Assembly: GCA_029250825.1 (NCBI GenBank)
Contig: JAQXEN010000024.1
Span: 1 to 64,000, forward strand
Length of the DNA: 64,000 bases
Direction: 5' to 3'
Source of the DNA: Porticoccaceae bacterium
GTDB taxonomy: Bacteria; Pseudomonadota; Gammaproteobacteria; Pseudomonadales; Porticoccaceae
Shown one piece after another: positions 1 to 64,000 of this stretch. The notes below the pieces were generated by a model. That model was not told where the DNA came from and did no database searches. It worked only from the letters and a program-made list of their open reading frames with translations. The first letter of the stretch is position 1, and each line of letters opens with the position of its first letter. A program made the position numbers and the translations under genes.

Positions 1-1
1 A

Positions 2-991
2 ACCGGCAATTCCAATAGTGATTTCCCTGGAGCCACTTCGATTTACTCGGGCATTGAGTCTCTGGTTAATGCCGCTGGCGGCACCACAAGATTAAGTGCC
101 AACGGCAGTTTTTCAAGCACTAACAGGCCCGATGTTGCGATTGTGGTGTTTGGTGAGTCGCCCTATGCTGAGGGAGTGGGTGATCTCAATAACATTGAGT
201 ATCAGGCTGGCAACAAGGCGGATCTGGCCTTGCTCGAATCGCTGCGCGGACAAAATATCCCAGTGGTATCGATCTTTTTAACGGGCCGTCCACTGTGGGT
301 AAACAAAGAACTCAACGCCTCCAATGCGTTTGTTGCAGCTTGGCTACCCGGCAGTGAGGGCGCCGGTGTGGCGGAGGTTATCTTTAAAACCGCCTCAGGT
401 GAGATTAATTACGACTTTAAGGGCAAGCTGTCGTTCTCTTGGCCCAAGCGCGCCGAGCAGACAGTTATCAACCGCAACGACAGCAACTACGACCCCCTGT
501 TTGCCTATGGCTTTGGCCTGACCTATCAGGACAGCGATACCCTGGGTGATGATCTCGACACCGCGGACAGTGGCACGGGGCAGGCGGAGATCCTTTTCTC
601 GGTTCCCGGCAATATTGAAGCGGAGCAGTATGTCGCTATGAATGGCGTCAGAACCGAGGTTTCCTCTGATAGCGGCGGTGGCACCGGTGGCGGTGTCAAT
701 GTCGGCTATATCGATATAGGTGATTGGCTGGAGTACAGCATTGATGTACAGAGTTCCGGCTCTTATCTAATCGAGTATCGCATGGCCAGCAATGTTGGCA
801 GCGGTGGTTTTAAAACCCTAGTGGACGGCGAAGAGATCGATCAACAGGCGGTGCCAAATACCGGCGGCTGGCAGAACTGGATTACTCAGTCTGAGACAGT
901 CGAGTTACTTGCCGGCACCCACCGTCTGCGGATTAATGCTATTGGGCCTGAATGGAACCTCAATTGGATACGGCTTAGCCTTATTGATTGA
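2..991 (+). CDS. GH3 family beta-glucosidase, C-terminal part with CBM6-like module (5' end outside window)
   Basis: The reading frame is open from the left edge of the window, so this is the C-terminal third or so of a longer protein. The visible part begins inside the C-terminal alpha/beta sandwich domain of glycoside hydrolase family 3: it has the DVAIVVFGESPYAEG strand, the LPGSEGAG turn and the YGFGLTY end of that domain, all typical of ExoP/CelD-type exo-beta-glucosidases. After an acidic linker comes a domain of about 130 residues starting IEAEQY, with VGYIDIGDWLEY and a final WNLNWIRL strand, which fits a CBM6-type carbohydrate-binding module. The likely role is release of glucose from beta-glucans outside the cytoplasm. 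The signal peptide and catalytic aspartate lie outside the window. Together with the GH16 enzyme at 46.5 kb it suggests laminarin or beta-glucan use. Confidence 0.85.
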   Translation, partial: TGNSNSDFPGATSIYSGIESLVNAAGGTTRLSANGSFSSTNRPDVAIVVFGESPYAEGVGDLNNIEYQAGNKADLALLESLRGQNIPVVSIFLTGRPLWVNKELNASNAFVAAWLPGSEGAGVAEVIFKTASGEINYDFKGKLSFSWPKRAEQTVINRNDSNYDPLFAYGFGLTYQDSDTLGDDLDTADSGTGQAEILFSVPGNIEAEQYVAMNGVRTEVSSDSGGGTGGGVNVGYIDIGDWLEYSIDVQSSGSYLIEYRMASNVGSGGFKTLVDGEEIDQQAVPNTGGWQNWITQSETVELLAGTHRLRINAIGPEWNLNWIRLSLID

Positions 992-1176
992 GTGCTGAAC
1001 TTACAGTCAGCGGGGGAGTTAAACTTGATCTTATCCCTCTCCACTAGCCCCAATTACAGCCTTTAAGGGCTAGGCAATAGCCCGGCAAATCATTGTATTC
1101 AATTTCGAATGAATGTAGGGTAAGTCCGTTATCTAAAAAAACTACAACTAAAAAAAACTATAGAAAGGGGTTCAAA

Positions 1177-1575
1177 ATGACTGAATATGAGATTTATACA
1201 ATGTTCAACAGTGGCAGACTAGTTGGCGCCGTAAGCTTTATTGGAAGCATTATTGCAATCTGGCTTGCTCTTAGAGTTGCTAATTTGACGAGAGAGAATG
1301 CCGACACAACGGTTATTCAGAAGATTGTCTCTTCAGCCTTTGGCTTAATCGTTTTAGCAGGCACGTTTATATCCTTTACTCAGGCTAAAGCCACATGGGT
1401 GATTACGGCATACAACCTTGAGCTGTTAGAAACTCGCTCAGAATTTTCCGATGGGTTTATCAGCTATGTCGGCACCACCACTTTGCCTGTGGAGTCCCCT
1501 TCTACTATGGGAATGCTTTTCTTAGCCGTAGTGGCTCTGATGATTCTTTCAATTATTTGGACGCCTAAAAAGTAA
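1177..1575 (+). CDS. Small membrane protein of unknown function (132 aa)
   Basis: I do not recognise a family. The ATG at 1177 was chosen because a purine-rich GAAAGGGG lies 6-7 bases upstream; the longer frame from 1093 starts in Lys/Thr-rich sequence that looks untranslated. Three hydrophobic stretches are visible: about residues 13-35 (LVGAVSFIGSIIAIWLAL), 46-70 (the IVSSAFGLIVLAG region) and 108-128 (MGMLFLAVVALMILSIIW), so it is probably an inner-membrane protein with three helices. It stands alone, followed by a clear terminator, and gives no functional context. Confidence 0.6.
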   Translation: MTEYEIYTMFNSGRLVGAVSFIGSIIAIWLALRVANLTRENADTTVIQKIVSSAFGLIVLAGTFISFTQAKATWVITAYNLELLETRSEFSDGFISYVGTTTLPVESPSTMGMLFLAVVALMILSIIWTPKK

Positions 1576-1623
1576 TCTAGGCTGAGAAGCAGATAGTGGA
1601 GGTTTTAAATACCTCCTTCGAGA

Positions 1624-1651
1624 AAGCCCTGTTAACTAAGGGCTTTTTTTT
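1624..1651 (+). terminator. Rho-independent terminator after the small membrane protein
   Basis: The arms AAGCCCT (1624-1630) and AGGGCTT (1639-1645) enclose an 8-base loop and run into eight T residues. It lies about 50 bp after the stop codon of the 132-aa membrane protein. Confidence 0.85.
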
Positions 1652-1682
1652 GTCTGTCATTTGGGCTGCTCAATAAAAACGT

Positions 1683-2138
1683 TTATCCGCAGTCTTGATA
1701 TTGAGACGCATAACAGTTGGTCGCCTGGGTTTCTCCATAGGCTATTTGCTCTGCTGTTATGTAGGCCTTTAATTGGTTAATTTCCTTTGAGGCGGAGGTA
1801 AGCCCCTGCAGCTTAGCCATTGACCACCAGACATATGCCTGAATAGCATCCCGATTAACACCGAAGCCATTAGCGTGCATAAAGCCCAGTTGCATCTGAG
1901 CATTTGCATTGCCCTGCTCTGCACCTTTGCGAAACCACTTGATAGGCTTTTTATCACTTTGAGTAACGCCCTCTCCATCGGCATACATAATGCCCACATT
2001 AAGCTGGGCACGTGGAGAGCCTTTCTTCGCCAGTGCAATAGCCTCATCAAACTCAGAGTAGAAAACATTCTCGATCCATTCATAGGCAAAGGCATGCTGA
2101 GAAAATAGAAAAGTCGTGAGTAAAAGTATCGGCCTCAT
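1683..2138 (-). CDS. Sel1-like repeat secreted protein (151 aa)
   Basis: An N-terminal signal peptide (MRPILLLTTFLFSQHAFA, cleavage after AFA) is followed by Sel1-like repeats: AQLNVGIMYADGEGV, a WFRKGAEQGNANAQ link and MQLGFMHANGFGV, ending with YVWWSMAKLQG, the usual cap of such proteins. Sel1 repeats are alpha-helical protein-interaction modules, so a periplasmic scaffold or interaction role is likely; the partner cannot be read from the sequence. It is a single gene, with oxyR on the same strand downstream of a gap of about 200 bp in which I see nothing else. Confidence 0.75.
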   Translation of the reverse strand: MRPILLLTTFLFSQHAFAYEWIENVFYSEFDEAIALAKKGSPRAQLNVGIMYADGEGVTQSDKKPIKWFRKGAEQGNANAQMQLGFMHANGFGVNRDAIQAYVWWSMAKLQGLTSASKEINQLKAYITAEQIAYGETQATNCYASQYQDCG

Positions 2139-2342
2139 AAGGGCACCAGCTCCGATTAATTAGCAACTAATCAAGCTATAGACCAACAAAATATTGGAGC
2201 ATAAAAAACTGACGAACGTAGATTGAGAGCCATTGGCCCTCTTTTAGCTCAGTGCTGAGAGTGACTGTCTAAAATCCTAGGCAGTCCTCAACAGGCCAGC
2301 GATGTAAAGAAAATGTACGGGCGATGGGTATACAGCGCCTGT

Positions 2343-3230
2343 TTACAGCGCATGTTTACAGAGCTTGATCAGCGCTTCAACACAGGCAATACGCGTGTAA
2401 TTAGGCCGGATAATAAACGACAGGTTGCGGTGGGGGCTGGGTTCATTGAGATGCACTGCCGTGAGCTGATCACTTTGGCGAGTGAGTTGATCAAGGGCCA
2501 TTTCGGGGATCAGGGTGGTGCCCAGATTACCCAAAACCATCTGCACTAATGTATGCAGACTGGTGGCACCAAAGCCATGATTGGCGGTCTGTTCGGGAAA
2601 GTTACAGGCGGCGAGAATATGGTCTTTAAGACAGTGTCCCTCACTGAGTAACATCAGGCGGCTATCAATTAATTCATTGCTGGTAATTTCCGTTTGGTTG
2701 CTGTGCTTTTCGCCCTTGAGGGCAACCCAGTAAAAATCTTCCTGCCAAAACTCCAAACTTAGCAGCCCATCGCAGGGAAAGGGCATTGCCAGCACCGCAG
2801 TATCGATCTCGCCGCGCTTAACCATATCAACAAGCACATGGGATTGCTCTTCGACTATCGTCAACTGAGCGGCCGGAAAGAGTTCGTTGAGCAAGGGGAA
2901 AAGCTTGGGTAACAAGTAGGGGGCAATTGTTGGGATCACCCCCACAGTAATGGGAAAGCTCAGGGGCAATTGCTGGTTATCGGCCAATTGTTGCAGCTCA
3001 TTGACTTGGGATATGACGCTGCGCGCCCGATCCAGTATGTCGCGACCTATAGGGGTGACCAAGACCTTTTTATTGTCGCGCTCAAATATCTGCAAGCCCA
3101 ACTGCTTCTCCAGTTCGCTGAGCGCCGTGCTCAGGGCCGACTGGCTAATATTGCAATCCGCCGCGGCTTTTTTGAAGTGCAGGGTACGCTCCACTGCCAG
3201 AGCATAGGAAAGTTGTTTTGTGGAAATCAT
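2343..3230 (-). CDS. oxyR: OxyR, LysR-type peroxide-sensing regulator
   Basis: This 295-aa LysR-type regulator has an N-terminal winged helix-turn-helix (about residues 1-60, with HFKKAAADCNISQSALS as the recognition part) and a C-terminal sensor domain. The decisive feature is the pair Cys200 and Cys209 in SEGHCLKDHILAAC, with the same spacing as the redox cysteines 199/208 of E. coli OxyR, which form a disulfide when oxidised by H2O2. The start at 3230 (MISTKQL) was chosen because it matches the family length and has GGAG about 10 bases upstream; the frame also opens from 3254 without a ribosome site. It is divergent from ahpC-ahpF, its classical target, so it probably activates them and represses itself. 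Confidence 0.93.
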   Translation of the reverse strand: MISTKQLSYALAVERTLHFKKAAADCNISQSALSTALSELEKQLGLQIFERDNKKVLVTPIGRDILDRARSVISQVNELQQLADNQQLPLSFPITVGVIPTIAPYLLPKLFPLLNELFPAAQLTIVEEQSHVLVDMVKRGEIDTAVLAMPFPCDGLLSLEFWQEDFYWVALKGEKHSNQTEITSNELIDSRLMLLSEGHCLKDHILAACNFPEQTANHGFGATSLHTLVQMVLGNLGTTLIPEMALDQLTRQSDQLTAVHLNEPSPHRNLSFIIRPNYTRIACVEALIKLCKHAL

Positions 3231-3437
3231 GGCATTTTTACTCCAGTGAACCATGCTGTAGAAGTCTATTTAATCGCACTTAGAATATAATTGATTAAAT
3301 AGAACATAACAATATGAACAATCTACTTTACCGAACGAAAAGATGATCTTATATTGCACGTAGAGTTTAAGCAATAGAGCTTTTAAAGACCTATCAGCAA
3401 TAAACTCCAAAACACTCACCCTTAAAAGGAGCCCACA
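3231..3437. promoter_or_regulatory. Divergent oxyR / ahpC promoter region
   Basis: This 207-bp AT-rich interval separates the divergent oxyR and ahpC starts, so both promoters and any OxyR site must lie here. ATAG/CTAT-like pieces occur around 3258-3305 (GTAGAAGTCTAT, AAATAGAAC), but I cannot fit the full OxyR spacing of four ATAG/CTAT quarters, so no exact operator is claimed. A strong ribosome site AAAGGAG lies just before the ahpC ATG. Confidence 0.45.
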
Positions 3438-4001
3438 ATGGCACTTATCAACACGCAAATTAAACCCTTCAATGCATCTGCTTTTAAAGCAGGAGAATTT
3501 ATTGAAGTTTCAGAACAAGATCTTGCCGGCAAGTGGTCTGTATTTTTCTTTTACCCAGCTGACTTCACCTTTGTCTGCCCAACCGAGCTTGGCGATGTTG
3601 CCGACCACTATGCAGAGCTGCAGTCACGTGGTGTCGAAGTTTACTCAGTATCTACTGACACTCACTTCACGCACAAAGCATGGCACGACTCTTCCGAGAC
3701 TATCGGTAAAATCCAATACACCATGATTGGCGATCCAACGGGTGAGATCTGCCGCAACTTTGATGTTATGCGCGAAGGCCAAGGCCTTGCAGATCGTGGC
3801 ACCTTTGTTGTCGATCCAGACGGCATCATTCAGGCAATGGAAATTACTGCTGAAGGTATCGGTCGCGATGCAGAAGATCTGCTGCGCAAAGTTAAAGCTG
3901 CACAGTATGTTGCCTCTCACCCAGGTGAAGTATGTCCAGCGGCTTGGAAAGAAGGCGAAGCCACACTGGCGCCCTCTTTGGACTTGGTAGGTAAGATTTA
4001 A
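3438..4001 (+). CDS. ahpC: AhpC, alkyl hydroperoxide reductase peroxidase subunit
   Basis: This 187-aa typical 2-Cys peroxiredoxin reduces H2O2, organic hydroperoxides and peroxynitrite in the cytoplasm. The peroxidatic Cys47 sits in the DFTFVCPTE motif and the resolving Cys166 in GEVCPAAW, at the same positions as in enteric AhpC. The length equals that of the E. coli protein. The ribosome site AAAGGAG is 5-6 bases from the ATG. It lies next to divergent oxyR and upstream of ahpF, which recycles it with NADH. A strong terminator separates the two genes, so ahpC is probably transcribed in excess, with ahpF either on read-through or from its own promoter. Confidence 0.97.
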
Positions 4002-4091
4002 GCCTTTAGCGAAATATAAGCCGTTAGCGAAATCTAACAAGCGACAAGATTGTTTTATTGTTCAAGTCCATTAGCACCATCAATGGCCAGT

Positions 4092-4128
4092 AAATTAGGT
4101 CCTGAGTCTGACTCAGGGCCTAATTTTT
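4092..4128 (+). terminator. Strong hairpin terminator between ahpC and ahpF
   Basis: The 16-bp arms at 4092-4107 and 4111-4126 pair with a single G-U wobble around a 3-base CTG loop. An A-run precedes and a T-run (TTTTT, ending near 4128) follows. As an intercistronic attenuator it would make ahpC transcripts more abundant than ahpF. Confidence 0.85.
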
Positions 4129-4171
4129 GACCTCAATTACCACCCCCCTTTTTACCCAGAGGAACAATGTC

Positions 4172-5788
4172 ATGTTAAGCAATGAGATATTACAAGCCGT
4201 CAAAGGCTACACCGCCAATATGCAGAAAACCGTGACCTTTGTGTTGCAGACCGGTGAGCACAGTAAACGTGCAGAACTACTAACGTTCTTAACGGATATT
4301 TCAAAGCAGAGTGACCAGATTCATCTGGAAGAGCGTGATATGGGCGGCCTGCTACGCAGTCCAATCAGCTTTTTAATGCTAGCCAATGGCGTAGACAGCG
4401 GAATTCGTTTTTCCGGTATTCCCAGCGGCCATGAATTTAACTCTTTAATACTGGCTATCTTGCACGCCTCTGGCACCCCCTTAAAACTCGATGACAGTGT
4501 TAAAAACATTATCGCTGGCGTCCAAGAGGCGTTACATTTTGAGGTGTTTATCAGCCTCAGCTGTCACAACTGCCCAGATGTTGTTCAATCCCTCAATCAG
4601 TTTGCCCTGCTGAATCCAAAAATCACTACCGAGATGATCGATGGCGGCCACTACCAAGCACTGATTAAGGAACGCGACATTCAAGGTGTTCCCAGTGTCT
4701 ATCTGAATGGTGAACTGTTCGCCAACGGTAAAGTCGATACCGCCCAGCTGATCGAAAAATTGATTCAGCGCGCACCCCCAGCTGCTGTGGAAAGTAGCGA
4801 CCAGCCATCTCTGCCGCTGCAAGATGTGACCATTATTGGCGGCGGTCCCGCAGGGGCAAGTGCCGCTATCTACAGTGCTCGAAAAGGCTTAAAAGTTACG
4901 CTGATTGCGGACCGTATTGGCGGCCAGTTAAAAGACACTATGGGCATTGAAAACTTTATCTCGGTAACCAAGACCACGGGGCCAGAATTGTCCGGCGCCC
5001 TGCAGGCACATATGAATGACTATGAGATTACCTTTAAGGAATATCTTAAAGTCACAGAGGTTGAGGGCGGCGATATTAAAACCGTAACCCTGTCCTCCGG
5101 TGAAAAGATCTCCACCAAAACGCTAATTATTGCCACCGGTGCGAACTGGCGCGAACTGGGTGTGCCGGGAGAAAAGGAAAATGTGGGCAATGGCGTTGCC
5201 TACTGCCCCCACTGCGATGGCCCCTTCTTTAAGGGCAAAGATGTCGCGGTAATTGGCGGCGGCAACTCGGGGATAGAAGCGGCATTGGATTTAGCTGGTA
5301 TGGTTAAATCGGTCAATGTATTTGAATTTATGCCGGATCTCAAAGCAGACCAGATACTGATTGATAAGGCCGTAGCCAAGCCCAACATTACCATTCACAA
5401 AAATGTTGCCACCAAAGAGATCACCGCCACCAACGGCAAGGTTTCGGCGATTGAATATATTGATCGCGCTACAGACTCTGAACACAGCCTCAAACTGGAT
5501 GGCATTTTTGTGCAGATTGGCCTGATTCCCAACAGTGGATTTTTGGGTGATTTGGTTGAAAAAACCCGCTTTGGTGAGATTGTGATTAATGAAAAATGCC
5601 AGACATCAGAGGCCGGTATCTATGCCTGTGGGGATGTAACCACTGTGCCTTACAAGCAGATTATTATCTCTATGGGTGAAGGCTCTAAAGCCTCGCTATC
5701 GTCCTTCGAATATCTGCTTGCTGAAGGGGATAGGCTTGAAGAGCTATTTTACGGCGAGAGTTCTGCAGAGCTGGCTGTTGCATCTTAG
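4172..5788 (+). CDS. ahpF: AhpF, NADH-dependent peroxiredoxin reductase
   Basis: This 538-aa flavoprotein disulfide reductase passes electrons from NADH to AhpC. Domains in order: an N-terminal double thioredoxin-fold domain with the CHNC redox centre (Cys131/Cys134), an FAD-binding Rossmann motif GGGPAG (about 223-228), the thioredoxin-reductase-type CPHC disulfide (Cys345/Cys348), and an NAD-binding GGGNSG just after it. The C-terminal [12 protein letters not shown] contacts FAD in this family. The start at 4172 was chosen over an in-frame ATG at 4127 because the latter lies inside the terminator hairpin, while 4172 has AGAGG upstream and matches the length of E. coli AhpF (521 aa). It forms a functional pair with ahpC just upstream. 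Confidence 0.96.
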
Positions 5789-5860
5789 GTTTTCGCACAC
5801 TTGTAGCGGCATAACTAAGCTACATAAAACAACTGATTTGGCATCCATACGAGATGCTAC

Positions 5861-5894
5861 GAGGGATTTCCTGACACTTGCCGGGAAATCCCTC
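5861..5894 (+). terminator. Hairpin downstream of ahpF (possible terminator)
   Basis: The 11-bp perfect arms GAGGGATTTCC (5861-5871) and GGAAATCCCTC (5884-5894) enclose a 12-base loop. Only a short T-run (CTTTTC) follows, so termination efficiency is uncertain. The rest of the 263-bp gap between ahpF and the AraC pseudogene holds nothing I recognise. Confidence 0.5.
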
Positions 5895-6051
5895 ACTTTT
5901 CTCAGAGATAACGGGTTTATTTATAGCAGCAGAGGCACTAGACGATGCTGCCTCATAACGGTGCGCGTGCTACTGAGAATTGGAATTTACGATCTCTACC
6001 ACGGCCGGGTGTTTGATCTTCCGCTCCGGGGAAATAATATAGTAACGATCG

Positions 6052-6873
6052 ATGCATTTCAGCCAGCATGTCCTGACACAAGATCTCTACCCCTTGGGGC
6101 TAGGTTATTATGCTGCAGCACTGGGCCATGCTATGACTCGAGAATTCCATGATGACCATCTTTTGATCTACTGCGTCAAAGGACGCGGATTGCTCAAAGT
6201 TGGACCGCGCCGGGGATATCTTAAGGCTGGACAATTAGTGCTATTACCCCGCGGTTTGGCCCACAACTACGCCTCCGATGCCGCCGACCCCTGGACTATC
6301 TAATGAGTTCATTTCGATGGCAAAAGTGCACTGGATTTTTTTAATAATCTACCTTTGGATCGGGGTTTTCCTGTGCTTAATGTCGGCTACAATGCAAAAC
6401 TCATCGCCGATTTTGAAACCTTATTACAGGTCAGACAGAGTGGTTACCAGTTAAAGCATGTCTTCCATGCAGCGAACCAATTGCGGCAGATTTTGAGCTA
6501 TCTGGCACTGCTGCACTACAGCGATAAGAGCGCGTCGGGTTTTGATCTGGAACGTATTCATAGCTATATGCAAGCCCACATTCACCAGCCCCTGGCATTG
6601 GACGCCCTGGCGCAACAACTGAGTCTATCCAAGTACCACTTCGCCAAACGTTATAAAAAATTGACCGGCACCAGCGCGATCAACCATTTTATTAATCTAA
6701 AGATTGAGCACGCCTGCCAACAGCTCGATACTGGAAGCCAAAATATCAATGAGATCGGATATGCTCTGGGTTATGACGACGCTTACTACTTTTCGCGCAT
6801 ATTCAAAAAGGTGATGGGAATGTCGCCGACTCAATACCGCAAAATGCGACTAGGATCATGGCCGATTGCCTGA
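6052..6873 (+). pseudogene. AraC-family regulator interrupted by two adjacent in-frame stop codons
   Basis: Two pieces in the same reading frame make one AraC-type regulator of about 272 residues. Residues 1-83 are the N-terminal cupin-like effector domain (LLIYCVKGRGLLKVG, LVLLPRGLAHNYAS). The frame then meets TAA TGA at 6301-6306 and continues at once with VHFDGKSALDFF, the normal continuation of this domain. The C-terminal part has both helix-turn-helix motifs (LALDALAQQLSLSKYHFAKR and INEIGYALGYDDAYYFSRIF) and the family end SPTQYRK. In relatives the interrupted spot usually reads WTIYWVHF, so the two stops sit exactly where Tyr-Trp codons (TAT TGG) are expected. The rest of the gene looks undamaged, which suggests recent inactivation or an assembly error. 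The ATG at 6052 follows an in-frame stop directly, so the 5' end is firm. Confidence 0.82.
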
Positions 6874-7002
6874 TCCGGACTAGCATTAGACTTTTGCGAA
6901 ATTCTCAGTAATGAATTCTTGCCCTTTGCTACAGGGTTAGGGGGCCTGATGCAGAGAAATCAGGAATGCTTTTAAATTGGAGAAGCCAACCCTGATCAAT
7001 AG

Positions 7003-7035
7003 CGACCAAAAGTAGTTAACTTTTGGTCGGTTTCT
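7003..7035. terminator. Hairpin terminator between AraC pseudogene and HMG-CoA reductase (convergent)
   Basis: The arms CGACCAAAAG (7003-7012) and CTTTTGGTCG (7020-7029) pair perfectly around a 7-base loop, with GTTTCT following. It lies between convergent genes and could serve either strand, but no long T-run is present. Confidence 0.5.
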
Positions 7036-7072
7036 AATCAAGCTGCCAATTAATTTTGCAGCTTAGCTTAAA

Positions 7073-8239
7073 TCAGCGATTGCGACCTAGAGCATCGTGG
7101 CTGGTGACCCAGTCGCCAGCGAGCACTGCACTCATCAGCGACACTTCCCCTGCAAGCACGGTGGCACCGATAATTTCAGCCAGCTTATGGACTTTTCCGG
7201 CACCGTTACAGTCGAGTATATTAAGACATTCTTGTTGAGTTGCCAGACCGGTTCCACCGCCGTAGGTGGCAATAATCAGTGATGGCAGAGTAACCGATAA
7301 ATAGTAGTTTCCAGCCTCATCGATATCCGCATAAATAATCGATGCGGAGGACTCAGCCACATTGGCAGCGTCTTGACCTGAGGCGATAAATACCGCGGCT
7401 ATACCATTGGCAGCATGAGCACCAGTGCTCGATGTACCAGCCATAAAACTGCCCACCTGATTGATCTGCCGCGCCTTAAACAGCACTTCTGCTGTGACCC
7501 CCATAGTCTTTTCCAGCAGCTCTCCGGGAATCAATACTTCTGCAATAACGCGCTTGCCGCGACTGTGCAATGTGTTGATTTGAGAATGCTTTTTATCCGT
7601 ATCCATAGCCCCAGAAAGCATGTAACGCTGAATGCCAGGGTAGGTTTTCATAATCCATTCACAGGCGACAAAAGTTGCCTTGCCAACCATATTTTGGCCC
7701 GCGGCATCACCGGTAGTAAAGTTGAAACGCAGATAGCGCATGCGCGCTGCAGCATACTGTTCAATATTGCGCAGCTTGCCCGATGAGGTTGTAGTCTCAG
7801 CCTGCGCGGCAATCTGATCAAAGTTCTGCTCCACCCAGACACCGAACTCACGGGCTTCTCGGGCATCATTAAAAACAAACACTGGGGCGCGCTGCATAGC
7901 GTCATCGACCACCGAAACTTTGACGCCGCCAGAGTCACGCAGCAATCGTGCGCCTCGGTTATAACTGGCAATCAATGTGCCTTCACTGGTGGCCATAGGA
8001 ACATAGAAATCTCCAGAGGCATGCTCGCCGTTTACCCGCAGTGGTCCAATAAGACCCAGAGGCACTTGGGCAACACCAATAAAGTTTTCGATATTGCCGG
8101 CGGTGGTGGCGGGGTCAACTGAGTAATGGCCGATATGATCTAATTTGGCTGAGGTTTTTTCTGCGGCGAAATCCCGCCGAGTTTTAGCCATCACTTCGCT
8201 GTAATCGTTATCACTGTCTCTGGGAATTCGGTCTGACAT
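7073..8239 (-). CDS. Class I-type HMG-CoA reductase (NADPH-type)
   Basis: The 388-aa protein matches the catalytic part of class I 3-hydroxy-3-methylglutaryl-CoA reductases (HMG-CoA + 2 NADPH to mevalonate + CoA). Visible signatures: IENFIGVAQVPLG (about 50-62), PMATSEGTL with the catalytic Glu86, DKK (Lys216/217) in MDTDKKHSQIN, GQDAA with Asp290, GGGTGLATQQ (328-337), and the C-terminal catalytic His381 in TSHDALGRNR. All four catalytic residues are present, so the enzyme should be active. The opening differs from class II (MvaA) enzymes. No other mevalonate-pathway gene is in the window. It heads a minus-strand run with the amidohydrolase and OYE genes, next to the MarR cluster, so a role on a pathway-derived acyl-CoA is possible. 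The physiological role is uncertain. Confidence 0.85.
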   Translation of the reverse strand: MSDRIPRDSDNDYSEVMAKTRRDFAAEKTSAKLDHIGHYSVDPATTAGNIENFIGVAQVPLGLIGPLRVNGEHASGDFYVPMATSEGTLIASYNRGARLLRDSGGVKVSVVDDAMQRAPVFVFNDAREAREFGVWVEQNFDQIAAQAETTTSSGKLRNIEQYAAARMRYLRFNFTTGDAAGQNMVGKATFVACEWIMKTYPGIQRYMLSGAMDTDKKHSQINTLHSRGKRVIAEVLIPGELLEKTMGVTAEVLFKARQINQVGSFMAGTSSTGAHAANGIAAVFIASGQDAANVAESSASIIYADIDEAGNYYLSVTLPSLIIATYGGGTGLATQQECLNILDCNGAGKVHKLAEIIGATVLAGEVSLMSAVLAGDWVTSHDALGRNR

Positions 8240-8415
8240 ATTATTATTCTCGTTGTTGTCATAGTCTGGGATTGTTAGGCCTGAGTATGCGGCGGCTCGG
8301 CCATTTTAATGCGCGGTGTAGACTACATTATTATTGGCCAATTCAAAACAGCTGCAGGGTTATTGTGCAGCTTTGGCAGCGATGCATTTACCTCCAGCTA
8401 TTGAATTTCCGCGAT

Positions 8416-9933
8416 CTAGTTATTAAGCAATTTTTTGCCCGGATACAGTTGTTCCCTATGAGTCCCACCCTTAACCACCTGCTGACCAGCCACCAGAACA
8501 TGCTGAATACCGCTGGAGGGCTGATAGGGATCGCCATAGTCCGCATTGGCAGCCACTGTGGTGGCATCAAAGATCACAATATCCGCATCCGCGCCAAGCT
8601 GAATGCGCCCCTTGCGCTTAAATAACGGCGCCGCCTGTTCCATCCACTGGGCCTGGTGGAGGCTGATTTTGGCCAGGGCTTCGGTGAGACTAAGAACCTT
8701 TTGCTCGCGCACATAATGCCCCAGCAGCCGCGCAAAGGTGCCGGCTATATTGGGGTTGGTGGCAATGCGGGTATCCACAGCGGGCAGTGCGTCAGTAGAG
8801 ACCATCATCCGCGGCCACTGCAGTGCCGTCTCCACCCATTGTTCTTTAACATAATGGTGATTGACCGCCCCCGCCGGTTGCTCTTTTGAATATTTCTCCC
8901 AGCTCTCTTTGGTCAACCATTCACCGGTGGCAACCCACTGCACATCTTCATAGCTGATATCGAAAATTCCCTGCCAGTCACGACGTCGAAAAACATCGGC
9001 GCCAATACTGGTGCCGCCGGCGGCATAGGATAATGTCTCGGTGGTGATATTGGCGCCGGCGCTATTAGCCTCGTCTATCATTGCCAGCCAATCACCGATG
9101 CGACCCATAGCGTTGTGGCTAATATGACAGACAAATAGTGCTGCCTTGGTGCTCTTGGCCAGTTCGATCACTTCAATAAGACCTGCCGGATCACCGGTGT
9201 AACCACGGCGCACATGAACATAAATCGGCACTTCTCGTGCGGCAGCCACCTCGAATAACATGGCCAGTTCAGCAGCGGAGACCGCCTCGGTCATGTAGTC
9301 CAACAGCACTCCAATACCCAAACCACCCTTATCTAGGCCTTTGTGCAAGAGCAGACGCATCTCTTCTATCTGTTCTGCCGTAGCTTCTTGCATCCACGCT
9401 GGGCTACCCATAACAACGGTTTTCTCACCGGCAAAAATATAGGGTTGATCAATGCCCTCGAGGACTTTGATACGCACCGCAAAATGACCCACGGAGGAAC
9501 CATAGTTAATCGCCGCGCCAGCGCGAAGATGTTCACCGTAAAAACTCACAGGAAAGGATCCAGCTTCGAGATCGAGCTGGGTGGTGACACCATCTAGAAC
9601 ATTAAAGTGCTGACCGAGAACCGTGGGGCTGTGGCTGTGAACATCGATAAAGCCGGGGGCAACGATTAGACCCCTGGCGTCGATTATCACATCACTCTCT
9701 AGAGGTTGCTCAGAGATAGCGACAATACTGCCATCGCGAATACCTATATGTCGGGGCCCATCGAGATCGGTTTCTGGGTCGATTACACGACCATTATTGA
9801 TCACCAGATCGTAGTTTTCCGGCTCACTTAAAAACACTGTATAAATAAGCGAAGCGGTAATAAATGTGGCAACAAATAGTATTTGTAAACCCACTACTAT
9901 TTGACTGATTCCTAAGGCTTTCTTCCCCTGCAT
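8416..9933 (-). CDS. Membrane-anchored amidohydrolase, D-aminoacylase-like
   Basis: This 505-aa protein of the amidohydrolase superfamily is nearest to N-acyl-D-amino-acid deacylases / dihydroorotase-like hydrolases, which cleave amide bonds with a metal centre. An N-terminal hydrophobic helix (about 10-33) suggests anchoring with the enzyme outside the cytoplasmic membrane. The composite beta-domain start (YDLVINNGRVIDPE), the metal-binding HSH (His99/His101 in GFIDVHSHS), HVRRG, CHISH and STDA motifs are present. Where D-aminoacylases carry a metal-bridging Cys (GVTTVVxGxCG) this protein has GVTTQLDLEAGS, so the centre may differ. It lies between HMG-CoA reductase and the OYE gene on the same strand. 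Ring-opened N-heterocycles or N-acyl amino acids are plausible substrates; this is inference. Confidence 0.7.
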   Translation of the reverse strand: MQGKKALGISQIVVGLQILFVATFITASLIYTVFLSEPENYDLVINNGRVIDPETDLDGPRHIGIRDGSIVAISEQPLESDVIIDARGLIVAPGFIDVHSHSPTVLGQHFNVLDGVTTQLDLEAGSFPVSFYGEHLRAGAAINYGSSVGHFAVRIKVLEGIDQPYIFAGEKTVVMGSPAWMQEATAEQIEEMRLLLHKGLDKGGLGIGVLLDYMTEAVSAAELAMLFEVAAAREVPIYVHVRRGYTGDPAGLIEVIELAKSTKAALFVCHISHNAMGRIGDWLAMIDEANSAGANITTETLSYAAGGTSIGADVFRRRDWQGIFDISYEDVQWVATGEWLTKESWEKYSKEQPAGAVNHHYVKEQWVETALQWPRMMVSTDALPAVDTRIATNPNIAGTFARLLGHYVREQKVLSLTEALAKISLHQAQWMEQAAPLFKRKGRIQLGADADIVIFDATTVAANADYGDPYQPSSGIQHVLVAGQQVVKGGTHREQLYPGKKLLNN

Positions 9934-9997
9934 ATGACCACCCTTTATTTTTTACTGGTCAATATACACCCAAGGGCAAGTGGAGATCATCCGTAAA

Positions 9998-11452
9998 TTA
10001 GGCGGCGTTCCAATCAGGGGCGATTAAACGGCGTTTGCCATCATGGCTTTTCACCACTCCCGCCTGATCCAGCTCTTCTCGATCCCAGAGTTCGCAGGTG
10101 ACCTGCTTATGTTTTTGATCTAGCCCTTCACAGTAATTGCTGTAGCGACAGAGACGCACTTCATCGCCGCGGCCTAGGCGCACCTTTTCAAACCAGTCTG
10201 GATCTGCCAAGGCCTGCCGCGCAAAGCCAATAATATCAGCCTTGTCCTGTTGCAGAACCGCCTCGCCCTGCTCGTAGCTGTAGATTCCACCGGCCACAAC
10301 AAAAGGCGTTTGATAACCGCTGGCGCGATTGCGACGGCGCATCTCGGCCACCGGATCTATATTGCGGCCAAAGGGGCCCTGCTTGTCAGAGATATAGCTG
10401 GGCATGCATTCATAGCCACTGCGGCCAGTGTAGGGATAGGCTGCCCAGCCCACTTTTGGCTGCTTGGCATCATCAAACTTGCCACCTCGGGACAGAGACA
10501 GAAAATCCATACCGGCTTCGGCAAAGCGCTGGGCAAAATAACAGGCGTCTTCAAGACCGCTGCCATCGGCAACAATTTCATCGGCGAGAAACCGACAGCC
10601 CACCGCAAACTGCTCCTCGGTTGCATCTTGCACCGCCTGCAAAACCTCCAGAGGCAAACGCGCTCTGGACTGCACATCGCCACCGTAACCATCGCTGCGA
10701 CTGTTGGTCGCAGACAAAAATGAGGCCATAGTGTAGGCATGGGCATAGTGCAGTTCCACACCATCAAAGCCCGCTACCTGTGCCCGGAGTGCCGCATCGG
10801 CAAACAGGCTCGGCAAAGTTTCAGGCAACGCTGCTATATCAGGGATATGGGTGTCGGTGACCCGCTGACGATTGCCAAAGCTGCGGTCTTCCCACTCTTT
10901 GGCGCTGAGCGCCGCTTCTAGCTCCTCAATATCAAGCTCGGCGAGCCGCACACGTATCTGGTCATCGGAGCAATCGGTCATGCCCAGATGTTGTCTGTGT
11001 TGATCGGTAATTTTGAGAAAGCGCTCGAGATATTTAATCGGATCTGGGCGCCTGCGGATGGGTAAGAAATCAATCAGCTGAATCAATAATCGAGTTTGAC
11101 CCTGACTGGCCTCGCGCACGCAGTCAACCAGTTTGCGCAACCCTTCTATATATCGATCATCGCCTATTCGAAGCAGCGGCCCACTGGGTACATCCCTTAT
11201 GCCCGTGGCTTCAACTACCAATACGCCAGGTTTACCTTGGGCAAAACGGCGATACCACTGCAGCACATCTTCGGTGACTTCCCCCTCTTCGTTAGAGCGC
11301 CATGGAACCATGGCCGGAATCCAAGTTCGCTGCTCTAGTGACAGGGGGCCAATATGGATTGGTGAAAATAATTTAGACTGAGAAATCTCGGAGTGGGTGG
11401 GCCAATCAGTTGCAATTACATCGTACTTAATTCGTTCTGAAGGCTTCCACAT
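9998..11452 (-). CDS. NADH:flavin oxidoreductase, Old Yellow Enzyme family (single-domain)
   Basis: The 484-aa FMN TIM-barrel protein has an N-terminal barrel start (KLFSPIHIGPLSLEQR), the substrate-binding strand VELHYAHAYTMASFLSA followed by SDGYGG, and a phosphate-binding FVVAGGIYS / IIGFARQALADPDW end. It resembles the barrel of 2,4-dienoyl-CoA reductase / trimethylamine dehydrogenase but lacks the C-terminal FAD/NAD domains. The C-terminal cysteines (CRYSNYC then C 13 residues on) do not match the standard [4Fe-4S] spacing of those enzymes, and the usual His-Gly-Ala-His is changed to His-Tyr-Ala-His. It probably reduces a C=C bond of a catabolic intermediate. It is upstream of, and on the same strand as, the amidohydrolase and HMG-CoA reductase genes, directly after marR (25-bp gap). 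Confidence 0.75.
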   Translation of the reverse strand: MWKPSERIKYDVIATDWPTHSEISQSKLFSPIHIGPLSLEQRTWIPAMVPWRSNEEGEVTEDVLQWYRRFAQGKPGVLVVEATGIRDVPSGPLLRIGDDRYIEGLRKLVDCVREASQGQTRLLIQLIDFLPIRRRPDPIKYLERFLKITDQHRQHLGMTDCSDDQIRVRLAELDIEELEAALSAKEWEDRSFGNRQRVTDTHIPDIAALPETLPSLFADAALRAQVAGFDGVELHYAHAYTMASFLSATNSRSDGYGGDVQSRARLPLEVLQAVQDATEEQFAVGCRFLADEIVADGSGLEDACYFAQRFAEAGMDFLSLSRGGKFDDAKQPKVGWAAYPYTGRSGYECMPSYISDKQGPFGRNIDPVAEMRRRNRASGYQTPFVVAGGIYSYEQGEAVLQQDKADIIGFARQALADPDWFEKVRLGRGDEVRLCRYSNYCEGLDQKHKQVTCELWDREELDQAGVVKSHDGKRRLIAPDWNAA

Positions 11453-11476
11453 GATATTTTTTCTCTCTTTTTTGCT

Positions 11477-11971
11477 CTATTGATCGCTCTCACTTTCTGC
11501 GGCAAGAGTGGTTCGTTTAAGTTCGCCGAGCAGGCTGGTTAGCTGTTCAATATTGTCATTGCCCAGTGGACCTATGGTTTCTATAACCCACTCTTCATGT
11601 CTGGCAGCCATCTTATTAAAGGATCTCAGTCCCTTGGGTGTCAGCTTTACTACAAAGGTTCGGCGATCGGTCTTTAATGATTCTCGACTAATTAATCCAT
11701 CTTTAACCAGCTGCGTGGCAATACCTGAGACATTGCCACCTGACACCATCATGCGCTTGGACAATGTACCCATCATCAAACCTTCCGGCTTGCGCTGCAG
11801 CTGCGCCATAAAATCAAAACGCGGCAAGGTGGTATTAAATTCCTGACGCAGAGACTCACGAATTTTGTTTTCCACCAAACTTGAGCAGGTCAATAACCTG
11901 AGCCACAACTTTAGGGAATGATGGTCGTCCTCGACTAATCGCGCTTCGTGATCAATTTGTTCTGCACTCAT
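11477..11971 (-). CDS. MarR-family transcriptional regulator of the catabolic cluster
   Basis: This 164-aa winged-helix dimeric regulator has the MarR core LPRFDFMAQLQRKPEGLMMG, then LSKRMMVSGGNVSGIATQL (recognition helix), DGLISRESLKTDRRTFVVKLT (wing) and a C-terminal dimerisation helix. The Met at 11971 was chosen because AAGGA lies 8-9 bases upstream; an extension to 12031 lacks a site and is not family-like. MarR proteins usually repress divergent catabolic genes and release on binding a pathway aromatic or aryl-CoA. A perfect palindrome lies 101 bp upstream, between this gene and the divergent monooxygenase. Three related palindromes occur in other promoter regions of the island, making this protein the obvious candidate for all four sites. 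Confidence 0.9.
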   Translation of the reverse strand: MSAEQIDHEARLVEDDHHSLKLWLRLLTCSSLVENKIRESLRQEFNTTLPRFDFMAQLQRKPEGLMMGTLSKRMMVSGGNVSGIATQLVKDGLISRESLKTDRRTFVVKLTPKGLRSFNKMAARHEEWVIETIGPLGNDNIEQLTSLLGELKRTTLAAESESDQ

Positions 11972-12071
11972 CTTTTCAATCCTTATTTCAAGCTGGAAAA
12001 CTGTCTTTTCGAGATACCGGAAGTATACCAAAAGTACGCTTGATTAAGGTGCTAATGCGATTCTAAAAATA

Positions 12072-12089
12072 TATTTTAAGTTTAAAATA
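12072..12089. promoter_or_regulatory. Predicted MarR operator A (marR / monooxygenase intergenic)
   Basis: A perfect inverted repeat TATTTTAA-GT-TTAAAATA lies 101 bp before the marR start and 162 bp before the divergent monooxygenase start. The same 8-bp half-sites with a 2-bp spacer recur at 24691, 25731 and 31658. That these are MarR sites is inferred from position and recurrence. Confidence 0.75.
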
Positions 12090-12142
12090 GTTTGCTGTAT
12101 AGTGCAAATATTGTTTATCCTTGAAGTAATTATTCGAAGAAG

Positions 12143-12208
12143 TCTAAAAGAGCCTTTTCAAGTAGCTCAACGAGCAGACCAACCCATAGCTCAAGGTACT
12201 CTTTTAGA
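12143..12208 (+). other. Long-range inverted repeat in the 5' leader of the monooxygenase operon
   Basis: TCTAAAAGAG (12143-12152) pairs perfectly with CTCTTTTAGA (12199-12208), and the stem can continue with CCTT / AAGG across a 2-base bulge. A small GCTC-AAC-GAGC hairpin sits inside the loop. No T-run follows, so it is not a normal terminator. It would form a leader structure 40 bp before the start codon. Confidence 0.45.
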
Positions 12209-12250
12209 TCCATAATCAGCACAAAAAGACCCTATCAAAGGTGGAAAATA

Positions 12251-14593
12251 ATGAAGATAGTATGTTTAGGTGGAGGCCCTGCTGGGCTGTACTTGGCAAT
12301 CTCAATGAAGCTCAAGGATCCGTCCCATCAGATCGATCTCTATGAGCGCAACAAGCCTGACGATACCTTTGGCTGGGGTGTAGTGTTTTCAGATCAAACC
12401 GTGGAGAACCTTACACTGAATGATCCGGTCAGTGCCGAGACCCTAACCAGTGAGTTTATTCACTGGGATATGATCGACTGTGTGGTCAATGGTGAGATTG
12501 AACGCTCAGATGGCCACGGCTTTATCGGCCTCGGGCGCAAGCGTATGTTACAAATCCTCCATGCCAGAGCAACGGATCTTGGGGTCAACCTCCATTTCCA
12601 GAGTGAGTTCTCGGTAGACGATATAGATACGCGCTTTGCGGATGCGGATTTGGTGGTCGCCGCCGATGGCCTCAACTCAAAAATCCGCAATTCCGATCTC
12701 GAAGCGTTTGAGTGCACCGTTGATGTGCGCAGCAATCACTTTGTCTGGTTGGGCACTAAGCAACGCTTTCGCGATGCCTTTACCTTTATTTTTGAAAAGA
12801 CTCAGCACGGTTGGATCTGGGCTCACGCCTATCAGTTTGATGAAGACACTTCGACCTTTATTGTCGAGTGTAATCCCGATGTCTATGAGGCCTTTGGCTT
12901 CCATAAGATGACCCATGCCGAGAGCGCCGAGACCTGCCGTAAGATCTTTGAAAAATCCTTAGGCGGTCACGAGCTATTAACCAACTCTGCGCACATTCGC
13001 GGATCCGCTTGGATTAACTTCCCCCAGGTACTGTGCCGCAACTGGATTAAAAATGATCGCCTGGTACTGATTGGCGATGCCGCGCATACCGCTCACTACT
13101 CCATTGGTTCCGGTACCAAGCTCGGCCTAGAAGACGCCATATCCCTGGCCAAGCACCTGAGCAGCGAACTGCCGGTGCGCGATGCACTTCAGGCCTATCA
13201 GGACGAGCGTGAGTTGGAAGCGCTAAAACTTCAGAACGCCGCGCTTAACGCGATGATCTGGTTTGAGAACACGCCACGTTATTTAGAGGCCTTTGACCTC
13301 AAGCAGTTTAACTATTCAATGCTCACGCGAAGCCAGCGTGTCAGTCATGAAAATCTGCGCCTACGGGATGAAAGTTGGCTTCAGGGCATGGAAAAACATC
13401 TGGCTAAAATCTCTCTCGGTGAGAATTTTGATGAAGCGGTTCCACCGATGTTTTTGCCCTATAAACTGGGTAACTTAGAACTGGAAAACCGCGTCGTGGT
13501 CTCCCCCATGTCAATGTACAGCGCCACCGATGGTCTACCCGATGACTGGCATCTGGTGCACTATGGCAATATGGCTAAAGGCGGCGCTGGTCTGATCTTT
13601 ACCGAGATGACCGATATCTCCGCTGATGCCCGAATTACGCCGGGATGCACAGGCCTGTGGAACGATGAACAGGAAGCCAGTTGGAAACGCATTGTCGATT
13701 TCGTTCATGGTCACACCCAATCTAAAATCGCCATGCAGTTGGGTCACGCTGGCCCCAAGGGTTCAACTAAAGCGCCCTGGGATTGGCATCCGGACCGCTT
13801 GGATGATCCACTGGATGATGCCAATGGCTGGCCTCTACTGTCTGCCAGTGAGCAGCCCTTTGACAGTTATAGCCCAGTACCCAAGGCCATGACCCGCGCC
13901 GATATGAATGAGATCAAACAGCAGTTTGTCGACTCCACCCACAGAGCGGCTCGCGCCGGTTTTGATCTGCTGGAACTGCACGGCGCCCACGGCTATTTGC
14001 TGGCCGCCTTTATTACGCCAATTCTCAATAAGCGTGAAGATGAATACGGTGGCTCTCTGGAAAATCGCCTGCGCTATCCAGTAGAAGTCTTCCGCGCCAT
14101 GCGCGCTGCCTGGCCCGCCGAGCGCCCTATGTCCGTGCGTATTTCCGCACACGACTGGATGGGTGATCTGGGTATCAGTGAAGCCGACTGCGTTGAATTG
14201 GCTAAAGCCTTTTCCGATGCCGGCGCTGATATTATCGATGTTTCCAGTGGCCAGACCTCTCATCAGGCGAAACCGCGTCCGGGGCGTATGTTTCAGACAC
14301 CGCTCTCGGATCAGATTAGAAATGAAGCCGGTATTGCCACTATGGCCGTGGGCAACATCTTCGAGCTCGATCATGTGAATAGTATTATTGCCGCGGGACG
14401 GGCAGACCTAGTTTGTCTGGGTCGCGCTCATCTGGCCGATCCCAACTGGACATTGCGCGCCGCGGCTGAAAGCGGCCATACTGGTGTCGGCGTCCACGAA
14501 CAAAAACAATATTATATGGGCTTCCGCCAATTGCACACCAATCTGCGTCGCGCCGCCGAACAGGCCGCCGCTGACTTGCGCGCGCTAAAATAG
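12251..14593 (+). CDS. FAD monooxygenase-OYE fusion, salicylyl-CoA 5-hydroxylase / 2-aminobenzoyl-CoA monooxygenase-reductase type
   Basis: This 780-aa two-domain flavoprotein starts with a class A FAD monooxygenase domain: GGGPAGLY at 7-14, [11 protein letters not shown] near 40 and the [25 protein letters not shown] motif in the first 400 residues. From about residue 395 a complete OYE-type FMN barrel follows ([59 protein letters not shown]). This architecture is known from 2-aminobenzoyl-CoA monooxygenase/reductase of Azoarcus evansii, which hydroxylates and then dearomatises an aryl-CoA ring, and from salicylyl-CoA 5-hydroxylases. The sequence alone does not say which CoA ester is used; the neighbouring isatin-hydrolase-like gene favours 2-aminobenzoyl-CoA. 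It heads a plus-strand operon with SDR, hydratase, ACAD and two MaoC genes, under predicted operator A. Confidence 0.85.
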
Positions 14594-14644
14594 TGGCTTT
14601 ACTGAATTGCAGCCCGATAAACATAGGACAGGTAAATACCGATC

Positions 14645-15415
14645 ATGAAACTCGATAATGCACATGCTGTTATCACCGGCGCTGGCAGCGGAATAGGCGC
14701 GGCCATCGCGCTGAAATTTGCCGCCGCCGGAGTCAAAGTGAGCCTCATGGGCCGTCGCCATGAAAAGCTTTTGGATACCGCGGCGCTGTTCTCCGAGGGT
14801 CAACAATCTGCCTGCTTAGTCTGTGATGTTACCGACCACAGCAGTGTCGAGCAGGCATTTGCCAGTGCCACTGCACACTTTGGTGCAATCGATATACTGG
14901 TCAACTGTGCCGGTGCGGCACCCACCAATGCCTTTCATAAGATTCGCATCGATGAGTGGAAAAGTATTATTGACGTCAATCTCCACGGCGTCTTTAGCTG
15001 TACCTCTCAGGTGATTAACCCCATGCGCGAGCGTAAATCTGGACGCATTATCAATATTGCCAGTACCTCTGCTCTCAAAGGATATGCCTATGTCAGCGCC
15101 TACACCACCGCCAAACATGGGGTGCTGGGTTTAACCCGTTCACTGGCATTGGAAACCGCCGGACGGGGCATCACCGTCAACGCCATCTGCCCCGGCTTTA
15201 CCGATACCGATATTATCCGCGACAGTGTCGCCAAGATTGTTGAGACTACCGGACGCACAGAAGAGCAGGCTCTAAAACAATTTGTTAGCAGCAATCCCCA
15301 GGGACGTTTAATCACGCCAGAGGAAATTGCCGAGACCAGCCTGTGGCTGTGTCTCGACGGCAGTGACTCAATCACCGGTCAAGCGATCTCAGTGAGCGGC
15401 GGCGAAGTGATGTAA
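14645..15415 (+). CDS. SDR-family 3-hydroxyacyl-CoA-type dehydrogenase
   Basis: This 256-aa classical short-chain dehydrogenase/reductase has the cofactor motif TGAGSGIG (11-18), NCAGA (87-91) and the catalytic triad Ser140, Tyr153 and Lys157 (YVSAYTTAKHG). The C-terminal ITGQAISVSGG is typical. It most likely oxidises a hydroxyacyl-CoA or alicyclic alcohol made after ring dearomatisation. It lies 51 bp after the monooxygenase-reductase and 53 bp before the enoyl-CoA hydratase gene on the same strand, and so belongs to the same operon. The substrate is inferred from context only. Confidence 0.85.
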   Translation: MKLDNAHAVITGAGSGIGAAIALKFAAAGVKVSLMGRRHEKLLDTAALFSEGQQSACLVCDVTDHSSVEQAFASATAHFGAIDILVNCAGAAPTNAFHKIRIDEWKSIIDVNLHGVFSCTSQVINPMRERKSGRIINIASTSALKGYAYVSAYTTAKHGVLGLTRSLALETAGRGITVNAICPGFTDTDIIRDSVAKIVETTGRTEEQALKQFVSSNPQGRLITPEEIAETSLWLCLDGSDSITGQAISVSGGEVM

Positions 15416-15468
15416 AACGCTGCTAGTGCAGTGTCATTAGAGCAGTAATAACCGATTAGGAAGAAACC

Positions 15469-16281
15469 ATGCAATTGACCGAACTGAAAGATTACCAAGC
15501 CACGCACTTTCTCTGGGAGACCGATGGCACGGTGGGCACCATTACCCTAAACCGTCCCGAGCGCAAAAATCCTCTGACCTTTGAATCCTATGTGGAATTG
15601 CGCGATCTGTTTCGCGACCTGGTTTACGCTGCGGATATCAATGCCATCGTCATCCGCGGTGCCGGTGGCAACTTCTGCTCTGGCGGTGATGTTCATGAAA
15701 TTATTGGCCCACTGACCAAAATGTCGATCAAAGAGTTATTGGCCTTTACCCGTATGACCGGAGATCTGGTCAAAGCCATGCGCGCCTGTCGCCAGCCAAT
15801 TATCAGTGTGGTGGAAGGTGTCTGTGCCGGCGCCGGTGCAATTATCGCCATGAGCAGTGATCTGCGTTATGCCTCGCCAGATGCCGGTGTCGCCTTTCTG
15901 TTTAACCGCGTCGGTTTAGCCGGTTGTGATATGGGCGCCTGTGCGATTTTGCCAAGAATTATCGGTCAGGGCCGAGCCAGCGATTTGCTATACAGCGGCC
16001 GCTCATTAAAAGCCGAAGAAGGCGAGCGCTGGGGATTCTTTAATCGTGTCTCAGACGCCCCTCTTGAGGAGGCGATGAAAACTGCCCAGCGGATTGCCAA
16101 CGGCCCCACCTTTGCCAATGGCATCACTAAAAACCAGCTGCATCAGGAATGGAATATGTCGGTTGATCAGGCCATTGAAGCTGAAGCTCAGGCTCAGGCC
16201 ATCTGTATGCAGACCGAAGACTTTACCCGTGCGTACAATGCTTTTGTGGGCAAAGAGACTCCCGCTTTTAAAGGCGACTAA
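15469..16281 (+). CDS. Enoyl-CoA hydratase/isomerase family protein (crotonase fold)
   Basis: The 270-aa crotonase-fold protein has [17 protein letters not shown] at the N terminus, the first oxyanion-hole segment [16 protein letters not shown] (about 63-78) and the second in [22 protein letters not shown]. It should add water to, or hydrolyse, an unsaturated or cyclic oxo-acyl-CoA. In hybrid aryl-CoA pathways crotonase-type enzymes also carry out ring hydrolysis, so ring opening is a possible role. It sits inside the operon between SDR and acyl-CoA dehydrogenase, with a ribosome site AGGAAGAAA before its ATG. Confidence 0.87.
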
Positions 16282-16343
16282 ACGCTAAAGCTGACGAAAA
16301 CGCGCTTTATTAATGCGTTAAAAAATATTTGAGAGGACAAGCT

Positions 16344-17525
16344 GTGACCGACAAGACTTTTCTTAACTGGCCTTTTTTCGAACCCCAACACCGTGAACTG
16401 GCGGAAAAAGTTCAGGCCTGGACGACAGACAATATCCCTGCCCTAGTGGCCAATGAGCACGAGGCACTGGATCAGACCTGTATTGATCTGATGCGCGGCA
16501 TGGCCAAGGCTGGCATTACCGGTTATGCGGTGCCCGCCAGTGGTGGTGGCGTTCTTGAAAAACTCGATGTACGCAGCCTCAGCATTATTCGCGAAGTACT
16601 CGGTGAGCACCACGCCCTGGCTGATTTTGCCTTCGCCATGCAGGGGCTCGGCAGCGGCCCAATCTCACTGTTTGGCAATGCCGATCAGCAGGCCCGCTAC
16701 CTTAATAAAGTGGTTTCCGGCGAGTCTATGGCGGCCTTTGCCCTATCGGAAGCCGAAGCTGGCAGCGATGTTGCCGCCATGCGCACCAACGCAGTAAAAA
16801 CCGATGCGGGCTATATTCTGAATGGCGAAAAGACCTGGATCTCCAATGCCGGTATTGCTAACTTTTATACTGTTTTTGCACGCACCGGTGAGGCACCGGG
16901 GGCGAAAGGTCTCAGCTGCTTTATTGTTGACGCCGACACTGCTGGATTTTCAGTCCCCGAACGCATTGACTTGGTAGCGCCCCACCCTCTGGGTACTCTG
17001 CGTTTTGAAAACTGTCTAATTCCCCATGAAAATTTAGTCGGCGAAGCTGGGCGTGGTTTTGGTATCGCTATGGCGACCTTGGATGTGTTCCGCACCACAG
17101 TGGCCGCTGCGGCACTGGGCATGGCCCGCCGGGCAATGGATGAGACCTTGGGTCATGTATCCCAGCGTAAACTGTTTGGCGGGGTACTCTCCGATTTACA
17201 GCTAGTTCAGGGCAAGCTTTCAGATATGGCTCTGGCCATCGATAGCAGTGCGCTGCTGGTTTATCGCTCCGCTTGGACCAAAGACTGTGTTGCCGACCGA
17301 GTTACTCGCGAAGCGGCTATGGCCAAATTACAAGCCACTGAATCGGCGCAGCTAGTAATCGATGCGGCGGTGCAACTGCACGGCGGTAAAGGTGTTACCC
17401 GGGGACATATTATTGAATCTCTTTATCGCGATGTCCGTGCTCTGCGAATCTATGAGGGCGCATCCGAAGTGCAACAGGTGATTATCGCCCGTCAGGCGCT
17501 GGCCAATTTCAGTGGCCGTGGTTAA
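16344..17525 (+). CDS. Acyl-CoA dehydrogenase
   Basis: This 393-aa FAD-dependent acyl-CoA dehydrogenase has the [15 protein letters not shown] and [10 protein letters not shown] signatures near 135-165, and [18 protein letters not shown] near the C terminus (catalytic-base and FAD region). The GTG at 16344 was chosen because GAGAGGA lies 6-7 bases upstream; a TTG five codons earlier is less likely. It would introduce a double bond into a saturated acyl-CoA after ring opening, passing electrons to ETF. It lies in the operon after the enoyl-CoA hydratase and before the MaoC genes. The chain or ring specificity is not visible. Confidence 0.88.
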
Positions 17526-17718
17526 TCCCATCCGCTGATTTGATTAGCTGTACTCCGACAATCATTCTCCCCCGCTCTGCCAGAAAATGCCGCCCCTGGG
17601 TTATAAGGTTACAGGACTAAGGGCGGCAAAGCTCATAACCCCTGATCAGCCCGCGCCCTTGACCATAGGGTTATTGACATCATATAGTCCGCGCCACGAA
17701 ATAGCGCTGAGAGACAGT

Positions 17719-18183
17719 ATGGACGAGTGGCAGAATCTAGAAGTGGGCCAAGAATTTGAAACCGGCACCCTTACCCTTAGCAAACGCGATATTCTTGAAT
17801 TTGCCGCGGAGTTCGACCCCCAGCCCTATCACCTGGAAGCGGAAGCCGCGGAGGCGTCTATATTTGGTGGTCTCTGCGCCAGTGGCTGGCAGGTCTGTGC
17901 GCTGATGACGAGACTGGTATCCGATACCTTTAAAGACCAAGGCATTGCCATTCAGGGCATTCAAACCATTCCTAATATGCAGTGGAAGATTCCGGTGTTT
18001 GCCGAAGATATTCTTTGCGCTACAGTCGCTATCGCCGACTGCAATAGGGACTCCCAATTATTAGTCTGTGATATTCGCGTTAGAAATCAGCATCAGAAAA
18101 TCGCTTTGACGCTGAGTATGACTCTGCGTATAGCTGCACCTCAGTCAGCACCTCAGTCGGCAGTTCGGAGCACAGACTTATGA
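17719..18183 (+). CDS. MaoC-like (R)-hydratase, first copy
   Basis: This 154-aa hot-dog-fold MaoC-like protein has the start EWQNLEVGQEFETGTLTLSK, then ILEFAAEFDPQPYHLE with the hydratase Asp-Pro-Gln-x-x-His motif, and GGLCASGWQVCALM for the fold's long helix. The ATG at 17719 was preferred over 17587 because GAGAGA lies just upstream and relatives start with this conserved segment. Such proteins hydrate enoyl-CoAs. The stop overlaps the next gene by 4 bases (ATGA), so the two MaoC-like proteins are translationally coupled and may form a heteromer. It belongs to the operon starting with the monooxygenase-reductase. Confidence 0.83.
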   Translation: MDEWQNLEVGQEFETGTLTLSKRDILEFAAEFDPQPYHLEAEAAEASIFGGLCASGWQVCALMTRLVSDTFKDQGIAIQGIQTIPNMQWKIPVFAEDILCATVAIADCNRDSQLLVCDIRVRNQHQKIALTLSMTLRIAAPQSAPQSAVRSTDL

Positions 18184-18689
18184 AAAACTCAGAGTTTATT
18201 CGCAGCCGCTGGTTTGAAGATATTCCCGTCGGAGAGTTTCATGTCTTTGGCTCACACAGTTTTACCGAAAAAGAGATTATTGAATTTGGTAAAAAATATT
18301 CGCCGGAAACCTTTCACACTTCACCTGAAGCGGCATTCGACAGCGAGTACCGCGGGCTGGTGGCCGCAGAATTACATCTAGCGGCAATCTGGATGAAATT
18401 GATGGTCGACTATATGGAGCGTTTTGCCACCGGCGTTCAGGATGGTCGGCGCAATGGTGCCGGGGTCAGTGTTCGAGATATGCAGTGGTTTAAACCCGTG
18501 CGCCCAGGACACACGATTACCTTTACCTATGAGATCTGTGAAAAACTTGACCGCAGAGTGCGCGACAAGTGGGGCATTATCCGCAGCCGCAACGAGGGTT
18601 TTAATCAAAATAACGAGCGCGTATTTAGCTTCGAAATTGATATTCTTGCCGAGCTAGCGCCCACTGTGAAACCAGCAGCAGAACGCTAA
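18180..18689 (+). CDS. MaoC-like hydratase, second copy
   Basis: This 169-aa hot-dog-fold protein resembles its neighbour (RWFEDIPVGEFHVFGSHSFTE, then IIEFGKKYSPETFHTSPEAA). At the position of the hydratase motif it reads YSPETFHT instead of FDPQPYHL, so the usual catalytic Asp is replaced by Ser and only the His is kept. It may be the non-catalytic partner of the upstream MaoC protein, as in heteromeric MaoC-type hydratases, or have changed activity. The start overlaps the upstream stop (ATGA). It is the last gene of the operon and converges on the GMC oxidoreductase gene, with a shared terminator. Confidence 0.8.
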   Translation: MKNSEFIRSRWFEDIPVGEFHVFGSHSFTEKEIIEFGKKYSPETFHTSPEAAFDSEYRGLVAAELHLAAIWMKLMVDYMERFATGVQDGRRNGAGVSVRDMQWFKPVRPGHTITFTYEICEKLDRRVRDKWGIIRSRNEGFNQNNERVFSFEIDILAELAPTVKPAAER

Positions 18690-18727
18690 AAAAATAGCCA
18701 CTTACTAAGAAGCGGCTAACATTTTTT
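18686..18727. terminator. Bidirectional terminator between MaoC operon and GMC gene
   Basis: The hairpin TAGCCACTT (18694-18702) / AAGCGGCTA (18709-18717) has one mismatch and is flanked by an A-run on the left and a T-run (18721-18726) on the right, so it can act on both strands. It overlaps the last codons of the minus-strand GMC gene. Confidence 0.7.
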
Positions 18728-20270
18728 CCACCGTGCGCAGCGCCAGAGCATGTACTGTAAAGGTGGGATTTACCGCTCCGCTTGAAGGGAATAAACCGGG
18801 GCCGGCAATATACAGATTATCCAGATCGTGGCAGCGGCCATACTGATCACAGACAGATTCTTTGGCATCAGCCCCCATCACCGTGCCACCCATTAGATGC
18901 ATAGCCACAGTGGGTCCGGTCCAGGTCTCAGTGGCGCCAGCGGCTTTAAATACCTCAACGCCTTTATTGACACCCTCAGTCACCAGTGCTCGCGTGCGTT
19001 CATTGATACTGTGATGGGTGGCCGCCAGGGGCAAACCAAACTGATCACTGCGCTCGCTTAGAGTAATGCGATTATCCTCGAGGGGGATATCTTCACCGAC
19101 AAAATTCATCTGGCCAAAATGCTTCGCTGCTTTACGCATAAAGGGATCCAGTGCGGCACCGTAAATATCCGCTCTGCCGGTGGCGATACCCAGCAGATCG
19201 TTGGGCTTGGTGGCATTGGCAATCAGCCACTGATAGGAGCCAAAGGCCTCGCCCTTGTCTTTATTGGCATAGTCGTCCTGACACAGTAGCTGGCCACCAG
19301 TGGCGCCAAGATGACAGTCAGTCTGTTGATCAAACAGGCCAAGCACTAGCTGCGCCGGATGGGTCATTAGATAGCGCCCCACTTTGTCGCTGCTATTAGC
19401 CATGCCCGCTGGATGTTTAGTGCTCTTGGAATTTAATAAAATACGCGCGTTTTGCACCGCAAAAGCGCTGAGCACAACCTGTTCAGCCAATACCTGATGC
19501 ACAGCACCATCGGCATCAAAATACTCTACGCCAGTAGCTTTTCTGCCCGATGCGTCATGGAGCACACGACTCACCGTACTGTTGTGGCGAATGCTTGCGC
19601 CTCCAGCAAAGGCTTGCGGCAAATAGGTCACCAGAGGATTGGCCAGTGCACCAATGGGACAGCCGGCGTCACACCAGCCATCATAGAGGCAGGAACTGCG
19701 ACCTTTAAAGGGCTGGCTATTGATCGCCAAGGGCAGCGGTGACACCGCCATACCGAGCTTATTAAAGCCCTTTGCAATCACCTGGCCCTGAGCAAACACC
19801 GGCAGTGCTGGCATCGGATAAGCAGCGCCCTGAGGACGCCACTTCTCGGCCTTTGCATCGCCGCTAATACCCGCTTCGGCTTGTATGCGGTCATAGTAGG
19901 GCATCAGATCTTTATAGTTGATCGGCCAGTCCAGACCCACCCCCTGTTCAGTGGCAAGATTGAAATCATTCTCGTGCAGCCGCAGCCACACGGCGTAATG
20001 GTGCAGTGCACTGCCGCCGGTGCCATAGCCACTGTTAAAACTATTGCCAATCTTGTGGTTGCCGGATTCCTCTACAGGCGCCCCGCCCCACTTTAATTTT
20101 CGGGCCGAGATCTGCGAACTTTCCAAGTCGCCTAACTTGCGCTCTGGTCCAGCTTCGAGAATCAGGACGCTTTTGCCCCCCTGCACAGCCTTTGCTGCGA
20201 TTAAGCTGCCAGCTGCGCCAGCACCCACAATCAGTACATCAAATTTGTCTTGCAGTGAAATTGATTCCAT
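18705..20270 (-). CDS. GMC-type dehydrogenase, gluconate 2-dehydrogenase large-subunit-like
   Basis: This 521-aa FAD-dependent GMC oxidoreductase has an N-terminal VLIVGAGAAGSLIAA Rossmann motif (about 12-26), the GGSALHHYAVWLR substrate/FAD region, CLYDGWCDAGCPIGA with clustered cysteines, and the C-terminal MHLMGGTVMG / LYIAGPGLFPSSGAVNPTFT block. It should oxidise an alcohol or hydroxy acid. The ATG at 20270 overlaps the stop of the small-subunit gene by one base (TAATG), with AAGGAG upstream, so the pair is translationally coupled. It has no signal peptide of its own. Relatives such as FAD glucose dehydrogenase are exported with a Tat-signal-bearing small subunit, and the same is likely here. 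No cytochrome subunit is visible in the window. Confidence 0.87.
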   Translation of the reverse strand: MESISLQDKFDVLIVGAGAAGSLIAAKAVQGGKSVLILEAGPERKLGDLESSQISARKLKWGGAPVEESGNHKIGNSFNSGYGTGGSALHHYAVWLRLHENDFNLATEQGVGLDWPINYKDLMPYYDRIQAEAGISGDAKAEKWRPQGAAYPMPALPVFAQGQVIAKGFNKLGMAVSPLPLAINSQPFKGRSSCLYDGWCDAGCPIGALANPLVTYLPQAFAGGASIRHNSTVSRVLHDASGRKATGVEYFDADGAVHQVLAEQVVLSAFAVQNARILLNSKSTKHPAGMANSSDKVGRYLMTHPAQLVLGLFDQQTDCHLGATGGQLLCQDDYANKDKGEAFGSYQWLIANATKPNDLLGIATGRADIYGAALDPFMRKAAKHFGQMNFVGEDIPLEDNRITLSERSDQFGLPLAATHHSINERTRALVTEGVNKGVEVFKAAGATETWTGPTVAMHLMGGTVMGADAKESVCDQYGRCHDLDNLYIAGPGLFPSSGAVNPTFTVHALALRTVEKMLAAS

Positions 20271-20875
20271 TACTTTTGCAACTCCTTGGCCGACAGCCAT
20301 TTGTCGCTGGGGGCAATATGCGCCATATAGGGCATGCCTATAGTTTCTGATCCCGATTGGGTTCCGTAAACCACATCACAGGCATCGGCGCGCCAGACAA
20401 AAAATAGAAATGAGGCTGGTGCAGCGGACCAATTGGCAATGGCATCGGTGAACATCTGGTCAACCAAACTTTTGATCTGGCTCTCAGTCAACTGAGACCA
20501 GGGGCGATCAAATTGGGTTAGTGCGGCCTGATGAGCGGCAGCCAGACCCTGCTGATAAAAGGGAGCAAAAGGTGGCTCTAGGCCTAAATAGCGGCCCATC
20601 AATAGAGCGTTATGGGGCTTTTCTGCCAGCTGATAGTCGACAAAGGCGGCAATGCCTGCGCTTCGTGAACCCGGCACTATGGCCTCGCAAAGGGTTTCTA
20701 ATGTGGTCACTTCCAATGCCGATAAAACCTTCATCGGCATCTGCGCAGCATGTGCTGCAGCAGGTGTTAACAACAGTGCCTTGCCGCCGACCATATAGGT
20801 CATCGCCATGGCGCTGGTTTTTAAAAAACTGCGTCTTGTAGTATCAGTCGCGTCACTAGTTTTATTTGAATTCAT
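20270..20875 (-). CDS. Gluconate 2-dehydrogenase subunit 3-like small subunit with Tat signal
   Basis: The 201-aa protein starts with a twin-arginine signal (TRRSFLKTSAMAM, then a hydrophobic stretch ending near AAAHAAQ) and continues with the subunit-3 pattern (LSALEVTTLETLCEAIVPGS, FVDYQLAEKPHN). The family serves as the membrane-translocation and folding partner of GMC-type dehydrogenases. It lies directly upstream of, and one base overlapping with, the large subunit gene. Its product is expected in the periplasm in complex with that subunit. Confidence 0.83.
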   Translation of the reverse strand: MNSNKTSDATDTTRRSFLKTSAMAMTYMVGGKALLLTPAAAHAAQMPMKVLSALEVTTLETLCEAIVPGSRSAGIAAFVDYQLAEKPHNALLMGRYLGLEPPFAPFYQQGLAAAHQAALTQFDRPWSQLTESQIKSLVDQMFTDAIANWSAAPASFLFFVWRADACDVVYGTQSGSETIGMPYMAHIAPSDKWLSAKELQK

Positions 20876-20968
20876 TCAATCAACTCATCATATTTTTTAA
20901 ACTAACGAATAAGGGGCGCGCAATTGACCGCGCGCCCCTATTCAGATTACATCATTTCCCAACTCGAT

Positions 20969-23386
20969 TTAGAAGTCGCGACGGATACCAATATTGAAGG
21001 AGCGTGGATCGCGATAGGACACCTCATTACAACCACAGAGTGTTGCCAAATCGAAGCCCTGAACACCAGCGCGTTCATCAGTCAGATTGCGCACGGCTAA
21101 TGTTGCTTGCCATAGGCCATCTGTGCTCATCCAGCTCAGCTGCGAGTTAAGCATGACGTAGCTATCAAACTTATCCGCATCGAAGTTTCTCAGATTGTAG
21201 TAGTACTCATCTGAGTAACTAACATCACCCTGAATAGCCAGAGTGCCTGAAGATATGGGCCACTCATAACGAACCAAACCGGTCATCTGCATTTCTGGGG
21301 CATAGGTTGGATCCACATCGCTAGGTGGCAATGGTGAACCACTGCGCAGTGGGATATCTTTAACTGTGGCATCAAAGTAAGACATGCTGAGGATGACATC
21401 CAGCCCTTCAGCCGGTGAACTCTGTAGTTCCAATTCCATACCTAAATTGTCTGCATCAGCATTAATCACAACACCGCCAACACCGACAAACAAGAAGGCC
21501 TGATAATCTGTGTAGTCATAGTAGAAAACCGAGCCGTTAAGGCGGGTGTTCTCACTCAGACTCATTTTGAAACCACCCTCATAGGCCAGTAAAATCTCTT
21601 CGCCATAGTCAATCGCGGAATCGCCGCCAGAGCCCAGATAAGAACCTAATAATGGCGCATTAAAACTGCCTGCTTTGACACCTCGATTGACGCCGGCGTA
21701 GAGCAGCAGGTCATCACTTGGACGCCAATCTAACTGTGCTTTGGCCGCCCAGAGTGTGTCTGACGTGCTGTTCTCATAGAAGTAAGGCGATCCGGCACCA
21801 ACGGCATTGGGAATAAAGTCGCCCTGATTAACCGTATGGTTACTCATTGATGGAAAAAACCCGATGCCCACCTCAAAGTCTTTCTCTTCACGAATTACAC
21901 GCATACCGAAAGTGGCGCTCAGAGTGTCGCTGATATCGTAATCCAGCTGTCCAAATAGGCTGTAAGAGTCGGTCTGTAAATCGGCAACTACACCAACATC
22001 CACAGGACCAATAAGACTATTTTCCGGTGCCTTAAGGCCGTTATCAGAATTATTATCAATGTTCAGGTAAAAGAAACCTGCAACCCAGCGCATATTATCG
22101 GTTTCACCATTGAGTCTAAATTCCTGAGTCAAACTGGTTGCATCAACCCCAGCATAGTTAGCCAACTGGTTAGCGGGCCCAGAATCCACATCGATAAACA
22201 GCAGTTTTTCGTAGTCTTTATAATCCGTCACCGAGGTAAATACAGTGCCGTTGCCAAGGTCTCGCTCAACCCGGACATTAACACCCTTGGTATCAGTTGA
22301 ACCCTGATCGGCAAAGGCAAAGTCACTTGAGAAGGTAAAGTCATCGCCATCCGGATCCAGATAACCAAAGAAATCTCCCCCTGGGGCCAGACGTCCGTCA
22401 AAACCATAACCGCCTCCGGGTAACAAGCCATCACCATCGATCAGATCGGCACCACCATCACCACCAGCGGTGTCTATGGTCAGCCGAGTTTCATCTGCCG
22501 GGGTATTAATCACATTGATCAATTCGCCGTTTTCGACAATACCGATGGTTGACTTGGACTGGTAAGGACCAGTGCCCACCTCAGAGGTCGCATAGTTCAT
22601 GGAGACATCGATGCGCGTATCATCGGAAGGCTGAAAAGCGAAAGAAAGACGGCCAGCAAAGGTGTCATCATCACCTAGATCAGCACCGGCGCCATCCCCC
22701 GGAGAAGTCCCCCCTGGAGCGGCCGCAATGGCCCCTTCGGGATAAAGATTTTTCAAATAACCATCTTGTTTGTTGTAACGAAAGGCAGCGCGAGCGGCCA
22801 CTTTTTCACTGAGTACTGCACCGTATGCAGCTTCCACTGTAGTGCGGTTGGCATTGGCGTCGGTATCGTAACGACCCATGCTGACATCCACATAACCGTT
22901 GTTCTCGTCAAAGTTGGGCTTGTTGGATAGATAGTGCACCAGACCACCGGTGGCGTTGCGACCAAACAAGGTGCCCTGAGGACCCTTGAGTATTTCAACG
23001 CGCTCGATATCAAAAACGGCAAAGGTCTGTGCCTGAGCCACGGCGAGATAACCCTCATCTAGATACACAGCATTGGGGGCTTCAATAATGTCATTGAAAT
23101 CATTTTGCGTGACACCACGAATAGAAAACTGGGTGTTCTGGCCGGCGAGGTTGCCACTGATATGGACGCCGGGGCTAAATGCGGCGATATCAACACTCTT
23201 GGTAACGCCCAGTGCACTCATCTGTGCGCCCGTAAAGGCGGTGATGGCAATTGGCACGTCCTGTAAGCTCTGCTCTCGCTTCTGGGCGGTGACCACCACT
23301 TCTTCTAAAATACTGGCAGCAGTCGCCTGTTGCACTGCTAGTGCCAGACCTAATAACGCGAATGTAATTAACGGTGTTTTTTTCAT
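20969..23386 (-). CDS. TonB-dependent outer-membrane receptor of the catabolic island
   Basis: This 805-aa receptor has a signal peptide (MKKTPLITFALLGLALAVQQATA), a TonB-box-like segment (LEEVVVTAQKREQSLQDVP), a plug domain with FSIRGVTQNDF and VEILKGPQGTLFGRNATGG, a 22-strand-type beta-barrel and a C-terminal aromatic residue (IRRDF). It has a good ribosome site, AGAGGGGAA. It imports a substrate too large or too dilute for porins, using TonB energy. Its place between the GMC dehydrogenase and the LLM monooxygenase suggests that it takes up the compound degraded by this island rather than a siderophore. No Fur box is seen upstream. Confidence 0.9.
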   Translation of the reverse strand: MKKTPLITFALLGLALAVQQATAASILEEVVVTAQKREQSLQDVPIAITAFTGAQMSALGVTKSVDIAAFSPGVHISGNLAGQNTQFSIRGVTQNDFNDIIEAPNAVYLDEGYLAVAQAQTFAVFDIERVEILKGPQGTLFGRNATGGLVHYLSNKPNFDENNGYVDVSMGRYDTDANANRTTVEAAYGAVLSEKVAARAAFRYNKQDGYLKNLYPEGAIAAAPGGTSPGDGAGADLGDDDTFAGRLSFAFQPSDDTRIDVSMNYATSEVGTGPYQSKSTIGIVENGELINVINTPADETRLTIDTAGGDGGADLIDGDGLLPGGGYGFDGRLAPGGDFFGYLDPDGDDFTFSSDFAFADQGSTDTKGVNVRVERDLGNGTVFTSVTDYKDYEKLLFIDVDSGPANQLANYAGVDATSLTQEFRLNGETDNMRWVAGFFYLNIDNNSDNGLKAPENSLIGPVDVGVVADLQTDSYSLFGQLDYDISDTLSATFGMRVIREEKDFEVGIGFFPSMSNHTVNQGDFIPNAVGAGSPYFYENSTSDTLWAAKAQLDWRPSDDLLLYAGVNRGVKAGSFNAPLLGSYLGSGGDSAIDYGEEILLAYEGGFKMSLSENTRLNGSVFYYDYTDYQAFLFVGVGGVVINADADNLGMELELQSSPAEGLDVILSMSYFDATVKDIPLRSGSPLPPSDVDPTYAPEMQMTGLVRYEWPISSGTLAIQGDVSYSDEYYYNLRNFDADKFDSYVMLNSQLSWMSTDGLWQATLAVRNLTDERAGVQGFDLATLCGCNEVSYRDPRSFNIGIRRDF

Positions 23387-23475
23387 AATTATTCCCCTCT
23401 ACTGTTATATATATTTTTTAACTGTTGTTGTTATTTTTTTATTATTGTTTATAAAATTGTTTAATCGGGTTTCCG

Positions 23476-24582
23476 CTAACCAACCGGCAAGCGCAGCCCC
23501 TTGCGTTCTAAACGTGGAATCACCTCATCGCGAAAATAGGGAAATTCCTTGGCGTAATCGACAAAGGACAATGTCAATCCAGCCAGTCCTGTATGACTTA
23601 ATTTTTCTAATTCATCGGCAATATGATCAGGTGTGCCGACCAGCGGATAGCCGCCGTGACCCGCCGCAAAACGGTCTCTAAAACTGGCCAGAGCTTCAGG
23701 CGTGAATGACTGAGCATGCATGCCCTGAAGTTGCATCAGATAATCTACCGCTTCCCAATCGGCGTTCTGATTGGCGTAATAATCGAGATAGTCTTCAGCT
23801 TCTTTCTGAGTCGGACGACAGACCACGGAACAGAAACTAAATACCCCCACATCGCGCCCTACAGCCGCTGATTTCGACTTGATATCTGCCACTACTTCCG
23901 CGGCCTGTTCGAGAGTAAAGACTGGGGTAAATAAGAAATCGGCATTGCGCATGGCAAAGTTACGACCCTCTTCCGAGGCCGCGGCATTGAGAATTGGAAT
24001 ATGTTTCTGTGCTGGCCGCGGGTTGCTGTAGACCCCGGTGCCCTGAAAGAATTCACCGTTCCAGTCAAAGGCCTGCTCCTCGGTCCAGAGCTTCTGCACA
24101 TAATCAAACCATTCCTGAGCATAGGCGTAGCGCTGAGCATGCTCGGCGGATAGCTCAACGCCAAAGGCGTCATATTCTGGCTTATTCCAGCCAGCCACCA
24201 CATTGAGTCCGACTCGGCCATTGCCAAGGTGATCAATAGTAGCTAGCTGTTTAGCTGAGACGATGGGGTGGTTGAATGCGGTGTGGACGGTAGCAAAGAC
24301 TTGAATGTTTTGTGTGTGGGCTAAAAGGCCGGCAGCCCAGGCGACGGTTTCGAGTACACCACCGTGAAAGTCTGTATCGCCGCCGTAGCCAATCCAGCGG
24401 GCAATTGGCAACATAAACTCAAGACCAGCGGCATCGCACTGACGAACCAGGTCGAGATTGTTTTCCCAGGTATTTTCCCAGCGCTCTTCAACTTTAGTGA
24501 CCGCCATACCACCAGAGCAGTTTGCGGAAAAAATCCCCAGCTTAAGTTTATTGTCATTGTACATCGGGTTCTTAGCCGACAT
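23476..24582 (-). CDS. LLM-class flavin-dependent monooxygenase, RutA-like
   Basis: This 368-aa TIM-barrel flavin monooxygenase of the bacterial luciferase superfamily resembles the pyrimidine oxygenase RutA group: GIFSANCSGG at the start, FMLPIARWIGYGGDTDFHGG near 60, QVFATVHTAFNHPIVSAKQ, DHLGNGRVGLNVVAGWNKPEYDAFG (split by order in the barrel), and GTPDHIADELEKL near the end. RutA oxidatively opens the uracil amide ring using FMNH2 and O2. The start at 24582 was chosen because GGGGGAAG lies 4-5 bases upstream. A flavin reductase must come from elsewhere. Predicted operator B lies 109 bp upstream. With the nearby RidA (compare RutC) and cyclase genes, an oxidative attack on an N-heterocycle is plausible. 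Confidence 0.83.
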   Translation of the reverse strand: MSAKNPMYNDNKLKLGIFSANCSGGMAVTKVEERWENTWENNLDLVRQCDAAGLEFMLPIARWIGYGGDTDFHGGVLETVAWAAGLLAHTQNIQVFATVHTAFNHPIVSAKQLATIDHLGNGRVGLNVVAGWNKPEYDAFGVELSAEHAQRYAYAQEWFDYVQKLWTEEQAFDWNGEFFQGTGVYSNPRPAQKHIPILNAAASEEGRNFAMRNADFLFTPVFTLEQAAEVVADIKSKSAAVGRDVGVFSFCSVVCRPTQKEAEDYLDYYANQNADWEAVDYLMQLQGMHAQSFTPEALASFRDRFAAGHGGYPLVGTPDHIADELEKLSHTGLAGLTLSFVDYAKEFPYFRDEVIPRLERKGLRLPVG

Positions 24583-24690
24583 AGTCTTCCCCCACTGTAA
24601 AAAACCAATACAGCAATCACCATAGTTTTTTTGAATGGTGCTGCTGGTGCTTATAATTCTATGTGGCTCAAACAATCTTTACTTTATATT

Positions 24691-24708
24691 TATTTTAAGC
24701 TTAAACTA
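24691..24708. promoter_or_regulatory. Predicted MarR operator B (LLM / MaoC intergenic)
   Basis: TATTTTAA-GC-TTAAACTA differs from a perfect palindrome at one base. It lies between the divergent LLM monooxygenase (109 bp) and the third MaoC gene (133 bp), and matches operators A, C and D. Confidence 0.65.
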
Positions 24709-24840
24709 TATCTTAGATCATGACGTCCCCATCATGCAACAAAAAACAACAACCGTAAAATCAGTGGCCGTTATCTGGCTGGGAGTTCCCACAGCCTTTT
24801 ACCATCTATAGCCCATATTGAACCGACAAAGGATATATCT

Positions 24841-25287
24841 ATGATGAAGTATTTTGAGAGTTTTAAGCTCGGCAAGATATATCAACTTAGGGAATATAGA
24901 GTCTCCGAGGCAGAGATACTTGAGTTTGCCAACAAATACGATCCCCAGAGTTACCACACAGACCCACTTGCCGCCGCAGAGTCACCCTTTGGTTCATTGA
25001 TTGCCAGTGGCTGGCATACCGCGGCTATTTTTATGCGCATGCAGTGCGATAGTTTTCTCAATCAATCACATTGTCTGGGATCCCCCGGCATTGACCAGCT
25101 GCGCTGGATCGCGCCGGTGCATCCCGGCGACAGCTTGCACGGGGAAAACAAAATTACTCAACTGCGTCAGTCCAAGTCGAAACCAGACCGTGGAATTGTT
25201 CAATCGGCGGTGTCAATTTACAATCAGAAAAGTGAACGGGTAATGTCACTTGAGACTACCGCTTTTTTTCTCAAGCAACCGACTTAG
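24841..25287 (+). CDS. MaoC-like hydratase, third copy
   Basis: This 148-aa hot-dog-fold MaoC-like protein has FESFKLGKIYQLREYRVSE, ILEFANKYDPQSYHTDP with an intact Asp-Pro-Gln-x-x-His hydratase motif, and GSLIASGWHTAAIFMRM. It therefore keeps the catalytic residues that the second copy lacks. AAAGGA lies 7-8 bases before the first ATG; an ATG one codon later is equally possible. It is transcribed alone, divergent from the LLM gene, with predicted operator B in between, and converges on ridA. It probably hydrates an enoyl-CoA of the same pathway. Confidence 0.82.
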   Translation: MMKYFESFKLGKIYQLREYRVSEAEILEFANKYDPQSYHTDPLAAAESPFGSLIASGWHTAAIFMRMQCDSFLNQSHCLGSPGIDQLRWIAPVHPGDSLHGENKITQLRQSKSKPDRGIVQSAVSIYNQKSERVMSLETTAFFLKQPT

Positions 25288-25301
25288 CTGTCTCTTTAAA
25301 A

Positions 25302-25694
25302 TCAAAGTACTGCAGTAACTTCTATTTCCACCTGGGCCCGATCTTCAATTAATGCTGCCACCTGAACCACAGACATAACCGGGAAGTTTTTTCCCATAAT
25401 CTCTCTATATGCCTGACCAATAGGCCGTAAATTGCCGGCATAAGATTGTTTGTCGGTGATATACCAGGTCATGCGTACCATATGCTCCGGCCCTGCCCCA
25501 CCAGCGCTTAATACGTCGTGGACATTCTGCAAAGTCTGGCGCACCTGCTCAACAAAATCATCGCTTTCAAAATCAGCCTGCTTGTTCCAACCAATTTGAC
25601 CACCGATATAAATAGTTTTGCCACCTTCGGTAAGAATACCGTTGGAATAGCCTTTTGGTGCAACCCAGCCCTCTGGCAATAGTGTCTTGCGCAT
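25302..25694 (-). CDS. RidA/YjgF family enamine/imine deaminase
   Basis: This 130-aa trimeric RidA-family protein has the YSNGILTEGGKTIYIGGQIGWN start, a VRMTWYITDKQSY strand carrying the conserved Arg, and FPVMSVVQVAALIEDRAQVEIEVTAV at the end. Members hydrolyse reactive enamine/imine intermediates to keto compounds, or assist in ring-opening pathways as RutC does. Its start is 37 bp from predicted operator C, shared with the divergent isatin-hydrolase-like gene, so it belongs to the regulon. In this setting it could deaminate an amino-enoyl intermediate left after ring dearomatisation; this is inference. Confidence 0.87.
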   Translation of the reverse strand: MRKTLLPEGWVAPKGYSNGILTEGGKTIYIGGQIGWNKQADFESDDFVEQVRQTLQNVHDVLSAGGAGPEHMVRMTWYITDKQSYAGNLRPIGQAYREIMGKNFPVMSVVQVAALIEDRAQVEIEVTAVL

Positions 25695-25730
25695 GGTGTT
25701 TCCTATTAGTAATATTGCGGATCAGAATTA

Positions 25731-25748
25731 TATTTTAAGCTTAAAATA
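25731..25748. promoter_or_regulatory. Predicted MarR operator C (ridA / cyclase intergenic)
   Basis: The perfect 18-bp palindrome TATTTTAAGCTTAAAATA lies 37 bp before the ridA start and 72 bp before the isatin-hydrolase-like start. It is identical to operator A except for the 2-bp spacer. Confidence 0.75.
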
Positions 25749-25819
25749 AAAACATAGCCAGTTATCATTTTATAATGCACAATAGAATGATAAAAAAACA
25801 GCATAAAGTGGAGATAATC

Positions 25820-26611
25820 ATGAGTAGCAACCCATTACTTGACCTTGTCAGTGGCATTTCAAATGGCAATATTAAAATTATCGATTTGACCGCCACCCTC
25901 GCACCCGGCATACCTACACTGCAATTACCCGAAGAGATGGGATGGGGTAAATCATGGCCTTTCCATATAGAAGAAATTTCTCGCTACGATGATCGCGGTC
26001 CCGCCTGGTACTGGAATAACTTTAAGTGTGGCGAGCACACTGGCACTCACTTTGATGCGCCTATTCACTGGGTCACAGGTAAAGATCATAGCCATCACGC
26101 CACAGACACCGTTGCAGTTGAAACCTTTGTTGCACCGGCCTGTGTGATTGATGCCTCTGCCGAATCTGCTGCCAACCCCGACTTTTTGATGAGTGTTGAT
26201 TTTATTAAACAGTGGGAAGCGGTGCACGGTGATATTGAAGCCGGCTCATGGGTTTTGTTTCACAGCAACTGGTCAAAGAAAGTCGCCACTGATGAATATC
26301 TCAATGTTGACGATGCCGGCAGCCACACGCCGGGCTGGGAACCAGAAGCGATCACCTACCTCACCGATGTTAGAGATGTGGTTGGTGTCGGCGTTGAAAC
26401 CGTGGGTACAGACAGTGGCCAGGCCGCTGCTCAAGAGCCGATGTTTCCCTGTCACAACCTAATGCATGGTGCCAATAAGTGCGGCCTTGCGGGTTTACAG
26501 AACCTTGACCAACTGCCACCCAAAGGTGCGGTAATTATTGCTCCACCGCTGAAAATTAAGGATGGTTCTGGCAGCCCAGCACGAGTTCTTGCACTTATCA
26601 CACAGGATTAG
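25820..26611 (+). CDS. Cyclase-family metal-dependent hydrolase, isatin hydrolase-like
   Basis: This 263-aa member of the cyclase/kynurenine-formamidase fold has the metal-binding motif HTGTHFDAPIH (His73, His77, Asp79, His83). From memory, the overall pattern closely follows the isatin hydrolase of Labrenzia: HFDAPIHWVTGKDHS, ANPDFLMSVDFIKQWEA, GTDSGQAAAQEP, FPCHNLMHGANKCGLAGL and KGAVIIAPPLKI. Isatin hydrolase opens the lactam of isatin to isatinate in the breakdown of indole-3-acetate and isatin. The ATG at 25820 was chosen because GGAG lies 6 bases upstream; the frame from 25775 is Lys/His-rich and overlaps the promoter. It is 7 bp from the downstream oxidoreductase genes in the same operon, behind operator C. 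Another cyclic-amide substrate cannot be excluded. Confidence 0.8.
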   Translation: MSSNPLLDLVSGISNGNIKIIDLTATLAPGIPTLQLPEEMGWGKSWPFHIEEISRYDDRGPAWYWNNFKCGEHTGTHFDAPIHWVTGKDHSHHATDTVAVETFVAPACVIDASAESAANPDFLMSVDFIKQWEAVHGDIEAGSWVLFHSNWSKKVATDEYLNVDDAGSHTPGWEPEAITYLTDVRDVVGVGVETVGTDSGQAAAQEPMFPCHNLMHGANKCGLAGLQNLDQLPPKGAVIIAPPLKIKDGSGSPARVLALITQD

Positions 26612-26618
26612 TTAACCG

Positions 26619-28805
26619 ATGGCTGAAAGATCATTTAAGAAAGAGGTTTTAAAACTTCGCGCAGGTGAGGGAGATCTTTTTCAAGGCGAGGGCATCCTGG
26701 CGATTACCAAAGCTCTGCTGCAGTCAGGTGTGTCTTACGTTGGTGGTTATCAGGGTTCACCCATTTCTCATTTGATGGATGTGCTAAACGACGCCCAAGA
26801 TGTATTGGGCGAGCTGGGTGTGCATTTTGAAGCCAGTGGCAGTGAGGCCACCGCTGCTGCAATGCTCAGCGCATCGATTAACTATCCATTGCGCGGCGCA
26901 GTCACTTGGAAGTCTACGGTGGGCACTAATGTCGCCTCCGATGCCCTGTCCAATCTCGCCTCTTCCGGTGTGGTTGGTGGCGCTATGGTAATTGTCGGCG
27001 AAGACTATGGGGAGGGCTCGAGCATTATGCAGGAGCGCACCTATGCCTTTGCCATGAAAGCACAGATGTGGCTGATGGATCCGCGCCCCAATTTGCCCAG
27101 CATTGTGGATATGATCGAGAAGGGCTTTCAGCTCTCCGAAGCCAGTAACACACCAATTTTTTATATGATGCGGATTCGCGGCTGCCATGTCACCGGCGAG
27201 TTTGTCGCCAAAGACAATCTGGCACCCCAGTTCAGCAATCTCAATCCAGTAACACCCAATCGCGAAGCGGAAAAGATTATTTTGCCGCCCCATGTCTATC
27301 AGCAAGAGCGGGATAAGATCAGTCAACGCTGGCCTGCGGCTATCGACTTTATTCAGCAACATAAGCTCAACGAGTTTTTCCCCGGCAAGCAGGAAGAGTT
27401 GGGCATTATTACCTGTGGCGGCACCTATAACACCATTATTCGCGCCCTCGAGAGACAGGGGCTGGCCGACTGTTTTGGCAATAGCGACATTCCCCTCTAT
27501 GTGATGAATGTGGCCTATCCCATAGTGCCGGATGAGGTGGCTGAATTCTGTCTCGGCAAAAAACATATTTTGCTTATTGAAGAGGGACAGCCTGCCTATA
27601 TAGAGCCGGCGATTCAGAGCCTGCTGCGCAAAAAGGATATTCAAACCCAGGTCTATGGCAAAGACATCTTGCCACAAACTGGCGATGTTACTGGCCAGGT
27701 GTTGCTCACTGGACTGACGCGTTTTATGGAGATCGCCGGACGCTCCAGCACGACTAAAATAAGCAGTCTTGAAGTTGATCAACTGCAGTCACCACTGCAG
27801 GAAGATGATCGCGAAAGCCTTTTGCAAAACGTGCCGCCGAGACCTTCAGGACTCTGCACCGGCTGCCCCGAACGGCCTTTATTCAGTGCGATTAAACAGG
27901 TGCAGGCTGAAATTGGCCCGTTTCATATCAGTTCAGATATCGGCTGCCACTCCTTTGCCACACTGGCGCCCTTTAATCTCGGCAACACGATTATGGGATA
28001 CGGCCTTTCACTGGCCAGTTCATCGAGTATTCGCCATGTGCTGCCCCACAAGTCGATCAGTATTATGGGTGATGGCGGCTTCTGGCATAACGGCCTCAGC
28101 AGCGGTGTCGCCTCTGCGGTATTCAACAATCACGATGGTCTGTTAATTATTATCAACAACGGTTATTCCGCAGCTACCGGGGGCCAAGATATTCCCTCGA
28201 TGGTTGAGCCAAATAATCTGATTGCCACTACCATGGATGCGGAGCGTCTCGAGCGCGACCAGTCACAGTCTATTGAGCGCGCCTGTCGCGGTGCCGGTGT
28301 CGAGTGGCTGCGAACAATTAGCACCTATAGCATCAGTGAGATGAAAGAGACGCTCACCGAAGCCCTGACAACTAAACAGGGCGGTTTAAAGGTGATTATT
28401 GCCGAGGGCGAGTGCATGCTCAATCGCCAGCGCCGGATCAAGCCGCTGATGAAAAAGTCGATTGAGGATGGCAAACGCACACTGCGGGCGCGGTTCTATA
28501 TTGATAGCAAGACCTGCACCGGCGATCATGCCTGTATCCGCATCTCTGGCTGCCCCTCCCTGACGATTAAAGACAATCCCGATCCACTGCGGACAGATCC
28601 GGTCTCTTATGTGGACAATAGCTGTGTCGGCTGCGGCGTCTGTGGTGACAATGTGCACTCTGCAGTGCTCTGCCCGTCTTTCTCTAAGATTGATCTGCTG
28701 TCTAACCCCAACGCGATTGATAGCACTATGTCGCGTATCCGGCGGGCTGTTATAGGCTGGTTTGAGCGCCGTGATCAGCGCCGTGAAATTAGGCAAGCAC
28801 TATGA
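26619..28805 (+). CDS. Indolepyruvate:ferredoxin oxidoreductase alpha-type subunit (TPP and Fe-S)
   Basis: The 728-aa protein has the IorA architecture: an N-terminal 2-oxoacid oxidoreductase domain (QGSPISHLMDVLNDA, then GSEATAAAMLSASINYP), a TPP-binding domain with MGDGGFWHNGLSSGVASAVF followed by the Asn-Asn-Gly of IIINNGYSAATGGQ, and a C-terminal ferredoxin region (about 625-695) with CTGDHACIRISGCP and CVGCGVCGDN...CPSF. IorAB-type enzymes oxidatively decarboxylate aryl pyruvates to aryl-acetyl-CoA, with ferredoxin as acceptor. It starts 7 bp after the cyclase and overlaps the next gene by 4 bases. The first Fe-S motif has wider spacing (C-x5-C-x5-CP) than classical ferredoxins. The substrate is presumed aromatic. 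Confidence 0.85.
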   Translation: MAERSFKKEVLKLRAGEGDLFQGEGILAITKALLQSGVSYVGGYQGSPISHLMDVLNDAQDVLGELGVHFEASGSEATAAAMLSASINYPLRGAVTWKSTVGTNVASDALSNLASSGVVGGAMVIVGEDYGEGSSIMQERTYAFAMKAQMWLMDPRPNLPSIVDMIEKGFQLSEASNTPIFYMMRIRGCHVTGEFVAKDNLAPQFSNLNPVTPNREAEKIILPPHVYQQERDKISQRWPAAIDFIQQHKLNEFFPGKQEELGIITCGGTYNTIIRALERQGLADCFGNSDIPLYVMNVAYPIVPDEVAEFCLGKKHILLIEEGQPAYIEPAIQSLLRKKDIQTQVYGKDILPQTGDVTGQVLLTGLTRFMEIAGRSSTTKISSLEVDQLQSPLQEDDRESLLQNVPPRPSGLCTGCPERPLFSAIKQVQAEIGPFHISSDIGCHSFATLAPFNLGNTIMGYGLSLASSSSIRHVLPHKSISIMGDGGFWHNGLSSGVASAVFNNHDGLLIIINNGYSAATGGQDIPSMVEPNNLIATTMDAERLERDQSQSIERACRGAGVEWLRTISTYSISEMKETLTEALTTKQGGLKVIIAEGECMLNRQRRIKPLMKKSIEDGKRTLRARFYIDSKTCTGDHACIRISGCPSLTIKDNPDPLRTDPVSYVDNSCVGCGVCGDNVHSAVLCPSFSKIDLLSNPNAIDSTMSRIRRAVIGWFERRDQRREIRQAL

Positions 28806-30331
28806 CTGCAGGTTCTGAATTACGCAGCACTAATATTATCGTTACCGCTCTCGGTGGTGAAGGTGGCGGCGTGTTGGCCAACTGGCTGATAGAAGTGGCC
28901 AATGCCAATGACTGGACGGTTCAGAGCACCTCCCTTGCGGGCGTTGCCCAGCGCACCGGCGCGACAATTTATTATTTGGAGATTTTCCCCAGAGCTGACA
29001 TAAAAGACAGTCCGCCGATTATGTCACTGTCTCCCACTCAGGGTGATATTGATATCGCTATCAGCTCCGAAATCGCCGAAGCGGGCCGTATGCTCCAGCG
29101 CGGTTTTGTCACCCCCGATCGCACCACGGTTATCAGCTCTAGTCACCGGGTCTATGCCATCGATGAGAAGACTGAGATTGCCGATGGCACTATGCAAGCT
29201 GAGACAATATTGGATATCGCCAATCGCTACTCCAAGCATTTTGTGCACTACGACATGCAGGATATTGCCCAACGCAATAATTCAGTGATTAGTTCAGTTC
29301 TGTTTGGCGCACTGGCCGGTTCCGGCGCTCTGCCCTTTGGCAGAGAGAGCTATGAGGAAGTTATTCGACAGACAGGTAAGGCCGTGGCGACCAATCTCGC
29401 CGCCTTTGACGACAGTTATGAGATTGCTCAAAACACAACTAATCCCGTTGCCCACTACCAACCAGTGACGGGTGACGCTGAGTCACAGACTAGAGGTTTT
29501 AGCTTACCTGAAGCAACTACAATTCAGGGTCAAAAGTTACTCGCCCGATTGGCCGCTGATTTTCCCTCAGCAACTCATGAGATTGTCTACGAGGGCGTGA
29601 GAAAAGCGTTGGAATATCAGGACTTTGACTATGCAGCCTATTACTTGGATCAAGTCGCGAGCATTGTTGCAGTGGACACCGTAGACGAGAAGTTTGAATT
29701 GAGTAATACCACTGCTCGATACCTGGCCCTGTGGATGTGTTTCGAAGATATTCCCCGGGTTGCGCAGTTAAAGATCCGCCATCAGCGGATGCAGGAAATT
29801 CGTCAGGAAGTAAAAGCGCAAGATCAGCAGATTATCTATGTCACGGAATATTTTCGCCCGCGACCTGAAGAGATCTGTGCGATTTTACCGGCGCCATTGG
29901 GCAGAGCTATTATTGGCAGCAGTCTTGGACGCCGGGCTTTAGGTCTTGTATCCGGGGCCAAAAAACTGAAAACCAATACTCTGGCGATCTATTTTGCTCT
30001 GCGCTTCTTGGCCATGCTGAGACGCTTTAGACGCTCTAGCCTCGGCTATCAGCATGAGCACAGCATGATCAATAACTGGCTCGCTGCAATACGCTTGTCC
30101 GCCAGTTCAGATAGGACTTTGGCTGTAGAAATTGCGGAGTGTGGCAGAATCGTTAAGGGTTATGGCAGCACTCGGGAGCGTACAAGCGAACAAAATATTG
30201 CCATTGTCAGTGCCTATAACGACCACCCACAGCTGCTTGCAGAGGATATTAAAACACTTCGCAACGCGGCTCTTGCGGATGATTCAAATACCGCTTTTAA
30301 CCAAAAGATCAGCGCCCTGACGACTGCCTGA
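28802..30331 (+). CDS. Indolepyruvate oxidoreductase beta-type subunit with long C-terminal extension
   Basis: The 509-aa protein begins with the pyruvate/ketoisovalerate oxidoreductase gamma-type domain (VTALGGEGGGVLANWLIEVA, then SLAGVAQRTGATIYYLEIFP, residues about 10-200), the partner of the TPP subunit upstream. The remaining 300 residues or so form a helical extension (HEIVYEGVRKALEYQDFDYA, VRVW-free, rich in Arg) of the DUF6537 type found fused in indolepyruvate:ferredoxin oxidoreductase families. Its function is not known to me. The ATGA overlap with the upstream gene indicates tight coupling and equal amounts. A strong terminator follows 27 bp after the stop. Confidence 0.82.
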   Translation: MTAGSELRSTNIIVTALGGEGGGVLANWLIEVANANDWTVQSTSLAGVAQRTGATIYYLEIFPRADIKDSPPIMSLSPTQGDIDIAISSEIAEAGRMLQRGFVTPDRTTVISSSHRVYAIDEKTEIADGTMQAETILDIANRYSKHFVHYDMQDIAQRNNSVISSVLFGALAGSGALPFGRESYEEVIRQTGKAVATNLAAFDDSYEIAQNTTNPVAHYQPVTGDAESQTRGFSLPEATTIQGQKLLARLAADFPSATHEIVYEGVRKALEYQDFDYAAYYLDQVASIVAVDTVDEKFELSNTTARYLALWMCFEDIPRVAQLKIRHQRMQEIRQEVKAQDQQIIYVTEYFRPRPEEICAILPAPLGRAIIGSSLGRRALGLVSGAKKLKTNTLAIYFALRFLAMLRRFRRSSLGYQHEHSMINNWLAAIRLSASSDRTLAVEIAECGRIVKGYGSTRERTSEQNIAIVSAYNDHPQLLAEDIKTLRNAALADDSNTAFNQKISALTTA

Positions 30332-30357
30332 TAAACCGCTAATTAATAGACAGATGC

Positions 30358-30389
30358 AAAAAGGCCTAAACAATTGTTTAGGCCTTTTT
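30358..30389. terminator. Perfect 32-bp palindromic bidirectional terminator
   Basis: AAAAAGGCCTAAACAA and its exact complement TTGTTTAGGCCTTTTT form one uninterrupted palindrome with A- and T-tracts at the ends. It lies between the convergent oxidoreductase and glutaryl-CoA dehydrogenase genes and should stop transcription from both sides. Confidence 0.9.
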
Positions 30390-30419
30390 GATGGAATCCA
30401 AATACTCTCTCTAGCGCAT

Positions 30420-31604
30420 TTAAAACGCTGCAAGACCGGTCTGGCCGCGACCCAGAATCAAGCCGTGAATATCATGGGTTCCCTCATAGGTATTGACGGT
30501 TTCAAGATTCACCATATGCCGCATTACCGGGTACTCATCCGAGATACCATTGCCACCGAGCATATCCCGCGCCTTGCGCGCGATCTCTAGCGACTTGCCA
30601 CAGGAATTACGCTTAATTAACGAGATCAGTTCCGGGGCTATATTATTTTCATCCATCAACTGTCCAGCGCGGAAACAGCCCTGCAAGGCAAGGCTAATAT
30701 CTGTTTGCATATCCGCCAGCTTTAGCTGGATCAGCTGGGTCGCCGCCAACGGTCGATTGAATTGTTTGCGCTCCATAGTGTAGGTTCTGGCTGCATGCCA
30801 GCAGGCTTCAGCAGCACCCAGTGATCCCCAAGCAATACCGTATCGGGCATTGTTGAGGCAGCTAAAGGGACCTTTTAAACCCTTCACATTGGGCAGCAAC
30901 TGCTCTTCGGCAACAAACACGTCTTCCATTACTATCTGGCCGGTGGTCGATGCGCGCAACGACAGCTTGCCTTCAATTTTCGGTGCACTGAGTCCGGGCA
31001 TGCCCTTCTCAAGAATAAATCCGCGAATTTCACCGTCGTCGGTTTTCGCCCAAACCACAAAGACATCGGCAAAGGGGCTGTTGGAAATCCACATCTTGGC
31101 GCCATTCATCATATAGCCGCCATCGACACTGCGGGCGCGAGTGACCATGCCACCGGGATCGGAACCATGATCTGGTTCGGTTAGACCAAAGCAGCCGATA
31201 AACTCGCCAGTTGCCAGCTTGGGCAGATACTTTTCACGCTGAGCTTCATTGCCAAAGGCGTATATCGGATACATCACCAGTGACGACTGCACACTCATCA
31301 TGGAGCGGTATCCAGAATCAACACGCTCCACCTCTCTAGCGACTAAGCCATAGCTAATGTAATCCATACCCGCGCAGCCGTAACCTTGAATGGTGAGCCC
31401 TAAAAGGCCCATCTCGCCCATCTCACGGAATATACTCGGATCACTGGTTTCATTTTGAAAGGCATCGCGAACCTTGGGCTGTAAACGCTCTTGCGCATAC
31501 TGGCGAGTAGAGTCGCGAACCATTCTCTGCTCATCGGATAATTGTTGTTCAAGAAGAAATGGATCTTCCCAAATCAGGCGCTGCCAAGATTTATTGTTGC
31601 CCAT
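30420..31604 (-). CDS. gcdH: Glutaryl-CoA dehydrogenase
   Basis: The 394-aa acyl-CoA dehydrogenase of the glutaryl-CoA dehydrogenase type converts glutaryl-CoA to crotonyl-CoA and CO2, with ETF as acceptor. Diagnostic segments: [15 protein letters not shown] with the Arg that binds the glutaryl carboxylate, [26 protein letters not shown], and [15 protein letters not shown] with the catalytic Glu. It has GGAG about 10 bases before the ATG. A perfect 30-bp palindrome containing the regulon's operator sequence lies 48 bp upstream. The gene is therefore probably induced with the cluster, and glutaryl-CoA is a likely late intermediate of the pathway. It also serves lysine breakdown in many bacteria. 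Confidence 0.93.
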
Positions 31605-32107
31605 TGAAACTGCTCCAAAAGAGTTTTTTGCTGGTAGGCGTACAGAATAGCAAAAACTATTTTAAATTTAAAATAGTTTTTGCTAAAACTCAGGCTAATT
31701 AGGCTATGTCGTAGATTAATCCAGCTATGCCGGTCCCTGATTATTGTTACGTTTACTAGAAAGTCAGAGATTTGTAGCTTGCCGTCTTTTTCCACGAGCT
31801 GAATATCTTCGGCGTGAATTGAGGTAGTGTCTGCTCCGGTATCAATGCGAGATTCAATCCACAGGCCCGCCGGCTGGATCTTTGCCCACTCCACTGCACC
31901 AACAATAGGCAGGTGTAACTTCCCCGCTCGGGTGGCTTGCGGTGGTGGTTCGGGAGTAACGACTCGGGTGACAATACGCTCAATCACCTCAGGTTCTGGG
32001 CAGCTCTGAGGTTCAAGGGCTGGTACAACCTCCGCTGGCACCGGACATTCGGTGGGTTCAGTCAACTGAGGAAGCAGCGCGCAGCTAGATAGCAAGTAGC
32101 TGGCCAT
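31574..32107 (-). pseudogene. Truncated lipoprotein with retropepsin-like (Zn_protease PF05618-type) domain
   Basis: The frame starts with a lipoprotein-type signal ending in LLSSC, has a Pro/Glu-rich linker, and then the beginning of an ATP-dependent-zinc-protease-type (retropepsin-like) domain: LPIVGAVEWAKIQPAG, IESRIDTGADTTSIHA with the Asp-Thr-Gly motif, and a short ENFV-like strand. The domain normally runs on for about 80-90 residues, but here family resemblance stops after DGKLQISDF. The remaining 60 residues or so are unlike the family and read through the gcdH operator and the gcdH start. The 3' end seems to have been replaced by the gcdH unit. The frame itself is open, so a short lipoprotein could still be made. 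It may start a little upstream. Confidence 0.65.
31652..31681. promoter_or_regulatory. Predicted MarR operator D: perfect 30-bp palindrome upstream of gcdH
   Basis: The halves AAAAACTATTTTAAA (31652-31666) and TTTAAAATAGTTTTT (31667-31681) are exact complements. The core at 31658-31675, TATTTTAA-AT-TTAAAATA, is identical in half-sites to operators A and C. It lies 48 bp before the gcdH start and inside the 3' part of the degraded retropepsin-like frame. Confidence 0.75.
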
Positions 32108-32312
32108 TAGGCTGAGAAGTGGCCGGTGTCCGTTCGTAGGGCCTTGCTCGCGGTGAGATTCCGCGACGGAAATTCAACGTACTGTAACGTTTTAAGCCTG
32201 ATCATCAGTCAATCTCCCACTATCCGCTGCCGGTGTCGCTATCTACAACTCAGTTAAGATAGCACAGGCTGCAGCGACGCGGGTTAGTGGGTCGAGATCA
32301 AGCGCTACCTCA

Positions 32313-33227
32313 TTAAGGTAGGTCGTCTACTAACTCCCCTTCGACCGGCTCCAGCAGATCTTCACGGTCAACTCTGAGAGCGAGCATAACCGTAGCGGCA
32401 ACATAGATTGAAGAATAGGTACCAATGCCGACTCCGACCATCAGCGCCACAGCGAAGTTATGAATCAACTCACCGCCAATAAAGTACAGTGCCAACAACA
32501 CCAGCATGGTGGTCACCGAGGTATTAATGGTGCGCCACAGAGTCTGTGAGAGTGACTCATTAATCACCTCCACAGGAGTCGCTTTGCGAATCTTGCGGAA
32601 ATTTTCCCGGATTCGATCCGATACAACAATGGTGTCATTGAGTGAATAACCGACCACCGCCAATATCGCGGCCAATACTGTGAGATCAAATTCAAGCCCC
32701 ACAATAGAGAAGAATCCCAGTGTAATGACCACATCGTGAGCCAGTGCCAGCACCGCGCCGATGGAGAATTTCAACTGGAAGCGAATCGCCACGTAAAGCA
32801 TTACTACGGCCAGAGCCGTGAGCATGCCGAGACCGCCATCTTCACGAAGTTCTTCACCAATCTGTGGACCAACGAAATCGACACGGCGCAACTCAACCGC
32901 CTCGCTACCGTCTTCTAGAACAGCGTACACTTTCTCAGATAGTCCCTGCTCTGGCGCTCCCTGCAAGCGAATCAGAACATCGGTCTCAGAACCGTACTGA
33001 ATCACCACTGGACCTTCGAAGCCCGCGATTTCAAGTTGCTGACGAATGGCCCCAACATCTGCTGGCTGTTCATAGCCCACTTCGATCTGCGTGCCACCGG
33101 AAAAATCTAAACCCAACACCAACCCTTTGGTGGAGAGGGACGCGACCGAGGCGATCAGCAACAGAGCAGAAAAGATCGCCGCAATCTTACGCAGCCCCAT
33201 GAAGTTATACACTTTCAAGTCAGTCAT
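32313..33227 (-). CDS. secF: SecF, Sec translocase accessory subunit
   Basis: The 304-aa inner-membrane RND-type protein works with SecD to drive late steps of Sec-dependent export using proton motive force. It has a first transmembrane helix near residues 10-30, GLVLGLDFSGGTQIEV (the SecF DFSGG motif), a periplasmic domain, and a five-helix C-terminal bundle with VGYSLNDTIVVSDRIREN. The start at 33227 has AGGAAGAAG about 4-6 bases upstream and matches family length. It begins 10 bp after the secD stop, so the two genes form an operon. Confidence 0.96.
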   Translation of the reverse strand: MTDLKVYNFMGLRKIAAIFSALLLIASVASLSTKGLVLGLDFSGGTQIEVGYEQPADVGAIRQQLEIAGFEGPVVIQYGSETDVLIRLQGAPEQGLSEKVYAVLEDGSEAVELRRVDFVGPQIGEELREDGGLGMLTALAVVMLYVAIRFQLKFSIGAVLALAHDVVITLGFFSIVGLEFDLTVLAAILAVVGYSLNDTIVVSDRIRENFRKIRKATPVEVINESLSQTLWRTINTSVTTMLVLLALYFIGGELIHNFAVALMVGVGIGTYSSIYVAATVMLALRVDREDLLEPVEGELVDDLP

Positions 33228-33237
33228 AATCTTCTTC

Positions 33238-35082
33238 CTAAATCCACAGGGTTTTGATTTTGCGGCCACCGACAACCAGATTTACCAGTCCTCTGGTCAT
33301 CACAATAGAGGTAAACATCGAGGTCAAAATACCGATTGACAGGGTCACAGCAAAACCTTGGACTGGACCGGAACCGATTAAAAATAGGATCAGAGCAACA
33401 ATTAATGTAGTGATATTGGCATCGAGAATCGATACAAAGGCGCGGTCATATCCGGCGCTGATCGAGCCCTGAATCGAGGCCCCAGCCGCAAGCTCCTCGC
33501 GAATCCGCGAGAAAATCAACACATTGGCATCCACCGCCATACCCACGGTCAAAACAATACCGGCAATTCCCGGCAGGGTCAGAGTCGCCCCGAGCAGTGA
33601 CATAAAGGCCACCAGCAACACCAGATTCATCGCTAGCGCGATGTTGGCAAAGACACCAAAACCGCGGTAGACAACCAGCATAAACAGCAACACTAGGGCC
33701 ATACCAACAGTGACGGACTTGACCCCCAGCTTAATATTATCGGCACCCAGTGAGGGTCCAATAGTGCGTTCTTCAACAATGTACATGGGCGCAGCCAATG
33801 CACCGGCGCGCAGTAACAGCGCCAGCTCTGACGATTCACGCTGCTCGAGACCGGTAATTCTAAACTGCTTACCGAGCTGAGCCTGAACTGTGGCCAAACT
33901 GATAATGCTTTCTTCAACAAAGGGTACCGGCGTCAGCACCAGCTCACCGTTGTCATCGATAGATTTTTCCAATCGGGTTTTAAACTCAATAAACAAAACC
34001 CCGAGGCGACGCCCAATATTGTCTCTGGTGGCATAACCCATCTGCCAACCACCCTTTGCATCGAGGGTAATATTGACCTGGGGACGACCGTTCTCATCAA
34101 AGCTAGCGCGGGCATCGGTGACATTCTCACCGGTAATCACCGCCTTGCTCTCCAGCCGGGCATCCGGACCCTGACCGCTTGGATTGCGGAAATCAAACAC
34201 CTCGCCAACGCGGCCACTGGCCTCGAGGCGGAACTCCAAGTTGGCAGTCTTGCCGATAATACGCTTGGCTTCAGCGGTGTCCTGAACACCTGGCAGTTCA
34301 ACAACGATACGGTTTTTGCCCTGACGGGACACCAGAGGCTCAGACACACCCAGCTCATTGACGCGATTGCGCAGTGAGGTAAGGTTTTGCTTGATTGCGT
34401 TATCTTCGATTTCACGGCTGGCGAGTTCACTCAGCTTGAGTACCAGGGATAGAGGATTTTGACCCGGCTGAGACTGGGGCTGGAGATCTCTCAGATTGGT
34501 TCGAATTAAGGTCTTGGCACGAGCCACTTCGGCTTCATCGCGAAACTGGCCAACAATCAGACCATTGCTCAGTTCAAAGCTGCGATAGCGAATACGCTCT
34601 TCCCGCAGCGCCGTCTTAACATCTTCGAGATCGCTTTCAAGGCGAGTAGTCAGGGCTGAATCCAGATCAACCTCGAGCAAAAAGTGCACACCACCACTGA
34701 GATCGAGACCCAGCTTCATCGGCTGGCCACCCATGTCACTCAACCAGCTTGGCGTGGTCGGGGCCAAGTTTAAGGCAACAATATAGTCTCCACCCATGGT
34801 CGCCTGAATCACTTCTTTGGCCCGCAACTGGCGCTTTATGTCCTTTAATCTGACCAATAACGCTTCGCCATCGGACTCACCGGCAAAGTGGGCAATACCC
34901 GCTTCATCTAAGGCTTGCTCAACCTTCTCCAACACTGCGGCATCGATCTGCATAGCACCACTCTGCCCCGACAGCTGAATCGCTGGATCCGGCGGATAGA
35001 GATTTGGCGCGGCGAAAACAAAACCGAAGGTGACAACCAAAAGGATTGTTATATTCTTCCACAGGGGAAACTTGTTAGGCAT
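33238..35082 (-). CDS. secD: SecD, Sec translocase accessory subunit
   Basis: The 614-aa inner-membrane protein has a first helix near residues 7-26, the SecD motif LGLDLSGGVHFLLEVD, a large periplasmic P1 domain (with RNRVNELGVSEPLV and VELPGVQDTAEA) and the C-terminal six-helix RND bundle (GMAVDANVLIFSRIREEL). It pairs with SecF. The ATG at 35082 is used because the upstream in-frame start at 35097 would be a TTG and gives an atypical N terminus. Only 98 bp separate it from tgt on the same strand; the yajC gene that usually lies between tgt and secD is absent. Confidence 0.96.
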   Translation of the reverse strand: MPNKFPLWKNITILLVVTFGFVFAAPNLYPPDPAIQLSGQSGAMQIDAAVLEKVEQALDEAGIAHFAGESDGEALLVRLKDIKRQLRAKEVIQATMGGDYIVALNLAPTTPSWLSDMGGQPMKLGLDLSGGVHFLLEVDLDSALTTRLESDLEDVKTALREERIRYRSFELSNGLIVGQFRDEAEVARAKTLIRTNLRDLQPQSQPGQNPLSLVLKLSELASREIEDNAIKQNLTSLRNRVNELGVSEPLVSRQGKNRIVVELPGVQDTAEAKRIIGKTANLEFRLEASGRVGEVFDFRNPSGQGPDARLESKAVITGENVTDARASFDENGRPQVNITLDAKGGWQMGYATRDNIGRRLGVLFIEFKTRLEKSIDDNGELVLTPVPFVEESIISLATVQAQLGKQFRITGLEQRESSELALLLRAGALAAPMYIVEERTIGPSLGADNIKLGVKSVTVGMALVLLFMLVVYRGFGVFANIALAMNLVLLVAFMSLLGATLTLPGIAGIVLTVGMAVDANVLIFSRIREELAAGASIQGSISAGYDRAFVSILDANITTLIVALILFLIGSGPVQGFAVTLSIGILTSMFTSIVMTRGLVNLVVGGRKIKTLWI

Positions 35083-35180
35083 GGTCAGACATTCCAATAA
35101 ATTCAGCGGCGCATTATAGCGGCATTAGCATTATAGTTGGGGGCACAATTGACGATTTAAACCCCAGAGAGGTTCTCAGC

Positions 35181-37402
<2,222 letters not shown>

Positions 37403-37529
37403 AAATATCGGGGCAAAAGCCAGTTGTTGATGATTGATTTGTACCAGCCGGCAAGGGTATAGAAAACGGCGCCAAAGGCCAAACTCTTTCACCGCGAAAC
37501 ATTTAATCGCAGAAGCCTCATATCTGCGG

Positions 37530-37557
37530 TTGACCGCCTGTTGATCACTGCTATAAT
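37530..37557 (+). promoter_or_regulatory. Consensus sigma-70 promoter of tRNA-Leu
   Basis: TTGACC (37530-37535) and TATAAT (37552-37557) are separated by 16 bases, followed by the GC-rich discriminator CGCCGCCC typical of stable-RNA promoters. The tRNA begins 63 bp after the -10 box. Confidence 0.8.
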
Positions 37558-37620
37558 CGCCGCCCTTTCGCCGGATATCTCGGCAGGGGGAAGAGAGCGA
37601 TCTCTTTAAACTATCGGAAT

Positions 37621-37707
37621 GCCAGTGTGGTGGAATTGGTAGACACACGGGATTCAAAATCCCGCGCCCTTAAAAGCGTGCCGGTTCGAGTCCGGCCACT
37701 GGTACCA
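37621..37707 (+). tRNA. tRNA-Leu (anticodon CAA)
   Basis: The 87-nt class II tRNA has acceptor arms GCCAGTG / CACTGGT (one G-U pair), a D-arm TGGAATTGGTAGACA, an anticodon stem CGGGA-TTCAAAA-TCCCG with anticodon CAA at 37655-37657 (reads UUG), a long variable arm, the T-arm GGTTCGAGTCC, and an encoded CCA at 37705-37707. It is preceded by a consensus promoter and followed by a terminator. It lies divergent from queA. The last 17 nt together with the terminator are repeated at 37874. Confidence 0.95.
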
Positions 37708-37922
37708 AACAATAAAACCCTGCCTCTGAAAAGAGGTGGGGTTTTTTGTTTGCTATCATTGGTCGGCGAGATCGGCACCCCGGTTCGACTAATTGCGCAC
37801 GCAATTTGGACGCGGAGCGCAGCGAAGGCGCTTGCGAAGCAAGTGGTAACAAGCCACAGGTTGTTACCATCAATCCGGCCACTGGTACCAAACAATAAAA
37901 CCCTGCCTCTGAAAAGAGGTGG
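37691..37922 (+). repeat. Direct repeat of tRNA-Leu 3' end plus terminator, flanking a hairpin-rich spacer
   Basis: A 49-bp sequence (37691-37739) starting inside the T-arm of the tRNA and covering CCA and the terminator stem is exactly repeated at 37874-37922. The flanks after each copy are also alike (TCATTGGTCGG and TTATTGGTGATCGG). The 134-bp spacer holds three perfect hairpins: AATTGCG-CA-CGCAATT (37791-37806), CTTGC-GAA-GCAAG (37831-37843) and TGGTAACAA...TTGTTACCA (37844-37869). Direct repeats of tRNA 3' ends are typical att footprints, but no integrase is present. A local duplication followed by insertion of a palindromic element is the other explanation. Confidence 0.8.
37714..37747 (+). 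terminator. Terminator of tRNA-Leu
   Basis: The arms AAAACCCTGCCTC and GAGGTGGGGTTTT pair with two G-U wobbles around a short A-rich loop, and a T-run follows. The same hairpin is repeated at 37897-37930. Confidence 0.85.
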
Positions 37923-37930
37923 TTTTTTTT
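37897..37930 (+). terminator. Second, duplicated terminator downstream of tRNA-Leu
   Basis: It has the same stem as at 37714 (AAAACCCTGCCTC / GAGGTGG) followed by eight T residues. As a backup terminator it would catch read-through from the tRNA promoter. Confidence 0.75.
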
Positions 37931-37995
37931 GTGTCTATTATTGGTGATCGGTGAGCTAATTTTAGTGCCAGCAACCAACAAGACGAAGGCGTAAA

Positions 37996-38115
37996 TTAAT
38001 AAATCAACAGCCAACTATAAAGATAGAGTGCGCTAATACCGCTGAATAAAAAAACGCCAAACAAAACCCTAACCCCCAGCTCTAAACCTAATCTTATTTC
38101 CCTTGTCCTTCTCAT
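37996..38115 (-). CDS. Possible 39-aa single-helix membrane peptide
   Basis: A short minus-strand frame with ATG at 38115 encodes a basic N terminus (MRRTREIRLG) followed by a hydrophobic stretch (VLFGVFLFSGISALYLYSWL) and stop. This is the layout of small membrane peptides. A purine-rich GAAGGCGACGAGG lies upstream but too far for an ideal ribosome site. I know no family, and chance occurrence in AT-rich DNA is possible. Apart from this and the terminator repeats, the 535-bp interval between tRNA-Leu and the next gene holds only the Fur box. Confidence 0.3.
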   Translation of the reverse strand: MRRTREIRLGLELGVRVLFGVFLFSGISALYLYSWLLIY

Positions 38116-38159
38116 TGCGATTGCGCCTCGTCGCCTTCAAGTAATTTATTCAGTTTTTA

Positions 38160-38180
38160 AATGCGAATGATTATCATTTA
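38160..38180. promoter_or_regulatory. Fur-box-like iron operator
   Basis: The segment GCGAATGATTATCATTTAC contains AATGATTATCATT (38166-38178), close to the classical Fur consensus of GATAAT-type hexamers in inverted order. It lies about 65 bp before the start of the 157-aa gene, which is followed by a siderophore-porin-like gene. Confidence 0.7.
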
Positions 38181-38243
38181 CATTTTTATTGAAGTCAATT
38201 AATATTGACAGCAAATACGTTCTGAGACCTAAGGAGGCTAAAA

Positions 38244-38717
38244 ATGAAATTGCAATTTTTATGCGGGAATCATCGATTAGAACTCGAGCGCAGCCTGCCC
38301 AAGGCCATGCAGTTCTGGAAAGCCGGCATTGATACGGGACAGTTCTATTGTGATCATCTACTCTGGTTAGAGGCCATTCCTCATCTTGGATGCGCATTTG
38401 AGACGGCGGAAATACTACTTAGCAACAGTACTATTGACCATGAAAACGCCTGTAAACGGTTTTCCGACACAGCCCTATTACTCGCCAGTACCTTTACTAA
38501 CGTTATTCGAATTGCGGATGCTGAAGAAGTTATTTGGATGGCGATCAATAGATTAGAGAGAGAACTGTCACAAAAGGGAGTCAAAGCTGAGTGGATTTGC
38601 CATCATCTATCGAATCAATATGTGGAACTGGAACATGCTTTCACAATTCATCATCAGGTGACTAGATCAGATCGGAGACTTTCAGGTGGTTTGGACTCGC
38701 TAGTTTTATTGCATTAA
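38244..38717 (+). CDS. Hypothetical protein, probably iron-regulated (157 aa)
   Basis: I do not recognise a family. The protein is soluble with no signal peptide, helical in appearance and rich in Leu, Glu, His and Cys (CGNHRLELER, YCDHLLWLEAIPHLGCAF, WICHHLSNQYVELEHAF). Several Cys/His pairs could bind a metal or haem, but no known motif is visible. It has a strong ribosome site AAGGAGG 5-6 bases before the ATG. The Fur-box-like sequence about 65 bp upstream suggests expression under iron limitation. The next gene, 180 bp downstream on the same strand, encodes a LbtU-like siderophore porin, so a role in iron handling is reasonable but unproven. Confidence 0.65.
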   Translation: MKLQFLCGNHRLELERSLPKAMQFWKAGIDTGQFYCDHLLWLEAIPHLGCAFETAEILLSNSTIDHENACKRFSDTALLLASTFTNVIRIADAEEVIWMAINRLERELSQKGVKAEWICHHLSNQYVELEHAFTIHHQVTRSDRRLSGGLDSLVLLH

Positions 38718-38897
38718 GCCAAAAATTCCAAAATGCTAATTTCTAATCCTAACTGGCGCTTTGCAAAAATAATCAGCTATGTATTTCTTGGTTTCCCAAT
38801 TATTATATAAATCTTAGAACAGGGTTGGCTCTAAAGTTGCGTACCTTGTCAAATATTTGCAATAAGGGTTAATCTCATCAAAAAATCAATAATTTCC

Positions 38898-40358
38898 ATG
38901 GCTGCATTCACCATGGCCGGGTCTATCTCACTGAGTGCCGGCGCTGAATCACCCACCAATCAAGAATTACTTGATATGTACAAAGCTGTCAGCGCGAAGC
39001 TTGCGGCTCTAGAGGCTCAGATAGCCGAACGCTCTGCCGCAGCTGACAGTAAACGTGACAATGACAGCGCAACTCAAGCGTCATCTTCAGAGCTAATAGG
39101 ATCCAATGGCACCTATAGCTTTCAAGTCTTAGATCACTCCCGAAATACCAATATAAAACAGTTACTGCAGCTACAGGCTCTACGCGACCATGAACTCAAA
39201 CAAAAAATCACTTTCGGCGGACAGATCACCGCTTTGGTGAACTACCAAAAATCCAATTCAGACACCAAATTTGGCTGGTTGATGCGCCACCCAACTTCGT
39301 CTAATCAAATCGGTAACACTGTATCTGAGGCGGTTATTCACTCAAGCAATCTAAATCTAACTGCTCGCTTGACTGAAAATCTCACAGGCTATGCTGAGCT
39401 ACTCTATAACCCTGAACAAAACTTTGCCTCTGGTTCGAGTATCACTGGTTTGCCGCGCAATAATGTCAATATGCGACGGGCTTACCTGATGTATGGCAAC
39501 CTCGACCATTCCAATGTTTATGCCTCGGTGGGCAAGATGGACATTCCCTTTGGTTTAAATGACACCGTCAGCCCCTTTACCAACTCAACAAACTGGCACT
39601 CATTTGCCGGCTTGGCTTACGGGGGTTTAGTGGGATACACGACGGATAAATTGCATCTCCGTGCCATGGCGATACAGGGTGGCGCGCAGTTTCGCAATGC
39701 CAATACGCCGGTGAAAGATACCAACGTACCCTCTCTGCTAAATAACTTTGCCCTGGATGCAAACTATAGTTTTGCTCTTGAGAATAACGCGTCACTGTTG
39801 GCTGGTGCCAGCTATCAATACGGAACCTCTTATTGTCAGGAATATGTGGTTAAGCACTTTAATGCCTGTAATGACAATGTCGATGCAGTGTCTGTTTACG
39901 CTCGATATAACAATGATCGTTTAACACTGCTCTCTGAATTTGCCGAGACCCTAGCGGTTTGGCCTGGCACCGCCAATCCAAACTTCCCGGCCTATGCTGA
40001 ATTTGAAGCGGTGAAGAACTTCACTTGGACTATGGGTGCAAGCTATGCCTCTGATTTTGGCTTCAAAAAAAATGTTGACCTGTCACTAGAATTCAGCCAA
40101 TTTAAGGCCGGAGCTGAGGGTTCACCTTGGGAGAAGCAAGACCAGTTAGTCTTGGGTGCCTCTTATATGCCAGTGAGTAATGTTAAATATTTTGCTGAAA
40201 TGGTTCATGTAGCGGGTTGGGTTCCACTTAACTTTTTAAGTGGCGGCCATATGGACCCCACTAATGCGCAACCTGAAGTACCCTTTTTACATGAGTCGTG
40301 GTCTGAACAGGATGCTAAAACGGATGTGATTGTTATTGGTGTGCAGGCGGCGTTCTAG
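38898..40358 (+). CDS. LbtU-like siderophore porin (outer-membrane beta-barrel)
   Basis: This outer-membrane porin of 486 aa or slightly more has a signal-type N terminus (MAAFTMAGSISLSAGAES), a short coiled-coil (YKAVSAKLAALEAQIAE), and then a barrel starting KITFGGQITALVNY, with NMRRAYLMYGN and VYASVGKMDIPFG in the strands and a C-terminal aromatic residue (VQAAF). This layout fits the LbtU family, first described as a TonB-independent siderophore receptor in Legionella. In-frame codons upstream read IKKSIIS, giving a perfect signal-peptide start, but the codon at 38877 in front of AAA AAA is ATC, eight bases after AAGGG. The true start may therefore be non-canonical or mutated; the ATG at 38898 is given here. 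It lies downstream of a Fur-box gene. Confidence 0.75.
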   Translation: MAAFTMAGSISLSAGAESPTNQELLDMYKAVSAKLAALEAQIAERSAAADSKRDNDSATQASSSELIGSNGTYSFQVLDHSRNTNIKQLLQLQALRDHELKQKITFGGQITALVNYQKSNSDTKFGWLMRHPTSSNQIGNTVSEAVIHSSNLNLTARLTENLTGYAELLYNPEQNFASGSSITGLPRNNVNMRRAYLMYGNLDHSNVYASVGKMDIPFGLNDTVSPFTNSTNWHSFAGLAYGGLVGYTTDKLHLRAMAIQGGAQFRNANTPVKDTNVPSLLNNFALDANYSFALENNASLLAGASYQYGTSYCQEYVVKHFNACNDNVDAVSVYARYNNDRLTLLSEFAETLAVWPGTANPNFPAYAEFEAVKNFTWTMGASYASDFGFKKNVDLSLEFSQFKAGAEGSPWEKQDQLVLGASYMPVSNVKYFAEMVHVAGWVPLNFLSGGHMDPTNAQPEVPFLHESWSEQDAKTDVIVIGVQAAF

Positions 40359-40420
40359 GTTTTGTTTAGAGAGGGCGGAGTGAAACTGCCATACTTCGAT
40401 TCACCCTGTCCATAAATTCA

Positions 40421-40497
40421 TGTCATCTCGACAGACCAGAGCGACAAGGGATCTCATTGCCAGACTCTGAGATCTCTCACATGCATTCGAGATGACA
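40421..40497. repeat. 77-bp imperfect palindromic repeat (MITE/REP-like)
   Basis: The ends TGTCATCTCGA (40421-40431) and TCGAGATGACA (40487-40497) are perfect 11-bp inverted repeats, and inner parts also pair (GGGATCTC...GAGATCTC). The layout, with TGTCATCTCGA ends around a GAGATCTC core, looks like dispersed palindromic elements of bacterial genomes. Only one copy is seen in this window. It lies between the porin and the convergent DUF3047 gene and may also end their transcripts. Confidence 0.6.
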
Positions 40498-40558
40498 GTT
40501 GGGGATTCATGCTGCACTTTAAGAACGCTTATGTTTAAAGGCTCCCGTCAGAAGAACT

Positions 40559-41725
40559 TCAAAGAACCTTCAACGACTGCTTATTATGTAGAACAATATC
40601 GGAATATTTACAATCCCCTTTGCCGCGCTGGAAAGCACTGTTGGCAATCAACCAAACCCGCACAATACGCGCCGGTGGCTCGCCCATATACTGTTTGTAG
40701 TCATCAAATAGGTTTCTTCGCTCATCCTTCCATTCGCCGAGTCCCTCTTTCCCACTGCGAATCACCACATGATATTCCTTGCCCTGCCAGTTCGGCAGCG
40801 GGCAGTCATAGCCAGTGCCTACAGGAAGCGTGCTACTCCAGTAGTAGGTAATATCTCGACCATTATCGAATTCGACCGCAATACTCATATAGTCATGGCT
40901 GGGTACCGTATCTTCTCGCAAGTTAGAAGGCAGTTCATCCACGCACCATTTCCAGCTTATTTCACTGTGCTGATCCAGCACCGTATCCACATCTTTCTGC
41001 AAAATCCCAGTGTCACCCTGAGTTTGGCAGTGGATACAGTCATCGGTGGTTTCCAGTGGCTGCTTGCGGAAAATATTGCTGCGGCCGATATTCCATAAAT
41101 ATGACCACCCTTGAGGCGTAGTGTCACCCATGTCGATACGATCAATTTCAGACTGCAAATGGCCATCGAAATCTCCGAGACCAACCATTTTCCGAAGGCA
41201 CTCAACTGCTGGCTTATGCCAGCGAATCACCAAAATACGCGACATACCGCTGGAATTTTTATATACCTTGTCATCCTGTTGACGCTCCCCCTGAAGGTTC
41301 TGCCAATCGTTAGGAAAGTAGTTGCCAAATTGCAGCGCGCCATTCTCTTGTGCGCTAAAACTGTGGCTGTTATCTGTGCCTCGGAATATCTCGCCAGCCC
41401 CTACTTTGTACCAGACCTGTAACCCTAGGCTCAGCCATATATCCAATGGCTTGCTGGCAAAAACTCGCCCAGCCATAAAACAGCTAACCTGATCCCCGGC
41501 TTGCAGATCGATACCTGAGGCTACCCAGGGTGGTCGGTTACCGGGAATATCCAGCCATTCATACTCTCGAATTAGTCCCGCTGGCGCCTGATCAAGCAGG
41601 CTCTGCATACCGCTGCGATACTTCTCTAGATCCGGTTCCGGGTCACTTTTTGATAACAGCTTTCTGGCGTTTGCGCGCAAAAAAAGTGTTCCAGCAACGG
41701 TTAAATCGTTAATAATTCCGGGCAT
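40559..41725 (-). CDS. DUF3047-containing protein (388 aa)
   Basis: The C-terminal half (about 225-380) matches the DUF3047 pattern: SWKWCVDELPSN, DYMSIAVEFDNGRDITYYWSS, LPNWQGKEYHVVIRSG, EWKDERRNLFDDYKQYMGE and IVRVWLIANSAFQRGKG. The function of that domain is unknown. The N-terminal half has a beta-rich segment (WVASGIDLQAGDQVSCFMAGRVF, DIWLSLGLQVWYKVG) that recalls a lectin- or galactose-binding-like sandwich; this is a weak impression. There is no clear signal peptide, although MPGIINDLTVAGTLFLRA is mildly hydrophobic. It is transcribed alone, convergent with the porin. Length and motifs appear intact. Confidence 0.7.
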   Translation of the reverse strand: MPGIINDLTVAGTLFLRANARKLLSKSDPEPDLEKYRSGMQSLLDQAPAGLIREYEWLDIPGNRPPWVASGIDLQAGDQVSCFMAGRVFASKPLDIWLSLGLQVWYKVGAGEIFRGTDNSHSFSAQENGALQFGNYFPNDWQNLQGERQQDDKVYKNSSGMSRILVIRWHKPAVECLRKMVGLGDFDGHLQSEIDRIDMGDTTPQGWSYLWNIGRSNIFRKQPLETTDDCIHCQTQGDTGILQKDVDTVLDQHSEISWKWCVDELPSNLREDTVPSHDYMSIAVEFDNGRDITYYWSSTLPVGTGYDCPLPNWQGKEYHVVIRSGKEGLGEWKDERRNLFDDYKQYMGEPPARIVRVWLIANSAFQRGKGDCKYSDIVLHNKQSLKVL

Positions 41726-41900
41726 AGGATTATCCTGATATAAGGGTAGATGTCTGGGTAAAGGTGCAGCCCACTTGAGAACAGTAAGCCCAATAAGACT
41801 CTGTCACAAGCTTCTATTGGCAAAATAAGCGTGGCCGAGCCAATCCGCAAGTATATAGTGGCGTTTATTAATCGATCTATTACGTCTGTAGGAGGCGAAT

Positions 41901-42347
41901 ATGAGTGGCTTTAAAATATCGCAAACGATTCTTATTAGCGGTTTGCTGCTGTTAGCATCGCTATCAATAACATCACCTCTGATCGCTGAGGATACCGCGA
42001 CAAACACAACCACCTTATCATTTATACGTCCCTCCGATGTTATGACTCTGGGACAAAAGGTGAGGCTGTCGGTGGATAAAGCAGAAATTGCCAAACTCGG
42101 ACAGGATAAAATTGTGGTTTTTGAAACCACTAAAGGCAAGCATAAGCTGCAGACTAAGGTAGGTTTTAGTATAGGTGTGCCAAATGTCACTGGCTTTAAT
42201 GGTGCGAAAAAATTTACCTCAAAAGTAAATCTTAAAGAGGATCAGCATTTCTTCAAGATTGTTTTTAAAGCTGCTCTGATGGGCGGAAAACACCGGATCA
42301 TCGAGATTGATCAAGCTGAATATGAGGCCTTATTCGCTAAGATTTAG
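41901..42347 (+). CDS. Small secreted protein of unknown function (148 aa)
   Basis: It has a clear signal peptide (MSGFKISQTILISGLLLLASLSI, cleavage near PLIA-ED), followed by about 115 residues of Lys-rich beta-type sequence (LSFIRPSDVMTLGQKVRLSVDK, VVFETTKGKHKLQTKVGFS). I know no family. It has a strong ribosome site AGGAGGCGAAT directly before the ATG and is followed 10 bp later by a clean terminator, so it is a well-expressed single gene. A periplasmic or outer-membrane-associated role is likely. Confidence 0.7.
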   Translation: MSGFKISQTILISGLLLLASLSITSPLIAEDTATNTTTLSFIRPSDVMTLGQKVRLSVDKAEIAKLGQDKIVVFETTKGKHKLQTKVGFSIGVPNVTGFNGAKKFTSKVNLKEDQHFFKIVFKAALMGGKHRIIEIDQAEYEALFAKI

Positions 42348-42356
42348 TCATTAGAG

Positions 42357-42381
42357 AAGCTCCGATTTATCGGGGCTTTTT
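42357..42381 (+). terminator. Terminator of the 148-aa secreted protein gene
   Basis: AAGCTCCGA (42357-42365) pairs with TCGGGGCTT (42370-42378) with one wobble and a 4-base loop, followed by TTTTT. Confidence 0.85.
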
Positions 42382-42594
42382 GCTCTGTTTTTTTAAAACC
42401 CAATTTTTTATCTCTAATCTCTATTCCTTATCCCGCTACCTTCATATTTTAGTGATCCGTAAATTCTCTCGATTTTCTTGCACTCAGGCTATTTCACAGA
42501 GTCCTTGCCCCGCAAAAATTGGCTGTCTGAAGTACCTTTGTTAAGGCGCGTATTAGCATGTAGCAACATAACTACAATTAAAAAGGAATTTATC

Positions 42595-44231
42595 GTGAAG
42601 GTTTCTATTGTCTATCCACAGCTGTTTATCCAACGGCTATTTATCCAACAGCTATTTATCCAACGGCTATTTATCCAACAGTTAATTGCCTCATTCCTCG
42701 ATCACAATTTATCAACCATTAAAAAATCTCTACTAATGCTGTGCCTAATACTTTTTGTCCCCATCACTGCTCAGGCAACCTGTATCGCAACGGATTCTGG
42801 TGCTCCTTACAATACCATCACTGGCTGCAATGCTATGGAAGATAAAACCACAGCGGAAGATAATACCGCCACCGGCTTTAAAGCTCTGCAACACACTACC
42901 ACCGGCAGTTGGAATACCGCGGTGGGCAACTTAGCCATGCAATACAACACCACAGTCTCACGCAATACCGGTGTGGGTCCCGAAGCGCTGCTCAATAACA
43001 CCACCGGAAACAACAACACCGCCATTGGTTTTTTGGCTCTGGGCAACAGTAAAACTGCCAGTGACAATACGGCTATCGGCACTCAGACTTTCTATATCAA
43101 CAGCACTGGCCATGACAATACCGCCAGCGGCGTGCAGGCTCTTTTTTCTAACACCACCGGTTATTTCAATACCGCAACCGGTGTTGAAGCTATGTATGGC
43201 AATGTCACCGGTTACTACAATACCGCCGTGGGTTATCGCGCGCTGACCAATAATACTGGGCCCACCGAGACCTACAGCAAGGGTGGCACATCCAATACAG
43301 CCTTTGGCTATCAAACTCTGGCGGCCAATATTACCGGTTGGCAAAACACCGCAATTGGCGAATCAGTACTCACTAGCAATACTATCGGCGCTCACAATAC
43401 CGGCATCGGTGAAGACTCTCTATTTGGCAACCTATCGGGCAACCACAACACCGCTTGGGGTGAGTCAACGCTGTATCAAAATACCTCCGGCAGTGACAAT
43501 GTCGCCGGCGGCTATTACGCCCTAAACACCACCACGGGCAGCGGCAATACCGCTATCGGACATCAGGCCTCGATGAATCTGGTCGCTGGAGATTACAACA
43601 CCGCCATAGGCTATCAGTCGGGCGTTGCCTGACCTCCGGCAGCCACAATATCTATGTGGCATCCGCCGGTGCCAGCAGCGAGTCCTATATTATTCGCATG
43701 GGAACTCAGGGCAAACACTTGGGAACCTATATCGCCGGGATCTCTGGAGTTACGGCAACGAATGGAGCCGCTGTCTATATCAACTCCAACGGCCAATTGG
43801 GAACCCTGCCGTCATCCCAACGCTTTAAGAAAGATATTCAATCTCTAGATGCCACCAGTGAAAAAATCATGGCTCTGCGTCCAGTGACCTTCCGCTACAA
43901 ACAAGCAGACGAAAAAGGTGACTATCCCATACAGTTTGGCCTGATTGCTGAGGAGGTGGCGAAGATCTTTCCCGAGCTGGTGCAATTTGATGAGTAGAGT
44001 AAGCCTCTATCGGTCTTTTACCAACTGCTGACACCATTGCTACTAGCCGAATTACAGCGCGGGCATATTGAAACTCAAACCCAACAAACCGCGTTGAATT
44101 TACTCCTCGAACAAAATGCCCTATTTAAAGCTGAGCTACTGGTCATGAGCCAACAGATAAAGAGTCAAGCGGCTCAGATTGTGCTGTTGAACCACAGTTC
44201 GCCAGCGCTCACCCAGCAGCTGGCCCATTAA
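42595..44231 (+). pseudogene. YadA-head-like repeat protein with peptidase S74 (intramolecular chaperone) domain, frameshifted and with a nonsense codon
   Basis: Three collinear pieces make one surface protein of about 545 residues. It probably starts at GTG 42595 (AAGGA 7 bases upstream), has an unusual LFIQR/LFIQQ repeat, then a signal peptide (KKSLLMLCLILFVPITAQA), and a long array of 14- to 20-residue units of the type NTAxGxxALxxNTTG, as in trimeric YadA-type heads. The first piece stops at TGA 43630 after GYQSGVA; adding one C restores LTSGSHNIYVASAGASS in the next frame. The second piece holds the S74 auto-cleavage/chaperone domain (SSQRFKKDIQSL, LRPVTFRYK, FGLIAEEVAKIFPELV) and meets TAG at 43995. 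The same frame then continues with the normal C-terminal KPLSVFYQLLTPLLLAELQ coiled-coil to 44231. It is most simply a recently inactivated gene; programmed frameshifting or sequence error are alternatives. Confidence 0.82.
42622..42681 (+). repeat. Four 15-bp tandem repeats in the 5' end of the S74-protein gene
   Basis: The units CTGTTTATCCAACGG, CTATTTATCCAACAG, CTATTTATCCAACGG and CTATTTATCCAACAG follow each other without gaps, after a shorter degenerate unit. They encode LFIQR/LFIQQ. The 15-bp length keeps the frame whatever the copy number. Copy-number variation by slippage is likely. Confidence 0.85.
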
Positions 44232-44384
44232 ACACTGGCCGGCTAAACACTTGTCTAAATAAGACTTGGTCACTAGGCGTGCGGCTATTGAGTTAGCTGC
44301 GCGCCTTTTGCTTTACACAGAGTAGCTATCTTTTTAGCGCAGGTGATTTACACTGGTGTTCTCAAGCCAAAACATTGAACCCCT

Positions 44385-45227
44385 ATGCTCTCCTACCGTC
44401 ACAGCTTCCATGCTGGCAACCATGCTGATGTTTTAAAACACGCCGTGCAGTCGTTAATACTGCAGTCGCTTAAAGTGAAAGATAAAGCCTTTGTCTATAT
44501 CGACACCCACGCCGGTGCCGGTTGCTACGATCTGCACTCCAAAGAAATGGATAAAACCGGTGAGTATTTGGAGGGTATCAAGCGACTCTGGGAGGGCAGT
44601 GTTCCCGCTGCTATGCAGGCCTATTTAGATACCCTAAGGAGGCTTAATGAAACTGGCGAACTGTCCCAGTATCCAGGCAGCCCTCTGCTGGCCAAAGAAC
44701 TCTGCCGCCCTCAAGATCGACTGCTGCTAAGTGAACTGCATCCGGCAGATTTTGGCCTGCTGCAAGAGCTGTTTACCAAAGATCGTCGCACTAAGGTGCA
44801 CAAAATTGATGGTTTTGCCCAGCTAAAAGGCGCGCTGCCACCCATAGAGAGACGTGGCATGGTGTTAATCGACCCGCCCTATGAACTGAACCATGAATAC
44901 GCCGATGTGGTGAAGGCGGTTGTGGATGGCATTAAACGCTGGGCAACCGGCACCTTTGCCATCTGGTATCCGGTGGTACACAGTGACGATGTGGATTTTT
45001 TGCAGCGCAAGTTGTCCAATGCAGGGCTGCCGGGAACCCTTCAGATAGAGCTCAATGTAGTGCAGGGAAATAATCGTTTTGGCATGACCGGATCGGGAAT
45101 GATCGTGGTCAATCCGCCGTGGAAATTAGAGCAGCAGATGAATGAATTGCTGCCCTGGCTGGTAGACAAACTGGGGCAGTCCCCAGAGGCCCATTTTAAA
45201 CTGCGCTGGCTCAGTCCGCCTCAATAA
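44385..45227 (+). CDS. rlmJ: RlmJ, 23S rRNA (adenine-2030-N6) methyltransferase
   Basis: The 280-aa Rossmann methyltransferase starts MLSYRHSFHAGNHADVLKH, the highly conserved RlmJ opening, and contains the N6-methyltransferase motif DPPY (Asp163-Tyr166) in VLIDPPYEL, plus YIDTHAGAG for SAM binding. The length equals that of the E. coli enzyme. It methylates A2030 of 23S rRNA before ribosome assembly. It stands as a single gene, convergent with trhO 15 bp away. Confidence 0.95.
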   Translation: MLSYRHSFHAGNHADVLKHAVQSLILQSLKVKDKAFVYIDTHAGAGCYDLHSKEMDKTGEYLEGIKRLWEGSVPAAMQAYLDTLRRLNETGELSQYPGSPLLAKELCRPQDRLLLSELHPADFGLLQELFTKDRRTKVHKIDGFAQLKGALPPIERRGMVLIDPPYELNHEYADVVKAVVDGIKRWATGTFAIWYPVVHSDDVDFLQRKLSNAGLPGTLQIELNVVQGNNRFGMTGSGMIVVNPPWKLEQQMNELLPWLVDKLGQSPEAHFKLRWLSPPQ

Positions 45228-45242
45228 TCCGTTCAGTCCGGC

Positions 45243-46229
45243 TTATGACTGACGCTCTCTCGAGGCTTTCTTTTCCGCGCTTTTCTCTGCTCGGCGACGT
45301 TCAGTGGCCTCCGCAGCTGCATTGCCTATATGTTCTTCACCCCGTGCTTTGGCTAACTTGACCTGCTTCTGACGTTCGGCAAAACGCTGCTGTTGCTCCT
45401 TATCAACACTGCCGAAACAGTGATGACAGGAGAGCCCTTCCTGATAGTTCTGGTGACGCATCTCATCTTCCGTTATAGGCATGCGACAGGCGTGACACTG
45501 TTCATATGATCCACGTTTTAGATCGTGATCCACGGCAACGCGATTATCAAATACAAAGCACTCGCCGTCCCAGAGTGTCTGTTCCACCGGCACTTCTTCA
45601 AGGTATTTTAAAATTCCACCCTGTAGATGATAGACCTCATCAAAACCCTGCTCTTTCATGTAGGCGGTGGATTTTTCGCAGCGGATTCCCCCAGTGCAAA
45701 ACATAGCGATTTTTTTGTTTTTATTGGGGTCAAGATTTTGTTCAGCCCAGGCGGGAAATTCGCGGAAGGTTTTAGTCCGTGGATTGACCGCATTGGCAAA
45801 GGTGCCTATTTCCACTTCATAGTCGTTGCGCGTATCCACTACCAGCACATCCGGATCCGCGATCAGCGCATTCCAGTCGGCGGGTTTTACATAGGTGCCC
45901 GCTGACCTTTTAGGATCTATGCCCTCAACGCCCATAGTGACGATTTCTTTCTTTAGCTTTACCTTGGTGCGATAGAAGGGAATTTCGCTGTGATAGGACT
46001 CTTTGCTATCAATGTTTTCCAAGCCAGGCTGCTGCTGCAACCAGCCGAGGAGCGCATCAACTCCCTCGCGAGTGCCAGAGACAGTGCCATTGATACCTTC
46101 GCTGGCGAGCAATAATGTCCCGAACACCTGATTGTCGGTCATGGCCGCGAGCAGTGGCGCGCGCAGAGCAATATAATTTGGCAAGGTGACAAATTTATAC
46201 AGGGCGCAAGAGACATATTGATCAGACAT
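45243..46229 (-). CDS. trhO: TrhO, tRNA uridine-34 hydroxylase (rhodanese-domain protein)
   Basis: The 328-aa YceA/TrhO protein hydroxylates U34 of certain tRNAs with O2, the first step of 5-carboxymethoxy/methoxyuridine formation. It has an N-terminal ferredoxin-like domain ([16 protein letters not shown]), a central rhodanese domain with the active-site loop [11 protein letters not shown], and a C-terminal cysteine-rich segment ([22 protein letters not shown]). The ATG at 46229 with GAAGG nearby was chosen; the longer frame to 46253 begins with TTG. The Lys/Arg-rich tail of about 50 residues is longer than in many relatives. Confidence 0.94.
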
Positions 46230-46459
46230 AGGACTGGGCCTTCGATAACTCAACGGGAAACGCGGCGCATTGTAGCAAAACAGTGGAGGCTGTGGCAGAG
46301 ACAGGTTAAATCCAATTTAGCGCAAAATGGGTATCTTTTTGTACCTAATCGGCTCTCCTGTCAGCCCACTTGCCTCAAATTGCTCGCACTGGATAGAGCA
46401 ATTGATACAAAATGGCGTCTAACCAGTTTTACAAAAAATAATCACCTCACGAGATATCC

Positions 46460-47410
46460 ATGACCATTAGATTAAACCGATTGCACCCCATTGCGCTGCG
46501 ACTTTCTGCTGTGGCAGCAACAATTATATTGGGCGGACTGTTGGCCTGTGGTGGAGGCTTAACGCAGACCAGCCCAACGCCAGTGACTCCATCTGCTGAC
46601 ACCGGTTTAAAGGTTGTCGGGTTTAGCTCCTCTAAGCACTCTAATCCATCTAATCCGCAGGCCATAGACTCGGAAAAGTGGTTCCATCAAACTCGCCTGC
46701 CCGATGGCAATTCCTGGTACAACGGCGAAATCCAGCACTATACCAACCGTATAGAAAACGCTTATATCAGTGACGGCACATTAAAAATTGTCGCCATAAG
46801 AGAGAGCTTTACCGATCAAAATCGCACTAAGCCATTTACCTCAGCGCGACTTAACTCAAAATATGCCTTTACCTATGGTCGTGTTGAAGTAAGAGCCAAG
46901 TTGCCCAAAGGCAGTGGCACCTGGCCGGCGATCTGGGCACTGGGTAAAAACATTACTGAGCGCGGTGGCTACTGGCAGACTCAGGGTTTTGGCACCCTTA
47001 ACTGGCCAGCCTCTGGAGAAATCGACATTATGGAGCACTGGGGGACCAATCAAAATTACGTCTCCAGCGCACTGCACACGCCCTCCAGCTTTGGTAACAC
47101 AGTCAATGTGGGTGGTCAGAAGATCGATACGGTTTCAAGCGAGTTCCATATCTACTCTCTGGATTGGAACGCCGATCGGATGATCTTTAGTGTCGACGGC
47201 AAGCCCCATTACACCTATGCACCCAAGGACAAGAACCCATCTACCTGGCCCTTCGATGCCGATCAGTACCTACTGCTGAATTTTGCTATCGAACCCAGTA
47301 TCGCCAGCAGCTTTAATCGAGGCGAGATGGAGGTAGATTACGTGAGAGTGTATGCCCCTAATGCCAGCTTATCAGCGGACCCAGTTTGGGCGGATGAGTT
47401 TAATAACTAG
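46460..47410 (+). CDS. GH16 family beta-glucanase lipoprotein (laminarinase-like)
   Basis: The 316-aa protein has a lipoprotein signal (lipobox LLAC, lipidated Cys30) and a glycoside hydrolase family 16 jelly-roll domain. The catalytic motif is EIDIME in SGEIDIMEHWG, with nucleophile Glu187, Asp189 and acid/base Glu192. WYNGEIQHYTN, FTYGRVEVRAKLPKG, WPAIWALG and FHIYSLDWNADRMIFSVDG are further family blocks. Sequence type suggests endo-1,3-beta-glucanase (laminarin) activity at the outer membrane or cell surface. It fits with the GH3 glucosidase at the window start, although the genes are far apart. No SusD or TonB gene lies next to it. Confidence 0.9.
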   Translation: MTIRLNRLHPIALRLSAVAATIILGGLLACGGGLTQTSPTPVTPSADTGLKVVGFSSSKHSNPSNPQAIDSEKWFHQTRLPDGNSWYNGEIQHYTNRIENAYISDGTLKIVAIRESFTDQNRTKPFTSARLNSKYAFTYGRVEVRAKLPKGSGTWPAIWALGKNITERGGYWQTQGFGTLNWPASGEIDIMEHWGTNQNYVSSALHTPSSFGNTVNVGGQKIDTVSSEFHIYSLDWNADRMIFSVDGKPHYTYAPKDKNPSTWPFDADQYLLLNFAIEPSIASSFNRGEMEVDYVRVYAPNASLSADPVWADEFNN

Positions 47411-47449
47411 AGCTGGGGCAGCAATAGATTAGCTGGGATTTAAAGAAAT

Positions 47450-48142
47450 TTAGAGGGAATTATTAATCTCTATAAGGGTTTCCAAGGGATTGGCCGATTG
47501 CGTAATCGGTCGGCCAATAACTAAATAGTCACTACCCAACTGCATCGCCTTTTGCGGCGTCACAATGCGTCTCTGATCATCAGCAGCGCTATCCGCCAGA
47601 CGAATACCCGGGGTTACCAGCTTAAACTCGGCACCCAGTTCAGACTTCAGAGTGCCGGCCTCTTGGGCCGAACAAACCACACCGTGCAAACCACAGTTCT
47701 GAGTTAACCGAGCCAGATGCAGCACCTGTTCACTAAGGCTGCGCTGAATGCCAATCTCAAGTAGATCAGATTCGTCCATACTGGTGAGCACGGTCACCCC
47801 GATCAACAGCATTGGGCTGCCCTTCTGCTCAAGGGTTTCTCTCGCGGCATTCATCATGCGACTGCCACCGGAGGCGTGAACATTGGTCATCCAGACACCC
47901 AGATCCGCGGCGGCGCTCACGGCTTTGGCCGCAGTGTTGGGAATATCGTGAAATTTAAGATCGAGAAACACATCGAAGTTGCGCTCTACCAGTGCTTTAA
48001 CCAAAGCTGGCCCAGCGGCGGTAAATAATTCTTTGCCGACTTTTAACCGGCACTGAGTTGGATCCAACTGCTCCGCCAGATTCAGGGCTGCAGATTGATT
48101 ATCAAAATCGAGAGCGACAATAACAGGTGCGGAAGAACTCAT
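47450..48142 (-). CDS. pyrF: PyrF, orotidine-5'-phosphate decarboxylase
   Basis: The 230-aa TIM-barrel enzyme makes UMP from OMP. It has VIVALDFDN at the start (first Asp), [13 protein letters not shown], the catalytic motif [10 protein letters not shown] (Asp61, Lys63, Asp66), and the C-terminal [14 protein letters not shown] phosphate-binding loop. It lies 7 bp after lapA in the same direction, the gammaproteobacterial lapA-(lapB)-pyrF arrangement with lapB missing here. Confidence 0.96.
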
Positions 48143-48149
48143 AAGCGGA

Positions 48150-48398
48150 TTAATCTCGTTTCGCGGCGCGGGCTAGCTTGCGCCGATAATAGGTAATAAG
48201 AACTGAACTCGCCAGCAACCCAAGCACTGAGCCAGCGACTAGAAAGATCATCAACCAGAGGCCGAGACTCAGAGCGGTACTTTGAAGAACAATAAAGTCG
48301 ATATTCACCTGCTGACTGTTCTCCAAGGCAAACAATGCGCCCACCGCGGCTATGGCCAGTAGCAGTAAAAACTTAATCAATGTCCAGAGTGCGCCCAC
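48150..48398 (-). CDS. lapA: LapA-like inner-membrane protein (DUF1049)
   Basis: The 82-aa protein has two transmembrane helices (about 4-22, [18 protein letters not shown], and 43-66, [19 protein letters not shown]) and the LapA pattern [10 protein letters not shown] between them, ending in a basic tail. LapA works with LapB in controlling LpxC turnover and lipopolysaccharide synthesis. It starts with GTG at 48398, with AAAGGAG 6 bases upstream, which decides the start. In the usual order rpsA-ihfB-lapA-lapB-pyrF, only lapA and pyrF are present at this spot. Confidence 0.85.
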
Positions 48399-48558
48399 GG
48401 GTATCTCCTTTGGTGGTCAACGATCGTTGGTTACAGGGTTCCATTGTACCTGCTAAATTGTACTCTCTGATATTGGCGGCGACAAAATACAGGGGAAGTT
48501 TTCTGCCTCTGGGGCAACTGGAGTCGAAACTGTTTCAAGATGCACAAAAGCCCCAGAC

Positions 48559-48597
48559 AAAAAAATACGCCGCAGGAATAACCAACGGCGCATTTTG
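48559..48597 (-). terminator. Terminator downstream of rpmE
   Basis: Read on the minus strand, AAATGCGCCG and CGGCGTATTT pair with one wobble around a 13-base loop and are followed by a T-run (A-run 48559-48565 on the plus strand). Confidence 0.75.
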
Positions 48598-48625
48598 ATA
48601 TTCTTTGAAGCCAACCGATAGCGGT

Positions 48626-48835
48626 TTACTTCTTGGCAGCACCAAAACGCTTATTAAAGCGATCGATTCGTCCACCAGTTTCTGCTACTTTTTGCTTGCC
48701 GGTGTAAAACGGGTGGCAGGCTGAGCATACGTCAAGGTAAAGAGCTTGCTCACGTGTTGATCCGACAGTAATTACGTTACCGCAGCTACAGGTCGCTTTT
48801 AATTCGTTATACGCTGGGTGAATCTCAGTTTTCAT
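48626..48835 (-). CDS. rpmE: RpmE, ribosomal protein L31 (zinc-binding form)
   Basis: The 69-aa protein starts MKTEIHPAY and carries the zinc ligands CSCGN and [12 protein letters not shown], so it is the C+ form of L31, with the common end [12 protein letters not shown]. The ATG at 48835 has GGAG 6 bases upstream; an ATG one codon earlier is possible. It is divergent from priA, the usual rpmE/priA arrangement. Confidence 0.97.
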
Positions 48836-48979
48836 CATATACTCCAAGTCGCTTGCCGCCACCCTATCAATCAGCTGGTAATTTGCCCCAACTCTTGTAT
48901 GGCACGGCAGGCCATTTCTAAAGAGCGCGGATTCTAGCAGAAATGAACTCGGTTACAAAAGGAATTCTCAACTTTTATT

Positions 48980-51214
48980 ATGTCCCATTCAAAGCCTTCA
49001 ACCAGCGCCAAGCCTTTAATTGTTCGGGTTGCTGTTCTCTCGCCACTGCGGCGCACCTTTGACTATTTGGTAACCGAAGAATTTGCCGCTGCGCCACCCC
49101 AGTGCGGCTGCCGCGTAAGCATTCCCTTTGGCAAGCGTGAGGTCATTGGTCTGGTGATCGAACAGACCCATAAAAGCGACTTTGCCCTAGATAAACTCAA
49201 GCCTGTGCTGGCCATTATCGACGCCCAACCGCTGCTCCCAGAGTCACTTTTTAAACTGTTTATCTGGGCCGCTAACTACTATCACCACCCCATTGGTGAC
49301 GCCCTATTTAATACCCTGCCGGTATTGCTGCGCGTGGGTAGGTCACTACCTCCACCTCGAGTGACCAAACTTTGGAAGGTCACAGAGGTGGGCATAGAGC
49401 GCGGCCACGAGATGCTCAGGGAAGGCAGAATGCACAAACAGCGTGCGCTACTGGATGAATTGCTGCGACGGCCCCTCACTCTGCAGGGGCAAATACTCAA
49501 ATTTTATACTCGGGGAACCCTCAAGCGAGTCGAAGAGAAAGGCATCGCTGAATTGGTTGCCATTGGCCCCCAAGCCGTGGATCTGGATAACTTGCTGCTG
49601 GAGCAGCCGCTAAAACTCAATCCATCGCAACAGCAAGCCATGGACGCAATTGACTGTCACGGCTTTAACACCTGGCTAATCGACGGTGTCACCGGCAGCG
49701 GCAAGACTGAAATCTATCTGCAAGCCATCGAAAAAATTATCCGCTATGGACGCCAGGCTCTGGTAATGATTCCGGAGATCAGTCTAACGCCGCAAACCGA
49801 AAAACGTTTTCGTGATCGTTTTAATGTGCAGGTGGCGATGCTCCATTCAGGACTCACAGATCAGGAGCGCCTCGAGTCTTGGACACAGGCCGCCACTGGC
49901 GACGCCGCAATTATTCTCGGCACCCGGTCCGCGGTATTTACCCCGCTGAAACATCCGGGAATTATTATTATCGATGAAGAACATGATCAGTCCTATAAAC
50001 AACAGGACGGCTTTCGTTATTCAGCGCGGGATCTGGCGGTTATTCGGGCCAAGCAGGAAAATATTCCGATTGTTCTCGGGTCTGCCACACCCTCCCTCGA
50101 GTCACTGCATAACTGCGACAAAAAACGCTATCAGCACCTGATCCTCAATACCCGAGCAGGGGATGCCAAACCTCCCCATTGGTCCATGATAGATTTAAAG
50201 ACTGAACAGGTGGAGAGCGGTGTTGCCGCCTCAACCTTAAATGCCATTCGCGAGGCGATTGCCAACCAACAGCAGGTCTTGGTATTTCTCAACCGCCGCG
50301 GCTTTGCCCCAGCGGTGCTCTGCCATTACTGCGGTTTCTGTGCCGAGTGCCCCAACTGTGACGCGCGCCTAACGGTACACCGTCGCCATCAGCGGCTGCT
50401 CTGTCACCACTGCAACTACAAACGCGGACTGCTGCACTGGTGTCCCAGTTGTCGCGGTAATCGCATGGTTGCGGCGGGGGATGGCACTGAGCGCAGCGAG
50501 GCTTGGTTGCAAGAATGTTTCCCCAACACCCCAGTGCTGCGGGTTGACCGTGATACCACGCGTAAGAAAAATGCTATGCAGACCATGTATGACACAGTCG
50601 ACAGCGGCGCACCCTGCATTCTTGTGGGCACCCAGATGCTCGCCAAGGGACACCACTTTGCCAACATTACCTTAGTCGCCGTGCTCGATGCAGACAGTGG
50701 CCTGTTTAGTCCAGACTTCCGCAGTCACGAGCGCCTTGGACAATTGTTAACTCAGGTGGCCGGACGCTGTGGTCGCGGCAAAATGGCAGGTCGAGTTATT
50801 TTACAGTCTCACCAACCGGATCATCCGCTGCTCGAAGTTCTGACCCAACAACCCTACAGTGAGTACTCCAAGTTACTGCGCAAACAGCGCAAAAAATCGG
50901 AGTTGCCACCGTTTAAGCAGTTGGTACTGATACGTGCCGACGCCGCCCATGCCCAGAATGCCGAAGCTTTTTTGCAGTCGGCGCGACAGTGCGCAGAGGC
51001 AATTTTCCCCTCCGGAGAAAAGATCAATTATCTCGGCCCGCTGCCGGCACTGATGGAGAGACGCAATTCTCGCCATCGCTATGTATTGCAGATAAGCGGC
51101 GGCCGGCGCAGCGATTTAAATTTTCTGATCGGGCAACTGGTGTTGGATTTGGAGAAGTTGCCTATGGCCCGTCATGTGCGCTGGGGTGTGGATGTGGATC
51201 CCCAAGAAATGTGA
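48980..51214 (+). CDS. priA: PriA, primosomal replication restart helicase
   Basis: The 744-aa helicase reloads DnaB at collapsed forks. Domains in order: an N-terminal 3'-OH-binding domain (VRVAVLSPLRRTFDYLV), Walker A GVTGSGKTEIY (near 235), Walker B IIIDEEHDQSYKQQ, and a zinc-binding insertion with eight cysteines (CHYCGFCAECPNC, then CHHCNYKRGLLHWCPSC). It ends with helicase motifs GTQMLAKGHHFANITLV and QVAGRCGRG and the C-terminal domain. It starts with ATG at 48980 and is intact. It is divergent from rpmE; an FtsN-like gene follows 167 bp downstream. Confidence 0.97.
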   Translation: MSHSKPSTSAKPLIVRVAVLSPLRRTFDYLVTEEFAAAPPQCGCRVSIPFGKREVIGLVIEQTHKSDFALDKLKPVLAIIDAQPLLPESLFKLFIWAANYYHHPIGDALFNTLPVLLRVGRSLPPPRVTKLWKVTEVGIERGHEMLREGRMHKQRALLDELLRRPLTLQGQILKFYTRGTLKRVEEKGIAELVAIGPQAVDLDNLLLEQPLKLNPSQQQAMDAIDCHGFNTWLIDGVTGSGKTEIYLQAIEKIIRYGRQALVMIPEISLTPQTEKRFRDRFNVQVAMLHSGLTDQERLESWTQAATGDAAIILGTRSAVFTPLKHPGIIIIDEEHDQSYKQQDGFRYSARDLAVIRAKQENIPIVLGSATPSLESLHNCDKKRYQHLILNTRAGDAKPPHWSMIDLKTEQVESGVAASTLNAIREAIANQQQVLVFLNRRGFAPAVLCHYCGFCAECPNCDARLTVHRRHQRLLCHHCNYKRGLLHWCPSCRGNRMVAAGDGTERSEAWLQECFPNTPVLRVDRDTTRKKNAMQTMYDTVDSGAPCILVGTQMLAKGHHFANITLVAVLDADSGLFSPDFRSHERLGQLLTQVAGRCGRGKMAGRVILQSHQPDHPLLEVLTQQPYSEYSKLLRKQRKKSELPPFKQLVLIRADAAHAQNAEAFLQSARQCAEAIFPSGEKINYLGPLPALMERRNSRHRYVLQISGGRRSDLNFLIGQLVLDLEKLPMARHVRWGVDVDPQEM

Positions 51215-51381
51215 TTGAGAGCCAAAATTTCAAGCTAAAATTGCCAGCTGAATCAGCGAGCGGTTTTAACAGCCCAAGTGAAAGTGCGACCCATTTATAA
51301 AAAATGACTTTCTCACTCACACGGATTGCTTAAAAGCGCCTCCATCACCTACAATCGCCGCTTACCCCAGGAGCTTTAACA

Positions 51382-51918
51382 ATGGCGCAAGATTATCCCA
51401 AAAGGAATTCATCACGAGGCAAGCAGCAGCCCGTTAACCGCGCCTCTGCCCTGCCGGCATTTTTTCTGGGTACAATTTTTGGCGTTGTCTTGACCAATCT
51501 GCTGCCCAGCCTTATGGAAAAATCCCCCTCGGCCACCGCCACAGTTCAGGATGTCACCGAGACAGTGAAAACCGAGGCCTCGGAATTACAGTTCGATTTT
51601 TACACCCTGTTAAAGAAAACCGAAATCATTGTTCCCAACAGCGAGTCCTCCCCCAGCGACAATCAGCAGCCCGAGGAAAATTTTTCTTATCTACTGCAGG
51701 CTGGCTCTTTCAAAATTGCTAAAGATGCCGATAGCCGACGGGTGAAGTTGCTGTTGCTGAATTTAAATGCCAATGTGGAACGTATCGATTTGGGCAATGG
51801 GGAGAAGTGGCACCGTGTATTGGTCGGACCTTTTACCGATTCGTCAAGCATGGCCTATGCCCGCACCAAGCTCTCAGAAAATCAGATCGACAGCCTGCTG
51901 TTAAAACGCAAACTCTAG
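51382..51918 (+). CDS. SPOR-domain protein, FtsN-like
   Basis: The 178-aa protein has a short basic cytoplasmic start, one transmembrane helix (about 23-44, LPAFFLGTIFGVVLTNLLPSLM), a variable periplasmic linker, and a C-terminal SPOR domain (about 105-178, FSYLLQAGSFKIAKDADSRR, WHRVLVGPFTDSSSMAYAR), which binds denuded septal peptidoglycan. In Pseudomonas an FtsN-like SPOR protein lies close to priA, which supports a division role. It is shorter than E. coli FtsN. AGGAG lies 7 bases before the ATG. Confidence 0.82.
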   Translation: MAQDYPKRNSSRGKQQPVNRASALPAFFLGTIFGVVLTNLLPSLMEKSPSATATVQDVTETVKTEASELQFDFYTLLKKTEIIVPNSESSPSDNQQPEENFSYLLQAGSFKIAKDADSRRVKLLLLNLNANVERIDLGNGEKWHRVLVGPFTDSSSMAYARTKLSENQIDSLLLKRKL

Positions 51919-51919
51919 A

Positions 51920-53275
51920 TTATAAATAGGCATCGTACTCCAGCAGCGTCACGCGGCTATCAAACTCGGCTTTTTCCTTATGCTTGCTCTGGGCATAGAT
52001 AGTCTGGAACTCTTCACCCAAATAATCTGCAATAAACTCTGACTGTTCGAAGCGTTGCAGGGCATCGCCCCAAAAACGCGGCAACTGCTGCTCTGGCAAT
52101 TTCAGCTCGCTGGTATCCCCTCTAGTTTGCGCCGGCGGCAGCAGTTTGCGCTCAATACCATAGAGCGCCGCGGCCAACATGGCCGCCACGGTTAAATAGA
52201 CATTGGCATCAGCGCCGGCAACTCGGTGCTCAATGCGCCTAGCATCACCGTTCCCCGCCGGAATACGCAGTGCAGTAGTGCGATTTTCATAGCCCCAAGT
52301 AGGTGCCGTGGGCGCATAGCAGCCGGGCACCAGACGGCGGTAGGAATTAATATTTGGAGCAAAGATAGCGATACAGTCGGCCATATTTTCCAGACATCCG
52401 GCAACCGCATACTGGAGCAGCTCACTGCCCTCAGCCGCGCCATTATCAAAGACATTAACGCCACTGCTGTCCAAAAGACTAAAGTGGATATGCATGCCAT
52501 TGCCCACATCTTCAGCAAAGGGTTTGGCCATAAAAGTCCCCTGTTTGCCCTGCTGCTGAGCAACGCTGCGAATCACTCTGCGCAACATGCTGGCCTGGTC
52601 ACAGGCGCGCAGTGCAGAGTCTTGATGATAGAGATTAATCTCACACTGAGAGGCGCCAAACTCACTGACCAGGGTATCCACTGGCAGCTTTTGCCGGCTG
52701 GCGGCACTGCTTATGGCATCCATTAGCGGCGCCATCTGACGCATGGCTTCGATACCATAGGTGGCACCCCCCAGAGCCGGTGAACCATCGATGGCGCTCT
52801 GAGTATGCTGGGGTCGACCAAATTGATCGCGGTGGATTTCCAGCAGATGAAACTCCATCTCACTGGCCACCACTGGGGTTAGACCCAATTTTCTATAACG
52901 CTCTAAAACCCGCTGCAGGACGACTCGAGAGTCTGCGGGATAGTCTGACTGACCATCAGGGCTGAGCATGGAGACAATGATCTGTGCCGTGGGTCTATCC
53001 GCCCAGGGCACTACTGCGAGGGTTTCTGGGTGGGGTCTGCAGATACCATCGGTATCGCCGGTTGCCACCACTATCTGCTCGAGATCGCGGCCCCAACTAT
53101 CCAGGGAGCAGCTGCTCTGGGGCATTTTATAGCCACCTTTAAAGAGCTTGTAAATCTGTTCCCGGGGCAGCCATTTGCCACGTTGAATACCATTGAGATC
53201 ATGAAGCATAACTTCGAAGACTTCGATCTCGGGGTTGGCTTGCAGAAACTGCTCTAGGGATTCCATGGGTTTCAT
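51920..53275 (-). CDS. Glutamine synthetase family protein, gamma-glutamylpolyamine synthetase-like (PuuA type)
   Basis: The 451-aa GS-fold ligase has an N-terminal VFEVMLHDLNGIQRGKWLPR, VASEMEFHLLE (metal-binding Glu), GAGQ-type segment replaced by EFGASQCEINLYH, GNGMHIHFSL (His of the metal site), NSYRRLVPGCYAPTAPTWGYENRTTALRIP and RIEHRVAGADANVYL. This is the group that glutamylates polyamines or ethanolamine rather than ammonia; the missing adenylylation region and shorter length agree. A SpuC-like aminotransferase lies 5 kb away, also consistent with polyamine use. It is last in a minus-strand set with the sulfotransferase and TonB genes but behind a terminator. Methionine 1 or 4 could be the start. 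Confidence 0.85.
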   Translation of the reverse strand: MKPMESLEQFLQANPEIEVFEVMLHDLNGIQRGKWLPREQIYKLFKGGYKMPQSSCSLDSWGRDLEQIVVATGDTDGICRPHPETLAVVPWADRPTAQIIVSMLSPDGQSDYPADSRVVLQRVLERYRKLGLTPVVASEMEFHLLEIHRDQFGRPQHTQSAIDGSPALGGATYGIEAMRQMAPLMDAISSAASRQKLPVDTLVSEFGASQCEINLYHQDSALRACDQASMLRRVIRSVAQQQGKQGTFMAKPFAEDVGNGMHIHFSLLDSSGVNVFDNGAAEGSELLQYAVAGCLENMADCIAIFAPNINSYRRLVPGCYAPTAPTWGYENRTTALRIPAGNGDARRIEHRVAGADANVYLTVAAMLAAALYGIERKLLPPAQTRGDTSELKLPEQQLPRFWGDALQRFEQSEFIADYLGEEFQTIYAQSKHKEKAEFDSRVTLLEYDAYL

Positions 53276-53303
53276 ATTTGACTCTGTAGTTTATTCGATG
53301 AGC

Positions 53304-53340
53304 TTTTAAAAAAAACAGCCTTCTCATTCCAATTGGCTGT
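53304..53340 (-). terminator. Terminator between TPR-sulfotransferase and glutamine-synthetase-like genes
   Basis: On the minus strand ACAGCC (53340-53335) pairs with GGCTGT (53320-53315) around a 14-base loop, followed by eight T residues. Confidence 0.7.
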
Positions 53341-53391
53341 CTAATTAGCAAGAGCTTTGCACTTAAACCCCCACCAAGCAATACCCCCAAT

Positions 53392-55389
53392 TCATTCCTC
53401 AGCAAGATCGCCCAAGGCATCCTTAAGGGGCTGCAAATGCTCTTCAAAGTGTTTCCAATAGGCCACTGCGGAAGTGTAAATCGGCTGTCTTACCTGCTCC
53501 GAGCTGGCTGTGTTGACAGCCCGCTGTGTCTCGTGAAAGCGCAGACACTGCTCTTCCATAGGAAGGCCACAGTACTCCAGTAGCGCCGCCACATTGGTTT
53601 CCAGATCCGCCACAACTGCCTCGTAGTTTACCGAGTAGATTTGCTTGCCAAAAATAGACTGCCAGTGAGCCATCAGACGATGATAGTCTCGATAGTAACG
53701 CCCCAGATCCTCCAAGTCGTAAGTAAAGTGTTGTCCCTCGGCCCAGAGCTGTTTAAAACAGCCGAAACAATTGTCGATGGGATTGCGCACTGTATTGATA
53801 ATTTTGGCATTGGGCATGGCCAATAGAATAAGCCCCACATAGAGGAAGTTATTCGGCAATTTGTCGATGAAAAATGGCGCCCCTGTCTGGCGGTGGCGTT
53901 GCGCCTGATCTAAAAACTGCTCACCCAACAACTGCCACTGATCCGCGCCTAACTGCGCGGCACCCAGAGGGTAATTATCGCGACACATTGCATTGGGTTT
54001 GCGGTTTAGCCGCTGAGCCATCCACGGAATATAAGGCAGCTCCCGAGTGCCCTCCACCTGAGAGTGGGAGGCCAGTATTTGCTCTTGCAGGGTGGAGCCA
54101 GAACGGGGCAGGCCCAGTACAAAAATAGCAGAGTTATCGTTGACGCCACTGCTGCGATGCTGTTGCAGCAACTGGGGCGTGAAGGTGGCAATAATTTGGT
54201 CTACCTGAGCCGAGAATTCATCGGCACTCCAGGTCGCTGACTTTTGCTTAACCCGGTTTGCAGTCTGATAGGCATTAAATGCCAGATCCCACTGTTGGCG
54301 ATGTTCATAGGCTTTGCCCAGAGCATAGTTAAAGTGCACCACATCTTTGTCTTTAAGCTTTTCGTCAACCAATAGCCCTTCTATGGTCGCCACTTCTACA
54401 TCGCTAAAACGGTAGGTTTTTAGATTGGACAAGGACCAGGCGGCTTCGCCAAAACTGCTATCTAGGGCCATGCAGCGTCGCAGACATTGAATCGATTCAT
54501 CCTGTCTGCCAAGGGTTTTTAAGGCACTGCCCTTTTGCGCCAATGCAGTAATGTTATCTGGACTCTGAAGCAATACCGCATCGTATTGGTCCAGAGCATC
54601 GGCAAAACGATTGTCACGGACAAAAATGCTGCCCAGCAACATCTGTGCCTCTTCTAAGTTTGGCTCAATATTCAATACCTGCTGCACAGCCTCTTGAGCT
54701 TCCACCAACTGATCCTGGCGCGCCAGTGAGGAGCTCAGCTTTAACCACCATTTTGATTGCTCTGGCAGTTTTCGCACTAGGGAGCGAGCCAGCTCTTCAG
54801 CCCAGCGCGCGCGGCCTGTTTCCAGGGCCCGATTTATTAAAAATTCTTTGGCGCCCACATGCTCTGGATCCGCCTGCAAAACCTCTTTGCACAGCGCTTC
54901 GGCTCTCTCAGCACCCTTTTCCGGAGAGGATCCATCGGTCCCGGTGGCTAAATGATAGGCTTCTGCGACCTTGCCCTTGAGTATTTGATGCTGCTGAACA
55001 AGCTTTTCCACCGCCGCCGACTGAGTGATCTTGCCCTGCTTTTCAAGGACTTCGGCGAGTAATTTATTGGCAGCTTTTAGGGTCGGATTAAGTTTTAGTG
55101 CTCGCTTGAGAGATTGTTCTGCGGAGGCATAGTTCTCTAGGTCATATTGCACTTTGCCGAGATCCGCCCAGGCATGGGCGAAGTCACTGGCAATACTGAG
55201 AGCCCCTTTAAAGCCAGTTTCGGCTCGAGCTAGTTCACCGCGCCTGTGCCACACCTGAGCTTGAAGCCTCAGGGTATTGACCTCTTTTGGATTGATTGCC
55301 AACAGCCGCTGACAGCGAGACTCGCAACCTTCAAGATCACCTTCGCGCAATGCAGCTAAAGCCTTAAAGAACTGTTGTTGCGGATCCAT
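53392..55389 (-). CDS. TPR-repeat protein fused to a sulfotransferase domain
   Basis: The 665-aa protein has about eight tetratricopeptide repeats in residues 1-370 (for example ARAETGFKGALSIASDFAHA, then ENYASAEQSLKRALKLNPT), followed by a sulfotransferase domain (about 400-650). The 5'-phosphosulfate loop GLPRSGSTLQEQILASH and the 3'-phosphate-binding segment AKIINTVRNPIDNCFGCFKQLW identify PAPS as donor. TPR-sulfotransferases resemble tyrosylprotein sulfotransferases in fold; the acceptor here is unknown. No signal peptide is visible, so it is probably cytoplasmic. It sits between a TonB receptor and the GS-like gene, each separated by a terminator. Confidence 0.87.
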   Translation of the reverse strand: MDPQQQFFKALAALREGDLEGCESRCQRLLAINPKEVNTLRLQAQVWHRRGELARAETGFKGALSIASDFAHAWADLGKVQYDLENYASAEQSLKRALKLNPTLKAANKLLAEVLEKQGKITQSAAVEKLVQQHQILKGKVAEAYHLATGTDGSSPEKGAERAEALCKEVLQADPEHVGAKEFLINRALETGRARWAEELARSLVRKLPEQSKWWLKLSSSLARQDQLVEAQEAVQQVLNIEPNLEEAQMLLGSIFVRDNRFADALDQYDAVLLQSPDNITALAQKGSALKTLGRQDESIQCLRRCMALDSSFGEAAWSLSNLKTYRFSDVEVATIEGLLVDEKLKDKDVVHFNYALGKAYEHRQQWDLAFNAYQTANRVKQKSATWSADEFSAQVDQIIATFTPQLLQQHRSSGVNDNSAIFVLGLPRSGSTLQEQILASHSQVEGTRELPYIPWMAQRLNRKPNAMCRDNYPLGAAQLGADQWQLLGEQFLDQAQRHRQTGAPFFIDKLPNNFLYVGLILLAMPNAKIINTVRNPIDNCFGCFKQLWAEGQHFTYDLEDLGRYYRDYHRLMAHWQSIFGKQIYSVNYEAVVADLETNVAALLEYCGLPMEEQCLRFHETQRAVNTASSEQVRQPIYTSAVAYWKHFEEHLQPLKDALGDLAEE

Positions 55390-55431
55390 AAACTGAACTC
55401 TGGAAGAGGATTTTTATTTTTTACAGTCTAC

Positions 55432-55463
55432 AAAAAAACAGCCGACAATGTCGGCTGTTTTTC
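55432..55463. terminator. Terminator between TonB receptor and TPR-sulfotransferase
   Basis: The perfect 10-bp arms ACAGCCGACA (55438-55447) and TGTCGGCTGT (55449-55458) enclose a single-base centre and have A- and T-runs on both sides, so it can act in both directions. Confidence 0.85.
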
Positions 55464-55509
55464 GGTGGTGGTGACTGGAATATAAACATGGCTCTAGGGC
55501 ATTTCAGCC

Positions 55510-57810
55510 TTAAAACTTATAGCCTATATCCAAGCCCACTCGACGTGGCTCCGAGAACCCAAAGTAGTGGGGAGCAATAATGCCATCCGCTGGAGCAACG
55601 CCTTTGTAGTAAAAAGTATCAAATACATTATTTACCCAAACCGTCATGCTCCAGTTGTCTGAGCTGTCATAACCGACACGCAGATTGCTCACAGTAAACT
55701 CATCCAACATAATCGGCTCGAGGGAGAAATCGCCAAATCCTGGACTGGCGCCCTGATGGAAGGATTCCCAAGTGACACTGAGATCGCCCCCTTCAACAGG
55801 CCGACTGTAAGTGGCCACCAGAGCGGCGCTAAAATCAACCGTGCCCGGCAACATAGCGCCGGTGCAGTCATCTTCACAGAAGTCGTCAGAGAGCGTTGGA
55901 TTGGGATTGGTCAGTTCAGAGTCAGCCCAGGCTAATCCCAAATAGATATCGAGGTTGTCGGTGGGCAGATAGCGCATATCCAGTTCTAAGCCAGAGCCTT
56001 CAGCGTCCCCTACATTGGCCACAGTGTAGCGACCATCCACATAGTAACCCGACTGCATGCCGTCAAACTGGTAGCTGTAGAGGGCGGCATTGAGCTGCAT
56101 CTGACCCTCTAGGAACTGACCCTTTAAACCCAGCTCTAAATTGGTCACTTCCTCTTTATCAAAACTTGCCAGTGAGGGATCAAAATCTAAGGCATCTTCG
56201 CCATCCAAATCATCCACAGTGATGTCATCGGCAAAGGACAGCTCCATAGTATTGAAACCGCCGGCTTTGTAACCGGTTGAATAGGTGGCGTAGGTCGAGA
56301 CCTCATCGCTAAGTTGATAAGTCACTGCCGCGCGAACTGAGGTATTGGTCCACTGGTCACTGCCCTGAACAAAATCTGAGGTGAAGAACGGGAAGGTATA
56401 CCAGGTGGCATTGCGCTCTTCGCCGCCAAAGTTCTGTGCAAAATCACGGTTGTCTTCGGTATATCGGGCGCCCAGGGTAAAGTCTAGGTTATCAGTGGCG
56501 TGGAAGGTGGCATCGCCGTAGAGACCCCAACCATCATATTCCGCATCAACATCAACCGAATCGTTGCGCGTGCCGATACCGACAATGGCTTCGTACTCGT
56601 AGTAGTCATAGAGCGTTGCACAGTCGGTGATATCGTCATATTCGTAATAGGTGCCGTAGGCTGCACAAAAAGTATCTTCATCGAGGGTCTGATTAAAGCG
56701 CACCTTGAGCTCTTCTTTGTACCAAGAGGCACCGACAAACCAGCTTACACTGTCAGTCTCTTTGTTGATGCGAAACTCTTGACTGAAGTAGTCTTGCTCT
56801 TGAATCTGGTTGTAGTTCGACAGGAAACTATTACCGCCGTCGAAATCCTCGAGATAGTAATAGTTGTGGCCACGCAAACCGGTGGTTGAGCTAAGGGTAT
56901 AGTCATTGCCCAGATCCACTTCCACATTCAACGTGACGCCCCAGACTTCGCCCTCATCAATAAGCTCCGAGGAGCTAACATCTGAACTGAATTGATCTTC
57001 ATCAGCATCGGTGGTGTAAAAAGGAAAGCCTGTCTCATCGGGATCAAAGGCCTGATAAATAGTCGGCGGTCCTTGACGGTCTTCATACTCAAACATCAGC
57101 CTGCTGGTGATCTCTTCATTCTCAAAGGCCAGGGTATAGCGGGCAGCGGTATTTTCTATCCCGCCGGTCTGCTGGCCATCATTGATATTGGTCACCCAGC
57201 CATCCTGCTGCTGGTGATAGACCGCTAGGCGGCCACTAAACTGATCATTGATCGGCGTATTCATCACCGCGGTGACCTCGCCATAACCATCTTGACCAAG
57301 GCCAATATCGATAGAGCCACCAAACTCACCAGTGGGTTTTGCCGTGGTAATGGAAATTGCACCTGAGGAGGCATTGCGGCCAAACAAGGTGCCCTGAGGA
57401 CCCTTGACCACCTCGACCATTTCAACATCAAAGAAACTGGATACAGCACCACCGGTGCGGCCCAGATAGATACCATCCTGATAGAGGCCAATGGATGGCT
57501 CCGCACCAACGCCAAAGTCATTGGTGCTGATACCGCGAACATTCATTGAGTCGAGGAAAGAATCATCGGTATCGCCAGATACGCCCGGCGTTAATAGGGC
57601 AACCTGTTTGGCATCGGAAATCTGCGCCTTTTCTATAAAGCTGCCGCTAAAGGCGGAGACCGAAATCGGCACATCCTGCAGAGACTGTGCGCGTTTTTGT
57701 ATGGTGACAATGATCTCTTCGATCTGTGATGCGGACAACTGCCCGGCACCTAAGGTCGCCGCGGCCACTGCCGCTGAAATCAGGGTTTTTCTAATATGGT
57801 AGTGCGTCAT
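55510..57810 (-). CDS. TonB-dependent outer-membrane receptor
   Basis: The 766-aa receptor has a signal peptide (MTHYHIRKTLISAAVAAATLGAG, cleaved near LSA-SQ), the TonB-box-like IEEIIVTIQKRAQSLQDVP, a plug with MNVRGISTNDFGVGAEPS and VEVVKGPQGTLFGRNASSG, an Asp/Tyr-rich barrel and C-terminal IGYKF. The start at 57810 was chosen because GGGAGAG lies 5-6 bases upstream. It contains closely spaced cysteines in extracellular loops (EDTFCAAYG, DDFCEDDCTGA). The ligand is not visible; no Fur box is seen, so a nutrient such as a polyamine, peptide or glycan is as likely as iron. Neighbours are the TPR-sulfotransferase and the polyamine-type genes. Confidence 0.9.
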   Translation of the reverse strand: MTHYHIRKTLISAAVAAATLGAGQLSASQIEEIIVTIQKRAQSLQDVPISVSAFSGSFIEKAQISDAKQVALLTPGVSGDTDDSFLDSMNVRGISTNDFGVGAEPSIGLYQDGIYLGRTGGAVSSFFDVEMVEVVKGPQGTLFGRNASSGAISITTAKPTGEFGGSIDIGLGQDGYGEVTAVMNTPINDQFSGRLAVYHQQQDGWVTNINDGQQTGGIENTAARYTLAFENEEITSRLMFEYEDRQGPPTIYQAFDPDETGFPFYTTDADEDQFSSDVSSSELIDEGEVWGVTLNVEVDLGNDYTLSSTTGLRGHNYYYLEDFDGGNSFLSNYNQIQEQDYFSQEFRINKETDSVSWFVGASWYKEELKVRFNQTLDEDTFCAAYGTYYEYDDITDCATLYDYYEYEAIVGIGTRNDSVDVDAEYDGWGLYGDATFHATDNLDFTLGARYTEDNRDFAQNFGGEERNATWYTFPFFTSDFVQGSDQWTNTSVRAAVTYQLSDEVSTYATYSTGYKAGGFNTMELSFADDITVDDLDGEDALDFDPSLASFDKEEVTNLELGLKGQFLEGQMQLNAALYSYQFDGMQSGYYVDGRYTVANVGDAEGSGLELDMRYLPTDNLDIYLGLAWADSELTNPNPTLSDDFCEDDCTGAMLPGTVDFSAALVATYSRPVEGGDLSVTWESFHQGASPGFGDFSLEPIMLDEFTVSNLRVGYDSSDNWSMTVWVNNVFDTFYYKGVAPADGIIAPHYFGFSEPRRVGLDIGYKF

Positions 57811-58343
57811 AGCAACTCTCCCAGTAAACATTATCGGCGATTTTTTCGCCTTGTTTGTTTTAAAGTTGGCGCTTAACAATGGGTTGGTAAAAATATTTTG
57901 TTAAGGTCTTTCATTAAAGTGTTTCGTCGAGGTACTTCATTGAATAGTGCTTTAGTTGCATAGTGCTTTCGTTGCCTAGCGCTTTAATCGTGCATTAAAA
58001 ACGCGTGTTAAAATGGTGCATTAAAATAGTGCATTAAAAGCCCTGTACTCAATTATTCACTCCTGTCGCCAAGCCTTGCAGAGACTTGGTAAGCGACCCC
58101 TAAGTGTATAGCCTGACTTCTTTACTCACCAGATTTTTTTAACCGATTCCGGTGTTTGTTTGGGCCCTACAAATCGCCTGTAAAAACCCTACAAAACCTA
58201 TAAAAAATCCTATCCACCCCTTTGGGTACGTGACCCTCAAATGATTCTATGGTCAGATAAGGGGCTTATTTATGGGTTTAAAAGCACCCTTTTAAAAACA
58301 CCCCAACGGGGTAAGTTCCACCAATAGGCCAAGCCCAATTACT
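57811..58343. other. 533-bp intergenic region with short degenerate repeats between TonB receptor and aminotransferase
   Basis: No gene is seen. Positions 57944-57990 hold three tandem units of about 16 bp (ATAGTGCTTTAGTTGC, ATAGTGCTTTCGTTGC, CTAGCGCTTTAATCG), followed to 58040 by three GTGCATTAAAA-like units. From 58170 to 58215 there is a phased series of CCTACAAA / CCTATAAA units. Both divergent promoters must lie here. The repeats could be regulator sites or slippage products. Confidence 0.5.
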
Positions 58344-59708
58344 ATGACTAAAAACCGAACTACCCAGCAATGGCAACAGCTCGATGTACAGCGCCACTTG
58401 CACCCCTTTACCGACTTTAACCAATACGCAGGCAGACCCGGGCGAATCATTAACCGCGCGGAGCATATCTACATCTATGACACAGACGACAATCAGATAC
58501 TCGATGGCATGTCAGGCCTCTGGTGCTGTAGTCTCGGATACAGCCAACCGGCAATTGCCGAGGCCGTGAGCCGTCAATTTGAGCAACTGCCCTACTACAA
58601 TAATTTCTTTCAGTGCAGCAATGCGCCGGCGGTGGAGCTGGCCGAACGCCTGGTAGATATGGCTCCCGAACGCTTTACCCATGTGTTTTTTACCAATTCT
58701 GGCTCCGAGGCCAACGACACCAATATTCGTCTGGTACGGCGCTACTGGGATCTGAAGGACAGGCCCAACAAGCGGATTATTATCTCGCGGCAAAATGCCT
58801 ATCACGGCAGCACCATTGCCTCGGCTAGCCTCGGTGGCTTCGGCTTTGTCCACCAGCAGTTCGAAACCCTGCCCTATGTTGAGCACATAGTGGATCCCAA
58901 CTGGTTTGTGAATGGCGGTGATCTCAGCCCTGAAGAGTTTGGTCTGCAGGCGGCCCGCGCCCTAGAAAAGAAAATTGATGAGATCGGTGAAGACAATATT
59001 GCTGCGTTTATTGCCGAACCGATTCAAGGTGCCGGCGGCGTGATTGTGCCGCCGGACAGCTACTGGCCCGAGGTCAGCCGTATTCTAAAAGAGCGAGATA
59101 TTCTGTTTATCAGCGATGAAGTGATCTGCGGTTTTGGCCGCACCGGTGAGCTTTTTGGCAGCCAGACTCTGGGTACCGAACCGGATCTAATCACCTTTGC
59201 CAAGGCGGTGACCAATGGCTTTCAACCTCTCGGCGGGGTGTTAGTCAGCGATAAAATTGCCACTGTGATTACCGCTAAAGGCGGTGAGTTTGCCCACGGC
59301 TTCACCTATTCGGGACATCCGATTGCCTGTGCCGCGGCAATGGCGACTTTGGATATTATGCAGAGTGAAAATATATTCCAGCAGGTTCGCGATCAGGCCG
59401 CGCCCTATATGCAAAAGCGTTGGGCGGAACTGGCCGAGCACCCGATTGTTGGCCATACCCGAGGGCTGGGTATGTTTGGCTCTATGGAGCTGGTACGCAA
59501 TAAACAGACCCGCGAGCGTCTGGCGCCAGATGAGGTATCCGGAGGCATCTGTCGTGATATCTCCCTAGCGAATGGTTTAGTGATGCGCGCCGTCGGTGAC
59601 TCGATGATTATTTCACCGCCACTGATCTGCAGCGAGGATGAGATCGACATGCTGATTGAGCGCGCCACTCAGGCATTGGACAAGACTGCGGAATATTTTT
59701 CTGTCTAG
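58344..59708 (+). CDS. Class III PLP aminotransferase, putrescine/polyamine-pyruvate aminotransferase-like (SpuC type)
   Basis: The 454-aa aminotransferase has LHPFTDFNQYAG at the start, FTNSGSEANDTNIRLVR (phosphate binding), Asp258 in FISDEVICGFGRTG, and the PLP lysine Lys287 in LITFAKAVTNGFQPLGG. The pattern is that of omega-amine:pyruvate transaminases such as SpuC, which convert putrescine and related diamines to aminoaldehydes. The PuuA-like ligase at 51.9 kb supports polyamine catabolism, but taurine or beta-alanine substrates are possible. It is followed 184 bp later by a NhaC-type transporter in the same direction. No clear ribosome site precedes the ATG. Confidence 0.85.
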   Translation: MTKNRTTQQWQQLDVQRHLHPFTDFNQYAGRPGRIINRAEHIYIYDTDDNQILDGMSGLWCCSLGYSQPAIAEAVSRQFEQLPYYNNFFQCSNAPAVELAERLVDMAPERFTHVFFTNSGSEANDTNIRLVRRYWDLKDRPNKRIIISRQNAYHGSTIASASLGGFGFVHQQFETLPYVEHIVDPNWFVNGGDLSPEEFGLQAARALEKKIDEIGEDNIAAFIAEPIQGAGGVIVPPDSYWPEVSRILKERDILFISDEVICGFGRTGELFGSQTLGTEPDLITFAKAVTNGFQPLGGVLVSDKIATVITAKGGEFAHGFTYSGHPIACAAAMATLDIMQSENIFQQVRDQAAPYMQKRWAELAEHPIVGHTRGLGMFGSMELVRNKQTRERLAPDEVSGGICRDISLANGLVMRAVGDSMIISPPLICSEDEIDMLIERATQALDKTAEYFSV

Positions 59709-59892
59709 CGCGGTTTAATCTCAGGAACCAGCGGACACAATAAGGGGCATCCGCGCCCCGAAAGCTTAAATCGGTATAAAGTCATCGACTGCTGTCGAGA
59801 AGGGTAGATAGATAGCAGCAGTGCTGGTAAGTTAGCTTCTGATATCACAAGCCGCACTCTCTAGACCTACAACAATAATAACTGAGACATAT

Positions 59893-61359
59893 ATGAACCG
59901 TCCCCTGGTAAAGCCTAGTCTTCTCGATGCCCTTATTCCCGTCATTCTTTTAGTCGCCATGCTTGCTGGCACCGTGTTTGTGTTTGGCCTCGACTCTTCA
60001 GGCCCCAATCAGGTGGCGCTGTCGTTGGCTGCTGCCATCGCCGCATTAATCGGCATTAAAAATGGTTTGACCTGGAAGCAGATCGAGCAGGGCATGATCG
60101 ATACCATTACGGTGTCACTGCCAGCAATTCTGATTCTGTTTATGGTCGGAGCGCTGATCGGCAGCTGGATCCTCGCCGGAACCGTGCCCAGCATGATCTA
60201 TTACGGTGTCGAAATTATGTCGCCGGACTACTTTTATATGACCTGCTGTCTGGTCTGCGCCCTAATCGGTTTTAGTGTTGGCAGTTCATGGACAGTGGCA
60301 GGCACTCTCGGTATCGGTTTTATGGGTATAGCGGCGGCGCTGGATCTGTCTCTGCCAATCAGTGCCGGTGCGATTATCTCTGGAGCCTATTTTGGCGATA
60401 AGCTATCGCCCCTCTCGGATACCACTAATCTCGCCGCGGCTGTGACCAACAGTGATCTGTTTGATCATATTCAACATATGCTCTGGACTACTGTGCCGAG
60501 TTTTATTATTACCCTAGGGCTGTTCTTTGTGCTTGGCATGGGCAGTGAAATCAATATCAAAGTCGATGATATTGCGATTCTGCAGACCGCAATGCAGAAC
60601 GCTTTTCTGGTTAATCCCTTTATGTTGACGCCACTGGTACTGCTATTAGGGATGGCAATTATGCGCAAGCCGGCCCTGTCGACCCTGATCTGTGGCGTGA
60701 TAGCCGGCTGTGTCTTTGCTGTGTTATTCCAGCTGGATGCGGTGATTACCCTCGCGGCAGACGCCAGCCTAAGCAGTTCAGCGGCCATTTTTAAGGGGCT
60801 GTTCACAGCGATGTTCTTGGGCTTTAGCTCGGTGAGCGGCAATGAATCTATGGATGCACTACTGTCCAAGGGGGGCATGGAAAGCATGCTGCTGACCATT
60901 GGACTGATTATCAATGCGATGGCTTTTGGCGGTGCAATGGCTCGCACGGGTCTGTTGGAACGCATAGTGGAAGCCGCGCTCAATCGAGTGAAGTCTGCCG
61001 GCGGCCTAATCACTACGACCATCGCCACCTGTATAGGCACCAATATTCTGGCCGCGGATCAATATCTGTCCATTGTGATTCCCGGGCAGATGTTCTCCGA
61101 TGCCTATAAGCGCCGCAATCTCCGCGCGATTAATCTGTCCCGAACCCTAGAGGACTCAGGCACTCTGACCTCGGTACTGGTGCCCTGGAACACCTGTGGT
61201 GCCTTTATGTCGGCGACACTAGGGGTCAGTACTTTTTACTATGCTCCCTATGCCTTCTTTAATCTCTGTTGCCCACTGATTGCGATAATCTATGGCTTCT
61301 ATCAAATTAAGTTGCCCATGATCAGCGACTCAGACACCACTCTGGAAAACAACGGCTAA
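59893..61359 (+). CDS. NhaC-family Na+/H+ antiporter
   Basis: The 488-aa protein has 11-12 hydrophobic segments and the NhaC pattern: FMVGALIGSWILAGTVPSMIYYG, GSSWTVAGTLGIGFMGIAAA, GAIISGAYFGDKLSPLSDTTNLA, and ILAADQYLSIVIPGQMF near 380, with LEDSGTLTSVLVPWNTCGAF. NhaC-type proteins exchange Na+ for H+, and some relatives carry amino acids or other organic anions (for example malate/lactate). It lies between the SpuC-like aminotransferase and the M28 peptidase genes, so uptake of a nitrogenous substrate is possible but not shown. Confidence 0.9.
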   Translation: MNRPLVKPSLLDALIPVILLVAMLAGTVFVFGLDSSGPNQVALSLAAAIAALIGIKNGLTWKQIEQGMIDTITVSLPAILILFMVGALIGSWILAGTVPSMIYYGVEIMSPDYFYMTCCLVCALIGFSVGSSWTVAGTLGIGFMGIAAALDLSLPISAGAIISGAYFGDKLSPLSDTTNLAAAVTNSDLFDHIQHMLWTTVPSFIITLGLFFVLGMGSEINIKVDDIAILQTAMQNAFLVNPFMLTPLVLLLGMAIMRKPALSTLICGVIAGCVFAVLFQLDAVITLAADASLSSSAAIFKGLFTAMFLGFSSVSGNESMDALLSKGGMESMLLTIGLIINAMAFGGAMARTGLLERIVEAALNRVKSAGGLITTTIATCIGTNILAADQYLSIVIPGQMFSDAYKRRNLRAINLSRTLEDSGTLTSVLVPWNTCGAFMSATLGVSTFYYAPYAFFNLCCPLIAIIYGFYQIKLPMISDSDTTLENNG

Positions 61360-61401
61360 GCTATTTTGATAAAGTCCGCAAAACAGCTATGGTGATTAAA
61401 T

Positions 61402-62346
61402 ATGATGTCGAAGGTTTTCAGATCAGTAACTCGATTCAGTATGACAGCAGCCCTCGCGGTACTGTCAGCGCTGGGCTCTGGGCAACCGCCAAAAACCATC
61501 GCGGAGCAACAGCCTTTTGATGGCCAGTTAGCCCTGCAACATATTGCTCAGCAGGTAAGTTTTGGCCCCCGTGCGGCAGGCTATGAAGGCAAGCAGAAAA
61601 CCCTAGATTATATTCAGCAACTTCTGCAATCCCAGGCGGATAAATTGGTAGTGCAGCAGTTTCAGACCCAGGGTCTGCGGGGCAACAATCTCTGGGCGAG
61701 CTTTTATGCCGCCGATCCCAAGCTCCGAGGTCAGTCGAGAATAATGCTCGCAGCACACTGGGATACTAGGCCTATTGCCGAGCGCGACAAGCTGGCTAGC
61801 AAGCGCTCGCAACCGGTTATCGGTGCCAATGACGGCGCCTCCGGTGTCGCCGTATTACTGGAGATCGCGCGGCTGCTAAGCAACCAGCGCGCCCCGGTAA
61901 CCGTTGATCTGGTATTTTTTGATCTCGAGGATATGGGCAATATCGATGACCTGCCCTTCTCTATCGGGGCCACTGAATTTGTCCGCCAAAACCGCTTCTA
62001 TCGCCCCGCCGCTGGTGTGGTGGTGGATATGGTCTGCGACCGGGACCTGGTGATTCCCCAAGAGCGTTTCTCTCGGGACGGCGCCAGAGATCTGCAAGAC
62101 CAGATTTGGCGCATCGCCCAGTCTCAGGGAGCCGAGGCATTTAAACCTCACAAAGGCAGCTATATCGAGGATGACCATCTACCGTTTTTGCGTGCCGGAC
62201 TCAAGGTAGTCAATCTGATCCACTGGCCGTTCCCCAAGTCCTGGCATACCAGTGGTGATACTATTGACCGCTGCAGTGCCGACAGCTTGCAACAGGTAGG
62301 CAGGGTGATTTCAGAATTTATTTATCGTCAAGGGGAACCGCTATGA
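61402..62346 (+). CDS. M28-family metallopeptidase, glutaminyl-peptide cyclotransferase-like
   Basis: The 314-aa secreted protein has a signal peptide (TAALAVLSALGSG) and a zinc M28 domain: LAAHWDTRP (first zinc His), ANDGASGVAVLLE (bridging Asp), VFFDLEDMG in place of the usual GEE, and IEDDHLPFLRAGLKVVNLIHWPFPKSWHTSGDT. The last block, with WPFPKSWHT, is characteristic of glutaminyl cyclases (N-terminal pyroglutamate formation), so QC-like activity is as likely as peptidase activity. Its stop overlaps the next gene by 4 bases (ATGA), forming a coupled pair with the M20 hydrolase. Confidence 0.83.
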   Translation: MMSKVFRSVTRFSMTAALAVLSALGSGQPPKTIAEQQPFDGQLALQHIAQQVSFGPRAAGYEGKQKTLDYIQQLLQSQADKLVVQQFQTQGLRGNNLWASFYAADPKLRGQSRIMLAAHWDTRPIAERDKLASKRSQPVIGANDGASGVAVLLEIARLLSNQRAPVTVDLVFFDLEDMGNIDDLPFSIGATEFVRQNRFYRPAAGVVVDMVCDRDLVIPQERFSRDGARDLQDQIWRIAQSQGAEAFKPHKGSYIEDDHLPFLRAGLKVVNLIHWPFPKSWHTSGDTIDRCSADSLQQVGRVISEFIYRQGEPL

Positions 62347-63707
62347 AGAACTTATCCATACCCTCGCTGGGCTTTTTGTCCGCTGCACTTTTTTTAGTTG
62401 TTGGCGCAGCGGCCAACAGCTCCCCAAGCAATGCCCTCTCCAGTGAAGAACTGGCGCGCTCGGTAACAGAGGATTACAACGATCGTCTCGGCGCTCTGTT
62501 CACACATTTTCACCGCAATCCTGAACTCAGTTTTATGGAAACCAAAACTGCGAAAAAATTGGCTAATGAACTACGCAACAGCGGCTTCAACGTAACCGAA
62601 AAAGTCGGTGGCACCGGTGTGGTAGCTCTCTTAGAAAACGGCGATGGCCCACTGGTAATGATGCGCGCCGATATGGATGGTCTGCCAGTAGAAGAAAAGT
62701 CTGGCTTAGATTATGCCTCCACGGCAACTCAAACAGACCCTATCACCGGCAACCAGGTGCCAGTGATGCACGCCTGTGGTCACGATGTGCATATCACCAG
62801 TTTGATCGGTACCGCGCGTCAGATGGCCGCACGGAGAGATAACTGGTCTGGCACCCTGATGCTGATCGGGCAACCGGCGGAGGAACGCATTCGCGGCGCC
62901 AAAGCAATGATGGATGACAATCTCTGGGAGCGCTTTGGCCAGCCAGATTATGCCCTCGCATTCCATGTGGGTGCCGGACTGCCAGCAGGCCTAATCAATG
63001 TGCAGGAGGGTTCGCCCTTTGCCGGTTCCGATAGTTTGGACATTATTATTCACGGTGTTGGCGCTCACGGCGCGTCGCCCCATGCCGGCAAGGATCCTAT
63101 TGTTCTGGGCAGCCAGATTGTGGTTGCCTTGCAGACGCTTGTTTCCAGAGAGCTGGCACCCAGAGAACCTGGCGTGGTTACAGTTGGCTCCTTTCATGGG
63201 GGCACCAAGCACAATATTATTTCTGATCGCGCGGTGCTGCAGCTAACCGTGCGCAATACCAATCTCGACACACGGGACCTACTGCTCAAAGGCATTAAGC
63301 GCATCGCCGAAAATCTCGGTCGTGCAGCTGGTCTGCCAGAGGATAAGTTGCCCGAAGTGATCTATTCAAAATCCTCGACTCCACCTACCATTAACAATGC
63401 ACCCCTAGTGCGACGCTTAAAGGCGGTGTGGCAGGCAGGACTGGGTGAACGGGAGGTGGTTTCAATTTCTTCCAAGGGCATGGGCGCCGAGGACTTCCCC
63501 TATTTCACCACGGAACCCGCCATTCCCAGTGTCTACTTTACCGTGGGTGGCACCAGTGTCGAAGACTACAGAGCCGCCGCAGCCGGCGGCGCGCCAATTG
63601 CCTCTCATCACAGTCCGCTGTTTAGAATTGACCCGCAGCCCTCGGTTACCCGCGGCGTGCAGGCAACGGTTTTAGCGCTGATGGACTTGATGCCACCTGC
63701 GCCCTAG
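62343..63707 (+). CDS. M20-family amidohydrolase (hippurate hydrolase / aminoacylase-like), secreted
   Basis: The 454-aa protein has a signal peptide (LGFLSAALFLVVGAAA) and an M20D amidohydrolase domain: FHRNPELSFMET, VMMRADMDGLPVEE (first metal Asp), HACGHDVHITSL (metal and catalytic region), GQPAEERIRGAKAMM with the catalytic Glu pair, and GMGAEDFPYFTTEPAIP. Members cut N-acyl amino acids, including hippurate and indole-3-acetyl amino acids. The catalytic residues appear intact. It is translationally coupled to the M28 gene upstream, so the two probably process peptides or N-acyl amino acids in the periplasm. Confidence 0.88.
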   Translation: MKNLSIPSLGFLSAALFLVVGAAANSSPSNALSSEELARSVTEDYNDRLGALFTHFHRNPELSFMETKTAKKLANELRNSGFNVTEKVGGTGVVALLENGDGPLVMMRADMDGLPVEEKSGLDYASTATQTDPITGNQVPVMHACGHDVHITSLIGTARQMAARRDNWSGTLMLIGQPAEERIRGAKAMMDDNLWERFGQPDYALAFHVGAGLPAGLINVQEGSPFAGSDSLDIIIHGVGAHGASPHAGKDPIVLGSQIVVALQTLVSRELAPREPGVVTVGSFHGGTKHNIISDRAVLQLTVRNTNLDTRDLLLKGIKRIAENLGRAAGLPEDKLPEVIYSKSSTPPTINNAPLVRRLKAVWQAGLGEREVVSISSKGMGAEDFPYFTTEPAIPSVYFTVGGTSVEDYRAAAAGGAPIASHHSPLFRIDPQPSVTRGVQATVLALMDLMPPAP

Positions 63708-63736
63708 TCGTTTTCAGAGTTGGGATTAGCGGTTGT

Positions 63737-64000
63737 TTAGATAACCGCTTTTAAAGAGGACAGACAATAATCAATATTGGCCTGTTTGCTGGCGTGACCC
63801 ATCAGGCCAATACGCCAGACCTTGCCCGCGAGGGCACCCAAGCCAGCGCCGATTTCCAGATTGTAGTCATTTAATAGCTGAGTGCGCACCGCGGCATCAT
63901 CAATGCCCTTTGGAATAAAAACCGTATTTAGCTGGGGCAGTCGATCCGCCTCGGCAACCAGAAATGCAATACCCATCTGTTCTAAACCCTGACGCAGTGC
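63737..64000 (-). CDS. Alanine-glyoxylate/serine-type aminotransferase, C-terminal part (continues beyond window)
   Basis: The minus-strand frame is open to the right window edge. The visible 88 residues form the C-terminal domain of a class V PLP aminotransferase: LPQLNTVFIPKGIDDAAVRTQLLNDY (split), IGAGLGALAGKVWRIGLMGHASKQANI and a final helix. This matches alanine/serine-glyoxylate aminotransferases. The PLP lysine lies outside the window. It is convergent with the M20 hydrolase gene, 29 bp away. Confidence 0.87.
   Translation of the reverse strand, partial: ALRQGLEQMGIAFLVAEADRLPQLNTVFIPKGIDDAAVRTQLLNDYNLEIGAGLGALAGKVWRIGLMGHASKQANIDYCLSSLKAVI

Follow-up and report, generated by a model that had tools for sequence, protein, structure and literature searches.

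A Porticoccaceae gene island with an isatin hydrolase, an IorAB-like pair and a 2-aminobenzoyl-CoA monooxygenase/reductase-type fusion, probably for the degradation of indole-type molecules

Gene content of the island

The window analysed here is a 64,000-nucleotide stretch of a Porticoccaceae bacterium genome (contig JAQXEN010000024.1), and it carries a catabolic gene island (Table 1). All the genes named in a preliminary description of this DNA were recovered in place by domain and profile matches. The first two genes of the span given there are not clearly members of the pathway. The hydrolase and IorAB-like genes form an apparent operon, with a 7-bp gap between hydrolase and alpha subunit and a 4-bp overlap between alpha and beta subunits. 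In our scan of fusion loci, a MarR match was found in 41 of 45 loci (several being short contigs) and the second old-yellow-enzyme-type gene in 21 of the 37 loci from outside Rhodobacteraceae (many being short contigs).

Table 1. Genes of the island, with positions in the window and supporting matches.
Feature	Position	Strand	Match or remark
HMG-CoA reductase	7073-8239		not clearly pathway member
D-aminoacylase-like amidohydrolase	8416-9933		not clearly pathway member
Second old-yellow-enzyme-type oxidoreductase	9998-11452	-	PF00724; adjoins MarR/fusion
MarR-family regulator	11477-12031	-	PF12802/PF01047; divergent from fusion gene
2-aminobenzoyl-CoA monooxygenase/reductase-type fusion	12251-14593	+	FAD_binding_3 + Oxidored_FMN; NF006101
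SDR dehydrogenase	14645-15415	+	profile matches; adjoins fusion in most scan loci
Crotonase-family protein (PRK08258)	15469-16281	+	NF006107, 468 bits (cut-off 330)
Acyl-CoA dehydrogenase (ACAD)	16329-17525	+	PF00441 and others
MaoC-like hydratase 1	17587-18183	+	PF01575
MaoC/FAS1-like hydratase 2	18180-18689	+	PF13452
GMC oxidoreductase	18705-20300	-	PF05199/PF00732
Gluconate-2-dehydrogenase subunit-3-like partner of GMC enzyme	20270-20875	-	PF13618
TonB-dependent receptor	20969-23386	-	PF00593/PF07715
Luciferase-like FMN monooxygenase (LLM)	23476-24675	-	PF00296
MaoC-like hydratase 3	24841-25287	+	PF01575
Rid-family protein	25302-25694	-	PF01042
Isatin hydrolase (cyclase)	25775-26611	+	PF04199; match to 5nmp
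IorA/IadA-like TPP, Fe-S alpha subunit	26619-28805	+	TIGR03336, 263 bits, below cut-off
IorB/IadB-like beta subunit (POR domain + DUF6537)	28802-30331	+	NF006179; PF01558, PF20169
Glutaryl-CoA dehydrogenase	30420-31604	-	3gnc, 634 bits

The SDR, crotonase, ACAD and three MaoC genes make up the downstream beta-oxidation-like set that had been proposed for this locus; no thiolase model was among the matches listed for the 20 island proteins in the profile search. Across 82 stretches carrying a fusion gene, a crotonase copy more than 55% identical is present in 67 and an ACAD copy more than 45% identical in 59. The glutaryl-CoA dehydrogenase appears from its sequence to be a true one, as first described: its best matches are solved enzymes of this type (634 bits to 3gnc and 560 to 1sir), and copies 66% to 76% identical adjoin the fusion gene in three other loci (L045, L053, and L091). 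It scores 217 of 470 bits, below the cut-off, against NF045552, the sole NCBIfam glutaryl-CoA dehydrogenase model matched.

The protein initially called RidA does belong to the Rid family, but not to its canonical form. Where canonical RidA has an Arg, as placed by alignment against 1oni, Met stands in 28 of 29 aligned rows, the window included. This Arg is the catalytic residue of canonical RidA, an imine deaminase, and its absence weakens an assignment as an ordinary imine deaminase; we therefore rejected an ordinary RidA. The Met form is found in 51 of the 82 fusion stretches. Similarly, the luciferase-like monooxygenase is present but its label "RutA-like" is loose, as SfnG scores higher (189 bits) than the RutA model TIGR03612 (165 of 498 bits), both below their own cut-offs. 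Copies of it at least 83% identical occur, among 56 relatives (own genome included), only in the window genome (G000), G001, G023, and G037, all island carriers. The TonB-dependent receptor, also correctly named from the start, has copies 68% to 95% identical in the same cluster in L012, L013, L019, G023, and G037, and the GMC oxidoreductase is likewise found in the clusters of L012, L013, L019, G023 (L073), and G037 (L074). The receptor is a candidate substrate importer, the GMC enzyme a candidate alcohol dehydrogenase for an upstream step, and the luciferase-like protein a candidate upstream oxygenase.

Identity of the hydrolase, the fusion protein and the IorAB-like pair

The cyclase had been described as isatin-hydrolase-like and, judged by its sequence, it is an isatin hydrolase. 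It scores 336 bits against the isatin hydrolase 5nmp and 26 bits against the kynurenine formamidase 4cog, so a kynurenine formamidase identity was rejected; scores against four isatin hydrolase sequences range from 336 to 277 bits. The accessible text of PMC6117287 gives the isatin hydrolase residues as Mn ligands His, His, and Asp, a catalytic His and Asp, and pocket Trp. These roles were matched to the window protein by eye, with an offset of 19, then 20, from Labrenzia numbering. Residues H88, H92, D94, H98, W80, W99, D213, and H227 are invariant in all 45 aligned rows (window included), and W78 is kept in 42. At these metal-binding, catalytic (His/Asp) and pocket (Trp) positions the window copy agrees with the enzymes from Labrenzia aggregata and Ralstonia solanacearum; it has GLAG in place of GLQC or GLAS and is encoded together with IorAB. 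The last residue of this motif is S in 23 rows, C in 16, G in 5, and X in 1.

The fusion protein scores 1176 bits against NF006101, above the cut-off of 1078. Its homologues lie beside genes for making and activating anthranilate, which, with the model match, bears out at sequence level the original 2-aminobenzoyl-CoA type assignment. In the Rhodobacteraceae loci L038 to L045, tryptophan 2,3-dioxygenase and a benzoate-CoA-like ligase accompany the fusion in 8 of 8, with kynureninase detected in 7. The window fusion is 57% to 58% identical to copies that stand with this dioxygenase and ligase, and fusion, crotonase and ACAD are 57% to 70% identical between the window and Rhodobacteraceae clusters (L038 and L042). 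Across the wider sample of 82 fusion stretches, the dioxygenase is present in 14 and kynureninase in 10. The NCBI name of NF006101 is salicylyl-CoA 5-hydroxylase/oxidoreductase.

The two subunits first described as an indolepyruvate:ferredoxin oxidoreductase are indeed an IorAB-like pair. The beta subunit passes the NF006179 cut-off (584 bits against 348), but the alpha subunit falls far short of the IorA cut-off (262.6 of 650.9 bits, TIGR03336). The alpha subunit has GDG...NN at 484 and Cys clusters at 633 and 669, which we take to be the TPP motif and C-terminal Fe-S sites, respectively. An IorA tree separates an inner clade of 45 rows, of which 40 have a cyclase (at least 42% identity) within 15 kb, from an outer clade of 6 rows with none. 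One Variovorax IorA (L057), from outside any iad locus, sits in the outer clade; the tree does not contain the Variovorax CL14 IadA.

Co-occurrence across genomes and the search for a ligase

We surveyed 397 Pseudomonadota genomes, judging ligase absence at E 1e-90. The Ior pair was found in 32, the hydrolase in 28, the fusion in 80, and the ligase in 81. Genomes with the hydrolase have Ior in 26 of 28 cases and the fusion in 27 of 28, and the fusion is present in 29 of 32 genomes with Ior versus 51 of 365 without. Hydrolase, Ior pair and fusion occur together far more often than chance would allow. On the fusion tree, Ior linkage within 15 kb requires 8 changes, and the supported branches yield 8 independent pairs, so the linkage does not go back to a single inherited event. 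Among the 56 relatives (own included), a full-length fusion is present in 5, and the same 5 have an IorA orthologue. One of these IorA orthologues is cut by a contig end and another has an in-frame stop.

The window has neither an aryl-CoA ligase nor an anthranilate dioxygenase, as noted previously, and the AMP-binding motif pattern matched no window frame of at least 300 aa. The preliminary description proposed looking for a 2-aminobenzoate-CoA ligase in the rest of the genome. Our search of the genome (91% complete) found no orthologue of the Rhodobacteraceae benzoate-CoA-like ligase, only 8 matches of 27% to 31% identity; a diverged ligase may be encoded elsewhere in this genome. The best-scoring matches are at most 36% identical in all five relatives with fusion and IorA (own included).

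A ligase orthologue is found in 74 of the 80 fusion genomes in the larger survey, including 24 of the 29 that also have Ior. Five of the six ligase-free fusion genomes have Ior; in the sixth, G253, a 37% identical ligase relative adjoins the fusion. G325 has adjacent hydrolase and fusion genes and a ligase, with no Ior. Of 82 fusion copies, 5 have both ligase and Ior within 15 kb, and in Alloyangia (L055) a ligase of 70% identity lies 19 kb away from the fusion. Next to the fusion, ligase and Ior seem to avoid each other when the tree is ignored (Fisher p = 5e-5), but the effect is not significant in a test that accounts for phylogeny (independent pairs, median p = 0.625), and we dropped the strong claim of mutual exclusion. 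The ligase beside Rid in L014, L015, L033, and L036 was rejected as an anthranilate ligase since the L033 copy is closer to an Azospirillum IadF-like protein (46%) than to the benzoate-CoA-like ligase (27%). For the L033 copy the top NCBIfam model is PRK06155, with a score under the cut-off. Matches to the Azospirillum copy are 46% to 49% identical over the four loci, L014, L015, and L036 being compared by tblastn only.

An indole or indole-3-acetate (IAA) source, as initially suggested, fits homologous clusters elsewhere, which include iad auxin-degradation genes (Rieske/IadF/IadG) or styrene/indole monooxygenase genes. In the window genome, however, the Rieske alpha model PF00848 has 0 matches, and the best-scoring match to the acyl-CoA ligase IadF is 27% identical and not an orthologue. 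These searches identified no isatin-forming oxygenase there. Rieske homologues are present in loci L010, L075 (G037), and L064.

Proposed route and alternatives

The accessible portions of two papers on iad auxin degradation (PMC9613470, PMC12633357) describe IadA/IadB as IorA/IorB-family proteins, IadI as an annotated kynurenine formamidase, and isatin and isatinic acid as reported intermediates of IAA breakdown, and they assign no step to IadA/IadB. In the accessible text of PMC9613470, iadA/iadB are used as exclusive markers of one of two aerobic bacterial auxin-degradation loci. In the available text of the preprint PMC12633357, which disputes an earlier route via 2-hydroxy- or 2-oxindole-acetate, strains overexpressing iadC-K2 show strong accumulation of C8H7NO3, a formula that the available part of PMC8383072 gives to isatinic acid. 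The same preprint text reports that iadC-K2, termed a complete pathway, restores anthranilic acid in a Variovorax locus deletion, which means that anthranilate forms there without a need for IadAB. By its name, the iadC-K2 region excludes iadA/iadB. The iadA/iadB mutants of Pseudomonas LY1 were set aside as evidence on IorAB, since that strain's iad genes, as presented in the accessible part of PMC8383072, are iac-like in order and content and so uninformative here.

The island is probably for the degradation of indole-type molecules via isatin, and we think it fairly likely to be an accessory catabolic unit for an indole-derived compound. The hydrolase would convert isatin to isatinate (2-aminophenylglyoxylate), which the IorAB-like 2-oxoacid oxidoreductase would oxidatively decarboxylate with CoA to 2-aminobenzoyl-CoA and CO2. 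Phenylglyoxylate oxidoreductase converts an aryl-2-oxoacid and CoA to aroyl-CoA and CO2 in a like manner; its subunit make-up differs from that of IorAB, and the substrate proposed here is amino-substituted. The fusion would then dearomatise the CoA ester. Rid is a candidate enamine hydrolase releasing ammonia hydrolytically from the dearomatised product, the SDR could reduce the 5-oxo group, and the PRK08258 crotonase may be a hydratase or ring-opening hydrolase. Together with ACAD, MaoC and glutaryl-CoA dehydrogenase, the last a candidate exit to crotonyl-CoA, the SDR and crotonase are candidates to open the ring and feed the product into central metabolism. Gene families, operon layout, co-occurrence and the lack of a ligase orthologue come directly from sequence; from them we infer the Ior substrate and product and all steps after dearomatisation. 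The upstream source of isatin is likewise inferred, with the TonB, GMC and luciferase-like genes as candidates only.

We lean towards direct conversion of isatinate to 2-aminobenzoyl-CoA by the IorAB-like pair, since no ligase orthologue was found and Ior is co-encoded with the hydrolase; free anthranilate and an ATP-using ligase would not be needed, which would explain the missing activating enzyme. The order given at first, isatinate to anthranilate to 2-aminobenzoyl-CoA, is not supported by these two observations. A version of it in which isatinate yields free anthranilate through a different activity or without an enzyme, a ligase elsewhere activates it and Ior acts otherwise seems unlikely to us. 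It would agree with the 74 ligase-carrying fusion genomes (24 with Ior), the 8 AMP-forming ligase matches in the window genome, and the formation of anthranilic acid with iadC-K2 alone in the accessible preprint text (PMC12633357). However, those 8 ligases are only 27% to 31% identical to the Rhodobacteraceae enzyme, whereas fusion, crotonase and ACAD reach 57% to 70%, the genome is 91% complete, and four further island carriers likewise have best-scoring matches of at most 36%.

Ior could instead be a true indolepyruvate (or phenylpyruvate) oxidoreductase feeding indoleacetyl-CoA from tryptophan transamination, consistent with the family name, the beta subunit score, and paa-like frames, identified by eye in translation, that lie next to the L014 cluster. 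We regard this as quite improbable given the alpha subunit score (263 against 651 bits) and the association of isatin hydrolase with this Ior clade (26 of 28 hydrolase genomes), which holds also at the iad-type Rieske loci L059, L064, and L080; the Variovorax Rieske homologue attacks free IAA, according to the accessible literature. A later role for Ior, with a ring-opened 2-oxoacid formed after dearomatisation as its substrate, is very improbable: the fusion does accompany Ior in 29 of 32 genomes, but in six loci (L058, L059, L067, L068, L089, and L092) Ior and hydrolase share a stretch with no fusion found nearby.

The gene content suggests that the key activated intermediate is the direct product of an enzyme that usually goes under the label "indolepyruvate oxidoreductase". 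No statement of an Ior-type conversion of isatinate to 2-aminobenzoyl-CoA was found in the accessible open-licence literature; subscription papers lie largely outside it, and the reaction may already be in print. We hold evenly balanced the wider proposal that IadA/IadB-type enzymes are isatinate:acceptor oxidoreductases forming 2-aminobenzoyl-CoA and that the Met-form Rid deaminates the dearomatised enamine. If true, IadA/IadB would gain a step, a common annotation would be corrected, and oxidative decarboxylation would replace the ATP-costing anthranilate ligase as a ligase-free entry to a hybrid aerobic aryl-CoA pathway, joining auxin/indole breakdown directly to ring dearomatisation. Halieaceae-type bacteria would be indicated as indole-compound degraders, with Rid-Met, the PRK08258 crotonase and the SDR as candidates for the ill-defined steps that follow dearomatisation.

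The hybrid aerobic anthranilate pathway of Azoarcus evansii and Arthrobacter Rue61a has a fusion of the same family but employs an anthranilate-CoA ligase, where the window has isatin hydrolase and IorAB and no ligase was found. The iad locus of Variovorax, Bradyrhizobium and Achromobacter has IorA/IorB-family genes in common with the island, whereas the window genome is without Rieske alpha (IadDE) and an IadF orthologue, and its island runs on into the dearomatising CoA pathway. In Azospirillum thermophilum, one stretch carries Rid, ACAD, ECH, SDR, fusion, AMP-binding, Rieske, IorAB and MarR genes with the cyclase 15 kb away, and Caballeronia SBC1 has the gene order IorAB-thioesterase-fusion.

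Gene content and genomic setting of the island

Gene calls and domain searches of the window showed that the reading frames and families named in the preliminary description are real, and by gene content the proposed N-heteroaromatic degradation island is real and meaningful (see table). The source genome (G000) measures 2.33 Mb and is 91% complete. A full-length copy of the fusion (FAD_binding_3 and Oxidored_FMN) was found only in G000, G001, and G023 among 35 same-genus genomes (own included, completeness down to 71% in some), so the island is accessory DNA. Its G+C content (0.509) shows no contrast with the flanks (0.477 and 0.505). In G023 and in the homologous locus L009, too, genes for an HMG-CoA reductase and an amidohydrolase adjoin the island, but no pathway role is evident for either. 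A tRNA-Leu (CAA) gene lies near reading frames that we take to be queA/tgt-like, and outside the island a TPR-sulfotransferase protein adjoins another TonB-dependent receptor, the second in the window.

Features of the island and its surroundings
Feature	Position (strand)	Remarks
Island block 1		MarR / fusion-SDR-crotonase-ACAD-MaoC-MaoC
Island block 2		(TonB-GMC-LLM) / Rid / isatin hydrolase-IorA-IorB / glutaryl-CoA dehydrogenase
HMG-CoA reductase	7073-8239	PF00368, 413 bits; beside island
HMG-CoA reductase + amidohydrolase	7073-9933	
Fusion	12251-14593 (+)	
Luciferase-like FMN monooxygenase (LLM)	23476-24675 (-)	
Rid	25302-25694 (-)	
Isatin hydrolase (cyclase)	25775-26611 (+)	
IorA	26619-28805 (+)	
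IorB	28802-30331 (+)	
queA/tgt-like (presumed)	35181-37657	
tRNA-Leu (CAA)	37621-37707	
TPR-sulfotransferase protein + second TonB-dependent receptor	53392-57879	outside island

Isatin hydrolase and the IorA/IorB pair

The cyclase scored 277-336 bits against four solved isatin hydrolase sequences and 26 bits against kynurenine formamidase 4cog. Every one of the 45 aligned rows, the window row among them, has H88, H92, D94, H98, W80, W99, D213, and H227, and 42 of the 45 have Trp at W78. Correspondence with the Labrenzia enzyme, whose functional residues are described in the portion of PMC6117287 used here, was drawn by eye from a pairwise alignment and constant offsets. The same portion gives the motif GLQC/GLAS as a marker of isatin hydrolases, whereas the window protein has GLAG at this position. 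Judged from its sequence, the cyclase very probably carries out isatin hydrolysis. In Halieaceae-type loci (L034 at 5225, L035 at 15346, and L049 at 4611), cyclase-like genes (46-50% identity) are flanked by ACAD and MaoC genes, a different place from that of the window copy, which adjoins IorA.

A TPP motif and two clusters of cysteines are present in the IorA-like alpha subunit, but its score falls far under that of the curated IorA model (263 vs 651 bits). The alpha gene starts 7 bp after the hydrolase gene and overlaps the beta subunit gene by 4 bp. Where a stretch has no fusion (L058, L059, L067, L068, L089, and L092), the pair still accompanies the hydrolase, which argues that it belongs to the isatinate step and not to the steps after dearomatisation. 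Isatinate belongs to the aryl-2-oxoacids, and it is on compounds of that class that this 2-oxoacid oxidoreductase superfamily acts. We therefore lean towards, without being firm about, a direct step in which the pair would convert isatinate to 2-aminobenzoyl-CoA.

An IorA tree was built from 51 rows of fetched loci, picked partly for Ior or hydrolase matches. The cyclase (at least 42% identity) lies within 15 kb in 40 of the 45 inner-clade rows; it is 15.3 kb away in L064, 21 kb away in L061, and on another contig of the genome in L078, the L048 stretch ends at a contig edge, and the genome of L098 lacks it. For the six outer-clade rows (L099, L101-L104, and L057), the stretches seen contain neither cyclase nor fusion, and the hydrolase was found in none of the five scanned genomes of that clade. 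These IorA-like proteins probably act on another 2-oxoacid substrate.

Variovorax IadA/IadB, from the indole-3-acetate degradation (iad) locus, bear IorA/IorB family names (PMC9613470, in the part used here). The portion of the preprint PMC12633357 considered here gives IadA/IadB no step. There, strains with iadC-K2 accumulate C8H7NO3, a build-up that fits a missing isatinate consumer, yet anthranilic acid is still formed, which shows that anthranilate can arise there without IadAB.

Ligase absence and gene co-occurrence

Searched with the benzoate-CoA-like AMP-forming ligase of Rhodobacteraceae fusion clusters, G000 yielded no orthologue, only eight matches of 27-31% identity. Among 56 relatives (own included), the full-length fusion (at least 46% identity) is present in G000, G001, G023, G037, and G042, and an IorA orthologue (at least 58%) in exactly the same five; the G001 copy ends at a contig edge, and that of G037 (L074, G037:C2:460162-462306) has one in-frame TGA, from sequencing error or decay. 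In these five genomes the best-scoring ligase matches are at most 36% identical.

We then scored 397 sampled Pseudomonadota genomes, G000 among them, at E limits of 1e-60 (IorA), 1e-150 (fusion), 1e-40 (hydrolase), and 1e-90 (ligase), giving 32, 80, 28, and 81 genomes, respectively. With kinship ignored, Ior and hydrolase co-occur in 26 genomes (Fisher p 8e-33), hydrolase and fusion in 27 (p 7e-20), and ligase and fusion in 74 (p 2e-64), and the fusion is present in 29/32 genomes with Ior versus 51/365 without (p 2e-19). Ligase and Ior often coexist; the striking point is the presence of Ior in fusion genomes that lack the ligase at this limit (5/6, against 24/74 of those with it; p 0.02). The one exception, G253, carries next to its fusion (L093) a ligase relative of 37% identity. 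The preliminary description had suggested searching the rest of the genome for a ligase; our main change to it is that the island can probably do without one.

Proximity to the fusion was followed on a rapidly built tree that takes in every one of the 82 fusion copies in the sample. Ior linkage within 15 kb needs eight changes, with eight independent pairs on supported branches, so it has been gained or lost more than once. Ligase and Ior are both nearby in five copies, ligase only in 56, Ior only in 11, and neither in 10 (p 5e-5); this negative association is not significant by independent pairs on the tree (median p 0.625), and we dropped such avoidance as evidence once relatedness had been counted. 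In L091 (G325), hydrolase and fusion lie 121 bp apart, the ligase is present, and Ior was not found in the genome; here the pathway may run by way of free anthranilate.

Fusion substrate and adjoining steps

The fusion scored 1176 bits (cut-off 1078) on NF006101, which NCBI names salicylyl-CoA 5-hydroxylase/oxidoreductase. In eight of eight Rhodobacteraceae loci from the genome scan (L038-L045), a fusion of 57-58% identity is accompanied by tryptophan 2,3-dioxygenase and by the ligase, whose best model is the benzoate-CoA ligase family (360 bits vs cut-off 375), and kynureninase was detected nearby in seven; kynureninase and the dioxygenase were identified by visual inspection of the L042 translations. 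This company makes anthraniloyl-CoA the likely substrate of the fusion group, and for the window protein we predict 2-aminobenzoyl-CoA with considerable confidence.

Canonical RidA has an Arg with a catalytic role where the group of Rid proteins beside the fusion has Met (28/29 aligned rows), a change displayed by the alignment with 1oni. The Met form occurs in 51 of the 82 fusion stretches (four undetermined, 27 without a match above 50 bits). This group might remove ammonia from an enamine, a role we propose only tentatively. A crotonase (>55% identical) is present in 67/82 stretches and an ACAD (>45%) in 59/82. The glutaryl-CoA dehydrogenase scored 634 bits against solved enzymes, and L045, L053, and L091 each have a copy, 66-76% identical, next to their fusion.

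Links to auxin degradation were found in other loci. In G037 (L075, which shares its contig with L011) and in L010, the fusion has Rieske alpha/beta and an IadG-like thiolase as neighbours, and IadF-like ligases (39-49%) lie beside Rid and hydrolase in L014, L015, L020, L033, and L036. In Azospirillum thermophilum, a single stretch of a plasmid carries the whole chain. Alloyangia pacifica combines fusion, Rid, hydrolase, and IorAB with a styrene/indole monooxygenase, but its fusion also has a ligase (70% identical) at a distance of 19 kb. Neither a Rieske alpha nor an IadF orthologue was found in the G000 genome. At E 1e-30, the LLM monooxygenase occurs, among the 56 relatives, only in the five island carriers (at least 83% identity in four, 39% and 30% in G042); speculatively, it and the GMC enzyme are the candidates for isatin formation in G000. 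FAD-dependent oxidoreductase genes, not noticed in the window, adjoin the cyclase in L055, L056, L081, L085, L088, L090, L092, and L097 and are possible upstream enzymes; two in L056 are annotated as CrtI/CrtN-like.
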